A stretch of DNA of 64,000 nucleotides, taken from NCBI RefSeq assembly GCF_000328475.2, contig NC_026478.1, forward strand, positions 1,674,001 to 1,738,000. The letters run 5' to 3'. Position numbers and translations under genes: made by a program. A model generated the notes under the pieces. It worked only from the letters and a program-made list of their open reading frames with translations. It was not told the origin of the DNA and made no database searches. Positions within the stretch are counted from its first letter, which is position 1. Every line of letters starts with the position of its first letter. Of this stretch, positions 1 through 64,000 are shown in pieces. This stretch comes from Mycosarcoma maydis. Lineage: Eukaryota; Basidiomycota; Ustilaginomycetes; Ustilaginales.

Positions 1-542
1 TCGACATGTTTGATAACGCGGCCGGTCGTGACGGTGCGGGAGCTGGGTGCGGGTTTGGCCTGAATCCGTTGACATCTTCTGAATCGTGAATTGGTTTGGT
101 GTGCTGATTTGGCTGACTCAGCCAAGTTCGCCGTTCCGATCGACAAGATGGAATCGCGGCACGCGCTACAGCGGCGAAAGTTGGCTCACATTCGCCGTGT
201 TGCTGCGTGCGCACATTCGCGATTCGCGATTCTCACGCTCTGCTGTAACTTTGGGACGAATCTGCTATCGAAATGGCATGTACAAGATGAGCGACGGGTG
301 TCATCGACACAAACTGATCTGATCTGATTTGATTTGACTGTGTCATGTGACGCTGCTCCGAAATGCAAGGCCACGAGATGGCGTTTGGAACGCCCCTAAA
401 AACCAAGCTTTGAAAGAACTGACATCACAAGACCCTGCAGCGCCAATCGTGAATCACGATTGGACACAACGACGCTGCCAAGTACTCGTGACTGATATAA
501 GAGTCGAGCGTGTTACAGAGCCAAATGTGGTGGTGCGGCGAA
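1..542. other. Intergenic region at window edge
   Basis: No credible gene is visible. The segment holds one copy of the dispersed CGTGAAT motif at 81-92 and a near-perfect 21-base palindrome of the same motif at 443-463. It lies downstream of the NUDCD1-like gene, so the right end probably includes that gene's 3' untranslated region. Confidence 0.6.
443..463. repeat. 21-base palindrome of the CGTGAAT motif
   Basis: The left arm CCAATCGTGA and the right arm TCACGATTGG are perfect inverted complements around one central base. This is the most symmetrical member of the dispersed heptamer family described in the findings. It lies about 80 bases beyond the stop codon of the NUDCD1-like gene. Confidence 0.8.
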
Positions 543-3062
543 TTACAAGACACCTCGGAGCAAGAGGATCCGATTCTCGCACAGACACACTAGCGTATCC
601 TCCCACCGTTCATGATCGACATGGGCTTGCATCGGCAGACGAACGTTGCATACGCCGAGAAGCGGGCCGCTCGCACCACGTTGACTATTTCCCCCGGTGG
701 CTTCGTCTCCGCTTGTCGCTCCTGCTAAACGCAGAACGCGCGAAGGAGCACTCTGAGCAGTGCGTTCCGCCGTCGAGTAATACACGAACAAGTTGCCTGC
801 ACCCCCACTTGAATCTGTCCGGCTGCCTCCTGTAACGCGAGGCGCACTCTCAAATGCCAGTACTGCAAATCCTTGGCGACGCTTATAAACGTGGATCCGC
901 TGAGCATCACGTTTCGAGGCGAGCACAAACGACAGCGCTGGCATAGTGCATGTGTGCATCCAGGCTCCATCGGACAAGCTGAAAATCGCTCCGTCCAGCT
1001 CGTGTTTCATCACGACCGTATCGTCATTGTTCGATCCAGGTAGCGGTGTGGCTAGTACGGTCCAACATTCCTTGGAGCTGCGTACGTGTTCATCATGGCC
1101 AGTGGAGATGGTTGTGAGGACCAAAGGACGCCCGACATTTGCATCTTCTTCCTCGAGACTGTCTTTGAGCAAGCTCGGCTGGTCGAGCGAGAGACTTGTA
1201 CCACCATTAGTGGTGAAAGCGGAAGCGGAGGCATCGAATCCTGTACGATCCATCCCAAATCCTTGGGTCGACTCTTCGTCAACGGTATACTTGTCCATGC
1301 CCTCTAGCATCGTGAGCAGCTCGGAAGGGTCCATCGTCTCCGGTACATCGTCTTGGTTGTCCTCTTGGTCGATTGCTTCGTGTCGTTGCTGATCGTCTTT
1401 GATACCCGATTGGCCATTGGCAGCGCGCTCGACAGTGGATCTGGCTTGCTGAAAGCTGAGTTGTGTCCGACTTGCTGCCTCGGCGTGCGTCTCGCGGTGT
1501 CGAGTGCGATCGCCAAATACTTGCATCCACCGCGTCCCTTGATGCTTCTTCTCGAGATGCAGCGTCAACAGGCTCACGCGCTTGGCTCGCTCCAACGTCC
1601 ATACGCTTCCTGTAGGGTCGATCTCTCCCCACGTACTTCGCGAGGTGTATCGCCCGGAAGCGATCATCCGTGCCGCCCGTGTAAGCTCATCGTCTTGACC
1701 CGTCGCAGTTTGGCTTGTGTCCGTGTTGATTTCGGTGATTCTTGATGATGAGGGTGTGTTGAGCAGCGTCAGTGCATCTTGCGTGAACGACAGACTGAGG
1801 GCCGAGAGAGAGAAATGCGCTCGAACGTGCGAAGTTGTGATCCACGATGGTAGGGCAAATGCGAGGGTGAGTGTGTCGCTTGTCTGTGCCCACGAGAAGT
1901 GGGGGGCTGGTCGTCTCGATGCAACTACGGGAGAAGGCGGGTTGGTGTCTGAGCTTGTACTAGTATCTTTGAATGACGTTGTTGTGTCTTTCGACTGGTT
2001 TGTCGTGTCCCGTAAGCTGATGAAGCGTGCTTCCGCGCCGAGGAGCGTGTGCTGCTCGTCTAGGCTCGCCATGATCAACGGCTCCTCGCCTCGAACCTCC
2101 CACAGCAGTGTGGCATCGCTCATCACATCAGCGTCATCTTTGTCCGATCCCGTCGAGGCTGGGTCGGCCAGATCGAGCTCCACTAGTCGCACATCGAACA
2201 CCGTACTGCTTCTAGCTGATTGTTCCGTTTTGGATGCTCCTGCTTTCTGTGAGCTTGGTTGAAATCCCAACCCCTGCATTCCCTCGTTTGCGCTCTCGGC
2301 GTCCACTGTGATGGTCTTGGTACTCTGTATCAACACATGGATCTTACTCTCGCTCCTTCGAGACGCTTTGATGGTGCCTCGACGCTCTACCTTCCATCGC
2401 CGCTCTTCCGCGCTGATCCACCTCGCCGACCTGTGTTCGTTTCCTAGGTTGACGTTCTGTAATCTGAGTAACACCAGGACGTCTGCGCTGTACACCAGCC
2501 ATTCGGTTGCGGAAATCGACGCCAACGACGGCAGCGACTCCTGGTCAGATAGCAGACGATGTACTGGATGACCGATAACTCTGTCATCTGCCACGTTGTA
2601 TGTCAAGACCACCAAAAATCCATTCGTGTCGATGTACGCCGCACACGGCTCGTCAGCACGCCTCTCCCCTACAGCAGGAACCAGGACCTGATACAGCGAG
2701 CGTTCCTTGGTCTCCTTATACCCCAGCGCAGAAACCTTGAACTTGGCTCTGCCACCTTCGCCTTGTGGCTGATAAAGCTCACAAAGTGGTGGTGGCCGAC
2801 TCGGCAATGCGTACGACTTTACACAAGACGACGCGTCATCTTGGATGAGTTTGTACGCTTCGAATCGCGCATTGAGCTTGCTTGGGTCTATGGGAAAGCG
2901 AAGAATCGCAGGGTCGATGCGAGAGCCAGACGACAGCGCTGGATGTGTGCGTAGTGCAAGACGATGCGATTGAGAGTATGCCATCCTCAAAAGTGGATAC
3001 CCGATGAGGTCGTCCGAAGAAACGGGTGTGTGGGTTGAGAACAACAACACGTCTACAACCAT
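543..3062 (-). CDS. NudC domain-containing protein 1 (NUDCD1)-like
   Basis: This single-exon gene codes for about 839 residues. The open frame starts one codon earlier at TTG, so ATG at 3062 is used. A motif ending FEAYKL near residue 70 resembles the N terminus of human NUDCD1. A CS (p23/NudC-like) domain at about residues 390-520 starts near PHFSWAQTSDTLTLAF and includes the conserved strand around STWGEIDPTGSVW. The C-terminal part shows the family's ASKRD block and ends with a short hydrophobic strand. NUDCD1 family proteins are Hsp90-associated cofactors; human NUDCD1 is about 580 residues, and the extra length here is serine- and threonine-rich linker. The function is inferred from family resemblance. 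A downstream in-frame Met (MAYSQSH) is an alternative start. Confidence 0.75.
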   Translation of the reverse strand: MVVDVLLFSTHTPVSSDDLIGYPLLRMAYSQSHRLALRTHPALSSGSRIDPAILRFPIDPSKLNARFEAYKLIQDDASSCVKSYALPSRPPPLCELYQPQGEGGRAKFKVSALGYKETKERSLYQVLVPAVGERRADEPCAAYIDTNGFLVVLTYNVADDRVIGHPVHRLLSDQESLPSLASISATEWLVYSADVLVLLRLQNVNLGNEHRSARWISAEERRWKVERRGTIKASRRSESKIHVLIQSTKTITVDAESANEGMQGLGFQPSSQKAGASKTEQSARSSTVFDVRLVELDLADPASTGSDKDDADVMSDATLLWEVRGEEPLIMASLDEQHTLLGAEARFISLRDTTNQSKDTTTSFKDTSTSSDTNPPSPVVASRRPAPHFSWAQTSDTLTLAFALPSWITTSHVRAHFSLSALSLSFTQDALTLLNTPSSSRITEINTDTSQTATGQDDELTRAARMIASGRYTSRSTWGEIDPTGSVWTLERAKRVSLLTLHLEKKHQGTRWMQVFGDRTRHRETHAEAASRTQLSFQQARSTVERAANGQSGIKDDQQRHEAIDQEDNQDDVPETMDPSELLTMLEGMDKYTVDEESTQGFGMDRTGFDASASAFTTNGGTSLSLDQPSLLKDSLEEEDANVGRPLVLTTISTGHDEHVRSSKECWTVLATPLPGSNNDDTVVMKHELDGAIFSLSDGAWMHTCTMPALSFVLASKRDAQRIHVYKRRQGFAVLAFESAPRVTGGSRTDSSGGAGNLFVYYSTAERTAQSAPSRVLRLAGATSGDEATGGNSQRGASGPLLGVCNVRLPMQAHVDHERWEDTLVCLCENRILLLRGVL

Positions 3063-3853
3063 CAAGTAACGGAGTGTTAGAATCCTTAAAAAATCAAAGC
3101 GTTCTCACCTCCACAGCCGCGGATTTTCCAGAATTCTCTTTGTAACCGGATCTCGATGAATGGTCCCGATCTAGTTCATCACAATCTGGCAGACGTTGGT
3201 GTTACGGTAGCATTGCAAGGTGGCACGGGTGAGGAGTGAACCACAGGGTTTCAGAATTCGGCTGCCACACCGTGGGTGCAGAGCACAAACTTTTTATGAC
3301 AGCACTTTCCTTCTTATGGATGAGCAGGACCATTCTTATATCTTACTGTTTACTTGCCACTGCGAACTATCTACTATCTTTGTTATTCGACCAGTGCAGC
3401 AATCTATACATCGCTGCCACATACGCTTGCGCCTCCAGGCCTGTGGATCGGCGTTATCTAAGGTCAGAACCTACACTGACACTGCATCACCTACACTGCA
3501 GACGCAACCTCAACCGTTGTGGTGGAACCTCAACCATCACTAGACATCATATAGCAGAACACCGCCGTCAAGAACGCCCACGAGGTGCGCTGCACGCTAG
3601 ACGGAACCGAGCTACACCGCATCACCGCTGGGTGGAGCGTTCAACGCCTGTGGCCGATCCGCGTCCTGTCATGTTCCCAACTTATTGCGTCATCCGCACA
3701 AGCTGCGGTCTTCAGGCACAGGGTCGTGACAGTTGGGTCGTGATGCAAGGGTATATTGCTCGTCATAGTGAAGGAAAAGGGAAAGAGAGCGAATATCGAC
3801 TGCCTAAGCTGCGACACTACATACAATGAAGACGCTCATCAAAAGACGGGTTT
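3063..3853. other. Intergenic region between NUDCD1-like and LEA-like genes
   Basis: This 0.8-kb region lies upstream of the NUDCD1-like gene and downstream of the LEA-like gene, both on the minus strand. A 197-codon frame at 3236 begins with GTG, has poor composition and is not credible. Short direct repeats (CCTACACTG twice, AACCTCAACC twice) occur at about 3470-3540. I see no RNA gene. Confidence 0.5.
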
Positions 3854-4722
3854 TTACTTGGAGCCAGTGGCCCCCTGGACGGCACCCTTTGCCTGAGCAG
3901 CAGCATCGCTCAAAGCCTTGCTAGCCTGCTCGCTGGCGTTCTGGGCCGTCTTCTGAGCCTCACCGGCCTTCTGCGAAGCGGCGTTGGTGGCATCGCTGGC
4001 GAGCTGGCTGGCATTCGAACCAGCTTGGTTGGCCTGCTTGCTGGCCTCATCGACAACCTCGCCAGCCTTCTGCTGACCAGCGGCGATAATGTGGGCAACC
4101 TGATCAACGACGTGAGCGGCGGTAGCACGCGCCTGGTTGACGAGGCCCGAGGCGTTCTCCTCAGCGGGCTTGATGTACTGGTTGGCCGAGTCGAGTGTGT
4201 GCGAGGCAAGATCACGGGCCTGGTTGGTCAAGCCAGTCAGGGTCTGCTTGGCCTCCTCGGCCGACTGCTCGCCCTGCTTGGCAGCAGCGTCGGCGGTCTT
4301 GGAGGCCTCGTTGGCAGCATCGTTGGCGGCCGACCTGGTCTGGTCAGCGGCGTTGTCAGCGTGCTCCTTGCCCTGTCCGAGGAGCGAACCAGCGGTTTGC
4401 TGAACGTAGGCGAGGGTGTCTGTTGGAATAAAAAAAAAAGGTGAAAGACGAAAGAATGGTCAGCACACGGTGCTTGTGATGGATATGCGAAAGTGCATGA
4501 CACTTAGCGCCAATGCGCGAACAGCTACTTACTGGAAGCGAGGTCAGTAGCCTGCTTGACGAGCGAGTCACCCGACTGCTGAGCCTGCGAAGAGAGTTCG
4601 TTGGCCTTGTTCGAGAGGTCGTTGCCAATGTTGGAGGCCTGCTTGGAGGCGTCGTTGGCGAGGCTCTGAGCGTCCTTCTGGACGTCGTTGGTGGTCTTGT
4701 TGGTTCCGGGGACCTGCGACAT
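3854..4722 (-). CDS. Alanine-rich LEA-like amphipathic repeat protein (two exons)
   Basis: Exon 1 is 4722-4533 and exon 2 is 4419-3854, separated by a 113-base intron with donor GTAAGT at 4532-4527 and a pyrimidine-rich acceptor ending CAG at 4420. The junction is in phase 1 and joins two open frames. The product is about 251 residues, almost entirely A, Q, S, N, K, D and E, with loose 11-residue periodicity such as ASQKAGEAQKT. It has no signal peptide or membrane segment. This composition is typical of group 3 LEA-like or apolipoprotein-like proteins that form amphipathic helices and protect membranes or proteins under drying or osmotic stress. The stress role is inferred from composition only. 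It is conserved in style with many fungal small LEA-like proteins, but I do not recognise a named orthologue. Confidence 0.75.
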
Positions 4723-5997
4723 TGTGATTGATGTTATAAAAGGAGGATTGAAAGTAAGGTATGAAAGATGGGTTTGAGAAGACGATGAACGTGAAGAGCG
4801 ATGGATGGAAGAAAGAGGTTTGGAAGCTGTTAGGAGACGGTATATGTATTGCTTGGTCACTTGTGGCGGAGGCCAAGACAATTGTGAATTGTGAATCTGT
4901 CCGCTCTCGGACCTGGGAAGAGCAGGCGACTTTTGCGCTTGTCTTCTCAATCGCGCTCTAAGTTGAGCCGTAGACGGTGCACTTGCCGAGCAACACAACT
5001 GGCCGAGAACTTCACTAAGCGCTTTCAACGATCATGTTGGGACCATAACTTGTCAGCAGAACGTTTGGCGACTCAGCCTGAGCGTTTGTGCAGCGACTCA
5101 GGATTCGGCACAAGGTGGAGGGAAAACCAACGAGTCATGAATTCTCAGTCCGTGCGCTGCTGCAGCGGATTCGGCGCAGGATGATTTCACAGCTTTCGCA
5201 CGAGGCGTAGATTTTTAATGATATGACGCAATGCTGCTTGCATTTTGGCATTTACCTAAGTTATTTTTAAAATCGCACTCAACACTGCCTCCCACGAAGC
5301 GTGAACCTGTCTTTGTTTCTCACGTTAAGGATGGTAGTGTCTCACTTTGCAAGCAAGAGCAACCAGAAGCTCGGAAGACGCCATCTCACATCATCCTGCT
5401 CAACGTGTTGCAACACGCAAAGAACTCGTGAATCTCTGTCGCCGAGAACCAGCAAACTTTGTAGATCCTATCACCGATGCTTGATGACGGTTAGGCATGA
5501 TGATGGTCTTGATTGTGAATCGTGAATCTTGACGCCGGTCAAATCCATCTTCTTCTCACATGCAACATGGTCGCGGTCCAAGACGGGTCCAGCCGTCGTC
5601 TTTCACGTCGCGTGTCGTGACTATCCGTCGAAGAGCATGGCTGTGTCTGGGTCACCAACAAGAATCACGAATATGCTGTGATAATTAATTTCGCTCGGAA
5701 CACTTCGGCCTCGCTACATACTTGATAGCATTCGCGCTGTACGCTCTTCTCCGCTGCATGTGAAAATACGCGATGGTCACCAAGTGTTGAAATCAACGTC
5801 TTCCTTCCCTCGACTTTTCCCGCAGCCTTCTGCTTAACATACCAGATTCACGAGTGTACCGCTACACGATCTTTCCGCTTGATCTGCAATCCGCATAAGC
5901 CTCACCAGAGAGACAGGTCTCCAGCCTTGCAAATCACACCCGCAGGCAACAGTCAGTTATACATTTAGCATCGTTTGTAGGATCGCTTCAGCCACAT
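4723..5997. other. Intergenic region upstream of LEA-like gene
   Basis: This 1.3-kb space lies between the LEA-like gene start and the 3' end of the helicase gene. It contains the heptamer variants at 4881-4899 (GTGAATT type) and 5511-5529 (GTGAATC type). No open frame with an ATG start and protein-like composition is seen. It probably holds the LEA-like promoter and the helicase 3' end. Confidence 0.5.
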
Positions 5998-8900
5998 CTA
6001 CTGCAACAAGGCAAGATCCTTTTCGTTGGCGCCCACACCAAGAACCTTGCATGCAAGCTCGAACAGCTTCTCCTGCCCCTCGCTCCACTCTTTGCCTGGG
6101 TTCCTGAAGCTCGCCTTCATCAGCTTGCCCAAGCCGTCCCTCAACGTCTTGAGTGCAACCAAGCTTTTCGGGTCCGCACTTGCAATCCTGATCCTCTGTC
6201 TGTCAATGTACAAACTATTCGAAGCCAGCCTGAACTCTCCATCTCCGCACAGCATGTAGACTGCCTTATCGTCCATCAACCCTGTTTCCCAGGCATACAG
6301 CTTCTTGCTCTGCATCATCGTGTAGTACAGCATATAGCTGCTCGACCCGCGTACCAGCTCGGACATCTTGACTTTGAAGTTGACAGACGAGGGATGAATT
6401 GAGGTGGGTTGGTTGTTTCCGATCGTCTTGAGCTGGTAGGTCTTGCTATCGATATGCAGTAGTTTCGGGTAGAGACCAGCAGCCAGAGTCGCGTGAATCA
6501 TGGCAAGACTCGACGAGTTGACATCCAGGTGCGCAGGAATCGTCATAAAGCGTGGCTTGGAAAAGTTGGATGAGCCACCACTGCGGTACCTCAGCTTGTT
6601 GAGTTCCTGCCTGAAAGCATCGTCGACCGTGACAAAGCCAGCGTCGACCAGGTACGAAAAGTACTGCTGGCGGAGCTCTTCGATCTGCATCAGGTTCTGG
6701 ATGCTCAGGAAACTGCGGTTGCAAAACGTCCGGTGGTGGTTCTGTGCAGTGGAGCGACGGAAGCCGTTGAATGCGTTGGCGATGGTGAGGAAATCCGAGT
6801 CGCCGAGCTTGAAGCTCTGCTTGACACGGTCCGCCTCAAGCTCTTTGCCAAATGGTGTCACAAAGGGCGACTTCGAGTTCAGTGCCGCTGCAATCGTGAG
6901 AGCAGGATCCAGACACTTGAACAAGGTCGCGACCAGCAGGAACTTGCCCATGTGTACATCGAGTGGCATCTTGGACAAGTGTCTACCAAGATGCGTGATC
7001 TCCTCGGTTGTCGTCAGCGCCTTGACCTCGACAAGTGCCGCAATGGCACGCTGCACATTGGCAGGGCTTGGAGGATCCAGTGCTTGCGACAGTGCGTTCT
7101 CAATCGAATGTCCGATCTTGATCTTCATGATCTTGAGCTTCAGAGCCAAGTCCTGTAGCGACAGACGGAGCATCTCGGGCAGTGGATGTTCGTCCAAGTA
7201 CGAATCGTGCCGGTACTTGGTGAACAGGTGGAAGCAGATGCCTTCTTGTACACGACCCGCACGGCCGCGTCGCTGCTTGGCATTGCTCCGCGCAATGAAG
7301 CATTCCACCAGGCGCGAGATTTGGCGCTTCTCATCGTAACGCATCTCGCGGTGCTTACCCGAGTCAATGACGCAGGTGATGTCGGGAATTGTGATACCAG
7401 TCTCGGCAATGTTAGTGGCGATCACAATTTTGCGTACCCCGGGAGGAGGTACATGGAAGACAGCACCCTGATTCTCGGATGAAATGGTCGAGTGCAGCGG
7501 GAAGAGCTGAAAACCACTTCCACCGAAGGTGGGGTGGTCAGCAAGCATATCGTGGCATTTGCGAATCTCGGCCAGACCGGGCATGAAGATGAGCGTCGCC
7601 GCACTGTATGGCTCAAGGTCTTTCTCGAGACAGACGCGCTCGAGAATCTTGATGATGAGATCATGATTGATCACATACTCGTTCATCCTACCGAGTGTGT
7701 CGATCGTCTTGCTTCGGTAAGCTTTGCCGAGACTGCCGGTGCTAGGACCCTGGCCATCTGGGTTTTCGTCATCATCATCTAGCAGACCAGGGTCATCTTC
7801 CTCCTCTGCGGGTGCTTGAGCTAGCAGCTGCAGCTTACTCTTGTTTCCTGGTGCGTTCTGCTTACGCGCATTGCCATCACCGTTGCGGTAGCCACGCTTG
7901 GGGCGGAATGCGTAAGGCGAATCGTCTTCGATAGTGTAGTTGCTCATCTCGACGGCGTCTTCGAGGTAGTGCACGTTAACCGGGAAGGTACGACCAGGAA
8001 CAGTAATCGTAGGGCACCCACCACAGTACTTGCTGATGCGCTCTGCATCCACTGTGGCTGACATGAGAATCACTTTGAGGTCCTTGCGATGCGCGATTAG
8101 CGTCTTGAGGATAATCAGCAAGAAATCGGACTCGATAGAGCGCTCGTGCACTTCGTCGATGATGACATGCGTGATTTCGTTGAACGCAGTGCCTTCAAGC
8201 ATGCGGAGAACGATACCCGTCGTGGCATAGACGAGCCTTGCATTCTTGCCGACGTTGCTCTCGAGACGAATTGCGTAGCCGACCAAGCTGTCGTTGCTTC
8301 CGACGCTCTTGCGAGGCTCTCCCAGCTCTTCGCTCACACGCTCAGCTAGCGAGATAGCCGAGATACGCCTTGGCTCAGTGACGTAGATCTTGCAGTTGCG
8401 ACCCTGTGACATACAGTGCTCGACGATGTAGGCGGGCACCTGTGTCGATTTGCCACATCCCGTCTCACCACTGAGCACAAAGATCTGATTGTTCTCGATC
8501 AGGTCGAGGATCTCCTGACGATGATTGGCGATAGGCAGATTTTGTCGGCCAGGAAGCATTTTCTGGTAGGAAGGGGATGCGACACGGTTGGTGAAGTATT
8601 CTGCGATCTCTTTTGACCTGGCTTCGGAAGGCTGCGGCGCACAAGCTGCCGAGAGCTCGCCAAGTTTGGTCTGCTCTGTAGCTGCGGGAGCGTTGGCGGG
8701 GGCGACCTTGCCTTTGGCCTTCTTCGCTGCAGACGCTTCGTCCATCTTGACACGAATGATGTCTCGCACACGTTGGAAGCGTATTCGACTCTTGCGATCC
8801 CGTTCGTCCTTTTGGAGGGATGCGAGCTCTTCCCACCACTCGCGGTAGCCGGGAGGAAGCGCGCGTTGAATCGACTTGTCACTGTCAATGCAGAAGAGTG

Positions 8901-11052
8901 CAACAGTGGCGATAAAGTCGTCGGCCTGTAGCTGTGAAAAGCACCCGACTGTCGTCAGAATGTACTCGTCGATGTACGTCGGCGAACCAGCGCTGACAGG
9001 ATGCTTGTTCGGCACCACTTTGCCTCCATTCCAGCGGATCATGAGCTTGCTGCGGTGCACTCGACCGCCGGACGGAATGGCGGTGAACTTGAACGTAGAA
9101 TAAGGGTCAGCGCGCTTGAGAGCATCGGAGAGCATGACGCGCGGGGTCTTGCCTCCGCCGCCGCTTTTGGCCCGCGCAGGAAGCTCGCGCATGATGACAA
9201 CGGCGCCCGTCTCGACGTCCTTGTCCTCGATTGGGCCTTCGTTGAGAAGGTCACCAAAGAAGCCGCCCTCATCATCAGAATCAGTGTCGGTTTTCTGATC
9301 CCCACCCTTGGCATCTACCTGATTCACTACTCCAGCTCCCTTTCGGTCGACGATGCTCGTCTCTGCGGAAGTCGCCTCTTTTTCTGTCGAGGAGGGTCTG
9401 TTGTCTTGAGCGTTCTCTTCGGCCGGAGAGGCTGAGTCAAGTCCGGCTGCAGCCTCGATCTGGCGACGACGCTGCTGACGCTTCTTTTCTTCCTCTTCTT
9501 CGGCTGACTTGAGCTGCTTTTCGATTTCTTCACGCTGTCGCAATGCTTGGCGGAAGCCGTCAGTGGCGGTCTTCTGGTCAAAGTAGGCACCGCGCTCGCA
9601 CTCGCGCATGAAATCCTTAGTGCGACCGAGCACGCGTTCGAGGCTGGCATCTTGCTGCTTCATTTGCACTTCGCCTTCTTTGCCCAGCTGCTTTTTCCAC
9701 TTGGATTTTTCTTGGTCTATGCGGATCTGCATAGCTCGCAGGATGGACCACGTCGCTGTGGGCTTTTCCAGGGTGTCGATCTGGTCTGACTCCAGATCGT
9801 CGCTAAGTTGAAGGATGAGACGTTCGCAGGCTTTCTTGAGCGCTTCAACCTTTTCGGGATCGATGGTTGTCTTTTCACCCTGAGCATCCGCCTTGGCTGG
9901 TGTCGGTGGTGCGGACGTGTTCTGTGCTCCTGGTACTTGTCTAGTATCTACAGGTAGCTCTTTTCGAGCGAAATCACTCTTTCCAAGCGTCTCGGAGCGA
10001 CTGAACTCATAGCCTTGGTAAGCAGGCGGTCTGCTTTCGTCGTAATCATCATCGTCATCGTCTTTGTCATCGTATTTGTCTTGAGCCCCACGGTTGAGGG
10101 AAGGGAAGTCGTTCTTGCTTGGATCTTTTCCTCGACGATTCTTAGCAGCTTTTCCGTCACCGGCTCGCATCGCATCCTCGAGCGTCTCCTCTTCGAGAGC
10201 GAGATAGAGATAAGATAAGCAGTCTTCCACGTCTGGAGATGGAGCGTGTGAGAGCGCGTCTTCCACTTGAGCAGAAGAGAAGCCGAGTTTCAGAAGGATG
10301 GTGTACGTGGTCAGAGCTCTGGCCATGACCTTGTCTTCCGATTCGGCGTACACCGATGATGAGGATGAAGAAGCTGCTCCGGACGAGCTTGAATTAGTGA
10401 CCGCAAGCTTTTGAAGATCTTTTGTCAAGGTTGCCATGGCAAGAGAGGTGTGAGACGAGCCAATGCTAAGGGGAGTAGCACTTCCGGAGACTGTGGTGGT
10501 GTTTGAAGCAGTTGTGCCCGGCGTGGATAAAGCATCTGAAGAAGCAGGAAGAGTAGCAGATGGTCCTCTCGCAGCCATCGCACCTGTACTGGCAGCAACG
10601 ACCGCCTGCTTGTTGAGATCCACCGCCACCTGGAGGACCTGATCGCGAAGCTCGGGCTCCAATTCAAAGTTGGGGAGCGTCTTTGCAAATCTGCGGTCAT
10701 ACTCAATGGCCTTGTGCTGTCTCGAGACTTCCTTTTCGACACGGTCTTGCAGCTTGTCGACGAGATTTTGAAGTGCTTGCTCTTCTTCTTTCTCTGGATC
10801 GAAGAAAACGGCCGAGCTACCAGTGGCATTTGCTGCTGTCGACTTGGACGCGCCGAGGTTGTCTGCGAGGCTTTCATCGTTGACTTTTTCGTAGCCAACG
10901 TCAGCCGCTGAGGTAGTTTTAGAGGAGTTGGCAGTGGGCTTCTTCGCAGCTGCGGCAGATGCAGGGGGTGGATCCTGGACCTTCTTGGGCGTAGATGTGG
11001 TGGCATATCCACGCTGGACGGTGCCTTTGAGCGTAGGTCTCTTCTTTCCCAT
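5998..11052 (-). CDS. DHX29-like DEVH-box RNA helicase
   Basis: This single-exon gene codes for 1684 residues from ATG at 11052. An earlier in-frame start at 11124 is possible, but the protein beginning MGKKRPTLKG matches the MG-K start of DHX29 proteins. Helicase motifs, numbered from this start, are Walker A GETGCGKST (about 861), DEVHERS (about 964), MSATV (about 994), TNIAETGITIP (about 1209) and QRRGRAGR (about 1259), followed by HA2 and OB-fold regions. A block around ALPPGYREWWEEL before the helicase core, and a TPxYQKxL-type linker, also resemble DHX29. Human DHX29 binds the 40S subunit and promotes initiation on structured 5' leaders, so a translation initiation role is inferred. The N-terminal 500 residues are low-complexity and charged, with a run of aspartates. 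DHX57-like or YTHDC2-like family membership is the main alternative. Confidence 0.85.
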   Translation of the reverse strand: MGKKRPTLKGTVQRGYATTSTPKKVQDPPPASAAAAKKPTANSSKTTSAADVGYEKVNDESLADNLGASKSTAANATGSSAVFFDPEKEEEQALQNLVDKLQDRVEKEVSRQHKAIEYDRRFAKTLPNFELEPELRDQVLQVAVDLNKQAVVAASTGAMAARGPSATLPASSDALSTPGTTASNTTTVSGSATPLSIGSSHTSLAMATLTKDLQKLAVTNSSSSGAASSSSSSVYAESEDKVMARALTTYTILLKLGFSSAQVEDALSHAPSPDVEDCLSYLYLALEEETLEDAMRAGDGKAAKNRRGKDPSKNDFPSLNRGAQDKYDDKDDDDDDYDESRPPAYQGYEFSRSETLGKSDFARKELPVDTRQVPGAQNTSAPPTPAKADAQGEKTTIDPEKVEALKKACERLILQLSDDLESDQIDTLEKPTATWSILRAMQIRIDQEKSKWKKQLGKEGEVQMKQQDASLERVLGRTKDFMRECERGAYFDQKTATDGFRQALRQREEIEKQLKSAEEEEEKKRQQRRRQIEAAAGLDSASPAEENAQDNRPSSTEKEATSAETSIVDRKGAGVVNQVDAKGGDQKTDTDSDDEGGFFGDLLNEGPIEDKDVETGAVVIMRELPARAKSGGGGKTPRVMLSDALKRADPYSTFKFTAIPSGGRVHRSKLMIRWNGGKVVPNKHPVSAGSPTYIDEYILTTVGCFSQLQADDFIATVALFCIDSDKSIQRALPPGYREWWEELASLQKDERDRKSRIRFQRVRDIIRVKMDEASAAKKAKGKVAPANAPAATEQTKLGELSAACAPQPSEARSKEIAEYFTNRVASPSYQKMLPGRQNLPIANHRQEILDLIENNQIFVLSGETGCGKSTQVPAYIVEHCMSQGRNCKIYVTEPRRISAISLAERVSEELGEPRKSVGSNDSLVGYAIRLESNVGKNARLVYATTGIVLRMLEGTAFNEITHVIIDEVHERSIESDFLLIILKTLIAHRKDLKVILMSATVDAERISKYCGGCPTITVPGRTFPVNVHYLEDAVEMSNYTIEDDSPYAFRPKRGYRNGDGNARKQNAPGNKSKLQLLAQAPAEEEDDPGLLDDDDENPDGQGPSTGSLGKAYRSKTIDTLGRMNEYVINHDLIIKILERVCLEKDLEPYSAATLIFMPGLAEIRKCHDMLADHPTFGGSGFQLFPLHSTISSENQGAVFHVPPPGVRKIVIATNIAETGITIPDITCVIDSGKHREMRYDEKRQISRLVECFIARSNAKQRRGRAGRVQEGICFHLFTKYRHDSYLDEHPLPEMLRLSLQDLALKLKIMKIKIGHSIENALSQALDPPSPANVQRAIAALVEVKALTTTEEITHLGRHLSKMPLDVHMGKFLLVATLFKCLDPALTIAAALNSKSPFVTPFGKELEADRVKQSFKLGDSDFLTIANAFNGFRRSTAQNHHRTFCNRSFLSIQNLMQIEELRQQYFSYLVDAGFVTVDDAFRQELNKLRYRSGGSSNFSKPRFMTIPAHLDVNSSSLAMIHATLAAGLYPKLLHIDSKTYQLKTIGNNQPTSIHPSSVNFKVKMSELVRGSSSYMLYYTMMQSKKLYAWETGLMDDKAVYMLCGDGEFRLASNSLYIDRQRIRIASADPKSLVALKTLRDGLGKLMKASFRNPGKEWSEGQEKLFELACKVLGVGANEKDLALLQ

Positions 11053-11552
11053 CTTGTGCCGCGACACTTCCTCGATGCAAGGCTTTTCTGATGGTTGAGG
11101 AAGGGAAGACGATCGAGGTTGCACTTCTCGTGTGATGCGAGCAGTTCATCTTCTATGCAGGAGTCCAAGCTCAGCTGTGACTTTGGGCAAGTGAGCGCCT
11201 TTCGTGTTTGCTTGTATCTGTTCTTCTGGAACGTCACACAAGAAAAATCGCCGTTACCCGTGACTGCTCCACATGCATGGCATGGCCCGTGGTCTTTTCT
11301 TTGGATGTTACACCTTACACCGATGACAATCACGAATCACAATTTGACGCGCTGTTCACGTTCAGGTTCATGCCTTTCCGACATCCGCCTTAAGACTCCT
11401 TTCTTCCGAGTCTGTATGGTCTCGACCAAGTCGCGCCTGACGAGACCTCGACCGATCACAGAAGCAACATCACCACCATCAACCAAACTGCTCTTCTCTC
11501 ACCGCACTACTGCAAAGTTGCTCAGCAGTATAGACTGACCAGACTTACAAGT
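11053..11552. other. Divergent promoter region, DHX29-like / IES1
   Basis: This 500-base space separates two divergently transcribed genes and must carry both promoters. One inverted heptamer copy lies at 11331-11346. No additional gene is seen. Confidence 0.5.
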
Positions 11553-14201
11553 ATGGCATCTGCATCCCCGATGCCAGATGACGATGGTGCAACCAAGCCT
11601 AAAACCCAGCCTTCAAATCCTCCAGCCCTAGCGATTGTCAGGCAGAATGCTTCCAACCTTCCACGAAATCTCCCGGTCAAGAGATACGATGGAGACCCGC
11701 TTGGGAGGGCAGACGTACAGCATTCGCTCCTCTGCTACCTCTTCTCGGACACCAGGCGCGTCTTTACCAATCCACGTCCGATCCACGGCGCTCAAGACGT
11801 CAAGGCGAGCGGCTCTGGCACTGGCTCTGGCTCAACGAATCCGGTCGCAGTGCCCGCACCCGTCTACCCATTCGGCATGTCGGCAGGCTGCGTGAGGCCA
11901 AGCGGCGAGACTGAAGAGGAATACCAAGAATGGAAACAATCAAGGGAACGCTACCTCCGCTGGAAAAAGCGCCTCGCTCGCAAGGAAAAGCTCGCACGCA
12001 AAGCTGCCGCCGCGGCTGGAGCTGCCGGATCGAACGAAGACGCTGCAAACACCGACGCCGAAACCAACGGCAACGAGGAGAAGGATGAACTCGCTGACGG
12101 CGGCAACGACGATGATGGCGACCCAGCTCAAGCAGAAGGAGCAGCAGATGACGAAGACCTCGATGACGACAACGAGCCTTTCGACGAAAACGAGTATCCC
12201 AAGGCTGGTGCAGCCAAGCTCACTTTCAAGGAGCTCTACATTGAGGCTCTCCTGAACAGTACCAAATGCACCAAGTCTATGCGTGACAAGGTCCTCGACG
12301 ATGAGGAATATGCAGAGGACTTTGCCAAGGTCTGTCTTCTGGTCAATGTCGGTCGGATCAACACCACGCTCGCGTTTTACCCAGAGATGAAGACCATCCT
12401 TCGCTCCTACCATCCCATTCCATCGCTGCAGAACAACGAAAACACACGGCGCAACATGCAGGATGCTCCCCGAATGAAGTCGCTTCTGAAAGGTGTCCTC
12501 ATCGACACGGAGAGACCTGCTCCTCCCACTGCTGGACCATCAGCAGGTCAACCCATCAAGCCGCCCAAGCCCAACGCGCTCAGCGAAGAGGCACCCTCCG
12601 ATTTCAGAGAGGTCATCAAACGCTTCCGCGCTGGCACCACGCCGCCAACGAGTGTAGTGACACTCATCTTTTTGCTCTCGCTGCATGCCAACGAGGTGAC
12701 GGAGATGCACTTCCCTACGCCGCACGATTCGCATTCGCTCTTCTATCCGCACGCAGACCACCCTCTACCCTCAAGACAAAGGGCCAATGCTTTCATGTGG
12801 ATTCTCTATCATTACCTCGAAGGTCCGGCGACTCGACCGCCGGGTGAGCTGCCGAATCCGTTTGATGACGAGACGTCTCTCAACGCTGCCAAAGATGCTG
12901 CTGATGCGTACGCCAACAAACTCACAGACGAGGATAGGAAGAAGCGCGCCAACGCACCATGGAAGGGCATCGTGAATCCAGACTGGCAAAAATGGAAGCT
13001 GGCGCAGGACAAGGCAAACGGAGAAGCTGACGAGAGCGCTGTACGTATCACCAAGAAGGACGCGGCTGGCGACAATGTGAAGAAGGAGGCGGTCAAGGAT
13101 GGTGATGTGTCGATGGACGACAACGCTGATGGACAGGACAACAAGGAGGGGGCCGACCAAGGTATGGGTAAGGAGCCGCCTTCGTATCTGCACCGTTTGA
13201 TGGTGCCAACACTCGTCACTATGACCAAAGAGGAAGCGGCAACGGAGAACGTCGACACAGAAGAAGAGATCCGATGGGGGAAACAGATGCAGTCAGAACG
13301 AGCTACTTTCCTTGCCAAGTTTCAAGACGAAGAGGGTGCCAATAAAGCGGGATTTGCGGGCTCGCCTGCGCCTTCTGCTGGAGCTGGTAGTGGCAAAATG
13401 CGACGTATTGGCGGTCACTCCTCTGCATCTAACGCGGCTGCTGATCGCGGTTCGCTTTCTGAAGCCGATAGCTCTCGGCTCAAGCGACGTCACCCCGGTG
13501 CAGCGGCTGGCGATGTCTCGAAAAGATCGCGTATGGCTAGCCCAATCGACCTTGATGAATCTTCTCTGGATGCCGATGCCACTGAAGCTGCGGCCGGGGA
13601 TGCGGCTGCGTTAGCCAACCCGCTTACTACCGATCCATACCTCAACCCTGCCGTTGCCATCTCGGACCGCATCCGTCGTCCACTTTGGGACCTCGACCTG
13701 AGTGTGCCTCGACAACACCGCGTTTCGGACTCACTTCCGCATATCGCATGGACGCGTATCCTTGAGCGCGCACAACGCGGTGTCGGCGACGCATGCTACG
13801 AAAGCGACGAAGACGAATTCGCGCTCGAAGAGGCACGGGAGCCCGAACGCAGTCGTTCGGAAATCTGCCGCATCCTAACAGGACTCCAGGGCGTAGTGCG
13901 ACACGACGTGTTTGATCAGGACAACCACAAGGTCAGGGTCAAATACGGCGGATATGAGCGCGATGCCGCCAACGAAAATGGAGGCGCCGAGTATGCCGGT
14001 TCGTACAGACGCACGTCGGTTGACCGGCCCAGACTGGATCTCTACTCGAGCAGCACACCCGTTCCAAGACAAAAGTATGAGCAGGAAGAGGGCAGAAGGA
14101 CCGAAGACGTTGATGACCTGGAAGAGGCGCTCCTAGGCGGTGAGCCCGAGCCGAGGAGGAGGAGTATTGGCAGGAACGGCTATCCGCCTGTTCGTGCTTG
14201 A
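11553..14201 (+). CDS. IES1: INO80 chromatin remodelling complex subunit Ies1
   Basis: This single-exon gene codes for 882 residues. Two blocks typical of fungal Ies1 are present. The first, near residues 35-75, holds PVKRYDGDPLGRADVQ followed by LLCYLFSDTRRVFTNP. The second, near residues 225-430, runs through FKELYIEALLNSTKCTK, VCLLVNVGRINTTLAF and RSYHPIPSLQ, then a PPTSVVTLIFLLSLHANEV block and an FMWILYHYLEG helix. Between and after these blocks are acidic and alanine-rich linkers. Ies1 is a fungus-specific subunit of the INO80 nucleosome-sliding ATPase, acting in the nucleus on promoters and replication forks. The protein is longer than yeast Ies1 (about 690 residues), and the excess lies in low-complexity sequence. 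Family assignment rests on these conserved blocks as I remember them. Confidence 0.85.
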   Translation: MASASPMPDDDGATKPKTQPSNPPALAIVRQNASNLPRNLPVKRYDGDPLGRADVQHSLLCYLFSDTRRVFTNPRPIHGAQDVKASGSGTGSGSTNPVAVPAPVYPFGMSAGCVRPSGETEEEYQEWKQSRERYLRWKKRLARKEKLARKAAAAAGAAGSNEDAANTDAETNGNEEKDELADGGNDDDGDPAQAEGAADDEDLDDDNEPFDENEYPKAGAAKLTFKELYIEALLNSTKCTKSMRDKVLDDEEYAEDFAKVCLLVNVGRINTTLAFYPEMKTILRSYHPIPSLQNNENTRRNMQDAPRMKSLLKGVLIDTERPAPPTAGPSAGQPIKPPKPNALSEEAPSDFREVIKRFRAGTTPPTSVVTLIFLLSLHANEVTEMHFPTPHDSHSLFYPHADHPLPSRQRANAFMWILYHYLEGPATRPPGELPNPFDDETSLNAAKDAADAYANKLTDEDRKKRANAPWKGIVNPDWQKWKLAQDKANGEADESAVRITKKDAAGDNVKKEAVKDGDVSMDDNADGQDNKEGADQGMGKEPPSYLHRLMVPTLVTMTKEEAATENVDTEEEIRWGKQMQSERATFLAKFQDEEGANKAGFAGSPAPSAGAGSGKMRRIGGHSSASNAAADRGSLSEADSSRLKRRHPGAAAGDVSKRSRMASPIDLDESSLDADATEAAAGDAAALANPLTTDPYLNPAVAISDRIRRPLWDLDLSVPRQHRVSDSLPHIAWTRILERAQRGVGDACYESDEDEFALEEAREPERSRSEICRILTGLQGVVRHDVFDQDNHKVRVKYGGYERDAANENGGAEYAGSYRRTSVDRPRLDLYSSSTPVPRQKYEQEEGRRTEDVDDLEEALLGGEPEPRRRSIGRNGYPPVRA

Positions 14202-14369
14202 TGCTGTCTTCCACCACAGATCGAATTCAAACTCATTCGTGATTCTTCTCTGACATCAAATGTCTTTTCACACTAGCGTTGGTTCGAACAGGAGAACGTG
14301 TGTTGATGCAAATGCCATGAGAAGCTGATACAAATACAATGAGAGAGTCACGAAATGCCAGGAACGAGA

Positions 14370-15083
14370 TCACTTTGATGCCGAAGTCTTTTTGCTCTTC
14401 TTGTGCTTTTTCGAAGGTGTGCTGGCTGCACTATCTGTTGATTTTGCCGTTGGTGTAGCCGAAGCCGTCTTGATGGTCTTGGGCTTATCATAGCCTTCGA
14501 AAGGGTCCATTGCAGGGCGCTTCTTCTTGTTCGACGTTGGTGTCGAGCCAGCCGCTTTCACCTCCTTGGCCTCGGTCTTCTTTGGTGTCTCCTCGGTCTG
14601 CTTGACCTTCACTGGGGTCTCTTCCTCAAACTTGGTATGCTTTCCCTGGGTGGTTCCCGGCTCGCCCGCCAGCGCAGCCCTGATGAACCTACCTGCAGCA
14701 CTCCTGTCCACCTTGACACTCTGTTCACCAGCCGGCTCCTTCTCCTTGTCCTGTACACTCTTGATTTTGCCAAAGTAGCTCTTTACCCGTTCCAGCTCTT
14801 GCATCACTGGATGATCCTTTGTGTCCACTCCCTTTGTCTTGAGCAGAATCCAAACTAGATCCAACAGTACATACGCGACCGACACTTGCATTCGTGCGGC
14901 GTCGAGGCGACCGTGCAACTCATCTTCGGTGTTTTCCTTTGTGGAGCTGCTGTTGGATTGTAATGCCGAGTTGAGCGATCCGTAGTTGTGCGAGAGCAGA
15001 GGTTGAAGGATTGTGTTCAGTTCGGTGAACGAGGATGAAAGGGCTTGTAGTGTGGGTAGTGGGGACTGCCGTAATGACGACAT
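14370..15083 (-). CDS. c1d1: C1D family protein, exosome cofactor Rrp47/Lrp1-like
   Basis: This gene codes for 237 residues from ATG at 15083; the longer open frame upstream is less likely because its first 38 residues resemble leader sequence. The N-terminal half (about residues 8-130) is a Sas10/Utp3/C1D helical domain with the pattern MQVSVAYVLLDLVWILLKTKG. The C-terminal part is lysine-rich and ends with KKHKKSKK-type clusters, as expected for a nuclear RNA-binding protein. Yeast Rrp47 binds Rrp6 and helps 3'-end processing of rRNA and snoRNA by the nuclear exosome. In smut fungi a gene of this family, called c1d1, borders the b mating-type locus on the bE side, which is exactly its position here. 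It runs convergently with IES1, with a 168-base gap. Confidence 0.85.
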   Translation of the reverse strand: MSSLRQSPLPTLQALSSSFTELNTILQPLLSHNYGSLNSALQSNSSSTKENTEDELHGRLDAARMQVSVAYVLLDLVWILLKTKGVDTKDHPVMQELERVKSYFGKIKSVQDKEKEPAGEQSVKVDRSAAGRFIRAALAGEPGTTQGKHTKFEEETPVKVKQTEETPKKTEAKEVKAAGSTPTSNKKKRPAMDPFEGYDKPKTIKTASATPTAKSTDSAASTPSKKHKKSKKTSASK

Positions 15084-15396
15084 TATTTCAAAGCTTGTCA
15101 GCGAACAAAGCGTCGTATGTGTTGATGTGATAGAGTTGCGAACGAGAACAAAGGGGATGGTGTGGGAGAGGGAAACTTTTTTTTGGTGGAGCTGCAACGC
15201 AAAAACTTAGGTTGCGCACACCGTTGCAATTCCGTTTGCCGAACATAAAAATTTCGCACGAAAGGAAACCGTGAATCACGAATGGTGAATAACTTCAAAG
15301 CGTGACCGTGGACATGTGAGGCAACTCCGACGCAAGACAGCTGCACCCGAAGCTGTCACAACCTAATCAAACAACGCAATACAAACGGATGCGAAT

Positions 15397-15405
15397 TCCC
15401 TTTGT
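15397..15405 (-). promoter_or_regulatory. Pheromone response element (Prf1 site)
   Basis: A perfect ACAAAGGGA on the minus strand, about 600 bases downstream of the bE stop. Confidence 0.6.
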
Positions 15406-15520
15406 TCTCGATTGCAGACCAAGGTCTTCCCTTTCGTATCACACATCGTTCTTTGTGAATCACAATGCTGAGAGGCAGAAGGTAAGATGAAGTCGAGAAA
15501 ACTCTCGTGGCTGATGCCAA

Positions 15521-15529
15521 ACAAAGGGA
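15521..15529 (+). promoter_or_regulatory. Pheromone response element (Prf1 site)
   Basis: A perfect ACAAAGGGA on the plus strand, second member of the cluster downstream of bE. Confidence 0.6.
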
Positions 15530-15764
15530 GAAGGCGTAAAGTTTCGGTGCGAGAAGGTCATAGCGCCCACTTAACTTTCGGCACCAGGTTGGGCGGACAA
15601 GCCGCCCCTTTGTTTTCTGCGGGTCACCACATAGTTCAGCAGACGCTGAAGGCTGGTGGAGCCGTTGGAGACTACGATACTCAAACCTGCCGCAGATGAG
15701 ACGGGGCACTACCGCAGCGTTGGAACATTGCCTTTGTTGTTATACACTCCGCACGATACAGTGG

Positions 15765-15773
15765 ACAAAGGGA
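15765..15773 (+). promoter_or_regulatory. Pheromone response element (Prf1 site)
   Basis: A perfect ACAAAGGGA on the plus strand, third member of the cluster downstream of bE. Confidence 0.6.
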
Positions 15774-15976
15774 ATTGTTGGGCTGCTTATGCAGAGCACA
15801 AAGGCTTTGTGTTCCCAAGCTCACTGTGCATGTGATTGCGAACAACAGCACTTTGTCTGATACTTTCTCATCCAATCATTCGTTCTGTCAAGTCTCCCAA
15901 ATACTGTCTGTGCACAATGGTGAGCGTTACAGAGAGAGGTGAAATTCCACGAGCAAAGCAAGGACAAGGAAGAGAT

Positions 15977-15985
15977 ACAAAGGGA
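15977..15985 (+). promoter_or_regulatory. Pheromone response element (Prf1 site)
   Basis: A perfect ACAAAGGGA on the plus strand, only 18 bases past the bE stop codon, so it probably lies within the bE 3' untranslated region. Confidence 0.6.
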
Positions 15986-16003
15986 CTAAACGTATCACTG
16001 AAA

Positions 16004-17499
16004 TCAGCCAAACGCAGTAGAAAGGCTGTTAGAACTGAGTGATTCCGTGTGCAGGATTGGCAGCTGCAATTGCGCCGATCCAAGCGTTCCAAAGCGTGGG
16101 AAAGCGGTAAGCTGATTCGAGAGATACGAGATGGTCTGACCGCCGCCATTGACCTGCGTGTGTCCTGATAGGTGTGGTTTGATCTCCTCAGTCGCATTGT
16201 CGAAGATGCTCGTCGAAAATTTTTCCTGTTTGTCTGTGTGGCAGAATGTGAATTGTGTCTGTTTAGTCAAACGAACGCAACGGAAAGGCAAAGGAAAGGA
16301 ATCTTACCATTGTCGACCTCGTCAGGCTGCTGCTTTCCAGCCCGCTTCGGAAGCGCTTTGACTTTCCTATTGCCCCTGGCTTTGACTGTCGGACTCTGTA
16401 GAATATCGTTTCCATCCTGAAAGGGATTGTAGTGAGACATTGAGAGACTGCTCCCGAATGTACTGAAGCTCGTGTCCGCTGTCGAACACATGCTGAGTTC
16501 TGGAGTCGACTCTAGCTTTGAACTGTCCAAGGTGCTGTCAATGGAAGGTGTTGTGCTTGCTCGCGGGTTCGCTGTTCTTGACTTTGGTTTTGCGGCTGGT
16601 TTAGTTTTGCGCGCTGGATGGCGCTTCGCTACTGTGGTGACGGGACGTGGCATGCCAGGCTTCGGAGTCTTCTTGCTCGCTGCGCAGAGATCATAGACCC
16701 AGTCTCCAACTTTTTCTTTCACGCCATACTTGATCCAGCTGATCATGCTTGCCCAGTCATCTTCGAACTGCTGCTTGTCAACAGGTGTGAGTGGTCGTCC
16801 GAGGTTGTCTGATAGAACGTCGTCTAGATTGTTTGAGAGAGAATCAGACGTCGATGAAGGAGGAGTAGACTGGTTTGATGAAGACAGCTTGGCCCGTACC
16901 AGATGTTTCATCCGTGAACGATCCTCGCGTGCGAACTTCTTCAGAATATGAGACCATCCAGAACGACGGCGTGCGTTAATGAACCATAGCGTGAGCTGAT
17001 GAACCTCGAGCGGAGGACGATTTACGCTGGACTGGCCAACTCTTGCTGTGGATTCGTTGGTCAACCTAACGAGGGTTTCTTTCTCTTCTTGAGTCGGATA
17101 AGGGTTGTCGAGAGTAAGGAGAAAGTGTTTACGCATGTGATACGCAGGAAGATCCTCCGAAAGATTTCGACACCCTACATCAGGACTTACGACATTGAAC
17201 TCCTGCATGACTTTGCTCGTGCCGTGAACGACCTCGGAACACAGAGAGACGAACTTCTGGTCGAAACGTATAAATGCCTGGGCAACGGCTCTAATCCTGT
17301 GTGTAGTCTGGTGAATTTGCTGGATCGTTTCGGGATCGCGGGGTAGGTTTGCAATGTCGTTGGGTATCTTTTGTTGCAGCTCTCGGAGTTTACGCACGAG
17401 AACGGGGTAATTCTCCCCTTTATCTCGCAGAAACTCGTGCTCGATCTCGTTGAGGCACTCCAAGAAGCTTATGAGCGAGAAATTCGGGTCGCTGGACAT
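16004..17499 (-). CDS. bE: b mating-type homeodomain protein bE (HD1 class)
   Basis: Two exons: 17499-16308 and 16233-16004, with a 74-base intron (donor GTAAGA at 16307, acceptor CACACAG ending at 16234, branch site CTAAA near 16255). The spliced product is 473 residues, matching U. maydis bE. Reading through the intron stops at 16267 and gives 410 residues. The N-terminal ~110 residues form the allele-variable dimerisation region. The homeodomain spans about residues 117-182 with recognition helix WFINARRR at 172-179. A basic region with KRHPARKTK near residue 300 probably serves nuclear import. bE pairs with a bW from a different allele; the heterodimer is the master regulator of filamentous growth and pathogenic development. 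The frame opens earlier, but MSSDPNF at 17499 is the recognised start. It is transcribed divergently from bW and its 3' side carries a cluster of Prf1 sites. Confidence 0.97.
16234..16307 (-). other. bE terminal intron
   Basis: Donor G|GTAAGA, branch-like ACTAAAC, acceptor ACACAG. The junction is in phase 1, and among nearby AGs only this acceptor keeps the downstream frame. If it is retained, translation stops 13 codons into the intron, replacing the last 76 residues with 13. Confidence 0.85.
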
Positions 17500-17699
17500 T
17501 GTGATGATGTTGCTGAGAGAAAAGTTCGTTGTAAGAGGCCGAAGGGGTGAAGTACCATTGGAATCGGTGTCGGCGCAAGGAAATGAATGTGTGTGCAAGG
17601 AAAGGATTTTTGCTGACGAAATTCGGGCTCAGCGCAGGTTCTTTGTTCCCCACCACCATCCTCAAGTTCCCCTTTTGTCTCCCCAAGTCTCTTCCCAAC
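17500..17699. promoter_or_regulatory. bE-bW bidirectional promoter
   Basis: Only 200 bases separate the bE ATG (17499) and the upstream bW ATG (17700); the gap is 254 bases if bW starts at 17754, close to the spacer of about 260 bases I recall for U. maydis. No perfect ACAAAGGGA site lies in this spacer. The spacer and the first codons of both genes are allele-variable in smuts. Confidence 0.7.
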
Positions 17700-19905
17700 A
17701 TGAAAGATTTTGAATATTTCTCCAAGATTTTGTCTTTGGCCTCTCAAATCAGAATGACGCTACCACCACTACCAAGAATCTCACAAACCGCACCAAGACC
17801 GACTTGCTTCCTTCCACTCAGCCTAGAGGGTCCGAACCAACAGGCCCTCAGCCGCAAATTGTCGAAGCTTGGTATAGGTAGCGTCTGTCGAGATACACTC
17901 GAGGAGATCTTCATAGAGTATCTGAGGAAGCTACGACGAGTGTATGAGGCGCAATACGAAAATGCGTTCGTCACATGGCAACAAGAAAATTTATACGAGG
18001 AGGCTTATGATCAGGCGTTTAGAAAGCTGCTCAATCGTTTATTCGCGATGCATTCGCAGGAGACTTGGCACATGGTTCTCGACGAGGTCAGCAAAGTCTT
18101 TCGAACTGATTCTTCCCTTACCGTAACCCAGAGAGATAATGCTTCCTATGAAGGAGCGCCCCTCAAGACTGGTCGCGGACACGACTCCGAAGCAGTCCGA
18201 ATCCTGGAGCAGGCCTTTAAACATTCACCAAATATCACCCCAGCCGAGAAGTTCCGACTTTCAGAGGTCACTGGACTCAAGCCAAAGCAAGTCACTATAT
18301 GGGTGAGTGCCTGATCTCTCCGCGACGCGGGTCACACCTCAATTTGGTCGTGGTCCGTGGTCATCTATCTTCCTTCTAATGATGAGACTCGGGTTTCTAT
18401 TTGACGGGCTGCGCACAAAGGGAAGATCCCTTTGACAATCGTATGCCATGCAGAAAGTAGACCGTTGCTGAAGCCCCCTCTGTCGCCAAAATGTAACCAT
18501 TGGATTCTCGGAATCTTTAGTATCAAGTATCGACTAACGTGTTGACTTTTTTTGCTCGTCCCTCATGTTGCAGTTTCAAAACCGCCGTAACCGGAAAGGG
18601 AAGAAGAATCTCAACGTGGAGCCTACGGAATCAACCCAACCGGATCTTTCGCCTTCCAGACACGAGTCACCTCCTCCCTCATCGCCCAGTCGCGACTTTA
18701 CCCTTTCCGAAAAAAAGCGCAAATCATACGGCGTGTTGGGTCGTTCTTCCCCCGATTGCACCGACCCCGACTCTGACTCGCCCTCGTCAAGCCTGAAGAA
18801 ACCTCGGGTGTCAAGCGTATGTTCGAAACTAAGCGATGGCTCCTCTTCTTCGTACGAGTACAATGATGTCTTCACGCAGTGGGGTTCACCATCGTCGCAC
18901 TCAACTAGCTTGTCGTCAGAGTCGAGCGGCTTGAGCGACTTTGAAAGCCCGAGAAGGCCGCGCAATATCTTTGATTACATGCGCCCTCGTGCAATGGATG
19001 GTAAGGCCGTTGCTGCTATGCCAAGGCTGACGATTTCGGCACCACAGCATCCACACTGTGCCACTGCTTCGGATCAAAAGTCCCCTTTCCTGTATGAACT
19101 TCAGGACAGTACTTTCTTCGATGGCACTCGACTCGACCTCAGCGGCTTGCAGCTCAACCTGGGAGGCTTTGCCGATGACAAAGACTTTCGAGAAAGTGTT
19201 CAGATGGCGCTTAGCATGTCGAGCTCTGAGCAAGGATCCAGCCGAAGCGCGTCGTCGAGCTCGTGGGCCTCCACGCAGGCGACGACGGATGACGATGGCT
19301 GGGTCGACGAAGAAGATTTTGACTCAGGGTTTGCAGCTTGTCATACCAAGCCCATCGACAGAACTCTGCTGGGCCAAGCATCACTCACGCCTCCGGACCA
19401 CTGTAACAGTAACACTGCGCCCGGTCAAGCATCACGCCAGGAAATCTTTCAAGCTCCCTGTGTTTCTGGATCTCACCCAGCCAATCACAGCCAGACAAGT
19501 GCTGACGAGAACCCAAGCATCAGCATCCCGTTCTCTCAGTCTGCACTCTTCGATAGCGATTCATTCGGCCTCGATCAACTCTTCGAGTCTGCCTCAATTC
19601 CTGCGCACTTGCCATCGACGCTGTCCCACTCGCAACAGCAAGGCTTTGGACAGATGCCTTTTGTCGACCCAAACATGCAAAGCTTTGAGGAGATCGAACA
19701 GGACTTGGACCTCGACATGACCGACATCCAAGAGTTCCTTGGCGGCGACATTTTTGCTTCCTCCCTCCCCGGCTCTCAGCAATCGAACGGTTGTGTAGGC
19801 TCAGCTGATGCAAATGTACAGGGCAGTAACGGTGGAGCCAGCATAGGAGAGGGTATCCTTCATATGGATTTCGACCCCTACTCAAATTCTTTCTCGCTTG
19901 CCTGA
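17700..19905 (+). CDS. bW: b mating-type homeodomain protein bW (HD2 class)
   Basis: Exon 1 is 17700-18302 and exon 2 is 18574-19905, with a 271-base intron (donor GTGAGT at 18303, branch CTAAC near 18535, acceptor TTGCAG at 18573). The product is 644 residues from ATG 17700, or 626 from the in-frame ATG at 17754; both have A at -3. The N-terminal ~130 residues are the variable self/non-self recognition region. The homeodomain lies at about residues 147-211 with canonical helix 3 WFQNRRNRKGKK, and the intron falls exactly between W and F. The C-terminal 430 residues are serine-, aspartate- and glutamine-rich, with a KKRK nuclear signal and acidic patches resembling activation regions. bW dimerises only with bE from another allele. 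Its intron contains a perfect Prf1 site. It is convergent with nat1. Confidence 0.96.
18303..18573 (+). other. bW intron containing a pheromone response element
   Basis: This 271-base phase-0 intron is far longer than the bE intron (74 bases). It holds a perfect ACAAAGGGA at 18415-18423 followed 3 bases later by the inverted near-match TCCCTTTGA, making an imperfect palindrome. Branch site CTAAC and a T-rich tract precede the acceptor. Confidence 0.85.
18415..18423 (+). promoter_or_regulatory. Pheromone response element in bW intron
   Basis: A perfect ACAAAGGGA. An inverted copy with one mismatch follows at 18427-18435, giving back-to-back sites. Confidence 0.6.
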
Positions 19906-20216
19906 TGGCGTCGGCTGACTTTGAAAGCGCCCACTGGATGGTGCTTTCTAGCGAAAACGTATACCTGCTTCTTCTCTACACTTCTATACCTGGTGGACCA
20001 TCGACATCGGATTCGTGTCTCTTTCCTGCTTGCTCCGTTCCACCTCCCTCCGTTGTGCTTTCTTTGGTTCGTTCAAATGTGCTCCTCAATGTGCTTCGTT
20101 CAGCTTGTCTACTTTTCACAATTCTCAAATTCCAGAGTTCACATTCACGATTGTCAGAAGCTTGTTCTCTAGGATGTATGAATTACTTGTATGTAGTGCT
20201 AGGAGCCGGGAGAGCT
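19906..20216. other. Convergent 3' region, bW / nat1
   Basis: This 311-base region lies between the bW and nat1 stop codons. It is T/C-rich and probably holds both 3' ends. No further gene is seen. Confidence 0.5.
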
Positions 20217-22898
20217 TTACATGAGCGGCTCGTGCGAGACGGTGCCGTTAGAGTCCGTAACCTCGCCTTCCTGCACCGCGTCGGCCTTTGCCCACTTGTG
20301 TCTCTGCTCCTCCCTGTGCCTCTTTTCGGCCTCCAGGACGTCTTTCGACTTGAATGCGTTGGCTAGCGGGAAGACAGCCGATGCCTTCTGGTCGTACTCG
20401 GGGAGGCTTTCCTGTGACAGTTCTGCGAGTAAAGTGCGTGCCAAGAGGGCAGTTTCGAGCGCCTGGTTTTTGGCGCGGGGCCGTTTGAGGTCGAGGATGG
20501 TAGAGGGGAGGTTGAGGAGCAGGGCGATGGCTTCGTCGCGCCTATCGAGTAGGAGAGCGGTCTTGGCATTGTATAGTACGCTTTCTGGCGTCGATGAAGT
20601 GTCACTCTGCAGGGATTCGGCGTAGAGTGTAGCGATGGGTTTGTCGGCAGCAACAATGTTGGCCAGTGCGCACTCGATCACCGACCCAATCGGTTTCGGT
20701 GCAGCAGACAGCTCAGGCAGCTTTGACTTGAGTCGCACAAGCATCTCGACCACCTTGGCTGTGGTTCCCTCGATCTTGTGAAGCTGGGATACAGCCCTCG
20801 TGGCCAGCAACCAGTTGTTGTCCCTCACCGCCACTTCAAATGTCGCAGTCCACGTCGCCGCTTTACTGCTCGAATGAGTTTGCAAGAACCTCACCCACTT
20901 TTCCGCTAGCTTCAACGGCTTGTCCTTTGCATCCTTGAAAATCTCGAGGCCCTTTGGATCCAAATCAGGCTTCGGTCCAGCATCTTCCACCGACTCACCG
21001 TTCGCCGCGGCTTCTTCGAGCTTCTTCTTCTTCTCGGCTGCCTCGGCTTCCGCTTTGGCAAGACGCTTGGCTTCGGCTTGACGTTGTTTCTTCAACACCT
21101 TCTTCTTTTCGCTTTCCGACAACCCGGCAAGCGCTGCGTCTTCATCCGCTTTGGCCGATTCGATCAATGCTGGCGTAGAAGGGTTGTCGTGCAATAAAGT
21201 GTAGATGTGGACCGCTGCGGTTGCTGCGCGCATGTAGACCGGGTGGGTGCGAAGCTGATCTTCAAAACGAACAAGCTGAACGTACGAACGAAGAGTCATT
21301 TTGCGCATGCAGTACGAGTGGAAATCCAACTGGTCGTCCCAGAACTCTTGGAAGGTCTGATCCAGCTGACTGAGCCTCTTGAGCGCCATTGCGTAGTTGC
21401 ACTCGCGCAGGTGCGATTCGGCTTCTTCGACAAGGTACCATAGCGCTTGCATCTCGTTCAAGTCGTATGTAGGCGAAGGAGCGTCGGGCTTGGTGAACAG
21501 TCCGACGACGCGTTCTGCTTCTTCGGTGTCGTTAACGCGAAGCAGATATTTGGCGGCTTTGGAGTTGAGGAATCGATCCTGACCATCGAGCAGACGCGCA
21601 TCAGTCATGGCCGAGGACGCGCCGAGTAGGTCGCCAGCCCGCTTGAGGATCCGTGCGCGAACCATGTGCAGCTCCGGTAAGGTGGATGAGTGCGAGATGG
21701 CCGAGTCGATGTAGTGCAGAGCCTTTTGCGAGTCGCCTGTAAGCGAGTAGTGCTGGGCGAGGTAGTAGAGCGACCAGAGATACGAGGTAGGTGGGTCAGT
21801 GCCGTCGGCCGAAGGAGCAGAGGTAGGGGCCCATTCGAGGCGAAGCATTTCGACAATTTCTTCGACCGCGGCTTGCTTTGTGGCGTCTTGGTAAAGGGAT
21901 TTGAGATCGGAGAAAAGCGATGGCACACCCTTGACCAGCGCCGACTTGAGGTACGCGGTAGCGTGAGCTCGAAAGTCGTCACCAGTAGCGTGAATGAGAG
22001 CGAGACGCTTGGCAGCGGTCGACTTGGGGTGGTCAGCTTGCAAGCCCTTGAACACTTCAACCGCCTTGCTGTCCGACGAGCTCTGCGAGATTCCGAGCAA
22101 GTTGAGCAGACCGGCAAAGTATCGCTTGTTCTCGGGGTTCGACTGAATAAGCTGTCTCCACAGCGCTTCTGCTTCGTCCTTCTTTTCAAGCCCGGCGAGG
22201 CACCTTGCCTGTGCTTCCTGCTTGCCACGAATATCAACGATATGTTTTTCGCCCGCTTCGATGATATTGAGCGACTCCTGGAACTTGGTTTGCTCTTCCA
22301 AGATACTGGCGTGATACAGAAGCACCTCGCTGTACTCGTAGCTTCTATCCGGAATGTCGCGCATCACATTCTCGTATCCCTCTAGCACGCGCACTGCTGC
22401 GTCCAAGGACCCTGCCAGATGATGGGCCACAGCCAGCCCGACCCAGTTCATCCTGAGATGTGGCTGCATTCGTAGCAACGTCAATCGGTTCTCGACCATC
22501 GGCGGGTAGTTCCTCAACTGTAGCTGCAAGAACGCCGACTCGCGGAGGAGGTTGATGTTCCCACCGCCTTCGATGCGCAATGCTTGAGTATAGCACTTTA
22601 TAGCCTCTTCGTAGTTCTTATCTTGACGATGCAAGATGCCGAGCGCATGCCAGCAGATGAATGAAGTGAGGTCGAGACGAACACCTTTTTTAGCGAGTTC
22701 GATCCCCTCTTCGCGACGGTGGATAGAGCCGAGAAGGAGACCCTTCATAGCTACCGTTTCGCCATGGTCGGGAAACTTCTTCAGGATGGTGTCAGCTGTT
22801 TTCAGGCCGAGCTTGTACTTCTTGGTTTCGTACTCTTGGATAAGTCGCTGGAAGAGGCCTCGCTCCTTGGTGGGGAGCGCCGCGCGCTTTGGCGGCAT
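20217..22898 (-). CDS. nat1: N-terminal acetyltransferase A auxiliary subunit Nat1/Naa15
   Basis: This single-exon gene codes for 893 residues starting MPPKRAALPTKERGLF, a start typical of Naa15. The protein is built of TPR-like helical pairs: LPTKERGLFQRLIQEYETKKY, then LGSIHRREEGIELAKKGV and CWHALGILHRQDKNYEEAIKCY within the first 110 residues. A lysine- and alanine-rich helix at about residues 593-633 precedes the C-terminal domain, as in NARP1 proteins. Yeast Nat1 is 854 and human NAA15 866 residues, so it is full length. Nat1 anchors the catalytic subunit Ard1/Naa10 to the ribosome, where NatA acetylates nascent N termini. In smut fungi nat1 is the known border gene on the bW side of the b locus. 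Confidence 0.95.
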   Translation of the reverse strand: MPPKRAALPTKERGLFQRLIQEYETKKYKLGLKTADTILKKFPDHGETVAMKGLLLGSIHRREEGIELAKKGVRLDLTSFICWHALGILHRQDKNYEEAIKCYTQALRIEGGGNINLLRESAFLQLQLRNYPPMVENRLTLLRMQPHLRMNWVGLAVAHHLAGSLDAAVRVLEGYENVMRDIPDRSYEYSEVLLYHASILEEQTKFQESLNIIEAGEKHIVDIRGKQEAQARCLAGLEKKDEAEALWRQLIQSNPENKRYFAGLLNLLGISQSSSDSKAVEVFKGLQADHPKSTAAKRLALIHATGDDFRAHATAYLKSALVKGVPSLFSDLKSLYQDATKQAAVEEIVEMLRLEWAPTSAPSADGTDPPTSYLWSLYYLAQHYSLTGDSQKALHYIDSAISHSSTLPELHMVRARILKRAGDLLGASSAMTDARLLDGQDRFLNSKAAKYLLRVNDTEEAERVVGLFTKPDAPSPTYDLNEMQALWYLVEEAESHLRECNYAMALKRLSQLDQTFQEFWDDQLDFHSYCMRKMTLRSYVQLVRFEDQLRTHPVYMRAATAAVHIYTLLHDNPSTPALIESAKADEDAALAGLSESEKKKVLKKQRQAEAKRLAKAEAEAAEKKKKLEEAAANGESVEDAGPKPDLDPKGLEIFKDAKDKPLKLAEKWVRFLQTHSSSKAATWTATFEVAVRDNNWLLATRAVSQLHKIEGTTAKVVEMLVRLKSKLPELSAAPKPIGSVIECALANIVAADKPIATLYAESLQSDTSSTPESVLYNAKTALLLDRRDEAIALLLNLPSTILDLKRPRAKNQALETALLARTLLAELSQESLPEYDQKASAVFPLANAFKSKDVLEAEKRHREEQRHKWAKADAVQEGEVTDSNGTVSHEPLM

Positions 22899-23528
22899 AT
22901 TGGCGAGGCGAGTGTCGGAGTCGGTGGTGAGATGAGCACACGGATGGCCTCTCAGACGGAGAGGCTGCTAAGCTGCCTTTTTTGACCGTTCGATGCGGAG
23001 AGGAGCGAACTAGAAGATGGAAGTGAGATTGGTTGCCAGTACGACTCAAGCTATTGTGCTAGTTACCCGTGCGTTGCAGGTAAGTGACTTGGCAAAAAAG
23101 CGTGATCTTCTTCCGATTTTTGTCGCGCGAAAAACCCGAACAGTCCACAGAATCACGAATGAGGCGGCACACCACGATGTTCTTCCTATCTTGTGATCAC
23201 ATTCACGATTTCGCGTTTCTTGTTCCGTCCGGCTGGGTTTGGGAGTCGTGAGTGGTTTAGTCCAGGGATTTTTGTGCCAATGTTCAACCGCCTCAACACA
23301 CAAACATGATTCGAGCCAAAAGTCCGATTCACGATTCACGATTCACGATTCACGATTCGTGATTTGTGATTCGGCGCTCATGCACCTCCACGCCGACACA
23401 CGCGACTGCCCAGCTCTCTGGCCGGATAATCCACGTTTACTCTTCTTGCTCATCAACCATCACTATCAAGCCCGATCCATCTACGGCTCGAGGGGTGCCG
23501 CTAATCAATCCCCTTTACTAACACACAG
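22899..23528. other. Divergent intergenic region with heptamer array
   Basis: This region lies between the nat1 start and the first supported coding sequence of the membrane protein gene. It contains inverted heptamers near 23149 and 23200, a CGTGAGT variant at 23244-23254, and the longest heptamer array of the window at 23326-23374. A short first exon of the downstream gene may be hidden here. Confidence 0.5.
23326..23374. repeat. Tandem heptamer array ATTCACG
   Basis: Four perfect ATTCACG units occupy 23327-23354, followed by the variants ATTCGTG, ATTTGTG and ATTCGGC, so the array switches orientation within its length. It is the largest cluster of the dispersed family. Confidence 0.85.
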
Positions 23529-24655
23529 CCAAGATAGTCGACCTCAACCCGGCTGCAGCCGTGCAAGCTGCTACGCCGTTCGTCTCCTCGTCCACGTTGC
23601 ACTCCGCGCCATCTTATCCGCAGTACAACGATCCGCCTTCCTCGGCTTTTGCAACGACGTCGAGCTCTTCCGGTAGGACTCGACAAAGACACCATATAGC
23701 TGATCCAATCGTAGCATCTGGTGCATCAGCAGGACCTTCCTACGCACAGTCAAGCTCTGTTCCCAACGGCGCGGTTCGTCGAACAGCCCCCGCTGCAGCA
23801 CACGCCAAGAACGTATTCTCCATCTCTACGCAGCGTTGGGCCAAACGTCTAGTCGAAATGACTAGTCCATACCCAACCAATGGGCACGCCGGCAACGGAG
23901 CAGCAGGAGCACCACACGAAGTCTCCATCGGCGTAGGCACCGTCTACGACCAATCCGCCTTCGGTTCCGACCCTTACTCTCGAGTACCCACGGACGACTC
24001 GTTAAACCCTACACCTTCACGATCACACTACTTTCTCTCCAGAGATGAGATCCTCAAAGGAGTAGCGAATCGGTTTGTACATTCGAGCGCGTATCTGTGG
24101 TTTTACGCTGGAATGGCACTCGCTTCGCTCCTTACGGTGGTCATCAGTCTCACGTCCGAATGCCCCGGTTCGCTTTTCTACGGTCTCGAGCTGGCCATCA
24201 ACCTGCTCCTCATCGCCGAAGTAGGAATCAGACTAGTGGCGTTCGGAAAACAGTTCTGGAAAAGCACATACAACGTTGTTGATCTCGGACTGGTGTTGTT
24301 ATGCGCGATCACGTTGCTGGTCATTTTCTTCCATCACGAATGCTCGCCTTTCCGTCGGTCGCCGAGCTATCCAGATGACGATGTGCCGACACAAGGCAGG
24401 TCGGGCAAAAGCGAAGAGCTGCTGGATTCGATTTTGCTGATTGGAAGAAATGTCGTGCAGGCTTTGAGGCTGGTGTCGATCGTCAGGAGGTCCAGAAGCA
24501 ACGTTACCAGCAGGCCGACGAGGATCGAGATCGGGAACCGGCCGTATTCGCTCGATCTGGATTTGGAGGATGAAGGCGCAATGGCGAGGGATAGGATCAG
24601 GATAGGCGAGGAAGAAAGGGCCCCGCTCTTCGATGCTGATGATGACGAGTTGTAG
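23529..24655 (+). CDS. Voltage-sensor-like four-helix membrane protein (5' end uncertain)
   Basis: The frame is open from 23522 to the stop at 24655, but has no ATG before 23852. I place the exon start after the CACAG acceptor at 23528, preceded by CTAAT near 23501, and assume a short upstream exon that I cannot define. One phase-compatible candidate is ATG 23380 to 23434, but its donor GTTTAC is poor. The N-terminal ~185 residues are serine-rich. Four hydrophobic helices follow, coded at about 24088-24150, 24172-24243, 24273-24330 and 24433-24504. The second carries an E and an R, and the last has regularly spaced arginines (NVVQALRLVSIVRRSRSN), like S4 of a voltage sensor. No pore helices follow. 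It resembles small fungal vacuolar or membrane proteins with an ion-transport-like domain, such as yeast YPL162C. The function is unknown. Confidence 0.7.
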
Positions 24656-24928
24656 CTTGGTTTTGATCCATTTTGACGAGCAACTTGACACGCACACGCG
24701 TACACGTGACAACCAACTTAATCTGCGTTCGCACCTCGTCCGTCTATGTCCTGAATGAAATCTGTGCAGGCGCATTTGGTGTCGTCTGTCGCTGCTCGCC
24801 GTAGCAACAACTGTCAGTTCGCACCACAGGTCCTCACACGCAACTGCGATTATGATAGTAGGGAATCGTTTATTACTACACTACATACAAAACGTCGATC
24901 GACAAGTATCATCAGAGATCATCATTGT

Positions 24929-26848
24929 TCAGGCCTTCTCGTGCGGATAGTGGTTGTGCTGGTATGCCGTGCCTGAGGCGCTACCCGCTACACTGTCATA
25001 GCCAGGCGGACCGGCGCTGCTCTGGTAGTCATCGTACTGGTTCCCTTCCACGTTGGGGTATCCTTGCCCTGGGACCATGGTAGACGAAGACGGTTCGCCA
25101 CGATGATCAGGGTACTGACTCATGTTGCCTACGGATGGATAGGAAGAGTGGTACTGTTGATGCTGCTGCTGTTGTGTCTGATGGTCGTATGCGGACGAGG
25201 CGTAGTGGTTGTAACCAGATTCGTGTGTTGTCTCGAGTGGTTGTTGCGAGGAGCTGGGTGTGACAGATGCCAGACCAAAGCCGTCGTCGATGGTGCCTTG
25301 ACGTCGATCGGCAGGCGCGGAACTACCGTCATAGACGATCTCGTGCGGCTCAGCAACGCCATGTTGTGGGATGGGCGGCAGAGTCCGCGACCCCATCACA
25401 CGCGAGCCTCCAGAAGTAGCTGCCGGATCGTTGTAGCGCTGCACAAAGCCAGACCCGGATGGACCAAATGTAGCCCCCGAGTACTCGGCGGCATGGCCAT
25501 AATCGCTCGTGGGCTGACGACGGAAGTTGCTACCGCTCGATGCAATCATATTACCGTATTCGTCGTACTGCGGCTGCTGCTGAGTTTGAGACGAGTACTG
25601 GCTGTGCTGTGGGAAATCGGGCATAGGCGGAGGCGATGAAACTTGAGGGTACGGTCGTGGTGCAGGCGTGAGCGAATCCTCGCGGAACGGTTGAGGCCCG
25701 ACGCCAGGGAGGTAGGTTGCGTCGCTGTGACTCGTCGACATGCCGCCGCCGCCGGCAGCAGCAGAATGGGCGCTGTTCTGTCTCTGGGCGCTCAAGTTGT
25801 GTGCTCCGTAGCCAGCGGAATTGTTGAGCATGGGCGGCGAGTTGGAAAAATCTTCGGTGCGACTTGCTTGTGCCTGTCTTCTACCATAACCTTGACCGAC
25901 GCCGTTGATGACCGAGCCGCCAGTTATGGCAGCGGCGCAAGTGCTACCTGTGCGGGCGAAATCGCCGTTGGTTGAGTAGGCAAGACCGGGTTGGCTATGG
26001 CTGGCTCCTTCCGCGTAGACACCATTGTCATAGTCATTCTTGAGCGGCACCTCGTGTTCGGTCTCATACTCGGCAAACTTGGGCAGATCTTGGCGTCTTG
26101 TGTTTCGGTCGAGCGTGGCCTGTCTGTGTTTTCTGTCAGCCTCTGCATCAAGGGCATCCATACGCATCTGTGAGCTGTAATTGTCTCGCACTGGCGCATT
26201 GGGGCGCGCGCCGTAGGCATTGTCGAGATGCGAGTCCTTGACGCGGTTGCGCCTTCTTCGACTGCAGATGCCGCAGCTGAAAGCACAGCCTGCGAGGAAC
26301 ATAAGAATCCATGCTGCCAGCGTCATCCAGATGGCCATGCCGAGCGAAGCAGAGGCACCATTGATCGAATCAATGCGCTTCTTGGCGATGATGAAAAGCG
26401 CGAGGTCGAGGCCAAAGGCAACGAGGGCGATGAAGGCACCGATGCCCGTGACGAAGCTGCCAAAGCAGTTGGTGGAGAATTCGCGACAGTGCGAGATGAG
26501 ACCCAAAAGCACAGAGACGACGGCAAAGGCGAGGGCGATTGGGTGGAGGATAAGAGTATAGGTGAGGCCCTTGATAACAGCCGAGGTGTATCTGCTGCCG
26601 ACAACCTGGATTCCGAGAAGCTGGTTGGGATCGAATGAATAGCCAAGCGTAGGATCGTTGCAGGTGTTACCGAGACAGTAGCCTAGTGTGCCAAGGCGGG
26701 CAACCTGGCCGCTTTGGGGGCCATTGCCACCGATGGTTGCCTCGAGAAAGTAGATAGACTTGATGATGGGGGTTGAGATGGTAACCAGGCCGAGCAGAAC
26801 GGCGGCCGCCAGAGTAAGAAGCGTACCTGGCGTGGCCGGGCGAATCAT
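24929..26848 (-). CDS. RIM9: pH-response regulator PalI/Rim9
   Basis: This single-exon gene codes for 639 residues. The first membrane segment (residues 8-28) is an uncleaved or signal-anchor helix. An extracellular loop follows with the cysteine pair in YCLGNTCNDP and the GYSFDP block, then three more helices at about 95-118, 131-155 and 170-194, and a CSRRRRN stop-transfer end. This is the SUR7/PalI layout. The remaining 440 residues are a cytosolic Q-, S-, G- and Y-rich tail with many histidine and proline residues. Rim9/PalI assists the seven-helix sensor Rim21/PalH at the plasma membrane in ambient alkaline pH signalling through the Rim101/PacC pathway. The long tail is usual in basidiomycete and filamentous members. 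The gene is convergent with the membrane protein gene, with a 273-base gap. Confidence 0.9.
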   Translation of the reverse strand: MIRPATPGTLLTLAAAVLLGLVTISTPIIKSIYFLEATIGGNGPQSGQVARLGTLGYCLGNTCNDPTLGYSFDPNQLLGIQVVGSRYTSAVIKGLTYTLILHPIALAFAVVSVLLGLISHCREFSTNCFGSFVTGIGAFIALVAFGLDLALFIIAKKRIDSINGASASLGMAIWMTLAAWILMFLAGCAFSCGICSRRRRNRVKDSHLDNAYGARPNAPVRDNYSSQMRMDALDAEADRKHRQATLDRNTRRQDLPKFAEYETEHEVPLKNDYDNGVYAEGASHSQPGLAYSTNGDFARTGSTCAAAITGGSVINGVGQGYGRRQAQASRTEDFSNSPPMLNNSAGYGAHNLSAQRQNSAHSAAAGGGGMSTSHSDATYLPGVGPQPFREDSLTPAPRPYPQVSSPPPMPDFPQHSQYSSQTQQQPQYDEYGNMIASSGSNFRRQPTSDYGHAAEYSGATFGPSGSGFVQRYNDPAATSGGSRVMGSRTLPPIPQHGVAEPHEIVYDGSSAPADRRQGTIDDGFGLASVTPSSSQQPLETTHESGYNHYASSAYDHQTQQQQHQQYHSSYPSVGNMSQYPDHRGEPSSSTMVPGQGYPNVEGNQYDDYQSSAGPPGYDSVAGSASGTAYQHNHYPHEKA

Positions 26849-28040
26849 GATGGCGACGGTGACGGCAACGCCAAAGCCGGGTGCTATAAGCGGGGTACGG
26901 AGAGCTACGGACCGTGACTAGTTGTCAGACATGCAGGAGCGAGATGTTGAAGCTGCGCGATAGGGTGTCTGTGCGGGTTGGATTGTTGCTTCACGGTACC
27001 TTTATACTGAAGATGCAGTGCGGAAAAAAGCGGGTTTTGCTGCCTGCGATGGCATGCAAGCTTGGGATGATGGCTGAGAAGATACTTATGCCGTCAGCTT
27101 TTCATAAGATAGAAGCAACGTGGAGGAAGCCAAGCCGACAAAGTGGTAAAGTAGCATGCGGGGACGAGAATGTGGTCTTGGCGAGGTTGCCGAGAAATTC
27201 GCCAGACAACCGTGAATCGTGAATCGTGAATGCTAATCACGAATGCTAATGCTACTCTGTAAGTTAATGAATGCGAATAGGGGTCAAGTGGCCAAAAAGC
27301 TCATGAATTCCTCCTGATTGCAGTGCAGTCATGAGTCGTGAGTGATGCACTTTTTAGCACCGCCTCGTGCCTCGCAAGAAATCACAGAAGCACGAAACAC
27401 GAACCGTGAATCGTAAATCGTGAATGATCATGTTCAACATCTCGCATCCTGAGTGCTCTAACATCGTTTGACAGAAGGCGTGGGGACACGTGACACAGAA
27501 AATGTCACGAATAGTCACGAGTTAGTTAACGGTTGTGACTTGAGCTCCACTTGGTGCTTTAACCTAGCACAAAGCGTGAAGGTGAAGGTGGCTCGAGCGA
27601 ACTGGGCTCCACGCACAGCCTCTCGATTTGTGTGGAATTCGTGATAAACTTACAGCCTGGCCTCACCCAGGTAACTCACGACTGCAGCTCCGCCGGTGCT
27701 GTGTGTAGCTATGTGCCTGTCTCGATTTAAAATCAAGACTAATCGTGAATTATTGGCCGGCTCAGAATCGTGAATCGCACCGAGCAGCACCGATCTGAAT
27801 CCCAAGCGAATCAGCTGCGATGGCGCTGTGGCAGCAGCTACGTGCATCTTGTCTGCCGTCACAAATACTGCCTGCCTTTCCGTGCCTGTGCGGCTCAGTG
27901 ACTTCGACCCTTGATTTGCTTGCTAGCGTCTCTCCACACCGCAGCTTGCCTCACATACTTCTAGTTTGGTCCATCGCCCATCGTCTTTCCCAATCGAGAC
28001 ACCGCAACGTCTACCCCACATCGCTGCTCGAGTAGCAAAG
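26849..28040. other. Divergent intergenic region, RIM9 / SLA2, rich in heptamers
   Basis: This 1.2-kb region holds the promoters of two divergent genes. Heptamer clusters lie at 27210-27246 (three tandem CGTGAAT plus an inverted copy), 27404-27426, 27741-27752 and 27764-27777, with a CGTGAGT variant at 27334-27345. A TCGATTTAAAATC block at 27721-27733 precedes a heptamer. No RNA gene or credible frame is seen. Confidence 0.55.
27210..27246. repeat. Heptamer cluster CGTGAAT x3 with inverted copy
   Basis: Three tandem CGTGAAT units are followed by GCTAATCACGAATGCTAATG, which carries an inverted unit flanked by a repeated GCTAAT. Confidence 0.8.
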
Positions 28041-31000
28041 ATGGCGCGTTTCGATGATCACCTCCCCACGCGGCCTGTCGACCGCGACAAGGCCGAATCT
28101 GAGCTCTCCATTCATATCAAAAAGGCTACCAGCAATGACGAATCCGCCCCAAAGCAGAAGCACGTCCGCAAGTGCATTGTTTACACCTGGGACTACCGCA
28201 CGTCTCAGTCCATCTGGACTGGCCTCCGCGTCCAGCCTATCCTGAGTGATGAAGTTCAGACTTTCAAGGCGCTCATTCTCGTTCACAAGGTGCTTCAAGA
28301 AGGCCACCAGGTCGTCCTCAAAGAGGCTCAGGCACAGATCGGATGGTTCGAGACCTGCGCCCGTACCATCGGCGCTGACAGCATGCGTGGTTATGGCTCG
28401 CTCATCCGCGCCTACGTCAACTTTATCCTCGCCAAGCTTCGCTTCCACCGTCATCACAAGGAGTTCAATGGTCTTTTCGAATACGAAGAATACATTTCAC
28501 TCAAAAACATCGATAACCCCGACGAGGGCTACGAGACCATCATGGACCTCATGAACCTCCAGGACCAGATTGAGCAATTCCAGAAGCTCGTCTTTGCTCA
28601 TTTCCGCGGCTCGGCTAACAACGAGTGTCGCATCTCTGCACTTGTCCCTCTCGTCAAGGAGAGCTACGGTATCTACAAGTTTCTCACCTCCATGCTTCGC
28701 GCTATGCATCGACGCACTGACGCCAGCGATGCGCTGCAGCCATTGCGAGAGCGCTACGACTCGCAGCATCACCGCCTCCGCAAGTTTTACTACGAATGCG
28801 CCAACCTCAAGTACCTCACCTCGCTCATCAACGTTCCCAAGCTCAATCATGAACCCCCCAATCTATTCGAGCTTCCCGAAGAAGGACCTTACCTCCCACC
28901 TCGTCAGACCCCCAAGGCACCCACCCCAGAACCTGGTCCGTCCCAGGCCGAGATCGATGAACAAGCTCGTCTGCTCAAACAGTACGAGGATAAGCAGACT
29001 GCGCTCAAAGCACAGGAAGAGGCAGAAAGGCAAAGACAATCGGACCTTGCAGCCAAGCAGCAGCGCGACTTTGAAGAGCAGCAACGTCTACAGGCCGAGC
29101 AACAGCGACTTGCACAGGAGCAACTAATGCGTGCCCAGATGGACCAGATGCAGGGCGGTCGACTCGCCGAACTCGAGCGCGAGATCCTTGCCATGCGTGG
29201 ACAGTACGAGCGCGACCAGCTCATGCTTGAGCAGTACGACCGACGTGTCAAGGCGCTCGAGACTGAGCTCGCCAACATTGGCCAAAACTTTGGCGCACAG
29301 ATGCAAGGCAAGGACGAGATCATCAAGCAGCTCCAGGACCAGGTCACGCTCTGGCGCAACAAGTACGAGGCTCTTGCCAAGCTCTACTCACAGCTCCGAT
29401 CCGAGCACCTCGAGATGCTCGGCAAGTACAAGCAGATGCAGATCAAGGCTGGCAGTGCTCAAGAGGCCGTCGACAAGATGGAACGCATGGAGCGCGACGT
29501 AAAGGCCAAAAATCTCGAGCTTGCCGACATGATCCGCGAACGCGATCGTGCCCGCTTCGATCTTGACAGGATCAAGGCGAGCCAGAAGGAAGAGTTCGAC
29601 CGTCTCAAGCGCGACCTCATGTTTGCCAACGAACGTGCCGAAGATGCCACTCGCGCCAAGAGCTCCGAGCTTTCCGGCATGATGTCAACCCTCAATCGCC
29701 AGATCGCTGAGCTTGAAGACGCCTTGCGCGAGAAGCGTATGGAGGCGGATGCACGCGACGCCGAGCTGGCTCGTATCCGAGATGAGAAGGATGCCGAACT
29801 CGCCATCATGCAGGAGGGCATGGATGCCACCATCAAGCAGCTGTCTGACATGCAGCTCAACCAGGGCGAAAACGACCAGGCTGTCAATGCTCAGATCGAC
29901 ACACTCATCCTGGATAACACCAAAAAGCTCAATGCCATCATCGACTCCATCCTGCAGGCGTGCGTCGACAAGATCGACGATGCGCTTTACGAGCTCGAGT
30001 CACCTTCAGGTACCGGCAACACCACGGCTACGCCCGAGTACGTACTGTCGATGATTGAAAAAGGTACCACTTCCACCAACGAGTTCGCCACCGTCTTCTC
30101 ATTGTACCTGTCAGGCGAGGTTGGCGGCGAGCACGTCGAGGTCATCAAGCGTGCCAATCAGTTGGCGCAGACCATCAGCGACACGCTCACCAGCACAAAG
30201 GGAATCACCCGTCTGGCACAGAGCGACGACGCTGCCGACAAGCTCCTCAACACGGGTCGCGAAACCGGCAATGTGCTTTTGCGCTTCTTCAGCAACCTAC
30301 AGTCGTACCGTCTGGCCGGTGTCGCGCCTGCTCAGCGTCGCGATGTTGTGGCGCGTCAGAACATGGAGGCACGCTCTGCGTTTGCTAACCTCAACAGCGT
30401 GGTCGAGACCATGGTCAAGGCGGGCAACACGATGCTTGCCAATGCCAATGGCGATATTGGTGACATTGTGGAACGCGAGATGATGAACGCTGCCTCTGCA
30501 ATCGATGCTGCCACCGCCAAGTTACAGGCTCTTTTGTCGAGGCCGAGGGATCACAACAAGTACTCTGCAGTCGATCTGCAAGTGCACGATGCAATTCTGG
30601 AGGCATCGCTAGCCATCACGCGTGCCATTGCCGGTTTGATCAAGGCTGCTACCGAATCGCAACAGGAGATCGTCTCCAAGGGCCGTGGATCGTCGACCAA
30701 CCAGCAGTTTTACAAGAAGAACAACCGCTGGACCGAGGGTCTCATTTCGGCCGCTCGTGCTGTTGCATTCGCTACTACGATGCTGATCGAAGCTGCCGAT
30801 GGTGTCATTATGGGTACACACTCGCTCGAGCAGCTTATTGTCGCATCCAACGAAGTCTCGGCCGCTACTGCCCAAGTGGTGGCCGCTTCGCGTGTCAAGG
30901 CTGAATTCATGTCGAAAACTCAAGACAGACTCGAGCGAGCAGCTAAGGCAGTCACCGATGCATGCAGAGCACTCGTTAAGCAAGTCAAGACCATCACGGA

Positions 31001-31178
31001 CAAGCAGAGCAACGGCGCGACTGACTTTGACTACTCGACCATGGCGGTTCACGAGTTCAAGGTCAAGGAGATGGAGCAACAGGTTGAGGTGTTGAAATTG
31101 GAGAAGGAGCTGACTCAGGCGAGGAGGGTTCTGGGTGCTATGCGTCGTGCTGGCTATCATGCTACCGAAGAGGATTAG
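28041..31178 (+). CDS. SLA2: Endocytic actin-membrane adaptor Sla2/End4 (HIP1R family)
   Basis: This single-exon gene codes for 1045 residues from ATG at 28041; the open frame begins earlier at TTG. An ANTH phosphoinositide-binding domain covers about residues 1-270, with the KxVRKCIVYTWDYRTS-type core. A proline-rich stretch near 295-315 is followed by a long coiled coil at about 325-640 that is rich in Q, E, R and L. The C-terminal third is an I/LWEQ (THATCH) actin-binding module, including the block SLEQLIVASNEVSAATAQVVAASRVKA. Sla2 links PI(4,5)P2 membranes and clathrin light chain to F-actin at endocytic sites, and in smuts polar growth depends on endocytosis. Length and domain order match yeast Sla2 (968 residues) and human HIP1R. 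The sequence ACAAAGGGA at 30195-30203 is inside coding sequence and is probably chance. Confidence 0.96.
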   Translation: MARFDDHLPTRPVDRDKAESELSIHIKKATSNDESAPKQKHVRKCIVYTWDYRTSQSIWTGLRVQPILSDEVQTFKALILVHKVLQEGHQVVLKEAQAQIGWFETCARTIGADSMRGYGSLIRAYVNFILAKLRFHRHHKEFNGLFEYEEYISLKNIDNPDEGYETIMDLMNLQDQIEQFQKLVFAHFRGSANNECRISALVPLVKESYGIYKFLTSMLRAMHRRTDASDALQPLRERYDSQHHRLRKFYYECANLKYLTSLINVPKLNHEPPNLFELPEEGPYLPPRQTPKAPTPEPGPSQAEIDEQARLLKQYEDKQTALKAQEEAERQRQSDLAAKQQRDFEEQQRLQAEQQRLAQEQLMRAQMDQMQGGRLAELEREILAMRGQYERDQLMLEQYDRRVKALETELANIGQNFGAQMQGKDEIIKQLQDQVTLWRNKYEALAKLYSQLRSEHLEMLGKYKQMQIKAGSAQEAVDKMERMERDVKAKNLELADMIRERDRARFDLDRIKASQKEEFDRLKRDLMFANERAEDATRAKSSELSGMMSTLNRQIAELEDALREKRMEADARDAELARIRDEKDAELAIMQEGMDATIKQLSDMQLNQGENDQAVNAQIDTLILDNTKKLNAIIDSILQACVDKIDDALYELESPSGTGNTTATPEYVLSMIEKGTTSTNEFATVFSLYLSGEVGGEHVEVIKRANQLAQTISDTLTSTKGITRLAQSDDAADKLLNTGRETGNVLLRFFSNLQSYRLAGVAPAQRRDVVARQNMEARSAFANLNSVVETMVKAGNTMLANANGDIGDIVEREMMNAASAIDAATAKLQALLSRPRDHNKYSAVDLQVHDAILEASLAITRAIAGLIKAATESQQEIVSKGRGSSTNQQFYKKNNRWTEGLISAARAVAFATTMLIEAADGVIMGTHSLEQLIVASNEVSAATAQVVAASRVKAEFMSKTQDRLERAAKAVTDACRALVKQVKTITDKQSNGATDFDYSTMAVHEFKVKEMEQQVEVLKLEKELTQARRVLGAMRRAGYHATEED

Positions 31179-31582
31179 GTGGTTTGGTCGTCCAGGCTGT
31201 GGTCCTTTCCTCATGTAGTCTTTTCTTATAATGTCATCACGATGCTTTGACCCCGGTGCGGCTATGTGCTTGGTGCTGTCTGGTTGCTTTGGTACATTGA
31301 AGAGTCTCTGTTTGCTGAAAAGGCTGCCCTGATGTTCGTTACTACAATGTGGAATGCGTACAGAGTGGCTTTTCGATTTAAAATCTCAATCGTGAATCCT
31401 AGCGTAGTCACGAGTTGGGAACGGGTCTGTAACACAAGGGCTGGTAACCGTACAGATTCAGTTTCGAGATCTCAGATGATGGCTGGATGTGTTTATCTTT
31501 GATAGGTTGACTGCTCGCGGCAGAACAGCAAGCCCAGGCCTTCTTGCTTGACGAGCTACTTTGGAATAGGCTTGGCGAAATG

Positions 31583-31748
31583 GCGCTGGCTTCTCGAGGC
31601 TGTCAAAAGCATCGGCAAAGAGCCGCCTTTATTTGGCTGGCAGGACCCTGACAGCGCTCAGCGCTGGCTTCTCGAGGCTGTCAAAAGCATCGGCAAAGAG
31701 CCGCCTTTATTTGGCTGGCAGGACCCTGACAGCGCTCAGCGCTGGCTT
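31583..31748. repeat. Tandem 78-base direct repeat
   Basis: The unit starting GCGCTGGCTTCTCGAGG occupies 31583-31660 and is repeated without a mismatch at 31661-31738. A third copy begins at 31739 and diverges after 10 bases. The unit length is a multiple of three, so one frame reads through both copies as a 26-residue repeat, but that frame has no ATG start. Confidence 0.92.
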
Positions 31749-31841
31749 GTGCCCCGCACATTTTCAGCCATCTTATGTCCGTGGCAATTACTCTCACTGT
31801 GCAGCTTGGTTGAGCCTCTTGTCCATGCTTCTTACGTTTCG

Positions 31842-31849
31842 TATATAAG
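31842..31849 (+). promoter_or_regulatory. TATA box candidate
   Basis: TATATAAG lies 66 bases before the ATG of the flavoprotein gene and about 95 bases after the duplicated unit. Confidence 0.4.
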
Positions 31850-31914
31850 TTGATCGAGTCTCGCAAGATCTGATCATATCTCACGACCGCATTTGATAGC
31901 GCCAAGACCTCATT

Positions 31915-33969
31915 ATGGCGGCTTCACATCAGTGGCACGCCGGTGAGCTCTTCATCCAATCCCAACTGGGCCACAGTGAAGCGGTTGCTGGGGCGCATGC
32001 GGTCTTCCAGCCCAGGCTCACGGCTCAGCACCAGCAATTTCACACAGCGCTCAACATCCTCAGCGTCTGTACGCTCGACGGGCGCGGTCGACCGTGGGGC
32101 TCGTTTCTTTCAGCTAGCGATGGCTCGCACGGCTTTATCAAATCGCCTTCGTTTAATTCGCTCATTGCAGCTGGAATGAAGCTGCACGAAGGACACCCCG
32201 TCGAAACCGCGCTGAAGGAAGGTGCGAAATTCGGTATGACTCGACTCGTGCGCGGAGATGATACAGAGTACCAAGGACCTGGACTTAGACTGATTGCCGG
32301 TGTGGGTATCATGTTCGAAAATCGAAGGAGAAACAAGTTTTCAGGCTTCATCAACGAGCGCAATGTCGGCAGTCAGGACCAACGGACCATTCAAGTCGAA
32401 GTGATGGAGAGCTTGGGCAATTGTCCGAAGTACATCAACACTAGGAATCTTGTTCCCAATCCGAACCATGATCCAGTGACGCTACACAAGTCGTTGGATC
32501 TAGCTCCCGGAGAGAGTCTTCCCAAAGAAACGCTTGAGCACATCGCTCAGGCCGACACCATCTTTCTGGCGACAAGATATACCAGCCCGGTACAGACTAT
32601 CTTCCAGTCACGTCTCGGTATCAACATCCGTGGAGGCAAGCCAGGCTTCCTTCGAATCACTACCGAGGCCACCACCGATGGTATCGGTGGAACGGTGCGA
32701 CGGCAGGTAGCCTACCTACCCGACTACTCTGGCAATCGCTTCATGAGCTCGCTCGGCAACATTCACAGCGATAAGGTGGCAGGCATCACGGTACCTCTGA
32801 TGAAGCAAGGTCTACCGATCGATGTGGTCTATCTCACGGGAGAAGCGCGGGTTCTCTTGGGCAAGGAGTCGAACATTATCTTCCCGGGTGTAAACACGTG
32901 CGTTCGGATCGAGCTGACGGGCTACATATATGTTCGCGACGCTGTACCGCTGATGCCGGTTTTGTTTAACCCAGCTGAATACGTCGAAGATTTTCAGAGT
33001 GGTGCAGAGGACGGCATCGGCTGGAGTCCCTACAATCCGCCCGTGCGACGTCTCCGCTCCGAACTCTCTACGCAGTCAGCCGCCGATGCAGTCCAGGAAG
33101 CGCGGTCGCATGAGGCAAAGATCATCGCGTTCGAACAGCACACTGTCGACCTTGCTAGCATCACGTTCCGACTCTCACCCCCGGTCAAGTACATCGCAGG
33201 ACAGCACGTGATTTTGGACTGCGGATCGCTTTTGGATTCTGACGTGAAAGAATACAAACACATGTCGGTCAAGTACGGAGGTGAGCAGGAGCTCAATGAT
33301 GGTGGTATTCGCACATGGACGATCAGCTCTGCGCCCAACCATACCGGTAAGGCTGAGGATACGATTGTGATTACGATGCGAAGGGTGGGGAAAGGGCTGA
33401 TCACGCCGAAGTTGTTCGAGGTAGCAAAGACGACATTGACAGAGCAGCCGGCTTCCGTGGTCTTGCCGGTGCTAGGTGTAGGGGGAGAGTTTGTGCTGTC
33501 GAAAGCTGCTGGTGACGGTGTCAAGATGCTATGGATTGCTTCGGGCGTAGGCATCACACCTTTCCTGTCATTCCTGCGCTTCTTGGCGAGCTCGAGACAT
33601 AGAAAACTTGATGTCACACTGGTGCTTGCTGTACGCAGAGCAGAGGCTCTTGTCATGCTCGACCTGGTTCGCAGGGCGATCACCTCGAGGCATGCCGAAA
33701 CCATCGGGAAGCTATGCGTGCACGTTTTCTCGGCAGGGCTGCATGATAATGCCCTCTCGATCTCTCAACTAGATGGCACAGCATTTGATCTCACCATCAC
33801 ATTCCATGACGCCCGTCTCAGCCCGGACCTCTTGCTCTCGCTGAGTGGTAGGGAAAGAGCGGAAGTTTGGGTGTGCGGGCCACCTCAACTCGAAACGTCC
33901 GTCGTGCACACGTTGGAGTCCGCCGGGTGGCCGACCAACAAGCTTCATCGCGAGTCTTTTGCATTCTAG
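31915..33969 (+). CDS. PNPOx-like FMN domain fused to ferredoxin-reductase-type FAD/NAD module
   Basis: This single-exon gene codes for 684 residues. The N-terminal ~350 residues resemble pyridoxamine-phosphate-oxidase-like FMN split-barrel proteins: HTALNILSVCTLDGRGRPWGSFL and later FIFLATRY-type and GIGGTVRRQVAYLPDYSGNRFMSSLGN blocks. The C-terminal half is a ferredoxin-NADP reductase fold, with the flavin-binding RTWTISSAP near residue 465, the nucleotide-binding ASGVGITPFLSFLRFL near 543, and VWVCGPP near 651. No C-terminal 2Fe-2S cysteine set is visible, because the protein ends shortly after the CGP motif. I infer an NAD(P)H-dependent flavoprotein passing electrons from FAD to FMN. The substrate is unknown and no named orthologue is recognised. 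A TATA-like box and a 78-base duplication lie just upstream. Confidence 0.8.
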   Translation: MAASHQWHAGELFIQSQLGHSEAVAGAHAVFQPRLTAQHQQFHTALNILSVCTLDGRGRPWGSFLSASDGSHGFIKSPSFNSLIAAGMKLHEGHPVETALKEGAKFGMTRLVRGDDTEYQGPGLRLIAGVGIMFENRRRNKFSGFINERNVGSQDQRTIQVEVMESLGNCPKYINTRNLVPNPNHDPVTLHKSLDLAPGESLPKETLEHIAQADTIFLATRYTSPVQTIFQSRLGINIRGGKPGFLRITTEATTDGIGGTVRRQVAYLPDYSGNRFMSSLGNIHSDKVAGITVPLMKQGLPIDVVYLTGEARVLLGKESNIIFPGVNTCVRIELTGYIYVRDAVPLMPVLFNPAEYVEDFQSGAEDGIGWSPYNPPVRRLRSELSTQSAADAVQEARSHEAKIIAFEQHTVDLASITFRLSPPVKYIAGQHVILDCGSLLDSDVKEYKHMSVKYGGEQELNDGGIRTWTISSAPNHTGKAEDTIVITMRRVGKGLITPKLFEVAKTTLTEQPASVVLPVLGVGGEFVLSKAAGDGVKMLWIASGVGITPFLSFLRFLASSRHRKLDVTLVLAVRRAEALVMLDLVRRAITSRHAETIGKLCVHVFSAGLHDNALSISQLDGTAFDLTITFHDARLSPDLLLSLSGRERAEVWVCGPPQLETSVVHTLESAGWPTNKLHRESFAF

Positions 33970-35590
33970 TCCCGTCCTTGCATGTTTAGGAATGGATATG
34001 TTTTATCAAGATGTGCAAAACATGTCCATATTGTCGAGATGTGGTGGGTTCAGCTGGTTTTCCGAATCGTGAATCCAGGGTCCTTGGAGCGTGATGCGTT
34101 CTTTGAGCTTTCTTAAGTTACAGAGTCGTGAGTGACTATCATGTGCACTGTGTAAAATCACACGCAAAGCTGCCGCCAATTTGTTTGAGGCTGACAAGTC
34201 ACAATTTCCGCAGATGCAGGGACTGCAGGCGAAGAACCTGACCTACAGGTCGAGACTAGCGTGCCAAGGCGTTGTACTTGAGACTCGAACTTAATTGTAT
34301 CTTTTTGCAGCAGAGGTCTACCCTACAAGCTTAGAGTTTGAAGGCGCACACGTTGGTCGCAAGGTGAGGTGAGTGTATTGCATGGTGGTCTTGCAAGAGC
34401 GCAGAACGCTTAGCGAAGACAAAGGGCGTCAAGACCAACCGCTCGTTGTCTCACTAGCCCGACACCTGTCAGCAAGACCGAGGAAAACAGCTTCGATCGA
34501 CCACTCGTCTATCAACAGCCACCCATCCTGACCAACACTAGATCTGCACGACAAGCTGTATCTAGCTCGCTGGCGCCTCAAGAGAAACTGTGTCGCCGCA
34601 ATTTTATTACATAGCGTCGTCCCAAAGACGCCGAGAGTCACGCGAGTCGACATCGACAACAGATGACAACGATGATGATCAGCCAGCCACCTTGAATCAG
34701 CAGCAATATCACAGAATGTCAGCCCTCGGCTAAGCAAGAGCGGAACAACTCGGTTTTCTTCTATAGTTAGGCGGAATGAGCTCCGTCTGTTTCGCGCTTG
34801 CGATCCTTAGATCCAGGCAAATCTCACAGCGCACTTACCTGCACACGCAGCTGTAACCACGGATGGACATAACTTAGCCTTCACGCTTGGAGCACGGGAA
34901 ACGAAGAAGTTCTCAATGGCCTGGCGCCCACAGATCCAACTACCCGATCAAATAATGTCGACATCCTGAACGGTAATTTCAGCAAGGGCCTTCACATTCC
35001 CGATTGAAGCCAGGCGTTCACGGTTGGAGAATCACGAATTCAAATCTCTACAGAGATTGAATTGAGGCGAGATGAGTGACCTCAGGTTTGTATTCACATT
35101 AGCTTTTTTTGACTGCTGGCTAAATTCCCCCTTTTCGGATTTTTGTGCCTTTTTCAGAAGAGGGCCCAGACAGCGTCGGTATGAGGGTAAGTGTGAGACT
35201 GCTGCTTCTACCCGTAATCATTAAACAAGTTACTAGGTCAGGCGGCTCGAGTCGGGCTGGAGAGTCACGAGTGGGTCGATTTGACTTGGCTGCAGGCACG
35301 TTTGCAATTGTGAATGGTGGGTTCTATGAGTTATGCTGCGTTTCGTCCGATTTTGATTATTTTTAACTTACTCACCATTTTGAGTGGACAAACATGACTG
35401 AGAATCACGAATTGCGCCTGCGCCGCCTGCCAACCAATCGTGATTTCGTCAGATGCATGTTAGCGAATTGGCCTGCCAAGCAGGCACAGCCCAAAGGCAA
35501 CTTCAGCTAAACGCCGTCCCGCCAGCTAGTCAGCCTAGCCCTTACCCAGCTTGGATCTCGATCGGATTTTGATTCGAAAACTGACACGAC
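33970..35590. other. Gene-free intergenic region
   Basis: This 1.6-kb region lies between the flavoprotein stop and the casein kinase leader. It holds heptamers at 34064-34075, 35029-35040, 35401-35413 and 35437-35448, CGTGAGT variants at 34124-34135 and 35263-35272, and TTAACTTA-like or TTAAGTTA words at 34111 and 35364. Open frames are short or lack ATG. I see no tRNA. Confidence 0.5.
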
Positions 35591-36173
35591 ACAGCGTTCG
35601 TGATTGAGTTGGAGAGATTGAGGCTGCGCTCTGCTCTGCTGTCGATTCAAACCATCCTTTTCACCTTTCACTCCTACCTCACCTCACACTTTACCCATCT
35701 CCATCTCGATCCGCGCGCTTCACCGTCGTTGCTTCCCTCTTCATCATCACAAACGCGGTCCCGTGGCTCAGTCAACCGAAGCTACTTTTTCAGCCCATTA
35801 TTTTTCGCCTTTCGGCATCCTGCGTTCACCTCTTTGCAGGTGCTGTCCCTCTTCGTGGCTTGCGCCCATCAGCATCGTTCAGCGCATACGCTTGCTTCAC
35901 TCATTCAAATTTGTATCGCTTCGGAACAAACGCTGCTGCTTTCGCACCATTATCTCCAACCAACTCCAACATCTCTTTGTTTGCACTTTGAGCTTTGCCG
36001 ACGCCAGCGCTGTTCGTCACTTTCACCATCAACACTGCCCAGCATCATTGCATCTTTGCAGTCCAGCATTGTTCCACTCAATTTGTCACAGCACCGCCTG
36101 CCTGACAACGACTTCATAGCCTGAGTCTCTGTGCAACACCACCGCCGCTTCAGCACCCAGCTTCGCAGCAATC
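35591..36173 (+). promoter_or_regulatory. Pyrimidine-rich promoter / 5' leader of casein kinase 1
   Basis: The strand is strongly C/T-rich from about 35640 to the ATG at 36174, as is common in leaders of highly expressed fungal genes. Two frames through it begin at GTG and are not credible coding sequence. The transcription start cannot be placed. Confidence 0.45.
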
Positions 36174-37437
36174 ATGGATCTTCGTGTCGGAGGAAAGTAC
36201 CGCATCGGTAAGAAGATCGGCTCTGGCTCCTTCGGTGACATCTACCTCGGCATCAACATCATCTCGGGCGAAGAGGTCGCCATTAAGCTCGAGTCCATCA
36301 AGGCCAAGCATCCCCAGCTTGAGTATGAGGCTAAGGTCTACAAGACCCTCGCCGGCGGTGTCGGTGTTCCCTTTGTCCGATGGTATGGACAAGAGTGCGA
36401 CTACAACGCCATGGTCATTGACCTTCTCGGCCCTTCGCTTGAGGACCTCTTCAATTTTTGCAACCGCAAGTTCTCGCTGAAGACTGTCTTGCTCCTTGCC
36501 GACCAGATGGTATGTATATCCTGCTTTCTCAACTTGACCATTGCTGCTGGAGAGTGAGCTCGTACGGCCGCTCTCCTACCTACACAGCCTGTAAGCGCAG
36601 ACCATCTGACCGTTTCTTCTGCCTACATCCTGATCGTCACCTATACAGATCTCCCGAATCGAGTACATCCACTCGCGCAACTTCATTCACCGCGACATTA
36701 AGCCCGACAATTTCCTCATGGGTATCGGCAAACGCGGTAACCAGGTCAATGTCATCGACTTTGGTCTCGCCAAAAAGTACCGTGACCCCAAGACGCACCT
36801 GCACATTCCTTACAGAGAGAACAAAAACTTGACCGGTACCGCTCGATACACCTCGATCAACACCCACCTCGGTGTTGAGCAGTCTCGACGAGATGACCTC
36901 GAAAGTTTGGGCTACGTCCTTATGTACTTCCTCCGCGGCTCGCTCCCGTGGCAAGGTCTCAAGGCTGCCACCAAGAAGCAGAAGTACGACCGCATCATGG
37001 AGAAGAAGATGACCACCCCCACCGAGCTCCTCTGCCGAGGCTTCCCCTCCGAGATGGCCATCTACCTCAACTGCTGCCGATCGCTCCGCTTTGATGACAA
37101 GCCCGATTACTCGTACCTTCGCAAGCTCTTCCGCGACCTCTTTGTGCGCGAAGGCTTCCAGTACGACTACGTCTTTGACTGGTCCATCCAGCAGCGCAGC
37201 GAGGACGCCAAGGCCGACCCCGTCGTCAAGCAGCAGCAGGCTCAGCAGCAGGCCGCCCAGCTACCTCGCCGCAAGGTTCTCCCTCAGGAGGGTGACGAGG
37301 CTGTCGCCAACGGCATGGACACCACGCGCACTGCCTATGGCACCGCTCGCCCTGCCGACAAGGCTTACCTCACTTCGCAGAACATGCCCAGCTCCTCTCG
37401 ACCTCCGAAGCGCGAGGACCAGACCGGCTACTACTGA
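36174..37437 (+). CDS. HRR25: Casein kinase 1, Hrr25/Hhp type
   Basis: Exon 1 is 36174-36509 and exon 2 is 36649-37437, with a 139-base phase-0 intron (donor GTATGT, acceptor ATACAG). The spliced protein is 374 residues. The kinase domain covers residues 8-285: glycine loop GSGSFG, VAIKLE lysine at about 38, catalytic [12 protein letters not shown] in [11 protein letters not shown], and the CK1 signature [12 protein letters not shown] that replaces the usual APE. The C-terminal ~75 residues are Q- and A-rich and then basic and serine-rich, ending DQTGYY, without a prenylation motif. This fits the delta/epsilon-like Hrr25/Hhp1 group rather than the palmitoylated Yck group. Such kinases act in DNA repair, meiotic chromosome segregation, ribosome maturation and vesicle traffic. 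The intron sits just before the [11 protein letters not shown] helix. Confidence 0.95.
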
Positions 37438-38628
37438 TCTGATGCACGGCGTTTCGGTGTGACCACCTTTGCATCAGCTTTTCATCGTCGGTGTTGAAAC
37501 GTTACGTGAAGATCGGCGCGGCTGCAGCGGGCTTAGAGCTATCAGTACATGCCAGCTCGCTCTTCTCCCTTCAGACTCACCAACTCACGGACCCTTTCCT
37601 CAACCCGGTCTCTAATGAACCTCCTCTTCCAACAGCTTTTCTTGGCATCTCACGGATCTTCTGGCGCTTCTCTTTTCGGTATAGACGGTCGAGCGACCGC
37701 TCTGGTTATGATCATGATTTTTTCTCTCGACTGATGTGTGGGGCGACTCACACATGCAGACACAGACCATTTTCCTCGCGGATATGCGAGAGGGCTTCGT
37801 TGGAAATCAAAGGACAGGTGTCCAAAGCATGATCAATCAAGAAAACCAGGCAGCAACGAGGCTGGAAACTGCGTCTCATCCTCCCCTAGCAGCAGCTCAT
37901 ATACGGCTACCAACCTCTTTGTCAAGGTTCGACGTCTCATCACCACTCTTCCCGCGCATCAGATCCAGCCAAGATCGTTTTCTTTTTTTTTCTCTCTTTT
38001 TTCGCCATTCACAAGCAATGCTCGTCTCACTCTTCCTCAAATGCACGCCTCACTCGACACACAAAACGTCTGGTGCAGTCCCTGCACATGTTTCGCAATC
38101 AGCTGGTACGAGCCACGCCGCAGTCGGCTCGGTCCTCGTTGCATGTCTTGAACGCCTGCTCGGGGCACACCGCCCGAAAGTGTCGATCCTGCCAACTGTC
38201 TACTGTCTTTACTTGTCATGCATTTCCCTTAACCGTCCTTCTATCTCACCGCCACTCACCGCAACAAACCCCACCGCTGTTCTCTTTCGCCTTTCCCCCC
38301 CTAAACGTCCCAATCTCGAATGTTCGTGATGTTTGTCCAGTTTGTCACGTTTTCTCACTCGATACGTATCAATCGTACCCCCCTCATCTTTCTCTCTGAT
38401 AGCCTTGTGCGTGAAAGCCTGTTAGGAGGAAAGATCTATTAGTGACAGGGTCGGAGATGAAGAAGTTCGAGATGGCGGGACGTGGTTGTGAAGAGTGAAG
38501 TGCCGCAAGATGCTGGTGCGCCTGAGTGGCGGCTGGCCGTGAGTTTATACACAGACAAGTGCGATGGAGTTGGACAAAAAGGAATGAAATCTGTGATTGC
38601 GGGAGAGATTCAGGAGACAGTGTGGGGA
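37438..38628. other. Convergent 3' region, casein kinase 1 / RPN5
   Basis: This 1.2-kb region lies between two convergent stops. It is C/T-rich on the plus strand from about 37870 to 38400, including a T-run near 37985. Frames of up to about 200 codons exist, but their translations are dominated by S, P, H and L and share no domain, so I treat the region as 3' untranslated and spacer sequence. Confidence 0.45.
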
Positions 38629-40281
38629 CTATGCGCCTCTGATACCGGCTCTGTGAATGGCCCATTCCTTCTCTACGAGGTGGGTGACCTTTTCTACGGT
38701 GTTCATGAGCTTGTTCATATCTGCAGACCAGTGGTTGAGGACGTCGGCGTTGGACTTGGTCTTCTGGAAAGTGACGAGACCAGCGGGACGGTCCATCTTG
38801 GCAAAGATGGTTCGCGTCGAGACGAGGTCGGCGAGAGAAGACTCGGATTGGTCCGGTGAAAGGTCGAGCAGTTGCGAGAGACGTACAAGCGTAATGCGCG
38901 TGTAGTAGGATGAGATGACACGGATGTTGTGTTCGACAACGCGTTTGTGCAGTTGTTCCCAGCGATGCGCACCGTCGCGGACAGGGCTGGTGGACGCGGA
39001 AGCAGTAGCAGCGGTGGAGGCAGCAGAAAATACCGCGGACCTCTTCAATAGCGGGCCGTAGAGCTCCTCGATCCCCGGCCAGCGCATCAGCTCCGGCGTG
39101 GTGAAACACTTCAACAGATTGCGGTGCTCCGGCGTCTCCTCCAACCCGCCATCCGCTTCGACGCGTGCCATCAAATCGCTCTGCTCGTTATCGTACTTGG
39201 CCAAAGCCAAGAACACCACCACATTGCGCATCACTTGCTTTCTCCTCTCCGCATCCTCCTTGACCTCTTTGGTATCGTAGATCTCGCGGTAGTACTTGCA
39301 GATATCCAAAAACTTGTCCTCGCGCAACGCGTACTGAATCATCAGATCGTAATACCTCAGCTTCAAATCCGCGTGTTTCGCCGACTCGAAAAACTTGGTG
39401 TTGATCTTCTTGCTTACGATCGCCATCTTGGCGAGGTCATTGCGTTCATAGTTAAGCCGCATCTGTTCGAGGATGAATTCGACTTTTTCGCGACGGTCCA
39501 TGCTGCCGAACGTTTCGACTGCGAGGTCTTGGAGCGCATCGGCGGCTTCGTGCACTTTGCCCTCGGCGTCGAGCATCTTGGAGAGCAACAGCGTCACACG
39601 CGCGCGTTCGACCTCGACAAAGATCTTGCCCTCGGTAACCGTGCGCAGCAGCTGCACGAGCTTTCGACGGATCTTGTCGTCGACGCCTGCATCGCCGATT
39701 CGTTTGCCTGCATCCATGAGTTCGAGAACCTTGGCGTTCTGCTTGCCCACCTTTTCGCGTTCTCGTTGCTCTTGATCCTCCTGACGTTTGCGAGCATCCT
39801 GTGCCTCTTTGGACTCCTTCTTGCCTTCGTCCTTCTCCTTCTTGACAGCCTTGGCTTTTTCCTTCTCTGCCTTTTCAGCAGCGAGATCCTTCATCTCTTC
39901 ATCCTTTGCCTCTTGCTCCCTACGTCGCTCTTCTTCCGGGTCAACCGCCGCGTACAAAAAGCACATGACCAGCTGCACCATTCTCGTCGTGGCCATTTTG
40001 AGCTGTCCATGCTTCTTGCTCAGACTCGTCACCGTGTCGCTGAGTAGATCCCAGTTGGTCTGCGTCACCGACGGAGTGTTTCGTACCAGCAGGATAGCGA
40101 GCAGCAGAAGACGCGTAGTCGAGTTCAGATCCGCCGCATTTCGAGACTTCTTCTCGAGCGCAAACACTTTTTCCAGTGCAGCGGCCAGTTGCGATGACGA
40201 AGCGAGCGATTGTGCTTCCGGGATCAGGCTATCGACTTCAGAGGTGAAGTCGGCTTCCTGCTTCTTTTCTGGAGCCGACAT
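38629..40281 (-). CDS. RPN5: 26S proteasome lid subunit Rpn5 (PSMD12)
   Basis: This single-exon gene codes for 550 residues. The conserved path is a helical N-terminal repeat (STTRLLLLAILLVRN), LVQLLRTVTEGKIFVEVERARVTLLLSKML, the block RREKVEFILEQMRLN, and a C-terminal PCI domain ending HNIRVISSYYTRITLVRLSQLLDLSPDQSE. Rpn5 is part of the lid of the 19S regulatory particle and helps assemble the deubiquitinase subunit Rpn11. Yeast and human orthologues have about 445-456 residues. The excess is mainly an E/K/R-rich stretch at residues 115-195 with no counterpart in the family, plus about 20 alanine- and serine-rich residues just before the PCI domain. It is divergent from SLD2. Confidence 0.95.
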   Translation of the reverse strand: MSAPEKKQEADFTSEVDSLIPEAQSLASSSQLAAALEKVFALEKKSRNAADLNSTTRLLLLAILLVRNTPSVTQTNWDLLSDTVTSLSKKHGQLKMATTRMVQLVMCFLYAAVDPEEERRREQEAKDEEMKDLAAEKAEKEKAKAVKKEKDEGKKESKEAQDARKRQEDQEQREREKVGKQNAKVLELMDAGKRIGDAGVDDKIRRKLVQLLRTVTEGKIFVEVERARVTLLLSKMLDAEGKVHEAADALQDLAVETFGSMDRREKVEFILEQMRLNYERNDLAKMAIVSKKINTKFFESAKHADLKLRYYDLMIQYALREDKFLDICKYYREIYDTKEVKEDAERRKQVMRNVVVFLALAKYDNEQSDLMARVEADGGLEETPEHRNLLKCFTTPELMRWPGIEELYGPLLKRSAVFSAASTAATASASTSPVRDGAHRWEQLHKRVVEHNIRVISSYYTRITLVRLSQLLDLSPDQSESSLADLVSTRTIFAKMDRPAGLVTFQKTKSNADVLNHWSADMNKLMNTVEKVTHLVEKEWAIHRAGIRGA

Positions 40282-40794
40282 GGTGTCGTCTGCTTGTCAG
40301 AGTAAGGTTAAGCGGTGTAGTGGGTTGTGCACGTGCCTGCGTATGCGATAATGAGGACAAATGCGTTCCGAGTGATGAGTGCGTCGTGATGATGGCGAGG
40401 ATGAGGTGCGAGTTTAATGACAAGACAGTGTTGGTTGAGCAAGCGGCTTGTGCGGTGCGGAATGCCAAAGTGGAGCAGACGAGGCGGCGTGGCCTTCGAT
40501 CACAGTCTATTCACCATTCCCTGCGGACCACCACTCTCGCCACGCGCAACTTGCAATTACGGATCATCGACACACTAGCGCGACTGTCGGTCTAACATCC
40601 TTTTTCTTAGTCAGCAAGCGTCAGCAGGCCACCCACGACGCGTGACGCGTAAATTGTCTTTGGACAAGGCGTGTTGCACTACTTCCAGCTCCACTTTCGA
40701 CATCTACATCATCTTAATCCCATCATCGCAGTGCCAATCACTCAGAGCTGGAATCGCGCAACATCCACCTTTGTCAGGGGTATAGCTGGTGAAG
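40282..40794. promoter_or_regulatory. Divergent promoter region, RPN5 / SLD2
   Basis: This 513-base spacer separates two divergent genes. I see no gene in it. An ACGCGT core, the MCB box of yeast S-phase genes, occurs as GACGCGTGACGCGT at about 40637-40650, within 160 bases of the SLD2 start, which fits G1/S expression of SLD2. Confidence 0.5.
40637..40650. promoter_or_regulatory. Tandem MCB-like sites upstream of SLD2
   Basis: Two overlapping-spaced ACGCGT cores (GACGCGTGACGCGT) lie about 150 bases before the SLD2 ATG. ACGCGT is the binding core of MBF-type (Mbp1/Swi6, Cdc10/Res) regulators of replication genes. The functional call is inferred from sequence and target identity. Confidence 0.5.
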
Positions 40795-42966
40795 ATGGAA
40801 CAACTTCTGCGTCGAGAGCTCAAAACATGGCAGAAGGCGTTCAAAGCACAACACGGTCGTGATCCCACCAAACGTGACATCCTGGCCGACGCGGCTATCG
40901 CGGGAACATACGATACATGGCAGGCTGTAGGAGGTGATGCAAAGGCAAAGTGCAAGCCAGTGTCGTCGGGACGCTCGAGTACAGCTTCGAGCTCGAAGCA
41001 GAGGCTGACAGAGGGGGACAGGCAAGATGTGTTCAAGACGCCTTCAAAGCGACGATCATCTGTCAGGGCTGATGCAGTGAACGGGACGTCGTCGAGAACG
41101 CCTTTGAGAACACCGACAAAGTCATCGGCGATAGCAGCAGCGACCACACCTGGGAAGAGTCGAAACCCCTTCGCTTCGCCTTCTAAGGGCACGCCGCCAG
41201 ATACGGTCAGTCCGGCAAGATCGCTGATTGAGGTCGAAATCACCCCAACCAGACGGTCACCGCTGCTCGATACACTGTCGCGCCGCAGCCAATTCACTCC
41301 TACCAAGTCTCCATGCCACCGCCAGCAATTCATCGCTTCGTCTCCGTCCAAACTACGCACGACACTAGAGGCGTCGGTCGTGCTGCGACGTACCCCGACC
41401 AAGACGGCTCGAACGCGGGCAGACAATGATGATGCAGCATTGAACGCTGCTCTGGTCGCCTACACACCGCGAACCAAAGCGAGGAAGCGGCTGCGTGGCG
41501 AAGATGTGCCGCCCACACCTGTTGCTGCGAGACGAGTCGTGTCCGGCAGCAGCGTGGGTGCGACAAGAACCGATCCGAGGCGCATCCAGAGACGCTTGGG
41601 CGTGTTCGGGTTTGGGAGCAACCGCAAAGTGCAGGAAAACAGGAGCGTTACGATGCCCAGCTCTGCTTCAGTTTTCAGTCGTGCACGCAGCATCGTACCA
41701 GGTAATGACCAAGACGTCGACTTGCGAAATGAATCGCCCAGCAGAGTGGTGCGCTCACTTGGTCGAGCTTCGTCTTCCGCGAAGGGGTTTCGACCGCTCT
41801 TTGCTTCGCCTTCTGGAAACCATGCGCCGCAGAATGTGCTGGATATCGCACCTCGTGCCGCCGCAGCCGTCGGGAAACGGAACGTGGATCAGCAGCTGGA
41901 GGATGACGCAGACGCGATTATGGACGACGATAGTGCGTCACCGGTGGGAGGACTTTTCGCTGCACAAGTTGCACAACGTCGACGTGCACGCGATTCCGCT
42001 TCACCTTGCAAACCAATGATGGGTGCAGCCTTGATCAAGAAGCATAAGGTTCGTGCGGCGATACAGCTGCCCTCGTCGAGCGATATGGATGACGACGAGG
42101 AAGATTTGCCGCCAAACGCAACGTACGCCTCTTCGAGTCCTACTCCGTACCACCGTGGCGTTGATGCATCGTCGTCGCCGCATACCGAGGTGACTGTGCC
42201 CAGCAGCACAATTCGAGCCTCCACAGATCGCTCGTATCTGTCGAAGCAAAAAGCTGTGGAGACGCCGATCAGCGGTCCGTCGCGCATGCTCATCGCAGCA
42301 AGCGCAACACCGCCTGCCGATGTGGTTGGTGAAGCGGAGCAGTGGAGGAAAGTGCAGCAAGTCGAGCTATCCGATGAAGACGAGCCTGCATCACAAAACG
42401 GTATCAAGTCCGCCGTGAAGAAAGTCATCTCAATCACACCCTACCAGCGCTACGGAACGCTGCGCACCGCTTCGTCGCGCTTCACTGCAGATGCGGAATT
42501 CGACCAAGATGAATCGATCTACACACTTCCCACGTCCACAACAAAGGGTGAGATGTATGCAGTTGACCAAATCCACGACAGCAGTGACTCGGATAGCACT
42601 GATGCACATACATCCTTGGCCGGACTCAAACTATCGCCCGTCCGCCACGCACCGAGCACCCGAGCCAATCGAGCCCAACGCCACCACCTGCTCAACAGCA
42701 TCTTCGACCCAACTGCCAAACGGAAGCTCAAAACAACTTTCAACCCGGAAGCCCGCTTCGGCCCCCTTGAACCCTCAGCCTCCACACCCGCGTTCGACAG
42801 CGACGACGACCTCGACCACCAACACGACCACCACTCGCATACAAACCCAAATCCACCCATTGCATCTACTCTGGACGACGACAATGACGACGACGATTGG
42901 CAGCAAGAAGTCGATCAAGACTTTACCTTCCTCGACTTAGAGATCGAGCTTCAGGATGTTGCCTGA
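40795..42966 (+). CDS. SLD2: DNA replication initiation factor Sld2/Drc1
   Basis: This single-exon gene codes for 723 residues from ATG at 40795; the frame opens two codons earlier at GTG. The N-terminal 50 residues carry the Sld2/RecQL4 motif LLRRELKTWQKAFKAQHGRDP followed by KRDILADAAIAGTYDTWQ. The next 150 residues hold dense S/T-P sites (TPLRTPTKS, SPSKGTPP, TPTRRSPL and others), fitting a protein switched on by CDK. A central block includes LGVFGFGSNRKVQENRSV. The acidic C terminus contains FDPTAKRKLKTTFNPEARFGP, and ends with an aspartate- and histidine-rich stretch. CDK-phosphorylated Sld2 binds the BRCT protein Dpb11/Rad4 to load CMG helicase at origins. Divergent from RPN5, with MCB-like sites in the promoter. 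Confidence 0.88.
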   Translation: MEQLLRRELKTWQKAFKAQHGRDPTKRDILADAAIAGTYDTWQAVGGDAKAKCKPVSSGRSSTASSSKQRLTEGDRQDVFKTPSKRRSSVRADAVNGTSSRTPLRTPTKSSAIAAATTPGKSRNPFASPSKGTPPDTVSPARSLIEVEITPTRRSPLLDTLSRRSQFTPTKSPCHRQQFIASSPSKLRTTLEASVVLRRTPTKTARTRADNDDAALNAALVAYTPRTKARKRLRGEDVPPTPVAARRVVSGSSVGATRTDPRRIQRRLGVFGFGSNRKVQENRSVTMPSSASVFSRARSIVPGNDQDVDLRNESPSRVVRSLGRASSSAKGFRPLFASPSGNHAPQNVLDIAPRAAAAVGKRNVDQQLEDDADAIMDDDSASPVGGLFAAQVAQRRRARDSASPCKPMMGAALIKKHKVRAAIQLPSSSDMDDDEEDLPPNATYASSSPTPYHRGVDASSSPHTEVTVPSSTIRASTDRSYLSKQKAVETPISGPSRMLIAASATPPADVVGEAEQWRKVQQVELSDEDEPASQNGIKSAVKKVISITPYQRYGTLRTASSRFTADAEFDQDESIYTLPTSTTKGEMYAVDQIHDSSDSDSTDAHTSLAGLKLSPVRHAPSTRANRAQRHHLLNSIFDPTAKRKLKTTFNPEARFGPLEPSASTPAFDSDDDLDHQHDHHSHTNPNPPIASTLDDDNDDDDWQQEVDQDFTFLDLEIELQDVA

Positions 42967-43344
42967 TTTCTCCCACCATCTCACAACGTCACGCAACACA
43001 TTTTTTTGCATCCACATCCGTTCACACATGACAAACATCGAGAGTGAAGCTTGAAATCATTTTGTGAGCATTGGTGACATTACGAGAGGCCAGGGGTATT
43101 GAGCGTGCAAAAAGGACAAGCAAAAATGGTACAGATGAACGAGACGAAGAAAAAGTTCCCCGGATCTCGACAGGATCGACAGAATGAGCCAAGACTGAGC
43201 AGCTAAAACAGAGGGACAAGGCAGATGCTGGTGCAGGAACAAAACGTTCAATGGTAAGAAACAGAGGGTGCAAGCAGAGACAAAGACAGAAACACAAGAC
43301 AAGACAAGAACCAAGATCAGACAGTCAACAGAGGGGATCGCGAT
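42967..43344. other. Convergent 3' region, SLD2 / acidic protein gene
   Basis: This 378-base region lies between two convergent stop codons. It is A-rich with many AGA/ACA words and no sign of a gene. Confidence 0.5.
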
Positions 43345-44904
43345 TTATCGCGACCAGTGCACCACAACGGAATACTCGCTCGGGTCATTCGCTGGCACAA
43401 ATGGGAGAGTGCTGCGATCTGAATCAACACCAAGTCTGTATGGTCGGTAACCAGGCGATACGGATGACGACATGGATGACGACACTGTCGACGATCGTCG
43501 GAAGCAGGTGGACGGAGAGGTGGTCCAACGCATGCGATCTGCATTGACATTTAGACCTGCAGCCGAGGGAGCCTCGTGTTTATGCTCGAACCAAGCGCCT
43601 GTCAGAGTGCGCGAGGGCAGAGCCAAGAGGTCGGAGCCGATCGCAGCAGGTAGCTGTAGCGACAATTCAGCCAGAGACGGCAACGGACCCACGTCGGATG
43701 GCAGCAGCAGAGGGCTGGGCCCATCTGCATCGCCCTTGGAAGAGGCGCTCGATATAGGCGATGTAGGGCGTGAGGAGTCTGGCGAGAGCAAGTCTCGAAA
43801 GCCCGGGTGATCAGTGCACGCTGAGTGGATGGGTGAAGCAACGGGAGAGAGCGGAGGAGAGCGCATTGCTTCGCCATCCTGGCTATGCGCAGCTGCTGGT
43901 GACGCCATGAGCGCCGCCGACTCTGGCGCCGGTCCGAGCTGATCGTCGGCCTCGTCATCTTCGTCTTCGTCCAGATCGCTATCGTCGTCATCGATGAGAG
44001 CCGGTAGCTCCTCGGAGGATCCTCCGGCAAAGCTGCTGATAGCAGGGTACGGGCAGACGTTCGGATATCCGGCACAGTAGCTGGCTGCCGAGGCTGGACA
44101 AGAAGTGGCTTCCGCGAACCCAGAGTCGTCGCACTGACGAGGTTCAGAGAAAGCGCTGGAGCAGGAGTCGACTGACGCCAGGGCGGGGCTGCCAGACACC
44201 ACATCTCGATCGACGGAAGCAAGGGCCATGTTTGGACTCGACAACGGCACAGATCGCCGCGAGTGCAGCTGTGTGAACACATGTTCCGAAGGGAGGCCCG
44301 ATTCGAGCTCAATATAGTCTTCCTCCTCTTCGGTCATACTGGGAGCGGTCGCGTCTTGCATCGAGGCCTCGAGCACGGTGCTTGTGGAGTTGGAGGTCTC
44401 TGAGCCGCTAAGTTCCAACAAGAGGTCTTCGAAGAACTGAGCTTCCTCGTCTAAGGCAGGCGAGCCGATTTGCGGAGTGGAGGTGAATGAGGCAGTTGCG
44501 CTGTGAGCCTGCGCCTCTTCTGAAAGCTGGCGTCTCTCACGCTCCAAGCTGGAGAGCATTGCATTGCGCAGCAACACGTTCCTGCGAAGTCCCTCTCCAG
44601 CCGACTCGTCGAGGCGGGAGCGGCGTCCCATGGTAGCGCTAGAGGTCAAGAGAGAAGTTTGAACGCACCCTGGAAGAATCTCGTCGACAAAATCGTCAAA
44701 ATGGTCGAAAGCGCGAGGCTCGGATGCTTTGAAGACGGTCTTGAGGCTGCCAGGAGTACCTAGCGCAGGCGGCGAAGTGCTTCCGTGTGGAGTCATGTTA
44801 CTCATGCTAATGGCGGAGGCTGCACGTCGTATTGATGGGGAGGAAGGTGGTGATATGTCGTCGCTCACTGCGGCTGTGTGAAAGAAGCGAGGCAGGGAGA
44901 CCAT
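43345..44904 (-). CDS. Unrecognised acidic, serine-rich protein
   Basis: This single-exon frame codes for 519 residues from ATG at 44904; the longer frame starts at TTG at 44961. The first residues MVSLPRFFHTAAVSDDISPP are followed by serine- and proline-rich sequence. A helix-like stretch (RNVLLRNAMLSSLERERRQL) is near residue 115, followed by an acidic segment FFEDLLLELSGSE and a strongly acidic tract DDDDSDLDEDEDDEADD near 310. The C-terminal part has leucine-rich LPSLAELSLQLPAAIGSDLLALPS, then ends with basic and serine-rich sequence. It has no signal peptide, membrane segment or known domain. Composition resembles fungal nuclear regulatory proteins, but I cannot assign a function. It may be specific to smut fungi. 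Confidence 0.6.
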   Translation of the reverse strand: MVSLPRFFHTAAVSDDISPPSSPSIRRAASAISMSNMTPHGSTSPPALGTPGSLKTVFKASEPRAFDHFDDFVDEILPGCVQTSLLTSSATMGRRSRLDESAGEGLRRNVLLRNAMLSSLERERRQLSEEAQAHSATASFTSTPQIGSPALDEEAQFFEDLLLELSGSETSNSTSTVLEASMQDATAPSMTEEEEDYIELESGLPSEHVFTQLHSRRSVPLSSPNMALASVDRDVVSGSPALASVDSCSSAFSEPRQCDDSGFAEATSCPASAASYCAGYPNVCPYPAISSFAGGSSEELPALIDDDDSDLDEDEDDEADDQLGPAPESAALMASPAAAHSQDGEAMRSPPLSPVASPIHSACTDHPGFRDLLSPDSSRPTSPISSASSKGDADGPSPLLLPSDVGPLPSLAELSLQLPAAIGSDLLALPSRTLTGAWFEHKHEAPSAAGLNVNADRMRWTTSPSTCFRRSSTVSSSMSSSVSPGYRPYRLGVDSDRSTLPFVPANDPSEYSVVVHWSR

Positions 44905-46426
44905 GATGGAGTGAGTCGGGTCGTACGAGGAGAATAATGTGGCTGAGTTGTTCGGGGACAATGACGATGTTGAGGAGGGCAGACGGAGCTGCTGCCGGTT
45001 ATCCGGAAAAACTAGTGAGCAGACACCAGATCAAGGTGTTGTATTCCAGTGTGTTCAAAAGATGGTCTTGTGGGTACGGAGCGGGTTAAGGCACGAGGCC
45101 GTATGCGGGCGGCGATTAGACTCCCGAACGGTTGAGAAGGTGGCCGACATCCATGATGGGGAAGCGGATCGTGTCGATGCAGAGACAGCTAGAGAGCTGT
45201 GCCGGTGTCAAGATTTGGTGGGGAAGTTGGCGATGTGACAGCTGCAGGAAAGGCATCTGAGATGAAACGAGCAGCAGAGAAGCGTGCCTGCTTTAAGCAA
45301 GCATGGTGAGCGAGCTTACGTAGAGGTGGAGGAGGGGTGGCCTGGTGAACGTTGTGGATGTTTGATCAAGGTGGTGGACGGGTATAAGCCAACGGAGATG
45401 ACTTTGTGGTTAATTATGGTCTTGAACAGCGAGAGAAGGGACTAGTCAGTAGGGATGAAGAGAGATGAGTCGACCAAGGGTAGAGGCCGAGGTTGAGGCT
45501 AAGGCTGGGGCTGAGTCAAGATAAGTGGCCAAAAGATCAGAGTCAGGGTCCAGTTGTGATTCGTGATTCATGTGCATAGGGTGCGCTGCAAAGTAGCTCG
45601 GCAGCACATCGCAGTCACGAGTCACAGTCACAGTCACACCATTATCACATCACACGCCGTCACCTTTGAGGAGAAAAAAACACGCGCATCGGCTGGGAGT
45701 CGCGATAAGTTAGGTTAAAGTACGCAGCTGAATGAAATTGCGGTGGGGCGTGCTGGCGCACACTTACGCACGCCTTCCAAGACCCGAGTCAGAGACGTGC
45801 GTGAGTCGTGAGTGATGCTGCGTCGAATCGTGAATCTACAGTTACGCCTAATATGACTCGGCCATTTCATCAGAGTCATCAAAGGTGCCGGTCCTCTGTC
45901 GCTTCTCTGAATCATAAGCCGGTTAAGAAGCAACGCAAGGACACAATGACCGCCAAGGTCGTTGTCAACCCTTTGCATAAGCAGAGAATCGGACTGAGCA
46001 ACCCTAATTTCGATCCACAAACACGGTGACTCAGACCAACCTTGACCACTCGTGACTCCTGGACGAATCGTGAATGTTGTCATTTTAGCAGCCTGATAGC
46101 GATCCAAGTCTGTCGGCAGTCGATGGCGCCAGCAAGGCAGCGGTGACGTGAATGAATCTGAAAGGTCATTCGTGAGTGGTATCGCGCGTCGGTGGCTTGA
46201 TAGCGTTAACCGGTTCAATCCCGCACCTCTCCGAACGGGATGCCCTCTATCATTTGTGACGGATTTTTCAAAGGGACAATCGTGAATGGCGCCATCCCGC
46301 ACATCGGACTGATCAAGCGCAAATACACCCTACTTGCAAATCGTACGCCTCGTCCGCTCAGTCCACATTCACGAATTGAGAACGTAAAGTTAACTTACTT
46401 ATTAAGCTTCAGCCCCTCAACCCCGC

Positions 46427-46451
46427 AATCACGAATCGTGAATCGTGAATC
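46427..46451. repeat. Heptamer cluster, inverted plus tandem CGTGAAT
   Basis: One inverted unit (AATCACGAAT) is followed directly by two tandem CGTGAAT units, inside the 3.9-kb gene-poor region. Confidence 0.8.
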
Positions 46452-46924
46452 TGACCAGTCCGTAGCGCTCGATTGCCTCATTTTTTAGTTAAGTTGCACC
46501 GCAGTCAGTATCACACACCTTCGCAAGATCTGCACTCGCACGCTGTCAGAATCGTGGGAGCCTCGCTTGCTCCGCTGATGAAATCACGAATCCACTTGGA
46601 TCATAGCCTCGCTTGAGTATCAATATGCAGAACAGACAAGCAACACTCGTGATTGTGCCGCAGCCCAACGCTAGCAGAATGCGAGCTTGAGCGCCTCTTG
46701 CACGCCTTCGATATCCCCTGCATAGCTCAGCGATTCACAGATGCCTCTGCCTGAGCTTAAGCGAAACAAGCTTCCCTCTACCATATTTTGCGCGATGCTG
46801 GATCGTCTCTGTAACCACCGTTCATGTTGGTGGTTTCCTCGCCGGACAGCAGCTGTATCTTCAATCCTAGGTTACTCCCGATTTCTCTCACATCGAAAAT
46901 ACACTCACCATCCAGAGTCCATCC

Positions 46925-46942
46925 CAATCGTGAATCGTGAAT
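46925..46942. repeat. Heptamer cluster, tandem CGTGAAT
   Basis: Two tandem CGTGAAT units followed by the variant GGTGCGAAATCAC. Confidence 0.7.
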
Positions 46943-48782
46943 GGTGCGAAATCACCTCATTTTATTGAATAAATATTACATGCAGCAAAAAGAGGTACAC
47001 AATTTTACTCGAATCGTGAATTTGCTTGCTGACTCATAACACGGAACGTGAACGTAACTTTCGAACACGCATAGACGGTCTCACAGACCGTGATGTTGAA
47101 ACACGGGACGGTGCGCCTGGCAAGCCTCGAGCGAGTCCGTCGCAAAAAAAAATCATTTCGCCCATGAAGGAAAAGGACTCAAAAAGCGAATCACGAACCA
47201 GCAACGAGTGAGCGCACTCACGACTGCTTGTCATCTTCCGCATACACGGTCTGGGCTTGCTGCACAAGAGAGCGAAAGCGCTTCCTTCATTAAACAAGCG
47301 CTGGGGCACCTTGGCTAGCGGAGCAGAACCGTCGAACAGATGCATACGCACTCAAAGGGAAGCAGGCATCGTAAAGCACAAATGGTCCGAGACGAAAAGG
47401 GGCTTCACTCCTGTTGGAAAGGAGGAAGCGAAAGATAAGAAAGTGGCTACAGGGCATAAGTCGCCGTGTTGACGCACGAGCTTGGACGCCGCTAGCTTGG
47501 CAACCGTCGCGGCGACATCATGACTCAACAGCGTATTCCGTGGTTCTCAGCCTCCCCTTGACAGCTCACCGACGGGCTGAATCGAAGCGCAAGCCTGCCT
47601 AGGTGGTCGTATGACCGTAAAGCTTGCCACATCAGGAAAGGCTAGAGAAGTTCAAGCAAAAGAACAAGATGCAGCTAATCCGCCCATTAATTTGGGGAAG
47701 AAGCGTAACTTCAAAAGGGTCTCGCTCTGACGAGATGCATCGCGCACTCTTCCGCGAGACTTGGCATTTTAATTTTCGCCACTTCGTTCCAGTGTTGCTT
47801 TCCCGCTCCTTGAGGGGTGCAGGAACTTCATCGGCCAGGTGTGGCCACAGAGCGTCATGATTCGGTCCTCCGTATTGGTTCAGAGGCCCACTAGTAATAT
47901 CGAACTAATCTCGACGGTGACAGAGTTTCATGTCGAGATTCACATGTCATCGTTCAACATCAATTACGGGTTTCGGACAAAGTCATCAGGAAAGACCAAT
48001 CGAGAGTCTGCTGACACGCGTGCAGCCAGAGACACATTCGAGTGCGTGCTTGGCGAGGAGCTGCAGCTAACTTAACTAGTTCGCCAGTCGTGGGTTGAGG
48101 TGTGTGGATTGATCCGACTTTGGGTTGATATTTGTGATTCAACGGGCTTGGTTCGGAGCCTGTGGTCACTTGCTGCAACACAATTTGCCAGACTCACATT
48201 CACGATTCAAGCTCGCTCCATGAATACTAAAGGTGTGACCTTGCCGCTTCTCTGATAACAGTCGAGGCAAAAGCTGCCGCAACCCTTGGCGGGTTTTCGG
48301 GTTCTTTTTAACTTAAATTGGTTTTGGCCTTCGCTACGCTGTCAGCCATGCATGTCTGTGCCTGTGCAGCGCCTCGTGACTGTTGAGCTGCTTAACTTAA
48401 TTGGACCCTGGCCTGTCAGTCACTGCCATACTGCCGCCTGGTTCATGTGTGTTCTCGAGTGTGTCCTTGCCTATCTGCCTGTCTGCCTGCCTTGGGGCTG
48501 ACACCGCTGGAGACAAGAAGAAGCGCGCTGTTGTAAAGCAATCTCTCCCACCTTGGCTGGCGTGTGATTGCTATCACCCACATCCTCCAGCTGCGTTGGT
48601 CCACCTTCGCTCTCAACGACTCGTTCCCTTGCAATTGCACAGACCAAGCTCACATCGAGTCTAAGTGACCAGCAGGCAGCACGGCGCATCACATCTTGGC
48701 AGATCTACAAGGCACGGAACACTTCCGATAACAACTAATAAAACATCGCAAACGTCAAGAGCCACAGCAAATCTGGGCCATT

Positions 48783-51700
48783 ATGCAGGCATCAGTAGGA
48801 AGCACCGACAAAGGAAAGCGTCGGATGATCGATCCTGAGGACGCCGTCCAGTCGACCGTGGCTCAAGCATTCCCTCCCTTCCACGAGGCGGGCTCCTCTC
48901 GGTTGCTCGAACCTATGCAAATCCCAACAAGGACGACAGAAAGCGTCGAATCAGACCCTTATCAAAACCCTTCGTTGTTCAATGGCCATGGCCATGACCG
49001 CCGACGCCTGTCGCATGCTAGGGCCAAGTCCTCACTTGGCTCAGTCAACATGTTTGACTTTTTCCGACCAAGTTCACTCGCATCCAACAGCACTGCTGCC
49101 ACCAGCTTTCAATTTGGCTCCCCGGACGACAGTCCCAAACCAGTCACAGCTTCGCAAGCAGCCAAATCTGACGACGGCAACAGCGACGAGGCACTGCGAG
49201 ACTCCCTCGAGCGGACCATCGATGCTGCCAAATCTCGCATGACACCGGAATTGCCGACGCCGCAACAAATCTCGCAGCACGGTTTCGCAGCTAGCAGTGC
49301 GTCTGCAGCGCAGACTGCCGGCCCCGACGAGCCGATCGATGGGAGGCTCGGTGAGGCTGAAGCTCTCATGCCGCCTCTGTATCCAGAGGAGACCTTGCCA
49401 CACTACGAAGAAGCTCCCGAGTACACGCCGCCTCTGTCGCAATCTTCTGACAGTGGTTCGCGTTCTAAGGCAGCCGCGTTCCGAGCTGCAGCTGCAAATC
49501 GCTTTCTGTCCAGTCGTATGGCCAAAAAGCTCAACTTGCCTTCCGCTCTTCAAGGCCGCCTCCAAGGCACGCAGACTCCAGATGGCTTTTCGCCCTCGCT
49601 ACACACTGCTCAGCATGTCGCTGGATCAACCGACGTTAGGACCCGCTTTGTGAGGAGCGACAGTGCGCCAAACCTCTCGCTCAACACTTGTGCACATGCA
49701 TGCAGACACATTGAGGTGTGTAATTATGCCGCAACTGCCTACATGCAAGGCGCAAGGATGGGACCCGCACCTCGTCCCGCGATGCCTGCCTCTTCCCGGC
49801 CTTCCACCTCCAACGTCGAATCAGCCAGATCATGTTCCAGTGCTGTGTCTGTGGCTCGACCCTCGACGAGCAATGGCATACCAGGCCGCGACCAAAGGCA
49901 ATTCGGCGCGTCGCCTATGCTGCGCGAAGCTGTTTCTAACGTCAGCTCGTCCAGGAGAAACAGCGGCGAGTCACGACCACCAAGTCGCGCAACGGTGGAT
50001 TCTTCCCCCAACGGTGGCCTCTTCACCTGCGGATACGCCTCGAGTCGAAGTGGGGCAACCACTCCAACGCGCTCTAGTCTGCTGCGTAAGGGTCGAAGCC
50101 GCAATGCGAGTTTGAGAAGTCTACGTGATCTCTTATCACTCAATCGCGACAGGGATCACAACCGTACACCTTCTGACACCAGATGCGAACACGATCAGCA
50201 CCAACAAGTGCAGGAATCTCTGTCAACAGGTCCCATTCTGCGAGAGGTGGTCTCGCCCGTTTCTCACGAGCTCCTCATCTCTGCGCGCGTGCGTGTGGCC
50301 CCCAAATCTCGACCGACACTCATGAACACGGTGCGTAGCACTCCACAAGCTGGCGTCGACGCTGCTGCGGCTGACAACCCTGTGCTGATCGTGCCGCATC
50401 AGCGCTACGAAAGCCAAACCGATCCGCTCCAAAAGCTTCCGCGAGAAATACTCTTGGCCATCTTCAAGAGCCTCGTAGACCTTCACGTTGAAGAACACAC
50501 TCGCGCAATCGCAGCTAGCAGCTGGAGAGGCAAAAGATCGTGCGAGACGCGTTGGGTCGGAATTGAGGCAGCCGTCCGCGAACTCGCCTGTCTCAGTCGC
50601 GTATCAAGAGCGTGGCAGAGCTTTGTGCTTGATGGTCAGCTATGGCAGAGCCTTGAGTTCTCCAAGCATCCCAACATGACTGAAGAGGCGATGGTCAGCA
50701 TCGCCAAAGCGGTAGGCCCCTTTGTCCGCCGACTAGACTTGCAGGGTCTCACTGGTCTAAGATCCAGTGTGCTGCTGGCGCTTGTCAAGGCACAGCGCCC
50801 CAGAGCTTCCACAGGTTGGGAGCTTACTGCGTCGATAAGCGAGCCATTTGCAAGTTGCCAGCTCGAGGAGCTCAACCTTCAGTCTTGTCAGCACATTTCG
50901 ACGAGCGCACTTAACACGGTTCTGTCGCAATCGCCAAGCTTGAAGCGTTGTAATCTCGCGAACCTCCCATGCGTCGACAGCACAACACTCTGTGTGCTAG
51001 CCGCAACAGCCACCAACCTCGAAATGCTCGACATCAGCCGTTGCCGTAGTATTGGCACCGATGGCGTTCGTGCCATCTTTGCCATTCAGGAAAGTGCGAC
51101 GAACAACTCTGCCGTCTCCAAGGAGCGCAATCTTGAATCTCGCTTCCGCGAGCTTCGTGCAGCAGGCGTGTCTGGCTTTGACTGCGAGACGCTCAACCAG
51201 CTTGGTCGACACTGGCCGAATCTGGAAGTACTCGACCTGAGCTACTGTACCAGTGTTACCGACGCCGCTATTGCAGCTCTTGTAAGTAGCGCCGGCGATG
51301 TGGTGAATGAAAAGGGCCACTTTGTCACGTTAACTCCACGTCAAGCCGGTAGCCAACACGACGATGAAGTCGTCCGAAGAAAGTTCCCTTATCTCAAAAA
51401 GCTCAACCTCTCGTCCTGTAGAGCACTTACCGACCGCGCGGGTGTATATCTTGCGCACGGCGTTCCAGCGCTCGAAGTGCTAGAGATGGCCAATATCGGT
51501 CCTTCGCTCAAGGACGCAGGTCTGATCAAGCTGTTCGCCACCACACCGCAGCTGCAAAAGCTGGACCTGGAACGAGCCACGCAAATCACCGATGCAGTCA
51601 TCTCGGCGTTGACTCCACCCGAATCACATGCCGAGGCGTTTGGGCGTGCAGTTCCGGACAGCGATACGCTCATGCACGGAACGAGAGCGCGAGGATCACT

Positions 51701-52658
51701 GCTCAACATGGCTCGTCGATCTGTCAGTCGAAGGAGACAAACGCACCGTTCGGCATCGGCGGCTGCAGAACAAGAAGACATGTTGCCCTCTTACGACGAG
51801 GGTGCAGTGGCAGCATTGATTCCGGCGACGGGAACGCGTTTGACACACTTGATCCTGTCGTCAGCAAATCGTTTGTCGGCTGAAGCGTTGCTGTCGATGA
51901 TCAATCGATGTCCATTTTTGATTCACCTCGAAGTCGATGACACTCATGCGGATAACGAGGTGGCTCTGCGATTTGTTCAGATTGCGCGATATCGCAAGGT
52001 ACGAAATGCATATCTCAGTCTCGTTGACTGTAGGTCTTTCTCTCGTGATGCCTACTTGCAGCTCAGTCATGGCGATACGGCTGATGACGGAGTCAGACCG
52101 AGGAGAGGATCGCATGGCTATGCCTTCCGTCATTTCAGCTATGACGATGCGGAGCCATGTATAGCTGCGGCCACAACGAGTACAATTGCGGTGGAAGGTG
52201 TCTTGCAGACACGCGGGGCACAGGCAACTCCAGCAGTGCCAGAAAGAAGCGACCGTGATTCGATCGACGGACGCGAGTTGGACCGCGACCGAGGGCTTGA
52301 CGAGTGCAACGAGCTCAAGCCCGTCGTCAAGAGTTTTTGGGGTTGGCAGCTGGTGGACGCAAGGATCAAGCAGAAGCGCAAAGCCGAGCAGCGCGCGGCG
52401 ACCGCCCGACGCCAGGGCGGTCGCAGCAAGGTCACCAACGTCGTAGCTATGGCGCTAGGTCTGCCTTCCGCTGGCTTTGCGAGCGCTGGAGCTTCAACTG
52501 CCGCAGCTGCGATGCAGACAACAAGTCGGCGAGCAGGTGGCCTCGCTCCGAGATGGCCGCGCATCTTGCTGGCGTCTGAACCGGCTCGAGATGGTGCGAC
52601 GCGCAACACGCATGACGAAGATGACGATGATGATGCCCGTGGATGTACGATTATGTAG
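48783..52658 (+). CDS. F-box / leucine-rich repeat protein with C-terminal CaaX box
   Basis: This single-exon gene codes for 1291 residues. The first ~540 residues are serine-rich and probably disordered, with PPLYPEETLPHYEEAPEYTPP (tyrosine/proline motif) near 195-215. An F-box lies at about residues 545-625: LQKLPREILLAIFKSL, then an insertion, then LACLSRVSRAWQSFVLDGQLW. From about 640 to 1100 there are leucine-rich repeats of the cysteine-containing type, such as LEELNLQSCQHIS, LEMLDISRCRSIG, LEVLDLSYCTSV and LKKLNLSSCRALT. The protein ends in C-T-I-M, a CaaX box with X = M, which would favour farnesylation. I infer a membrane-attached substrate receptor of an SCF ubiquitin ligase, comparable in layout to human FBXL2, which is geranylgeranylated. 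The substrate is unknown. Grr1- or Amn1-like proteins are the nearest families by repeat type. Confidence 0.85.
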   Translation: MQASVGSTDKGKRRMIDPEDAVQSTVAQAFPPFHEAGSSRLLEPMQIPTRTTESVESDPYQNPSLFNGHGHDRRRLSHARAKSSLGSVNMFDFFRPSSLASNSTAATSFQFGSPDDSPKPVTASQAAKSDDGNSDEALRDSLERTIDAAKSRMTPELPTPQQISQHGFAASSASAAQTAGPDEPIDGRLGEAEALMPPLYPEETLPHYEEAPEYTPPLSQSSDSGSRSKAAAFRAAAANRFLSSRMAKKLNLPSALQGRLQGTQTPDGFSPSLHTAQHVAGSTDVRTRFVRSDSAPNLSLNTCAHACRHIEVCNYAATAYMQGARMGPAPRPAMPASSRPSTSNVESARSCSSAVSVARPSTSNGIPGRDQRQFGASPMLREAVSNVSSSRRNSGESRPPSRATVDSSPNGGLFTCGYASSRSGATTPTRSSLLRKGRSRNASLRSLRDLLSLNRDRDHNRTPSDTRCEHDQHQQVQESLSTGPILREVVSPVSHELLISARVRVAPKSRPTLMNTVRSTPQAGVDAAAADNPVLIVPHQRYESQTDPLQKLPREILLAIFKSLVDLHVEEHTRAIAASSWRGKRSCETRWVGIEAAVRELACLSRVSRAWQSFVLDGQLWQSLEFSKHPNMTEEAMVSIAKAVGPFVRRLDLQGLTGLRSSVLLALVKAQRPRASTGWELTASISEPFASCQLEELNLQSCQHISTSALNTVLSQSPSLKRCNLANLPCVDSTTLCVLAATATNLEMLDISRCRSIGTDGVRAIFAIQESATNNSAVSKERNLESRFRELRAAGVSGFDCETLNQLGRHWPNLEVLDLSYCTSVTDAAIAALVSSAGDVVNEKGHFVTLTPRQAGSQHDDEVVRRKFPYLKKLNLSSCRALTDRAGVYLAHGVPALEVLEMANIGPSLKDAGLIKLFATTPQLQKLDLERATQITDAVISALTPPESHAEAFGRAVPDSDTLMHGTRARGSLLNMARRSVSRRRQTHRSASAAAEQEDMLPSYDEGAVAALIPATGTRLTHLILSSANRLSAEALLSMINRCPFLIHLEVDDTHADNEVALRFVQIARYRKVRNAYLSLVDCRSFSRDAYLQLSHGDTADDGVRPRRGSHGYAFRHFSYDDAEPCIAAATTSTIAVEGVLQTRGAQATPAVPERSDRDSIDGRELDRDRGLDECNELKPVVKSFWGWQLVDARIKQKRKAEQRAATARRQGGRSKVTNVVAMALGLPSAGFASAGASTAAAAMQTTSRRAGGLAPRWPRILLASEPARDGATRNTHDEDDDDDARGCTIM

Positions 52659-53272
52659 CTTCCTCTCGTGGATTGAATCCAGCTGGTAGCAGTTACAGTC
52701 ACAGTGTGCCGTTTCGCACGTACTCACGACCGTGACTTGTGTTGCACGTTGCACAATCACAAATGAAGGTTTGTTCATAAATCACGCATGATCATCTTTG
52801 ATTGATGTGTCTCACAAGTGGTGAGTAACCTCTAGAGCTCCGCAATCATCTGCGGCCATAGAGACTTGAAAATACCGCATCCCGTCCGATCTGCGCAGTC
52901 AAGCAAGTCGTCGCCTAGTCAGTACTGCGGTGGGGGACCACGCGGGAATCCTAGGTGCTGCAGTTGTTTTTTGTTCTCGCTCGTTATATGAACTGTTCTG
53001 TACTGCAGTAATTCTATGGCTGTTGCGGCGGGTTTGGGGGGCGGTGTTGTTGTTCAAGCTCATGCTTGCCACGGTCATGGTCGGGTGGGTTCGCGCGTTG
53101 ATGGAGGAGGGTTTTGTGCCTGTGGATGTGGAGGTGATTTATGGACGGCACGGGGATCGGAGGTATTTGTCAGACGCGAGTTAGGGTGGTCCGAGCTGAC
53201 ACTGATGGAGTGGAAAGGTGTGCTCGGGCGGACAAGCGTTGCTACCACTAGAACCACCACACGCAAACGCTC
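52659..53272. other. Intergenic region, F-box gene / GLO2
   Basis: This 0.6-kb region holds the F-box 3' end and the GLO2 promoter. A hydrophobic 84-codon frame at 52930-53184 begins with GTG and has no ATG near its start, so I do not call it. A heptamer-like CAATCACAAATG lies at 52753-52764. Confidence 0.5.
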
Positions 53273-54187
53273 ATGAGGCTATTCAGTGGGCTGACACGAC
53301 GAAGTTTGGGATCCAGATCTTGGCCGGGCAGTCTAGCACGATCAGTATCGCGAACGTTTACGTCGACAGTAGTTCACAAGATGAAGATCCATCCGGTGGC
53401 GGTTCGCGAGGACAACTATGCGTACATCCTGCAATCGTCTGTAGACGGACGTGCGGTGTTTGTAGATGTGTTCGACGTTGAAGCTGTTAGTGGAGCAGCC
53501 GAGAAGTTGGGCATTCCGAACGAGAACGTGGTGGGCCTATTGACCACGCACCATCACTTTGATCATTCCGGGGGCAATGAAGCGTTCGCGCATGCCTATC
53601 CGGGTCGGCCGATCTACGGGGGTAGCGACAAGATCCCTGCTCTGACCAAGCTGGTGCACGATGCAGATAGGATTAGCGAGCTGCTGGGTGGAGTATCGAT
53701 CGAGTGTGTTGCCACACCGTGTCATACGCAAGACCACATCTGCTACCATGTCACTGACACCACCACTGCGCAATCTGGCGTGTTCACCGGCGACACGCTC
53801 TTCATCAGCGGATGCGGAAGATTCTTCGAGGGCCATCCGCAACAGATGCTCTCTGCAATGGACAGGCTCTCGTCACTCCCCGACCATACGCTCGTGTATT
53901 GTGGCCATGAATACACCAAATCCAACGTCGCCTTCAGCGCCGCTATTCTCCCGCCATCCGAGCATCCCATCACCAAACTCATCAACGACCTCAAAACTAC
54001 CCACTCCACCACCGGCATGTACACCATCGCCGACGAAAGGAACCATAACCCCTTCATGCGATGCAGAGACCAGCTCGTCAAGGATAAACTAGCCCACTTG
54101 GTCGGCCACGATGTGCACGATGAGGTAGAGGTCATGCGTCTCCTTCGCGAGCTTAAGAATGGCGGTCACGTCAAGGCTAACATCTGA
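53273..54187 (+). CDS. GLO2: Glyoxalase II (hydroxyacylglutathione hydrolase)
   Basis: This single-exon gene codes for 304 residues. The metallo-beta-lactamase fold carries the zinc motif THHHFDH at residues 92-98, with later histidine ligands in the ATPCHTQDHICYH block and in GHEYT, and the aspartate in FTGDTLFISGCGRFFEG. The C terminus has the glutathione-binding pattern ERNHNPFMRC. The enzyme hydrolyses S-D-lactoylglutathione to D-lactate and glutathione in methylglyoxal detoxification. The first 36 residues are basic and serine-rich with no acidic residue, which looks like a mitochondrial presequence. A second in-frame Met at 53381 (MKIHPVAV) matches the start of cytosolic glyoxalase II. 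The first ATG has a poor context (C at -3) and the second a good one (A at -3), so both forms may be made from one mRNA. The 3' end is convergent with the AT-hook gene, 147 bases away. Confidence 0.95.
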   Translation: MRLFSGLTRRSLGSRSWPGSLARSVSRTFTSTVVHKMKIHPVAVREDNYAYILQSSVDGRAVFVDVFDVEAVSGAAEKLGIPNENVVGLLTTHHHFDHSGGNEAFAHAYPGRPIYGGSDKIPALTKLVHDADRISELLGGVSIECVATPCHTQDHICYHVTDTTTAQSGVFTGDTLFISGCGRFFEGHPQQMLSAMDRLSSLPDHTLVYCGHEYTKSNVAFSAAILPPSEHPITKLINDLKTTHSTTGMYTIADERNHNPFMRCRDQLVKDKLAHLVGHDVHDEVEVMRLLRELKNGGHVKANI

Positions 54188-54334
54188 CTGCGTCTCAATT
54201 CATTCAACTTGTCTTGAAATCAACGTGTGGTTGCGTGTGTCACAGGCGGGAAGCAGAAACGCAGGAAAGCAACGCGTGCGAGTGTGTGGTATGGCGTGAG
54301 ATCGCGATAGGATACAAAAGCCGCTGCATCGGAG

Positions 54335-56791
54335 CTACGAAATCGGAAAGTCCGTCATCCCAATCAGGCGGTAGACACGGAAGTTACGACGCAGAAATAG
54401 CGGCGCTTCCTTGCGTGCGCCAACATCACCGTTCGCCGGATTGAGCGACGCAGCCGAACGTGCAACTTGCGCCGACTCGGGGCTTCTGCTTGCTGGCAAA
54501 TGTGGGCTGGTAAGCGCCGGAGTCATGATGATGTCCGAATCCGGTTCTTGCTTGAGCTGCGCGCGTGGCATTTGCGTAGGCCCGAGAGTTGGAACGGATT
54601 GGTTTCGCTCCACCGAGGGAGACTCTGGCTCTCGCTTGATCCGGGTTTCGCCTTTGATGTCAGCACCGTCAGCAGACGCTCCCTGCGGTGCCACCTCGAG
54701 AGCGGGGGCTGGCGTCCGTCTCTCGTCCTCTGTTTGAGCACTGCGCGCAATCACTCCCTGCTGTACATCCTCGAGCGACGGGGTGGCAGCAAACGCTACC
54801 CTCCCCTTCCCCTTCTCCCGTTGCTGTACGGATGCTCCACCGTTACCGATTTTGCTGCTATCACGCGCATGCTCTGCTAGAGCCCAGACACTCCACATCC
54901 TGCGCACATCCAACGCTGTTGGCCGAACCGACTTGAGCATGTACTTCGCCAGTTTGGCGGCGCGGTGTTTGCGGTCCAAGTACGCGCGTCTTCTCCTTGA
55001 CCATGTCATGGCTTGTGCTGCTGCGCTTACTTTAGCCAGGTAGCGTACAAGGCGCGGAACGCAGATGCGGCTCGATGCGGTCCGGTTGGCCGAGTGTAGC
55101 TCTTTGCGCAAGGCTACGTATGCCCTCCGCTTGTCTCGAGGGAACAAGCCAGAAGGGTCAGGTTGCGATTGAGACTGTATCTGCGATGCAGGCAAATCGT
55201 CACTCGTCGCTTGTGTGTCATTAGGTGGCGTTGGCTGAGAATGAGGCAGGAATACGTCTGCAGCAACCGAGACGCCCCATCGGGACCATTCGATTCGCTC
55301 GGCTGCACTGCGCTCAGCGCGGTAGACAGCACTGGTCCGTTGATCTGTTTGCGATATCGCAATGCGTGCTAGCCATCGCAGCCGCCGTTCCGAGTGGACG
55401 AACAACGTGTGTGTCTCCTTGAAATGCGGGCGGGTCCTGTGTTCTGGCAGCGCAAGACATCGTTCCAGATGAGGCGAAGATGCTTCAACGTGCGAATGCG
55501 GCGACTGCACCGCCTCCTTCTTTATCGGAACGGTGCTTGCAGTTGCATTGATCTCCGACACAGCAGGTTGCAAGTTTTCGCGGATGCGAGGGGGTCGTCC
55601 TCGTTTCCTGATGATAGGCACCCCATTTTCATCGACCGGCACTTTCTTTTGCTTTGGATCTCGGGACTGTGTCTGCAGGGCTCTGCGCTGCACCACTTTC
55701 AAGTACGCGGGTTCTTTGAAAATATGTGAGACGTTTTCCTCGTTGCCGAGATGAGCTGCTTGCTCTTCATTCCATCTTGTTCCAGTAGCCTTGATTCCAT
55801 CGAGATTCATTTTGCGAGGAGATGATGAAGAAGAAGGAGAAGAAGGGGAAGAGAAAGAGGAAGCAGAAGGAGAAGGAAAAGAAGCGAGCGGTGGCTGGCG
55901 AGAGTCTGAAGGCGTGGTAGCCGATTCGCGCTGCTTTTGTTCGTTGTGCGAGGTCGACGCCGGTCCAGTCTGCTGGGAGGTGCGCTGCTGCGGGCCGGGA
56001 TCGGACGGCATGGGAGTGGCCATCGACTGTACCGCTTGCGGGGGTGAAGCGAAGAATTGAGGTTGTGAAAAGATGACCGAGGCGCTGAAGCCTGGATAAG
56101 CTATAGCTGGCATCGACGCGGCGGGTGCGATTGGCTGTGTCCATGCTACAGCGTGGCCAGGTACGCTTGCAATGCCTGAGCCAGCATTAGCGAGCTGTCC
56201 TGGAAGCTGATGGAGTGGCTGGCCGGTAGGATACGGATAGTATGTGACGGATTCCTGGTATGGTATGCTATTGGACTGCGGCGGGATTGACAATGAAATT
56301 GGCGCTGGAGTCGTCACATTGCGCTCAGGTTTCGGAGTTGGAGTCGGTCGCTCCTCGTAGTGGGTGTACGCGCGTGCCTTGCCTTTTGAGTCCGATGCTG
56401 ACTTGTGGCGTGCTAGAGCGTCCAGAGGTGACTGAAAGGCTTGTGGCCGTGGATGTCCTTGGCGTCGATCGGGCTGGCTTTGAGGAGTCTCCTGTCGCAT
56501 TGAATGCGGCCGAGCTTTGCTGAAGGATGCCTGGCGAGACAAGGAGAGCAAGCCAGCATCGATGTTTCGCGGTTGCTTCGGCCTGTCGACTCGAGGAGTC
56601 GAAGCCGTCGCGCGCCCTGACCGCGAATCATTGCTGACTGTACGCGTAAGCTTTGGTGACTCGGCTCGCCACTGTGGACTTCTTTCGCTACTCTTGTCTG
56701 CGCCTGATGTCTGAGGCCCAACTGAGGTGGAGCTCGCAAAGAGACGCTGATATGCCCTTTCGAACTCGAAGTCGACGTCTCGAGCGCTCAT
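54335..56791 (-). CDS. Unrecognised AT-hook protein
   Basis: This single-exon gene codes for 818 residues from ATG at 56791 (MSARDVDFEFERAYQRLFA); the open frame extends 27 codons upstream, but that part looks like leader. The N-terminal ~340 residues are S-, P- and Q-rich. An AT-hook, RKRGRPPRIREN, sits at about residues 390-402 and would bind AT-rich minor grooves. A conserved-looking helical region follows at about 440-650, rich in W and R (LFVHSERRLRWLARIAIS, RIEWSRWGVSVAADVF, SRICVPRLVRYLAKVSAAAQAM, LDVRRMWSVWALAEHARDS). The C-terminal end FLRRNFRVYRLIGMTDFPIS may be a short interaction motif. I infer a nuclear DNA-binding protein. The helical region is not one I can name. The region coding for a poly-serine stretch (55818-55890) is a purine-rich simple repeat. 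Confidence 0.7.
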   Translation of the reverse strand: MSARDVDFEFERAYQRLFASSTSVGPQTSGADKSSERSPQWRAESPKLTRTVSNDSRSGRATASTPRVDRPKQPRNIDAGLLSLSRQASFSKARPHSMRQETPQSQPDRRQGHPRPQAFQSPLDALARHKSASDSKGKARAYTHYEERPTPTPKPERNVTTPAPISLSIPPQSNSIPYQESVTYYPYPTGQPLHQLPGQLANAGSGIASVPGHAVAWTQPIAPAASMPAIAYPGFSASVIFSQPQFFASPPQAVQSMATPMPSDPGPQQRTSQQTGPASTSHNEQKQRESATTPSDSRQPPLASFPSPSASSFSSPSSPSSSSSPRKMNLDGIKATGTRWNEEQAAHLGNEENVSHIFKEPAYLKVVQRRALQTQSRDPKQKKVPVDENGVPIIRKRGRPPRIRENLQPAVSEINATASTVPIKKEAVQSPHSHVEASSPHLERCLALPEHRTRPHFKETHTLFVHSERRLRWLARIAISQTDQRTSAVYRAERSAAERIEWSRWGVSVAADVFLPHSQPTPPNDTQATSDDLPASQIQSQSQPDPSGLFPRDKRRAYVALRKELHSANRTASSRICVPRLVRYLAKVSAAAQAMTWSRRRRAYLDRKHRAAKLAKYMLKSVRPTALDVRRMWSVWALAEHARDSSKIGNGGASVQQREKGKGRVAFAATPSLEDVQQGVIARSAQTEDERRTPAPALEVAPQGASADGADIKGETRIKREPESPSVERNQSVPTLGPTQMPRAQLKQEPDSDIIMTPALTSPHLPASRSPESAQVARSAASLNPANGDVGARKEAPLFLRRNFRVYRLIGMTDFPIS

Positions 56792-57809
56792 AATGTAGAA
56801 AGCGTTGCTTGGCTGGTTGCAATCATGGCGCAGCCTGCTGCGAGGACCACGGCTCGGAAGATCCTTTCGCACACGAACGAATGTGCGTTTGGCTCGTAGA
56901 GGGATGGTTGGCTAGCGCTGTGAATGCTGGTGGGAAGCAGCCTCTCTTGTCACGGTCTAGTCATGAGTCGGTGTTGTGCCAAAGTCACGAGTGTGAAGCC
57001 GTATTTCTTATAGACTGTATTCCGACTGTCGACTTTAGCAATCGTGAATCACAAATACACTTCACGATTCGTGATTCCTGAAATGCAATTTCGATTCCCT
57101 GCATCGCGACGCGTACAGATCCCCTCACTCACAACTCATACAGTACTCTCTGCCTTGCACGTTCAGAACTCGTGACGCCTGCTCGTCTCCCGTCCACGTC
57201 CATAGGCTGTGCAATATCGCTCGATATAAACTCAACTTGTACGGAAGGCGGCCTTCGTGATTCATACATGAATCACATGAAACACGGCGTGCCGTGCACT
57301 AAAAACTGTTGGAAACATGTGTATGAGATTGCTGCGGACTCTTTGTGAGCCTTCTGATGCTGCGATATGGTGTGACTGAATCTCTTTTCGAGAGAAAACA
57401 GGCTAAAACGTGGGATGCGGAGACAAGAATGCGGGAAAACAGACTCGCCTTTGGTCGTCGATGTAAATACAATCGATCGACCTTTTTGATCGTGGAAAAG
57501 CTTTGATCTGGTGAATAATCAAGATGGCAGGTGATGATGGAGGACAGGAAGCCGGGAGGAGAAGGAAAGAAGGGAGACGTTGACACGACATGCTGCAGCT
57601 CCACGGATCAGTAGCCGCTGCAATGCATCGCATCGACGATTTGGACGGACGCAACTCCATCCAGACAGCTTGATGCTGCTAGACCACAGCTAATGGACGC
57701 CGCAAGGAAGAAAAAGTACAAAAGGAATCCCGAAAAGGTTGCGGTCGAACAAACAGTTGTGAAGTACAGCAGCGCTGCCTGTGAACCAGCAAATGTGCAA
57801 GACAACCGC
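56792..57809. other. Intergenic region, AT-hook gene / RPS5
   Basis: This 1.0-kb region lies between the AT-hook gene start and the RPS5 stop. It contains a heptamer cluster at 57039-57077 and an inverted pair around 57256-57284 (TTCGTGATTCAT and ATGAATCACATGA), plus CGTGAGT-type copies near 56964 and 56985. No gene is seen; its right end is probably the RPS5 3' untranslated region. Confidence 0.5.
57039..57077. repeat. Heptamer cluster with inverted copies
   Basis: AATCGTGAATCAC at 57040-57052 is followed 9 bases later by TTCACGATTCGTGATTC at 57061-57077. Each half is itself a near palindrome, and the two could pair into a longer hairpin. Confidence 0.75.
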
Positions 57810-59453
57810 TTAACGGTTGGATCGGGCAACACGCTCCATCTCGTCACGCTTCTTGATGGCGTACGAGTTGGACGAGCCCTTGGCAGCGTTGATGAGCTCG
57901 TCAGCGAGGCACTCGGCGATCGACTTGACGTTGCGGAAGGCCGACTCTCGGGTACCGGTGGTCAGGAGAGTGATGGCGGTGTTAACACGTCGGAGAGGCG
58001 AAACATCGACGGCCTGGCGACGGACAGTACCAGCCGAGCCGATACGGGTCGAGTCTTCACGAGGACCAGTGTTGATGATGGCGTCAACGAGGATCTGGAT
58101 AGGGTTGGCGTCGGTAAGCAGGTTGATGATCTCGAAAGCGTGGGCGACAATGCGAACAGCCATGAGCTTCTTGCCGTTGTTGCGGCCGTGCATCATGAGC
58201 GAGTTGACAAGACGCTCCACGATGGGGGTCTGGGCCTTCTTGAAGGCCTTGTTCTGGTAACGGCCAGCAGTGTGGGGAGTGTAGACGGCATTGCGCAGAG
58301 CAATGTAGTCGGTGAGCGAGATGTCCTTAACCTCGACCTCCTGGGCGCTGTTGTCATGAAGAGTAGGGAGAGAACGAACAGGAAAGTCAGTGAGATGGTC
58401 CTTTCCAAACAATTTGAGATGGCTTCGATCCCGACAAAGTAGCAAGACATGACTAATCGGTTCTCTTCTTGAACACCAATCAGCGTCCGGTGTTTTATGC
58501 AGGATAAAACATGCCATGGCCCGCACTGCTTCCTCCTTCCCGAAGCCAATGACGACGGCATTCCAGCAATGGCCTTGTGTGCCAACATCCATGCGTCATG
58601 ATTGTCTCTGTCCGAGCATTTTGTCTTTGCTCTGTCCATGTGCTCTGTGCGATTGCAATTTGTCGGTGTCGAATGTGGCTGCGCGAATACTTACTCCCAC
58701 TTGCCGAAAAGTCGGACACCGCCAACCTGAGGGGCGGCGACGGCAGCAACGTCCTCTGTAAAATGGTGAGGTAGAATTGGTTTCAACAGATAGTGCGATG
58801 ATGGGGCAAATGTCAGTAACTCTGGGCTTGTGTCGAGAGGTGAGCTGAGTAAGGCGGCTTTCTTTCGTCAATGGCAAGTGCAGGGCAGGCAGGGCATGGC
58901 AAGTCGACTGAAAGTTGAAGATGATCGCAAGCAATCTTGCAGTAATCACACAGGACCAAGAGGTGAAGACAAACGATGCTTGTGTCCAATTGTCTTGGCC
59001 TGTTCGACGAGTTCTACAAGAGTCCTTGCGAAAAGTCGAATGTTGTGGATCGCAAGGTCGTATCTGCGCCGTTGTCCATCAATCCTGCCATGTGAAATGC
59101 TACGTAACATTCTCGAGGCATTCTAAACTGAAGCGGAACAAGGTCATAGGGTTATGCTCTAAGCCTTGGGTGGTTCTCGAGGCGAATGCCGATCATGCCA
59201 TCCCATCTGCAATACGAATTGGCGGCGCATGCTGCCTCCCAAATGCTGAATGATCGCTGATGCTGATACCTGTGCCGCTGCTGACACATGAGATGCTGCT
59301 GCTGCTAATGCTGTCGTCGTCTTCGTCTACCATCTTCATTGCCATTGCCATTGCCGTTGCCGCTGCGTTGCGATTGTCGGAGAGAGAGGTGCGCCGTTAC
59401 TGTATGCTTCGTTGCAGTGGAAACTCACTAGGAATTCCAACCTTGACAGCCAT
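57810..59453 (-). CDS. RPS5: 40S ribosomal protein S5 (uS7), three exons
   Basis: Exons are 59453-59429, 58755-58695 and 58347-57810. Junction phases agree (1 then 2) and the 624 coding bases give 207 residues, against 204 in human RPS5. Exon 1 codes only MAVKVGIP plus one base. Exon 2 gives [19 protein letters not shown]. Exon 3 holds the conserved body: [48 protein letters not shown] and the terminal [22 protein letters not shown]. Intron 1 is 673 bases and intron 2 is 347, with donors GTGAGT and GTAAGT and acceptors TTTACAG and ACAACAG. S5 sits in the head of the small subunit at the mRNA exit (E-site) side. Long 5' introns are usual in fungal ribosomal protein genes. I looked for box C/D snoRNA signals in both introns and found none. 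Confidence 0.95.
58348..58694 (-). other. RPS5 intron 2
   Basis: A 347-base intron with donor GTAAGT at 58694-58689 and acceptor CAG ending at 58348. It interrupts the codon after GKW (phase 2). Confidence 0.85.
58756..59428 (-). other. RPS5 intron 1
   Basis: A 673-base intron with donor GTGAGT at 59428-59423 and acceptor TTTACAG ending at 58756. It carries a short imperfect hexamer repeat (CATTGC/CGTTGC type) at 59336-59372 and a run of GCTGCT trinucleotides at 59291-59306. Confidence 0.8.
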
Positions 59454-60597
59454 GTTGGGCGATATGTGTGTCGATATGTCTTTTGTCCACGAAAGGAACA
59501 AAAAGTCAAGAGGATGATGAAGGGTCTTGAAGAGGGTGGTTGGTGGAAGTGCAAGCGATTGATGATGTCGAACTCGAAGACTAGCCGTGGCTCGCTGGTT
59601 GGGGCGCTGGTTTGTTGGCTCGCTGGTTCGCTGGTCTGCTGTCTGGGCTGACTGATTTGAACGGACGCGGACTGACTGACGACGGGCGAGTGTAGACTTC
59701 GCAGCAATTCACGGCTCTTCCACCTTGCAAGCCTGCAGGTTAGAGACGCTGCAGCTCTGCCTTTCCGGGAGCCGTGACTTTGAGCGAATCGAGCCTCTCC
59801 AAGCTATTATGTCGCCTTCTGCTGCTGCTTCGTATTCAAATTTGGACGAGGTCACAGATCCTTTGTATTCAAAATAAATAAAGACTCTAGTAAATTCAAG
59901 TCTACTTTCATCATGTATTTCCAGAGTTGCGTTTTTAGAGTTTATTGCACGTGACTCCAGTTTGACGGCCGAAGGTGTACTTTCAAGATTCTAAATATCG
60001 GGTTTGCGATCGAACGATGATCGGCTCTCCCCTTCAACGCATGTGTAATTTACGAGGAACAAACTTGGATGCCTTTCCATGTGAAGGTGCAAGCGAGCAG
60101 GCGATCGTTTTGCACATGGTGTTTGCCATTATCACAATCCGAAAAAATCATGGCTGCTCAGACGTTCTTGGCGAAAGGAGACGACCTGTCAAGTACTTCT
60201 CATCAACACCGAGGCTAAGTTCAACTCCATCGCACATCGCTTGCTCGCACATAACTAGGAAAGGGAACAGGTGGTATACGAAGACGTGCATTGTTCCAGT
60301 GCAGATGCGAATGATACAGGATTGCGTCTTTGTTTTGCTGCTTGGTCGAAGAATGAGCTCCCGCAGGCTACAAGATAAATTCTTGAACCTATGCGCAAGC
60401 AAAGATACAGCCCATAGAGTAGCAAACCTTGCGCGCGTTGAGGCATAAAGCGTGTTGAGACAATCATCATTTCTTGCAGAGCAGGCGTATGAGGCGTGTA
60501 CGCGATTCTCTCGCCCAGAGCGAGCGCGCAACGTCGCGATTTGAATGACGGCTTGGACGACTGGACAAATACACCTGTTCTGCCTATTGTTCACCGT
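59454..60597. other. Intergenic region, RPS5 promoter / 3' side of TBL1-like gene
   Basis: This 1.1-kb region contains an imperfect 12-base repeat (GGCTCGCTGGTT type) at 59588-59641, an AT-rich segment at 59820-59905 with the direct repeat GTATTCAAA, and no credible gene. It must hold the RPS5 promoter on its left and the 3' end of the TBL1-like gene on its right. Confidence 0.5.
59588..59641. repeat. Imperfect GGCTCGCTGGTT repeat upstream of RPS5
   Basis: Four to five imperfect copies of a 12-base G/T-rich unit lie about 140-190 bases upstream of the RPS5 ATG. Confidence 0.6.
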
Positions 60598-63207
60598 TCA
60601 AACTCCACCACGGGCCTGCTTTTTGGGAGGCTTGTCGCTGCTGGTGCTTGCCTCGGTCTTGACTTCGACCGCAGGAGGTGCTTTGAATGTAACCGTCGAC
60701 TCGACAGCATCCAGATCGCCAATATTGAGCACACTCAGCTTTCGGTCTGCCTGCGAGATGGCGAGCTGATGGCGCTTTGCTAGAGGCTGCAGCTTGGTTC
60801 CGTCCTCTTCGCCCTTCTCTCCATACTCCTGCTTGGTCTCGACCATGTCGTAGATGTCCTTCCATGCAATATCAAATATTGGACCTCCTCCTTGGTACTG
60901 CTGCACTAGAGCGCCGTTGTCGACGCGCGAGATGATGACCTTCTTGTCAATGCCGCCCGTGGCGAGGTAGCGAGCACACGGACTGAATCGCAACGTGTAG
61001 ACATTGTCCTCGTGTGCGTCGATGACGCGCAGACAGTCACCATTATCGGCATTCCACAGCCTGGCGGTCCAGTCAAAAGAGCTGGTAGCCAGCATCCTGG
61101 GTTGATCCGGATTGGCTGAGCCAGGACCGGTGGGACACCATGCGAGAGCGTAGAGCTCCTTCTTGTGGCCGGCAAGCGTTAGCCGCAATCCCTTGTTGGG
61201 ACCTTTAGCTGTGGTGGTGAGAAGGGTCGATGCAGCGCCCAAGTTTGATGCTAGGCCTGTCTGCCCGTTGCTTCCTGGCGCCGGTGAATTGCGTTCTTTG
61301 TTGGTGGCGTTGGCCGTTGCTGCGCCACTGCCTATAGAGCCAGGCGTGGCACGGTCTTTTTCGCGGTCGCGGTCGCGGTCACCAGTGTTTTCCTCGGCTG
61401 TTCTCTGCGTACCATCTTCGTCCACATCCATTCCTTCCAAATGTGCGCTTCCGCCTCGGCGCTGAGATGCGCGCTTGCGAAGGTGATCTCCTGCCGACCC
61501 GGTAGCACCGGCAGATGCTCCGCTTGCACCACTCGAGCCGATGTCGAGAGCCCAAATCTTGGCCGTCGTGTCATCTGAAACGGAGGCCAGAAGCGTCTGC
61601 GAAGGATCAAAGCGGATTGCATTGACCTCGTCCGTGTGACCCTTGAACGACTTGACCGGTTTTGGCTCACCAAGCTTGCACAAATTGATGCTGTTGTCCG
61701 CGGAACACGAGGCAAAATAGGTATCTGAAACCGAAGGACTCAGACCGTGCGGCATGGGCGGTGGTGCATCCGATGAAGACTTGGGTTTGAGCGAGCCATC
61801 GGCGGTTGACAACCATTCGACGTCGAGAACACTGTCGCTGTGGAGTGGGAATGTGTGCCTAGGCTTGCCGCTGTTGAGATCCCACACGATGATGGTGCCA
61901 TCTGCGCTGCCTGTGAGCAGCATGTTACCCTTGCGGTTCCAGCGAACGCTTATCACGGGGCCCTGGTGCATTGACATGACGAGATGTAGATCGCCTTGAG
62001 GTGTCCAGAGCCGGACGATACCATCGTACGAGCCCGAGGCAAGCAGAGTTCCATCTGGATTCCAGTCAAGCGTCGAAATGTCCTTGCTCTGCGTGGCAGG
62101 CAGATGCTTGCAGATGGTCGGCGCATCTGGCGATTCACCGGCATTCTCGGGCACCTCCCAGATGCGCACGGTGGCATCACCACCCCCGGACGCCAGCATG
62201 TTGGGCACGGATGGATTCCAAGCAGAGATGAATACTTCGCCCGTGTGACCTGCCAATGTTGTTATCTGTGCATCCTCGATAAAGTTGTCACCCTTTGGTT
62301 GCGGTGCTGGCGCCTTTGGATCTTTGCCCTTGTCTGCCCGCTTCTTGCTTGCTTCGCCATTTTCGCCAGCTGATGACTTTCCACCCTTTTTCTTCTTGCT
62401 ACTACCGGTGTCCTTGTCCTTGGCTGCCTGTTTCTTTTCGACGCCGGGGGATGCCGAGCGAGACTCTGACCCGCCATTCCGACGGTCCTTGCGCGAGGAT
62501 GTGTGTGCATCCTCATCAGTATGCGCTTCCAATGTGACAGCATCATCTGATTTTGCGCCTGCTTCACTCCTACGCACACGCTTGTCCTCCCGGTCTGCGT
62601 CCGAGGTGACCGAGTTGGACGCCTTGCGCTTTGCATCCTTGGGCTTGAAAGTAGCCGATGAAGCGTCATCGTTCTCGACTGCGTCGTCAAGCTTCTTCTT
62701 GGAGGAAGAAGCCACCTTGGAGGATCGATCAGCATCGTCGGGCTGGAGCGATGAGGAGGCTATCAGCTTGGTGGTGTGGACGCCATTGACCGGCCTGGCT
62801 GCAGCGGGAGCAGGAGGAGTTTGCGTTGCGGCTTCTTTGCGCTCAGGTCGGGGTTGCTGTGCGGCGAACACATCAGGTTCGGGTGACAGGCGTGTTGGAC
62901 TCGTTGACGGAGGCGTTGATCGTGGCTTACCGTCGCAGACATGTGGTGGACCGACCAGACGGATGGTGGAAGAACACGGCTTTTCTGTGCCGTCGTCTTG
63001 AATGTGTGCCTCTACTGATGCATAGATGAGACCCTTTTGGAGGAAGCGGACTAGCTGACCAGGCTCGATGATGGCTTCTTTTGATAATGGCTCGTCGTCT
63101 AGACGTGATTCATGGCGTAACGAGAAGGAGGCATGGTGAAAACCAGACTCCTTGAGGTAGTGATACACAAGCAGATTGACTTCTGCTGAGGTGCAGAGAG
63201 GTGCCAT
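60598..63207 (-). CDS. SIF2: LisH-WD40 corepressor subunit, TBL1/Sif2-like
   Basis: This single-exon gene codes for 869 residues from ATG at 63207 (MAPLCTSAEVNLLVYHYLKESGF); the frame extends a few codons upstream to GTG. The N terminus is a LisH motif followed by the F-box-like stretch of TBL1 proteins, with PGQLVRFLQKGLIYASVEAHI near residues 50-75. Residues about 90-310 are charged and low-complexity with several KKKK-type clusters. WD40 repeats run from about 312 to 830, including HTGEVFISAWNP, ISTLDWNPDGTLLASGSYDG, PVISVRWNRKGNMLLTGSADG and NVYTLRFSPCARYLATGGID. About 110 unusual residues (S, A, G, D, R-rich) interrupt the propeller after the repeat ending TTAKIWAL. TBL1/Sif2 is the WD40 subunit of the Set3/SMRT-type histone deacetylase complex in the nucleus. 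The role here is inferred from family. Confidence 0.9.
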   Translation of the reverse strand: MAPLCTSAEVNLLVYHYLKESGFHHASFSLRHESRLDDEPLSKEAIIEPGQLVRFLQKGLIYASVEAHIQDDGTEKPCSSTIRLVGPPHVCDGKPRSTPPSTSPTRLSPEPDVFAAQQPRPERKEAATQTPPAPAAARPVNGVHTTKLIASSSLQPDDADRSSKVASSSKKKLDDAVENDDASSATFKPKDAKRKASNSVTSDADREDKRVRRSEAGAKSDDAVTLEAHTDEDAHTSSRKDRRNGGSESRSASPGVEKKQAAKDKDTGSSKKKKGGKSSAGENGEASKKRADKGKDPKAPAPQPKGDNFIEDAQITTLAGHTGEVFISAWNPSVPNMLASGGGDATVRIWEVPENAGESPDAPTICKHLPATQSKDISTLDWNPDGTLLASGSYDGIVRLWTPQGDLHLVMSMHQGPVISVRWNRKGNMLLTGSADGTIIVWDLNSGKPRHTFPLHSDSVLDVEWLSTADGSLKPKSSSDAPPPMPHGLSPSVSDTYFASCSADNSINLCKLGEPKPVKSFKGHTDEVNAIRFDPSQTLLASVSDDTTAKIWALDIGSSGASGASAGATGSAGDHLRKRASQRRGGSAHLEGMDVDEDGTQRTAEENTGDRDRDREKDRATPGSIGSGAATANATNKERNSPAPGSNGQTGLASNLGAASTLLTTTAKGPNKGLRLTLAGHKKELYALAWCPTGPGSANPDQPRMLATSSFDWTARLWNADNGDCLRVIDAHEDNVYTLRFSPCARYLATGGIDKKVIISRVDNGALVQQYQGGGPIFDIAWKDIYDMVETKQEYGEKGEEDGTKLQPLAKRHQLAISQADRKLSVLNIGDLDAVESTVTFKAPPAVEVKTEASTSSDKPPKKQARGGV

Positions 63208-64000
63208 GTTGTTGACGGTGATGCAGGCCACCCAGTACTACACGGAAGGTGTGGCTAAAGGGCCGGCGGGCATCGAATAGGGGATTTTTGCTGGGTTTGT
63301 CGGAAGAGACCAAGCTAGGTTGATGGTGAAGCGATGTAAATCCACTTAATATGCGTGGTGGGACTGGATCGACTAGGCTCGAGCGCGGTTGACGGTGGTG
63401 AAGGCTTTGGATTGCTTCGATCTGAAAGTGTCCCTATCGAGTGGCGGACGCTAAATTGTCGCTTTCAAGAAAGCGTTCTGGGCCCAGCGTTGGTCGTAGG
63501 GTATCAATAGCAGAGCATGAAAACGTTTTCGATGCCGGCTCCTCGTCTATGCGGCGTCAAAAAGTTGTAAGCTGCGTCGACTGATGTCGTGCTTTTTGTA
63601 GATGGCTGCTATCTCTTGATATTGGGAATCGCTAGTGCTGACGTTCCGCGGAATCGACCAAGGAAAAGACGAAAGGGCTGTTCGAGAAGCCTATGGAGAG
63701 ACAGATGGATGGCACAAACACGCAAAGGGCGAGAGGCGATTACGGCAGGCAAAGGTCGATACGAAACCGAGTGGTAAATGTCGGCCGCGCGGATGGATGC
63801 CAGGGTGGTCGAAGAGGCGAAATGCAGTCAAGGACAAGTTCGCGGATGGGTCGGTAGAGGAGGATGGTAAATGGCGAAGGTGATAACAAAGCACACAATC
63901 TGGCTGGTGGCTGATTGAGGTTACGTTGAAAGGCGCCGTGGAGAAGGAAAGGGAGAAAGAAGCGTTTGGCGCGGAGCTGTCTTCAGTACAAGGGGATCGG
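63208..64000. other. Intergenic region at right window edge
   Basis: This segment holds the promoter region of the TBL1-like gene and extends to the window end. Short purine-rich frames occur but none looks like a gene. No heptamer cluster is seen. Confidence 0.45.

Follow-up and report, generated by a model that had tools for sequence, protein, structure and literature searches.

The intergenic DNA of Mycosarcoma maydis (U. maydis) carries a dispersed 10-bp unit, ANT-CGTG-ANT, in which the core lies in either orientation and both N are the same base. Each unit is best explained, with a probability estimated at about 0.8, as the footprint left on excision by a cut-and-paste DNA transposon. 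The unit was characterized in a window of 64 kb (contig NC_026478.1, positions 1,674,001 to 1,738,000) and in the whole genome (19.66 Mb). The first-pass annotation of the window had described a family of the heptamer CGTGAAT. This heptamer does recur (37 times, on both strands), but the true unit is the 10-mer, its middle base is variable and ACT and AGT forms belong to it as well.

That the repeat is real and beyond chance, as the annotation held, is borne out by 59 matches to ANTCGTGANT in the window, where 100 dinucleotide shuffles gave 2.48 on average and never more than 7. The same pattern is found 27,565 times in the whole genome versus 262 times for the reversed pattern. A genome-wide count equal to that of shuffled intergenic sequence had been named as the outcome that would speak against the repeat; with the reversed pattern used as control in place of a shuffled genome, AATCGTGAAT is present 9,389 times versus 4, and this objection therefore falls. 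All 22 motif positions listed by the annotation have the motif within 7 bp with at most one mismatch, the copy near 4881 being the altered form AATTGTGAATTGTGAAT. An unbiased scan of the non-coding DNA of the window ranked first a 3-bp flank combined with a 4-bp CACG/CGTG core.

The defining property of the unit is the equality of its two flanks. Of the 303 units in 264 kb, paralogous stretches included, 277 have the same base at both N, whereas 5000 shuffles gave a mean of 89.4 and at most 116. Genome-wide, the AAT form has the identical N of AATCGTGAAT in the 9,389 cases just mentioned versus 851 with a different base at the second N. The equality depends on core length, with 52.6% identical N at 4 bp and 25-36% at all other lengths from 0 to 30. 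Since the flanks are identical for all four bases (A, C, G and T all occur as N), they are to be read as a 3-bp target-site duplication and not as part of a protein-binding site. A palindromic dimer site was rejected because both N are identical rather than complementary (118 identical, 5 complementary and 7 other pairs in isolated units). The outer flanks are somewhat C/G-rich (C+G 0.74 on the left and 0.70 on the right, versus a background of 0.59), which rules out a strict GANTC target, and a palindromic target preference past the flanking base was unsupported (permutation fraction 0.31).

Single units with identical N on the forward strand of the window read AATCGTGAAT at 82..91 (an exact match), 5518..5527, 27416..27425, 27741..27750, 27766..27775, 31388..31397, 34065..34074, 45826..45835, 46066..46075, 46278..46287, 47012..47021 and 57040..57049; ACTCGTGACT at 484..493 and 46048..46057; ATTCGTGATT at 14235..14244, 45559..45568 and 57067..57076; and AGTCGTGAGT at 23244..23253, 27334..27343, 34124..34133 and 45804..45813. 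Those on the reverse strand, given as they read on the forward strand, are AATCACGAAT at 5663..5672, 11328..11337, 15274..15283 (a member of a three-unit array at 15267-15290 in which the adjoining units are altered), 23151..23160, 27235..27244, 35030..35039, 35403..35412 and 46582..46591; ATTCACGATT at 20143..20152, 23201..23210 and 48198..48207; AGTCACGAGT at 27513..27522, 31406..31415, 35263..35272, 45613..45622 and 56983..56992; and ACTCACGACT at 27674..27683 and 47216..47225. Units with non-identical N are located at 5424..5433 (ACTCGTGAAT, forward strand, worn or mixed), 5846..5855 (ACTCGTGAAT on the reverse strand), 35436..35445 (AATCGTGATT, forward), 46168..46177 (ATTCGTGAGT, forward), 46367..46376 (ATTCGTGAAT on the reverse strand) and 46645..46654 (ACTCGTGATT, forward). 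Two forward-strand arrays of two units read AATCGTGAATCGTGAAT (27215..27231 and 46926..46942). At 445..461, AATCGTGAAT is followed in opposite orientation by AATCACGATT, whose N are not identical. This is one of the near-palindromes pointed out by the annotation; these are indeed present and are read here as pairs of oppositely oriented units that share one target. A five-unit array at 23327..23364 has one unit facing against the other four, with ATT in all spacers, and the first unit of a three-unit array at 46427..46450 is inverted relative to the second and third, with AAT in all spacers.

Placement relative to genes was assessed on a map built from open reading frames, coding potential and Pfam, in which introns are partly resolved and gaps may hide genes. 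None of the 52 identical-N units of the window lies within a drawn gene span. AATCGTGAAT is found 26 times in the 21.2 kb outside the coding map and is absent from the 42.8 kb inside, for a second-order Markov expectation of 0.07. The claimed confinement to intergenic DNA thus holds for complete identical-N units, with partial and bare matches nevertheless present in coding DNA. Instead of the single partial coding match reported (12968), five one-mismatch matches to the AAT/ATT form were found (8167, 12968, 24332, 28134 and 51129), in addition to three bare copies of CGTGAAT (6492, 12971 and 21989).

Old repeats allow the comparison of related copies with and without the unit. Both an empty state with one ANT and a filled state are observed at five targets, which belong to two repeat families. 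The subtelomeric repeat, aligned over 30 loci, is empty-type in 15 and filled-type in 12 (5 exact); its paralogs display 55 gaps of at least 3 bp, four of which measure 7 bp, and three of these four lie at the one unit position. Four positions (A-D) of an old dispersed repeat were compared over 31 rows. Site A is empty in 20 rows and filled in 6 (2 exact), and site B is short in 15 (L059 being ambiguous) and filled in 4 (2 exact). Site C has 6 short rows, three of them with GTT in place of ATT, one exact ATTCACGATT and longer sequences in the remainder; site D has 4 longer rows, one exact ACTCACGACT and one double. Some rows, L072 and L083 among them, probably descend from a single event. The comparison is unrooted, and filled sites could also have become empty by deletion between the 3-bp repeats. 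No unit was found in the common sequence of ten young copia copies (about 97-99.6% alike in long alignments, about 22 kb), which thus give no sign of present activity, and the four units of L059 all lie in DNA absent from the other copia copies. The nested stretches L100 and L101 contain 18 units in 1.9 kb and 17 units in 1.8 kb, respectively, non-identical N being counted, and no frame longer than 137 codons.

Ends of the form CACG...CGTG were predicted before any such ends were seen. The old dispersed repeat terminates in ...ACGACGTG or close variants; of 21 matched right ends, 16 retain the terminal CGTG unaltered and 19 continue into ANT, beyond which the flanks are unrelated. With both sides considered, ANT adjoins 21 of 24 distinct ends (28 hits including 4 duplicates, a set overlapping the right ends). 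A 1.7-kb copy on contig 14 (L092) carries inverted ends 50 bp long that are 86% identical, and both are bordered by AAT. Among the listed facing end pairs at most 5 kb apart, only three of eight have the same ANT on both sides; the pairs were chosen post hoc, and the three matching ones have ends in common or nest with others. Transposon ends with the same tetranucleotide adjoining ANT argue that the unit is an excision footprint, and the likely source is a non-autonomous DNA transposon of the same genome with ends CACGTCGTRAAAAAAGGAAAAAGTCG. A long transposase-like frame did not appear in any copy in the open-frame lists of the source-family stretches. Four Tc1-like DDE_3 loci are present in the genome (L048-L051), one with an open 362-codon frame; all four were examined as the source and none is flanked by matching inverted ends. 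A Protein Data Bank search with the Tc1-like protein P0001 yielded no relative at E 0.01. Pfam PF02992 (CACTA/EnSpm) and PF18759 (Plavaka) gave no match in the genome, both profiles being silent in control genomes too.

The unit is likely composed of a target duplication, the terminal 4 nt of an element and the second copy of the duplication. A transposon with CACG...CGTG ends would insert at ANT sites, slightly favoring C/G on either side, and duplicate the 3 bp. Upon excision, the transposase would cut inside the element and leave 4 nt of one end, and end joining would close the gap into ANT-CACG-ANT or ANT-CGTG-ANT with a net gain of 7 bp. We infer that it is excision, rather than another act of the same enzyme, that leaves the 4 bp. 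Repeated insertion at the copies of ANT would produce mixed-orientation arrays, and long same-orientation arrays were probably extended by slippage. Scars would build up between genes because a 7-bp frameshift is presumably selected against within them.

Three other explanations were considered. The repeat could be a selected protein-binding site located in promoters, for a transcription factor, an origin or an insulator, and its absence from coding spans agrees with such a role. Divergent gaps are also denser in units (25 sites in 7.1 kb, 3.51 sites/kb) than tandem (1.33 sites/kb) or convergent gaps (2 sites in 2.5 kb, 0.81 sites/kb), as regulation would predict, but insertion into open chromatin could produce such an enrichment as well. 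A protein, however, reads bases and not the equality of two bases, and here any N is allowed while the pair nearly always agrees; the flanks co-vary by identity, and the flank independence expected of a transcription-factor site is not observed. Half-sites are few, since 277 of the 440 CGTG cores preceded by ANT are followed by the very same triplet; the core is randomly oriented relative to ANT (105:93 and 40:39 with arrays deduplicated, about 50:50), and units lie in old dispersed repeats. This explanation is the least probable of all, although scars may have acquired a secondary binding-site or replication role, divergent promoter gaps being denser. Hardly more credible is the origin and growth of the repeat as a heptamer minisatellite through replication slippage. 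Arrays of 3-5 units do exist and GTGAAT expansions are found in L011, L012 and L025; four-unit arrays have a single orientation in five cases out of five, from which slippage probably lengthens arrays. Of 243 deduplicated runs, nevertheless, 210 consist of one unit. Slippage is unable to invert the core from one neighbour to the next, whereas 10 of the 21 deduplicated two-unit arrays are mixed (11 having the same orientation), and it cannot seed one 4-bp core at thousands of distinct ANT.

The third explanation is direct micro-insertion, where a transposase, possibly domesticated, would insert nothing but the terminal 4 nt into ANT, with no resident full element. We know of no precedent for such a reaction. 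The very high ratio of scars to full ends (27,565 versus 45 within one mismatch) is in its favor, as are the nearly uniform core length of 4 bp and the lack of a long transposase-like frame in the open-frame lists noted above. A smut transposase writing 4-bp ends directly into ANT would make the 7-bp mark the smallest mobile DNA known, with regulatory use possible; we consider this unlikely. Tc1/mariner excision scars of such form are established (PMC2874221, PMC7913693), and new chemistry is unneeded. Under the excision reading, the same 45 ends and 27,565 scars imply that each surviving copy stands for a very large number of transposition cycles. Of the three readings offered by the first-pass annotation, the small mobile or expanding repeat was right in spirit; neither a binding nor a replication role is needed to account for the pattern, and the identity of the two N is beyond what such roles can explain. 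The mobile reading is favored because N is repeated across the core, empty and filled sites coexist and transposon ends match.

Several known systems resemble the smut family in part. CACTA (EnSpm) elements likewise have ends starting with CAC, a 3-bp duplication and repetitive subterminal DNA; restriction of their targets to ANT is not known to us. Harbinger elements make 3-bp duplications, and a Harbinger-like DNA transposon resides in the same genome; it was rejected as the source since its ends are AGAGGTTTTGG and not CACG (L015 and L047, two of three loci). The Tc1/mariner TBE elements of Oxytricha are reported to duplicate a 3-bp ANT as well (PMC4724952). TBE ends are however CAAAACCCC telomere-like repeats, whereas those of the smut are CACGTCGTRAAAAAAGG, and none of the transposase loci examined in the smut carries them. 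Tc1/mariner footprints are typically 2-4 bp (PMC7913693), and that of Sleeping Beauty is TAG(T/A)CTA according to a review (PMC2874221). The footprints of Tc1 and Sleeping Beauty share with the smut unit the succession of target duplication, few terminal bases and target duplication; here, in contrast, the target is ANT instead of TA, the core is nearly uniform at 4 bp and scars number tens of thousands in one genome.

Excision footprints are known mostly singly, from assays. No recognised description of the ANT-CGTG-ANT repeat was found in the literature searched; one U. maydis primer includes the motif (PMC2219887). Transposable elements are reported to make up only 2.1% of the U. maydis genome (PMC9603552). 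With 27,565 units of 7 bp, or about 193 kb, excision footprints appear to rank among the main components of the intergenic DNA of this smut and to represent about 1% of the genome. If this is right, a compact and repeat-poor genome holds a record of past transposition at base resolution, and its scars would show where insertion was tolerated and provide a set of indel markers for population work. Enriched motifs in smut promoters would then call for caution, since scars could be mistaken for binding sites.

The first-pass annotation had described a dispersed CGTGAAT motif at 22 positions of the window, and the motif was recovered at all 22, never more than 7 bp away and with at most one mismatch. 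The most enriched 10-mer of the non-coding DNA is AATCGTGAAT (26 copies outside our CDS map, none inside, 0.07 expected). Tabulation of the three bases on either side of CGTG yielded the rule that defines the unit, ANT-CGTG-ANT with the core in either orientation and the same N twice, which is also obeyed in the window by AATCACGAAT (13), ACTCGTGACT (7) and ACTCACGACT (6). Outside the CDS, the identical-N combinations number 26, 7, 6 and 13, with 7 off the diagonal; the corresponding values are 105, 40, 39 and 93, with 26 off the diagonal, in a 264-kb set made of the window and the initial 10 kb from each of 20 contigs, paralogous stretches being kept in. Identical N is observed 277 times in this set; when the right N was shuffled 5000 times, the count averaged 89.4 and never exceeded 116. 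Over the 19,664,356 bases and 27 contigs of the assembly, in which the window belongs to contig 1, and with the reversed pattern as control, ANTCGTGANT occurs 27,565 times (control 262), AATCGTGAAT 9,389 times (control 4) and the non-identical form AATCGTGA[C/G/T]T just 851 times (control 31).

A scan of the non-coding window DNA over flank lengths of 2-8 and core lengths of 2-13 ranks the 3-bp flank with a CACG/CGTG core first. When core length is varied from 0 to 30 in the 264-kb set, identity of N peaks at length 4 (52.6%), followed by lengths 11 (35.6%), 3 (33.5%), 0 (32.4%) and 18 (31.6%), the remainder lying at about 25-30%; the peaks at 11 and 18 are two- and three-unit arrays. The units could be read as protein-binding sites, but a protein cannot require equality of two distant bases while tolerating any base. 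Equality of N with any base accepted is exactly what a duplication yields.

Empty and filled versions of single sites were found in two repeat families. A subtelomeric repeat (33 genome matches, 30 loci aligned) displays, at one position, the empty-type ...GC-AAT-G... or a sequence near it in 15 of the 30 loci (AAA in L044); the position is filled in 12, by five exact AATCGTGAAT and seven altered copies, and three loci are not comparable. An old dispersed repeat, first met beside a copia copy and matched 47 times in the genome, was aligned in 31 rows (30 copies and L059), a row being left out wherever it had under six letters, and has short and longer forms at four further positions. Site A (26 rows, AAT versus AATCGTGAAT) is empty-type in 20 and filled in 6, 2 of them exact, and site B (19 rows, ATT versus ATTCGTGATT) is short in 15, with L059 ambiguous, and filled in 4, 2 exact. 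Site C (26 rows) is short in six (three ATT, three GTT) and carries ATTCACGATT in L069; many other rows have a form 14 bp longer around ATTCGTGATT, and others are altered. Site D (31 rows, ACT) holds ACTCACGACT in L088, a double unit in L087 and altered units in L070 and L075; 26 rows are of empty length, 5 with an unrelated left flank and not to be counted. The aligned copies are related, so that rows are not independent events, and L072 and L083 probably share one. Filled sites could become empty by deletion between the 3-bp repeats, so that at each single site the change may have run either way; that the duplication is so widely dispersed speaks for insertion.

Before such ends were seen, a transposon that begins CACG, finishes CGTG and duplicates ANT had been predicted. 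The old dispersed repeat terminates in ...TTTTTTTACGACGTG or close variants. Among the 21 right ends matched by a loose pattern in the 31 rows, the terminal four bases are CGTG in 16, and 19 are followed by AAT, ATT, ACT or AGT and then by unrelated flanks, GAT standing next in L063 and L067. Scoring of the 26-base end over the collected sequences gave 28 hits, of which 4 repeat an end because two stretches overlap. This leaves 24 distinct ends, a set overlapping the 21 right ends, and all but three of them (L063, L067 and L078), hence 21, adjoin ANT. Genome-wide, 45 ends lie within one mismatch, 12 exactly (control 4), with a pattern that contains ANT and is thus no separate test of the target. 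Both ends are present in L092, a stretch of contig 14, where 50 bp are inverted, 86% alike and about 1.7 kb apart, with AAT on each side. In the genome-scan list, three of eight facing end pairs at most 5 kb apart have the same ANT on both sides; two of the three have one end in common, and the third encloses another, non-matching pair. The four terminal bases of the transposon are exactly the scar core.

Excision of Tc1/mariner elements followed by end joining is described as leaving a footprint between target duplications, such as TAG(T/A)CTA for Sleeping Beauty (PMC2874221), typically of 2-4 bp (PMC7913693), and the Tc1/mariner element TBE of Oxytricha is reported with an ANT duplication (PMC4724952). 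The smut unit is alike, being ANT, four terminal bases of either end and ANT; excision would leave four bases from one or the other end between the ANT copies. Core orientation relative to ANT is about even (105:93 for AAT/ATT, 40:39 for ACT/AGT). Two-unit arrays (11 of same orientation, 10 of mixed, among the latter the near-palindrome at 445) match the expectation for independent hits. Three-unit arrays are of same orientation in four cases and mixed in two, and the sole five-unit array is oriented four to one. All five four-unit arrays have a single orientation, pointing to slippage. Under neutral fixation the required rate would be modest, 27,565 scars over an assumed 10^9 generations corresponding to about 3 x 10^-5 transpositions in a genome each generation.

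None of the four Tc1-like loci of the genome has the CACG/CGTG ends; one of them (L048 1359-2444, contig 10) retains an open 362-codon frame, whose protein has 12 database matches, 8 of them named (7 smut, Ustilago trichophora and Sporisorium, and 1 mite), and terminal repeats were looked for around this transposase and not found. Of three Harbinger-like loci, the two examined have different ends. The Harbinger-like DDE_Tnp_4 element lies at L015 2989-4856 and L047 1108-2828, with ends AGAGGTTTTGG; opposite-strand open frames in L015 may be its second gene. CACTA and Plavaka models gave no match and were silent in controls too.

Identical ANT flanks often enclose an altered core (in ANT-TGTG-ANT, for example, the two N agree in 27 of 37), and units are found both exact and worn, from which we infer that activity lasted long. 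Ten copia copies, about 97-99.6% alike over long alignments, contain no unit in their shared sequence: activity is low or past, or these regions are shielded. In the 264-kb set, N is also identical in 10 of 13 ANT-CACAG/CTGTG-ANT, a minor class, and in 31 of 61 ANT-CAC/GTG-ANT; these may be scars of 5 bp and 3 bp left by the same elements or by related ones.

The 52 identical-N units of the window form 43 sites, none inside a gene span and none less than 191 bp from a mapped start codon. Divergent gaps hold 3.51 sites per kb, tandem gaps 1.33 and convergent gaps 0.81; three additional sites lie in the first 542 bp of the window. The element may have inserted where promoter DNA is open, or scars may have been lost in other places; a regulatory role is possible, though unnecessary.

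A b mating-type locus of the smut type also falls in the window, with PF05722 at 16267-17499 and the homeodomain partner at 17583. ACAAAGGGA, which matches the U. maydis pheromone response element, occurs at 14829, 15397, 15521, 15765, 15977, 18415, 30195 and 36368, four of these eight copies lying within 15397-15977, between a Sas10-like gene and bE. A perfect 78-bp tandem duplication (31583-31748, 2.1 copies, 100% match) lies in the spacer that separates the ANTH/I-LWEQ gene from a ferric-reductase-like gene, and a 5S rRNA gene lies at 52848-52966 on the plus strand (Rfam RF00001, 105.6 bits). Outside the scar family, TAACTTA/TAAGTTA is found ten times in non-coding and never in coding DNA (0.52 expected), at 5257, 27260, 34114, 34870, 35364, 45706, 46391, 48068, 48309 and 48393.

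Footprints as such are already known. No description of a genome about 1% of which consists of intergenic footprints of one nearly uniform kind was met in the literature searched, a scope that leaves out most subscription-journal papers.
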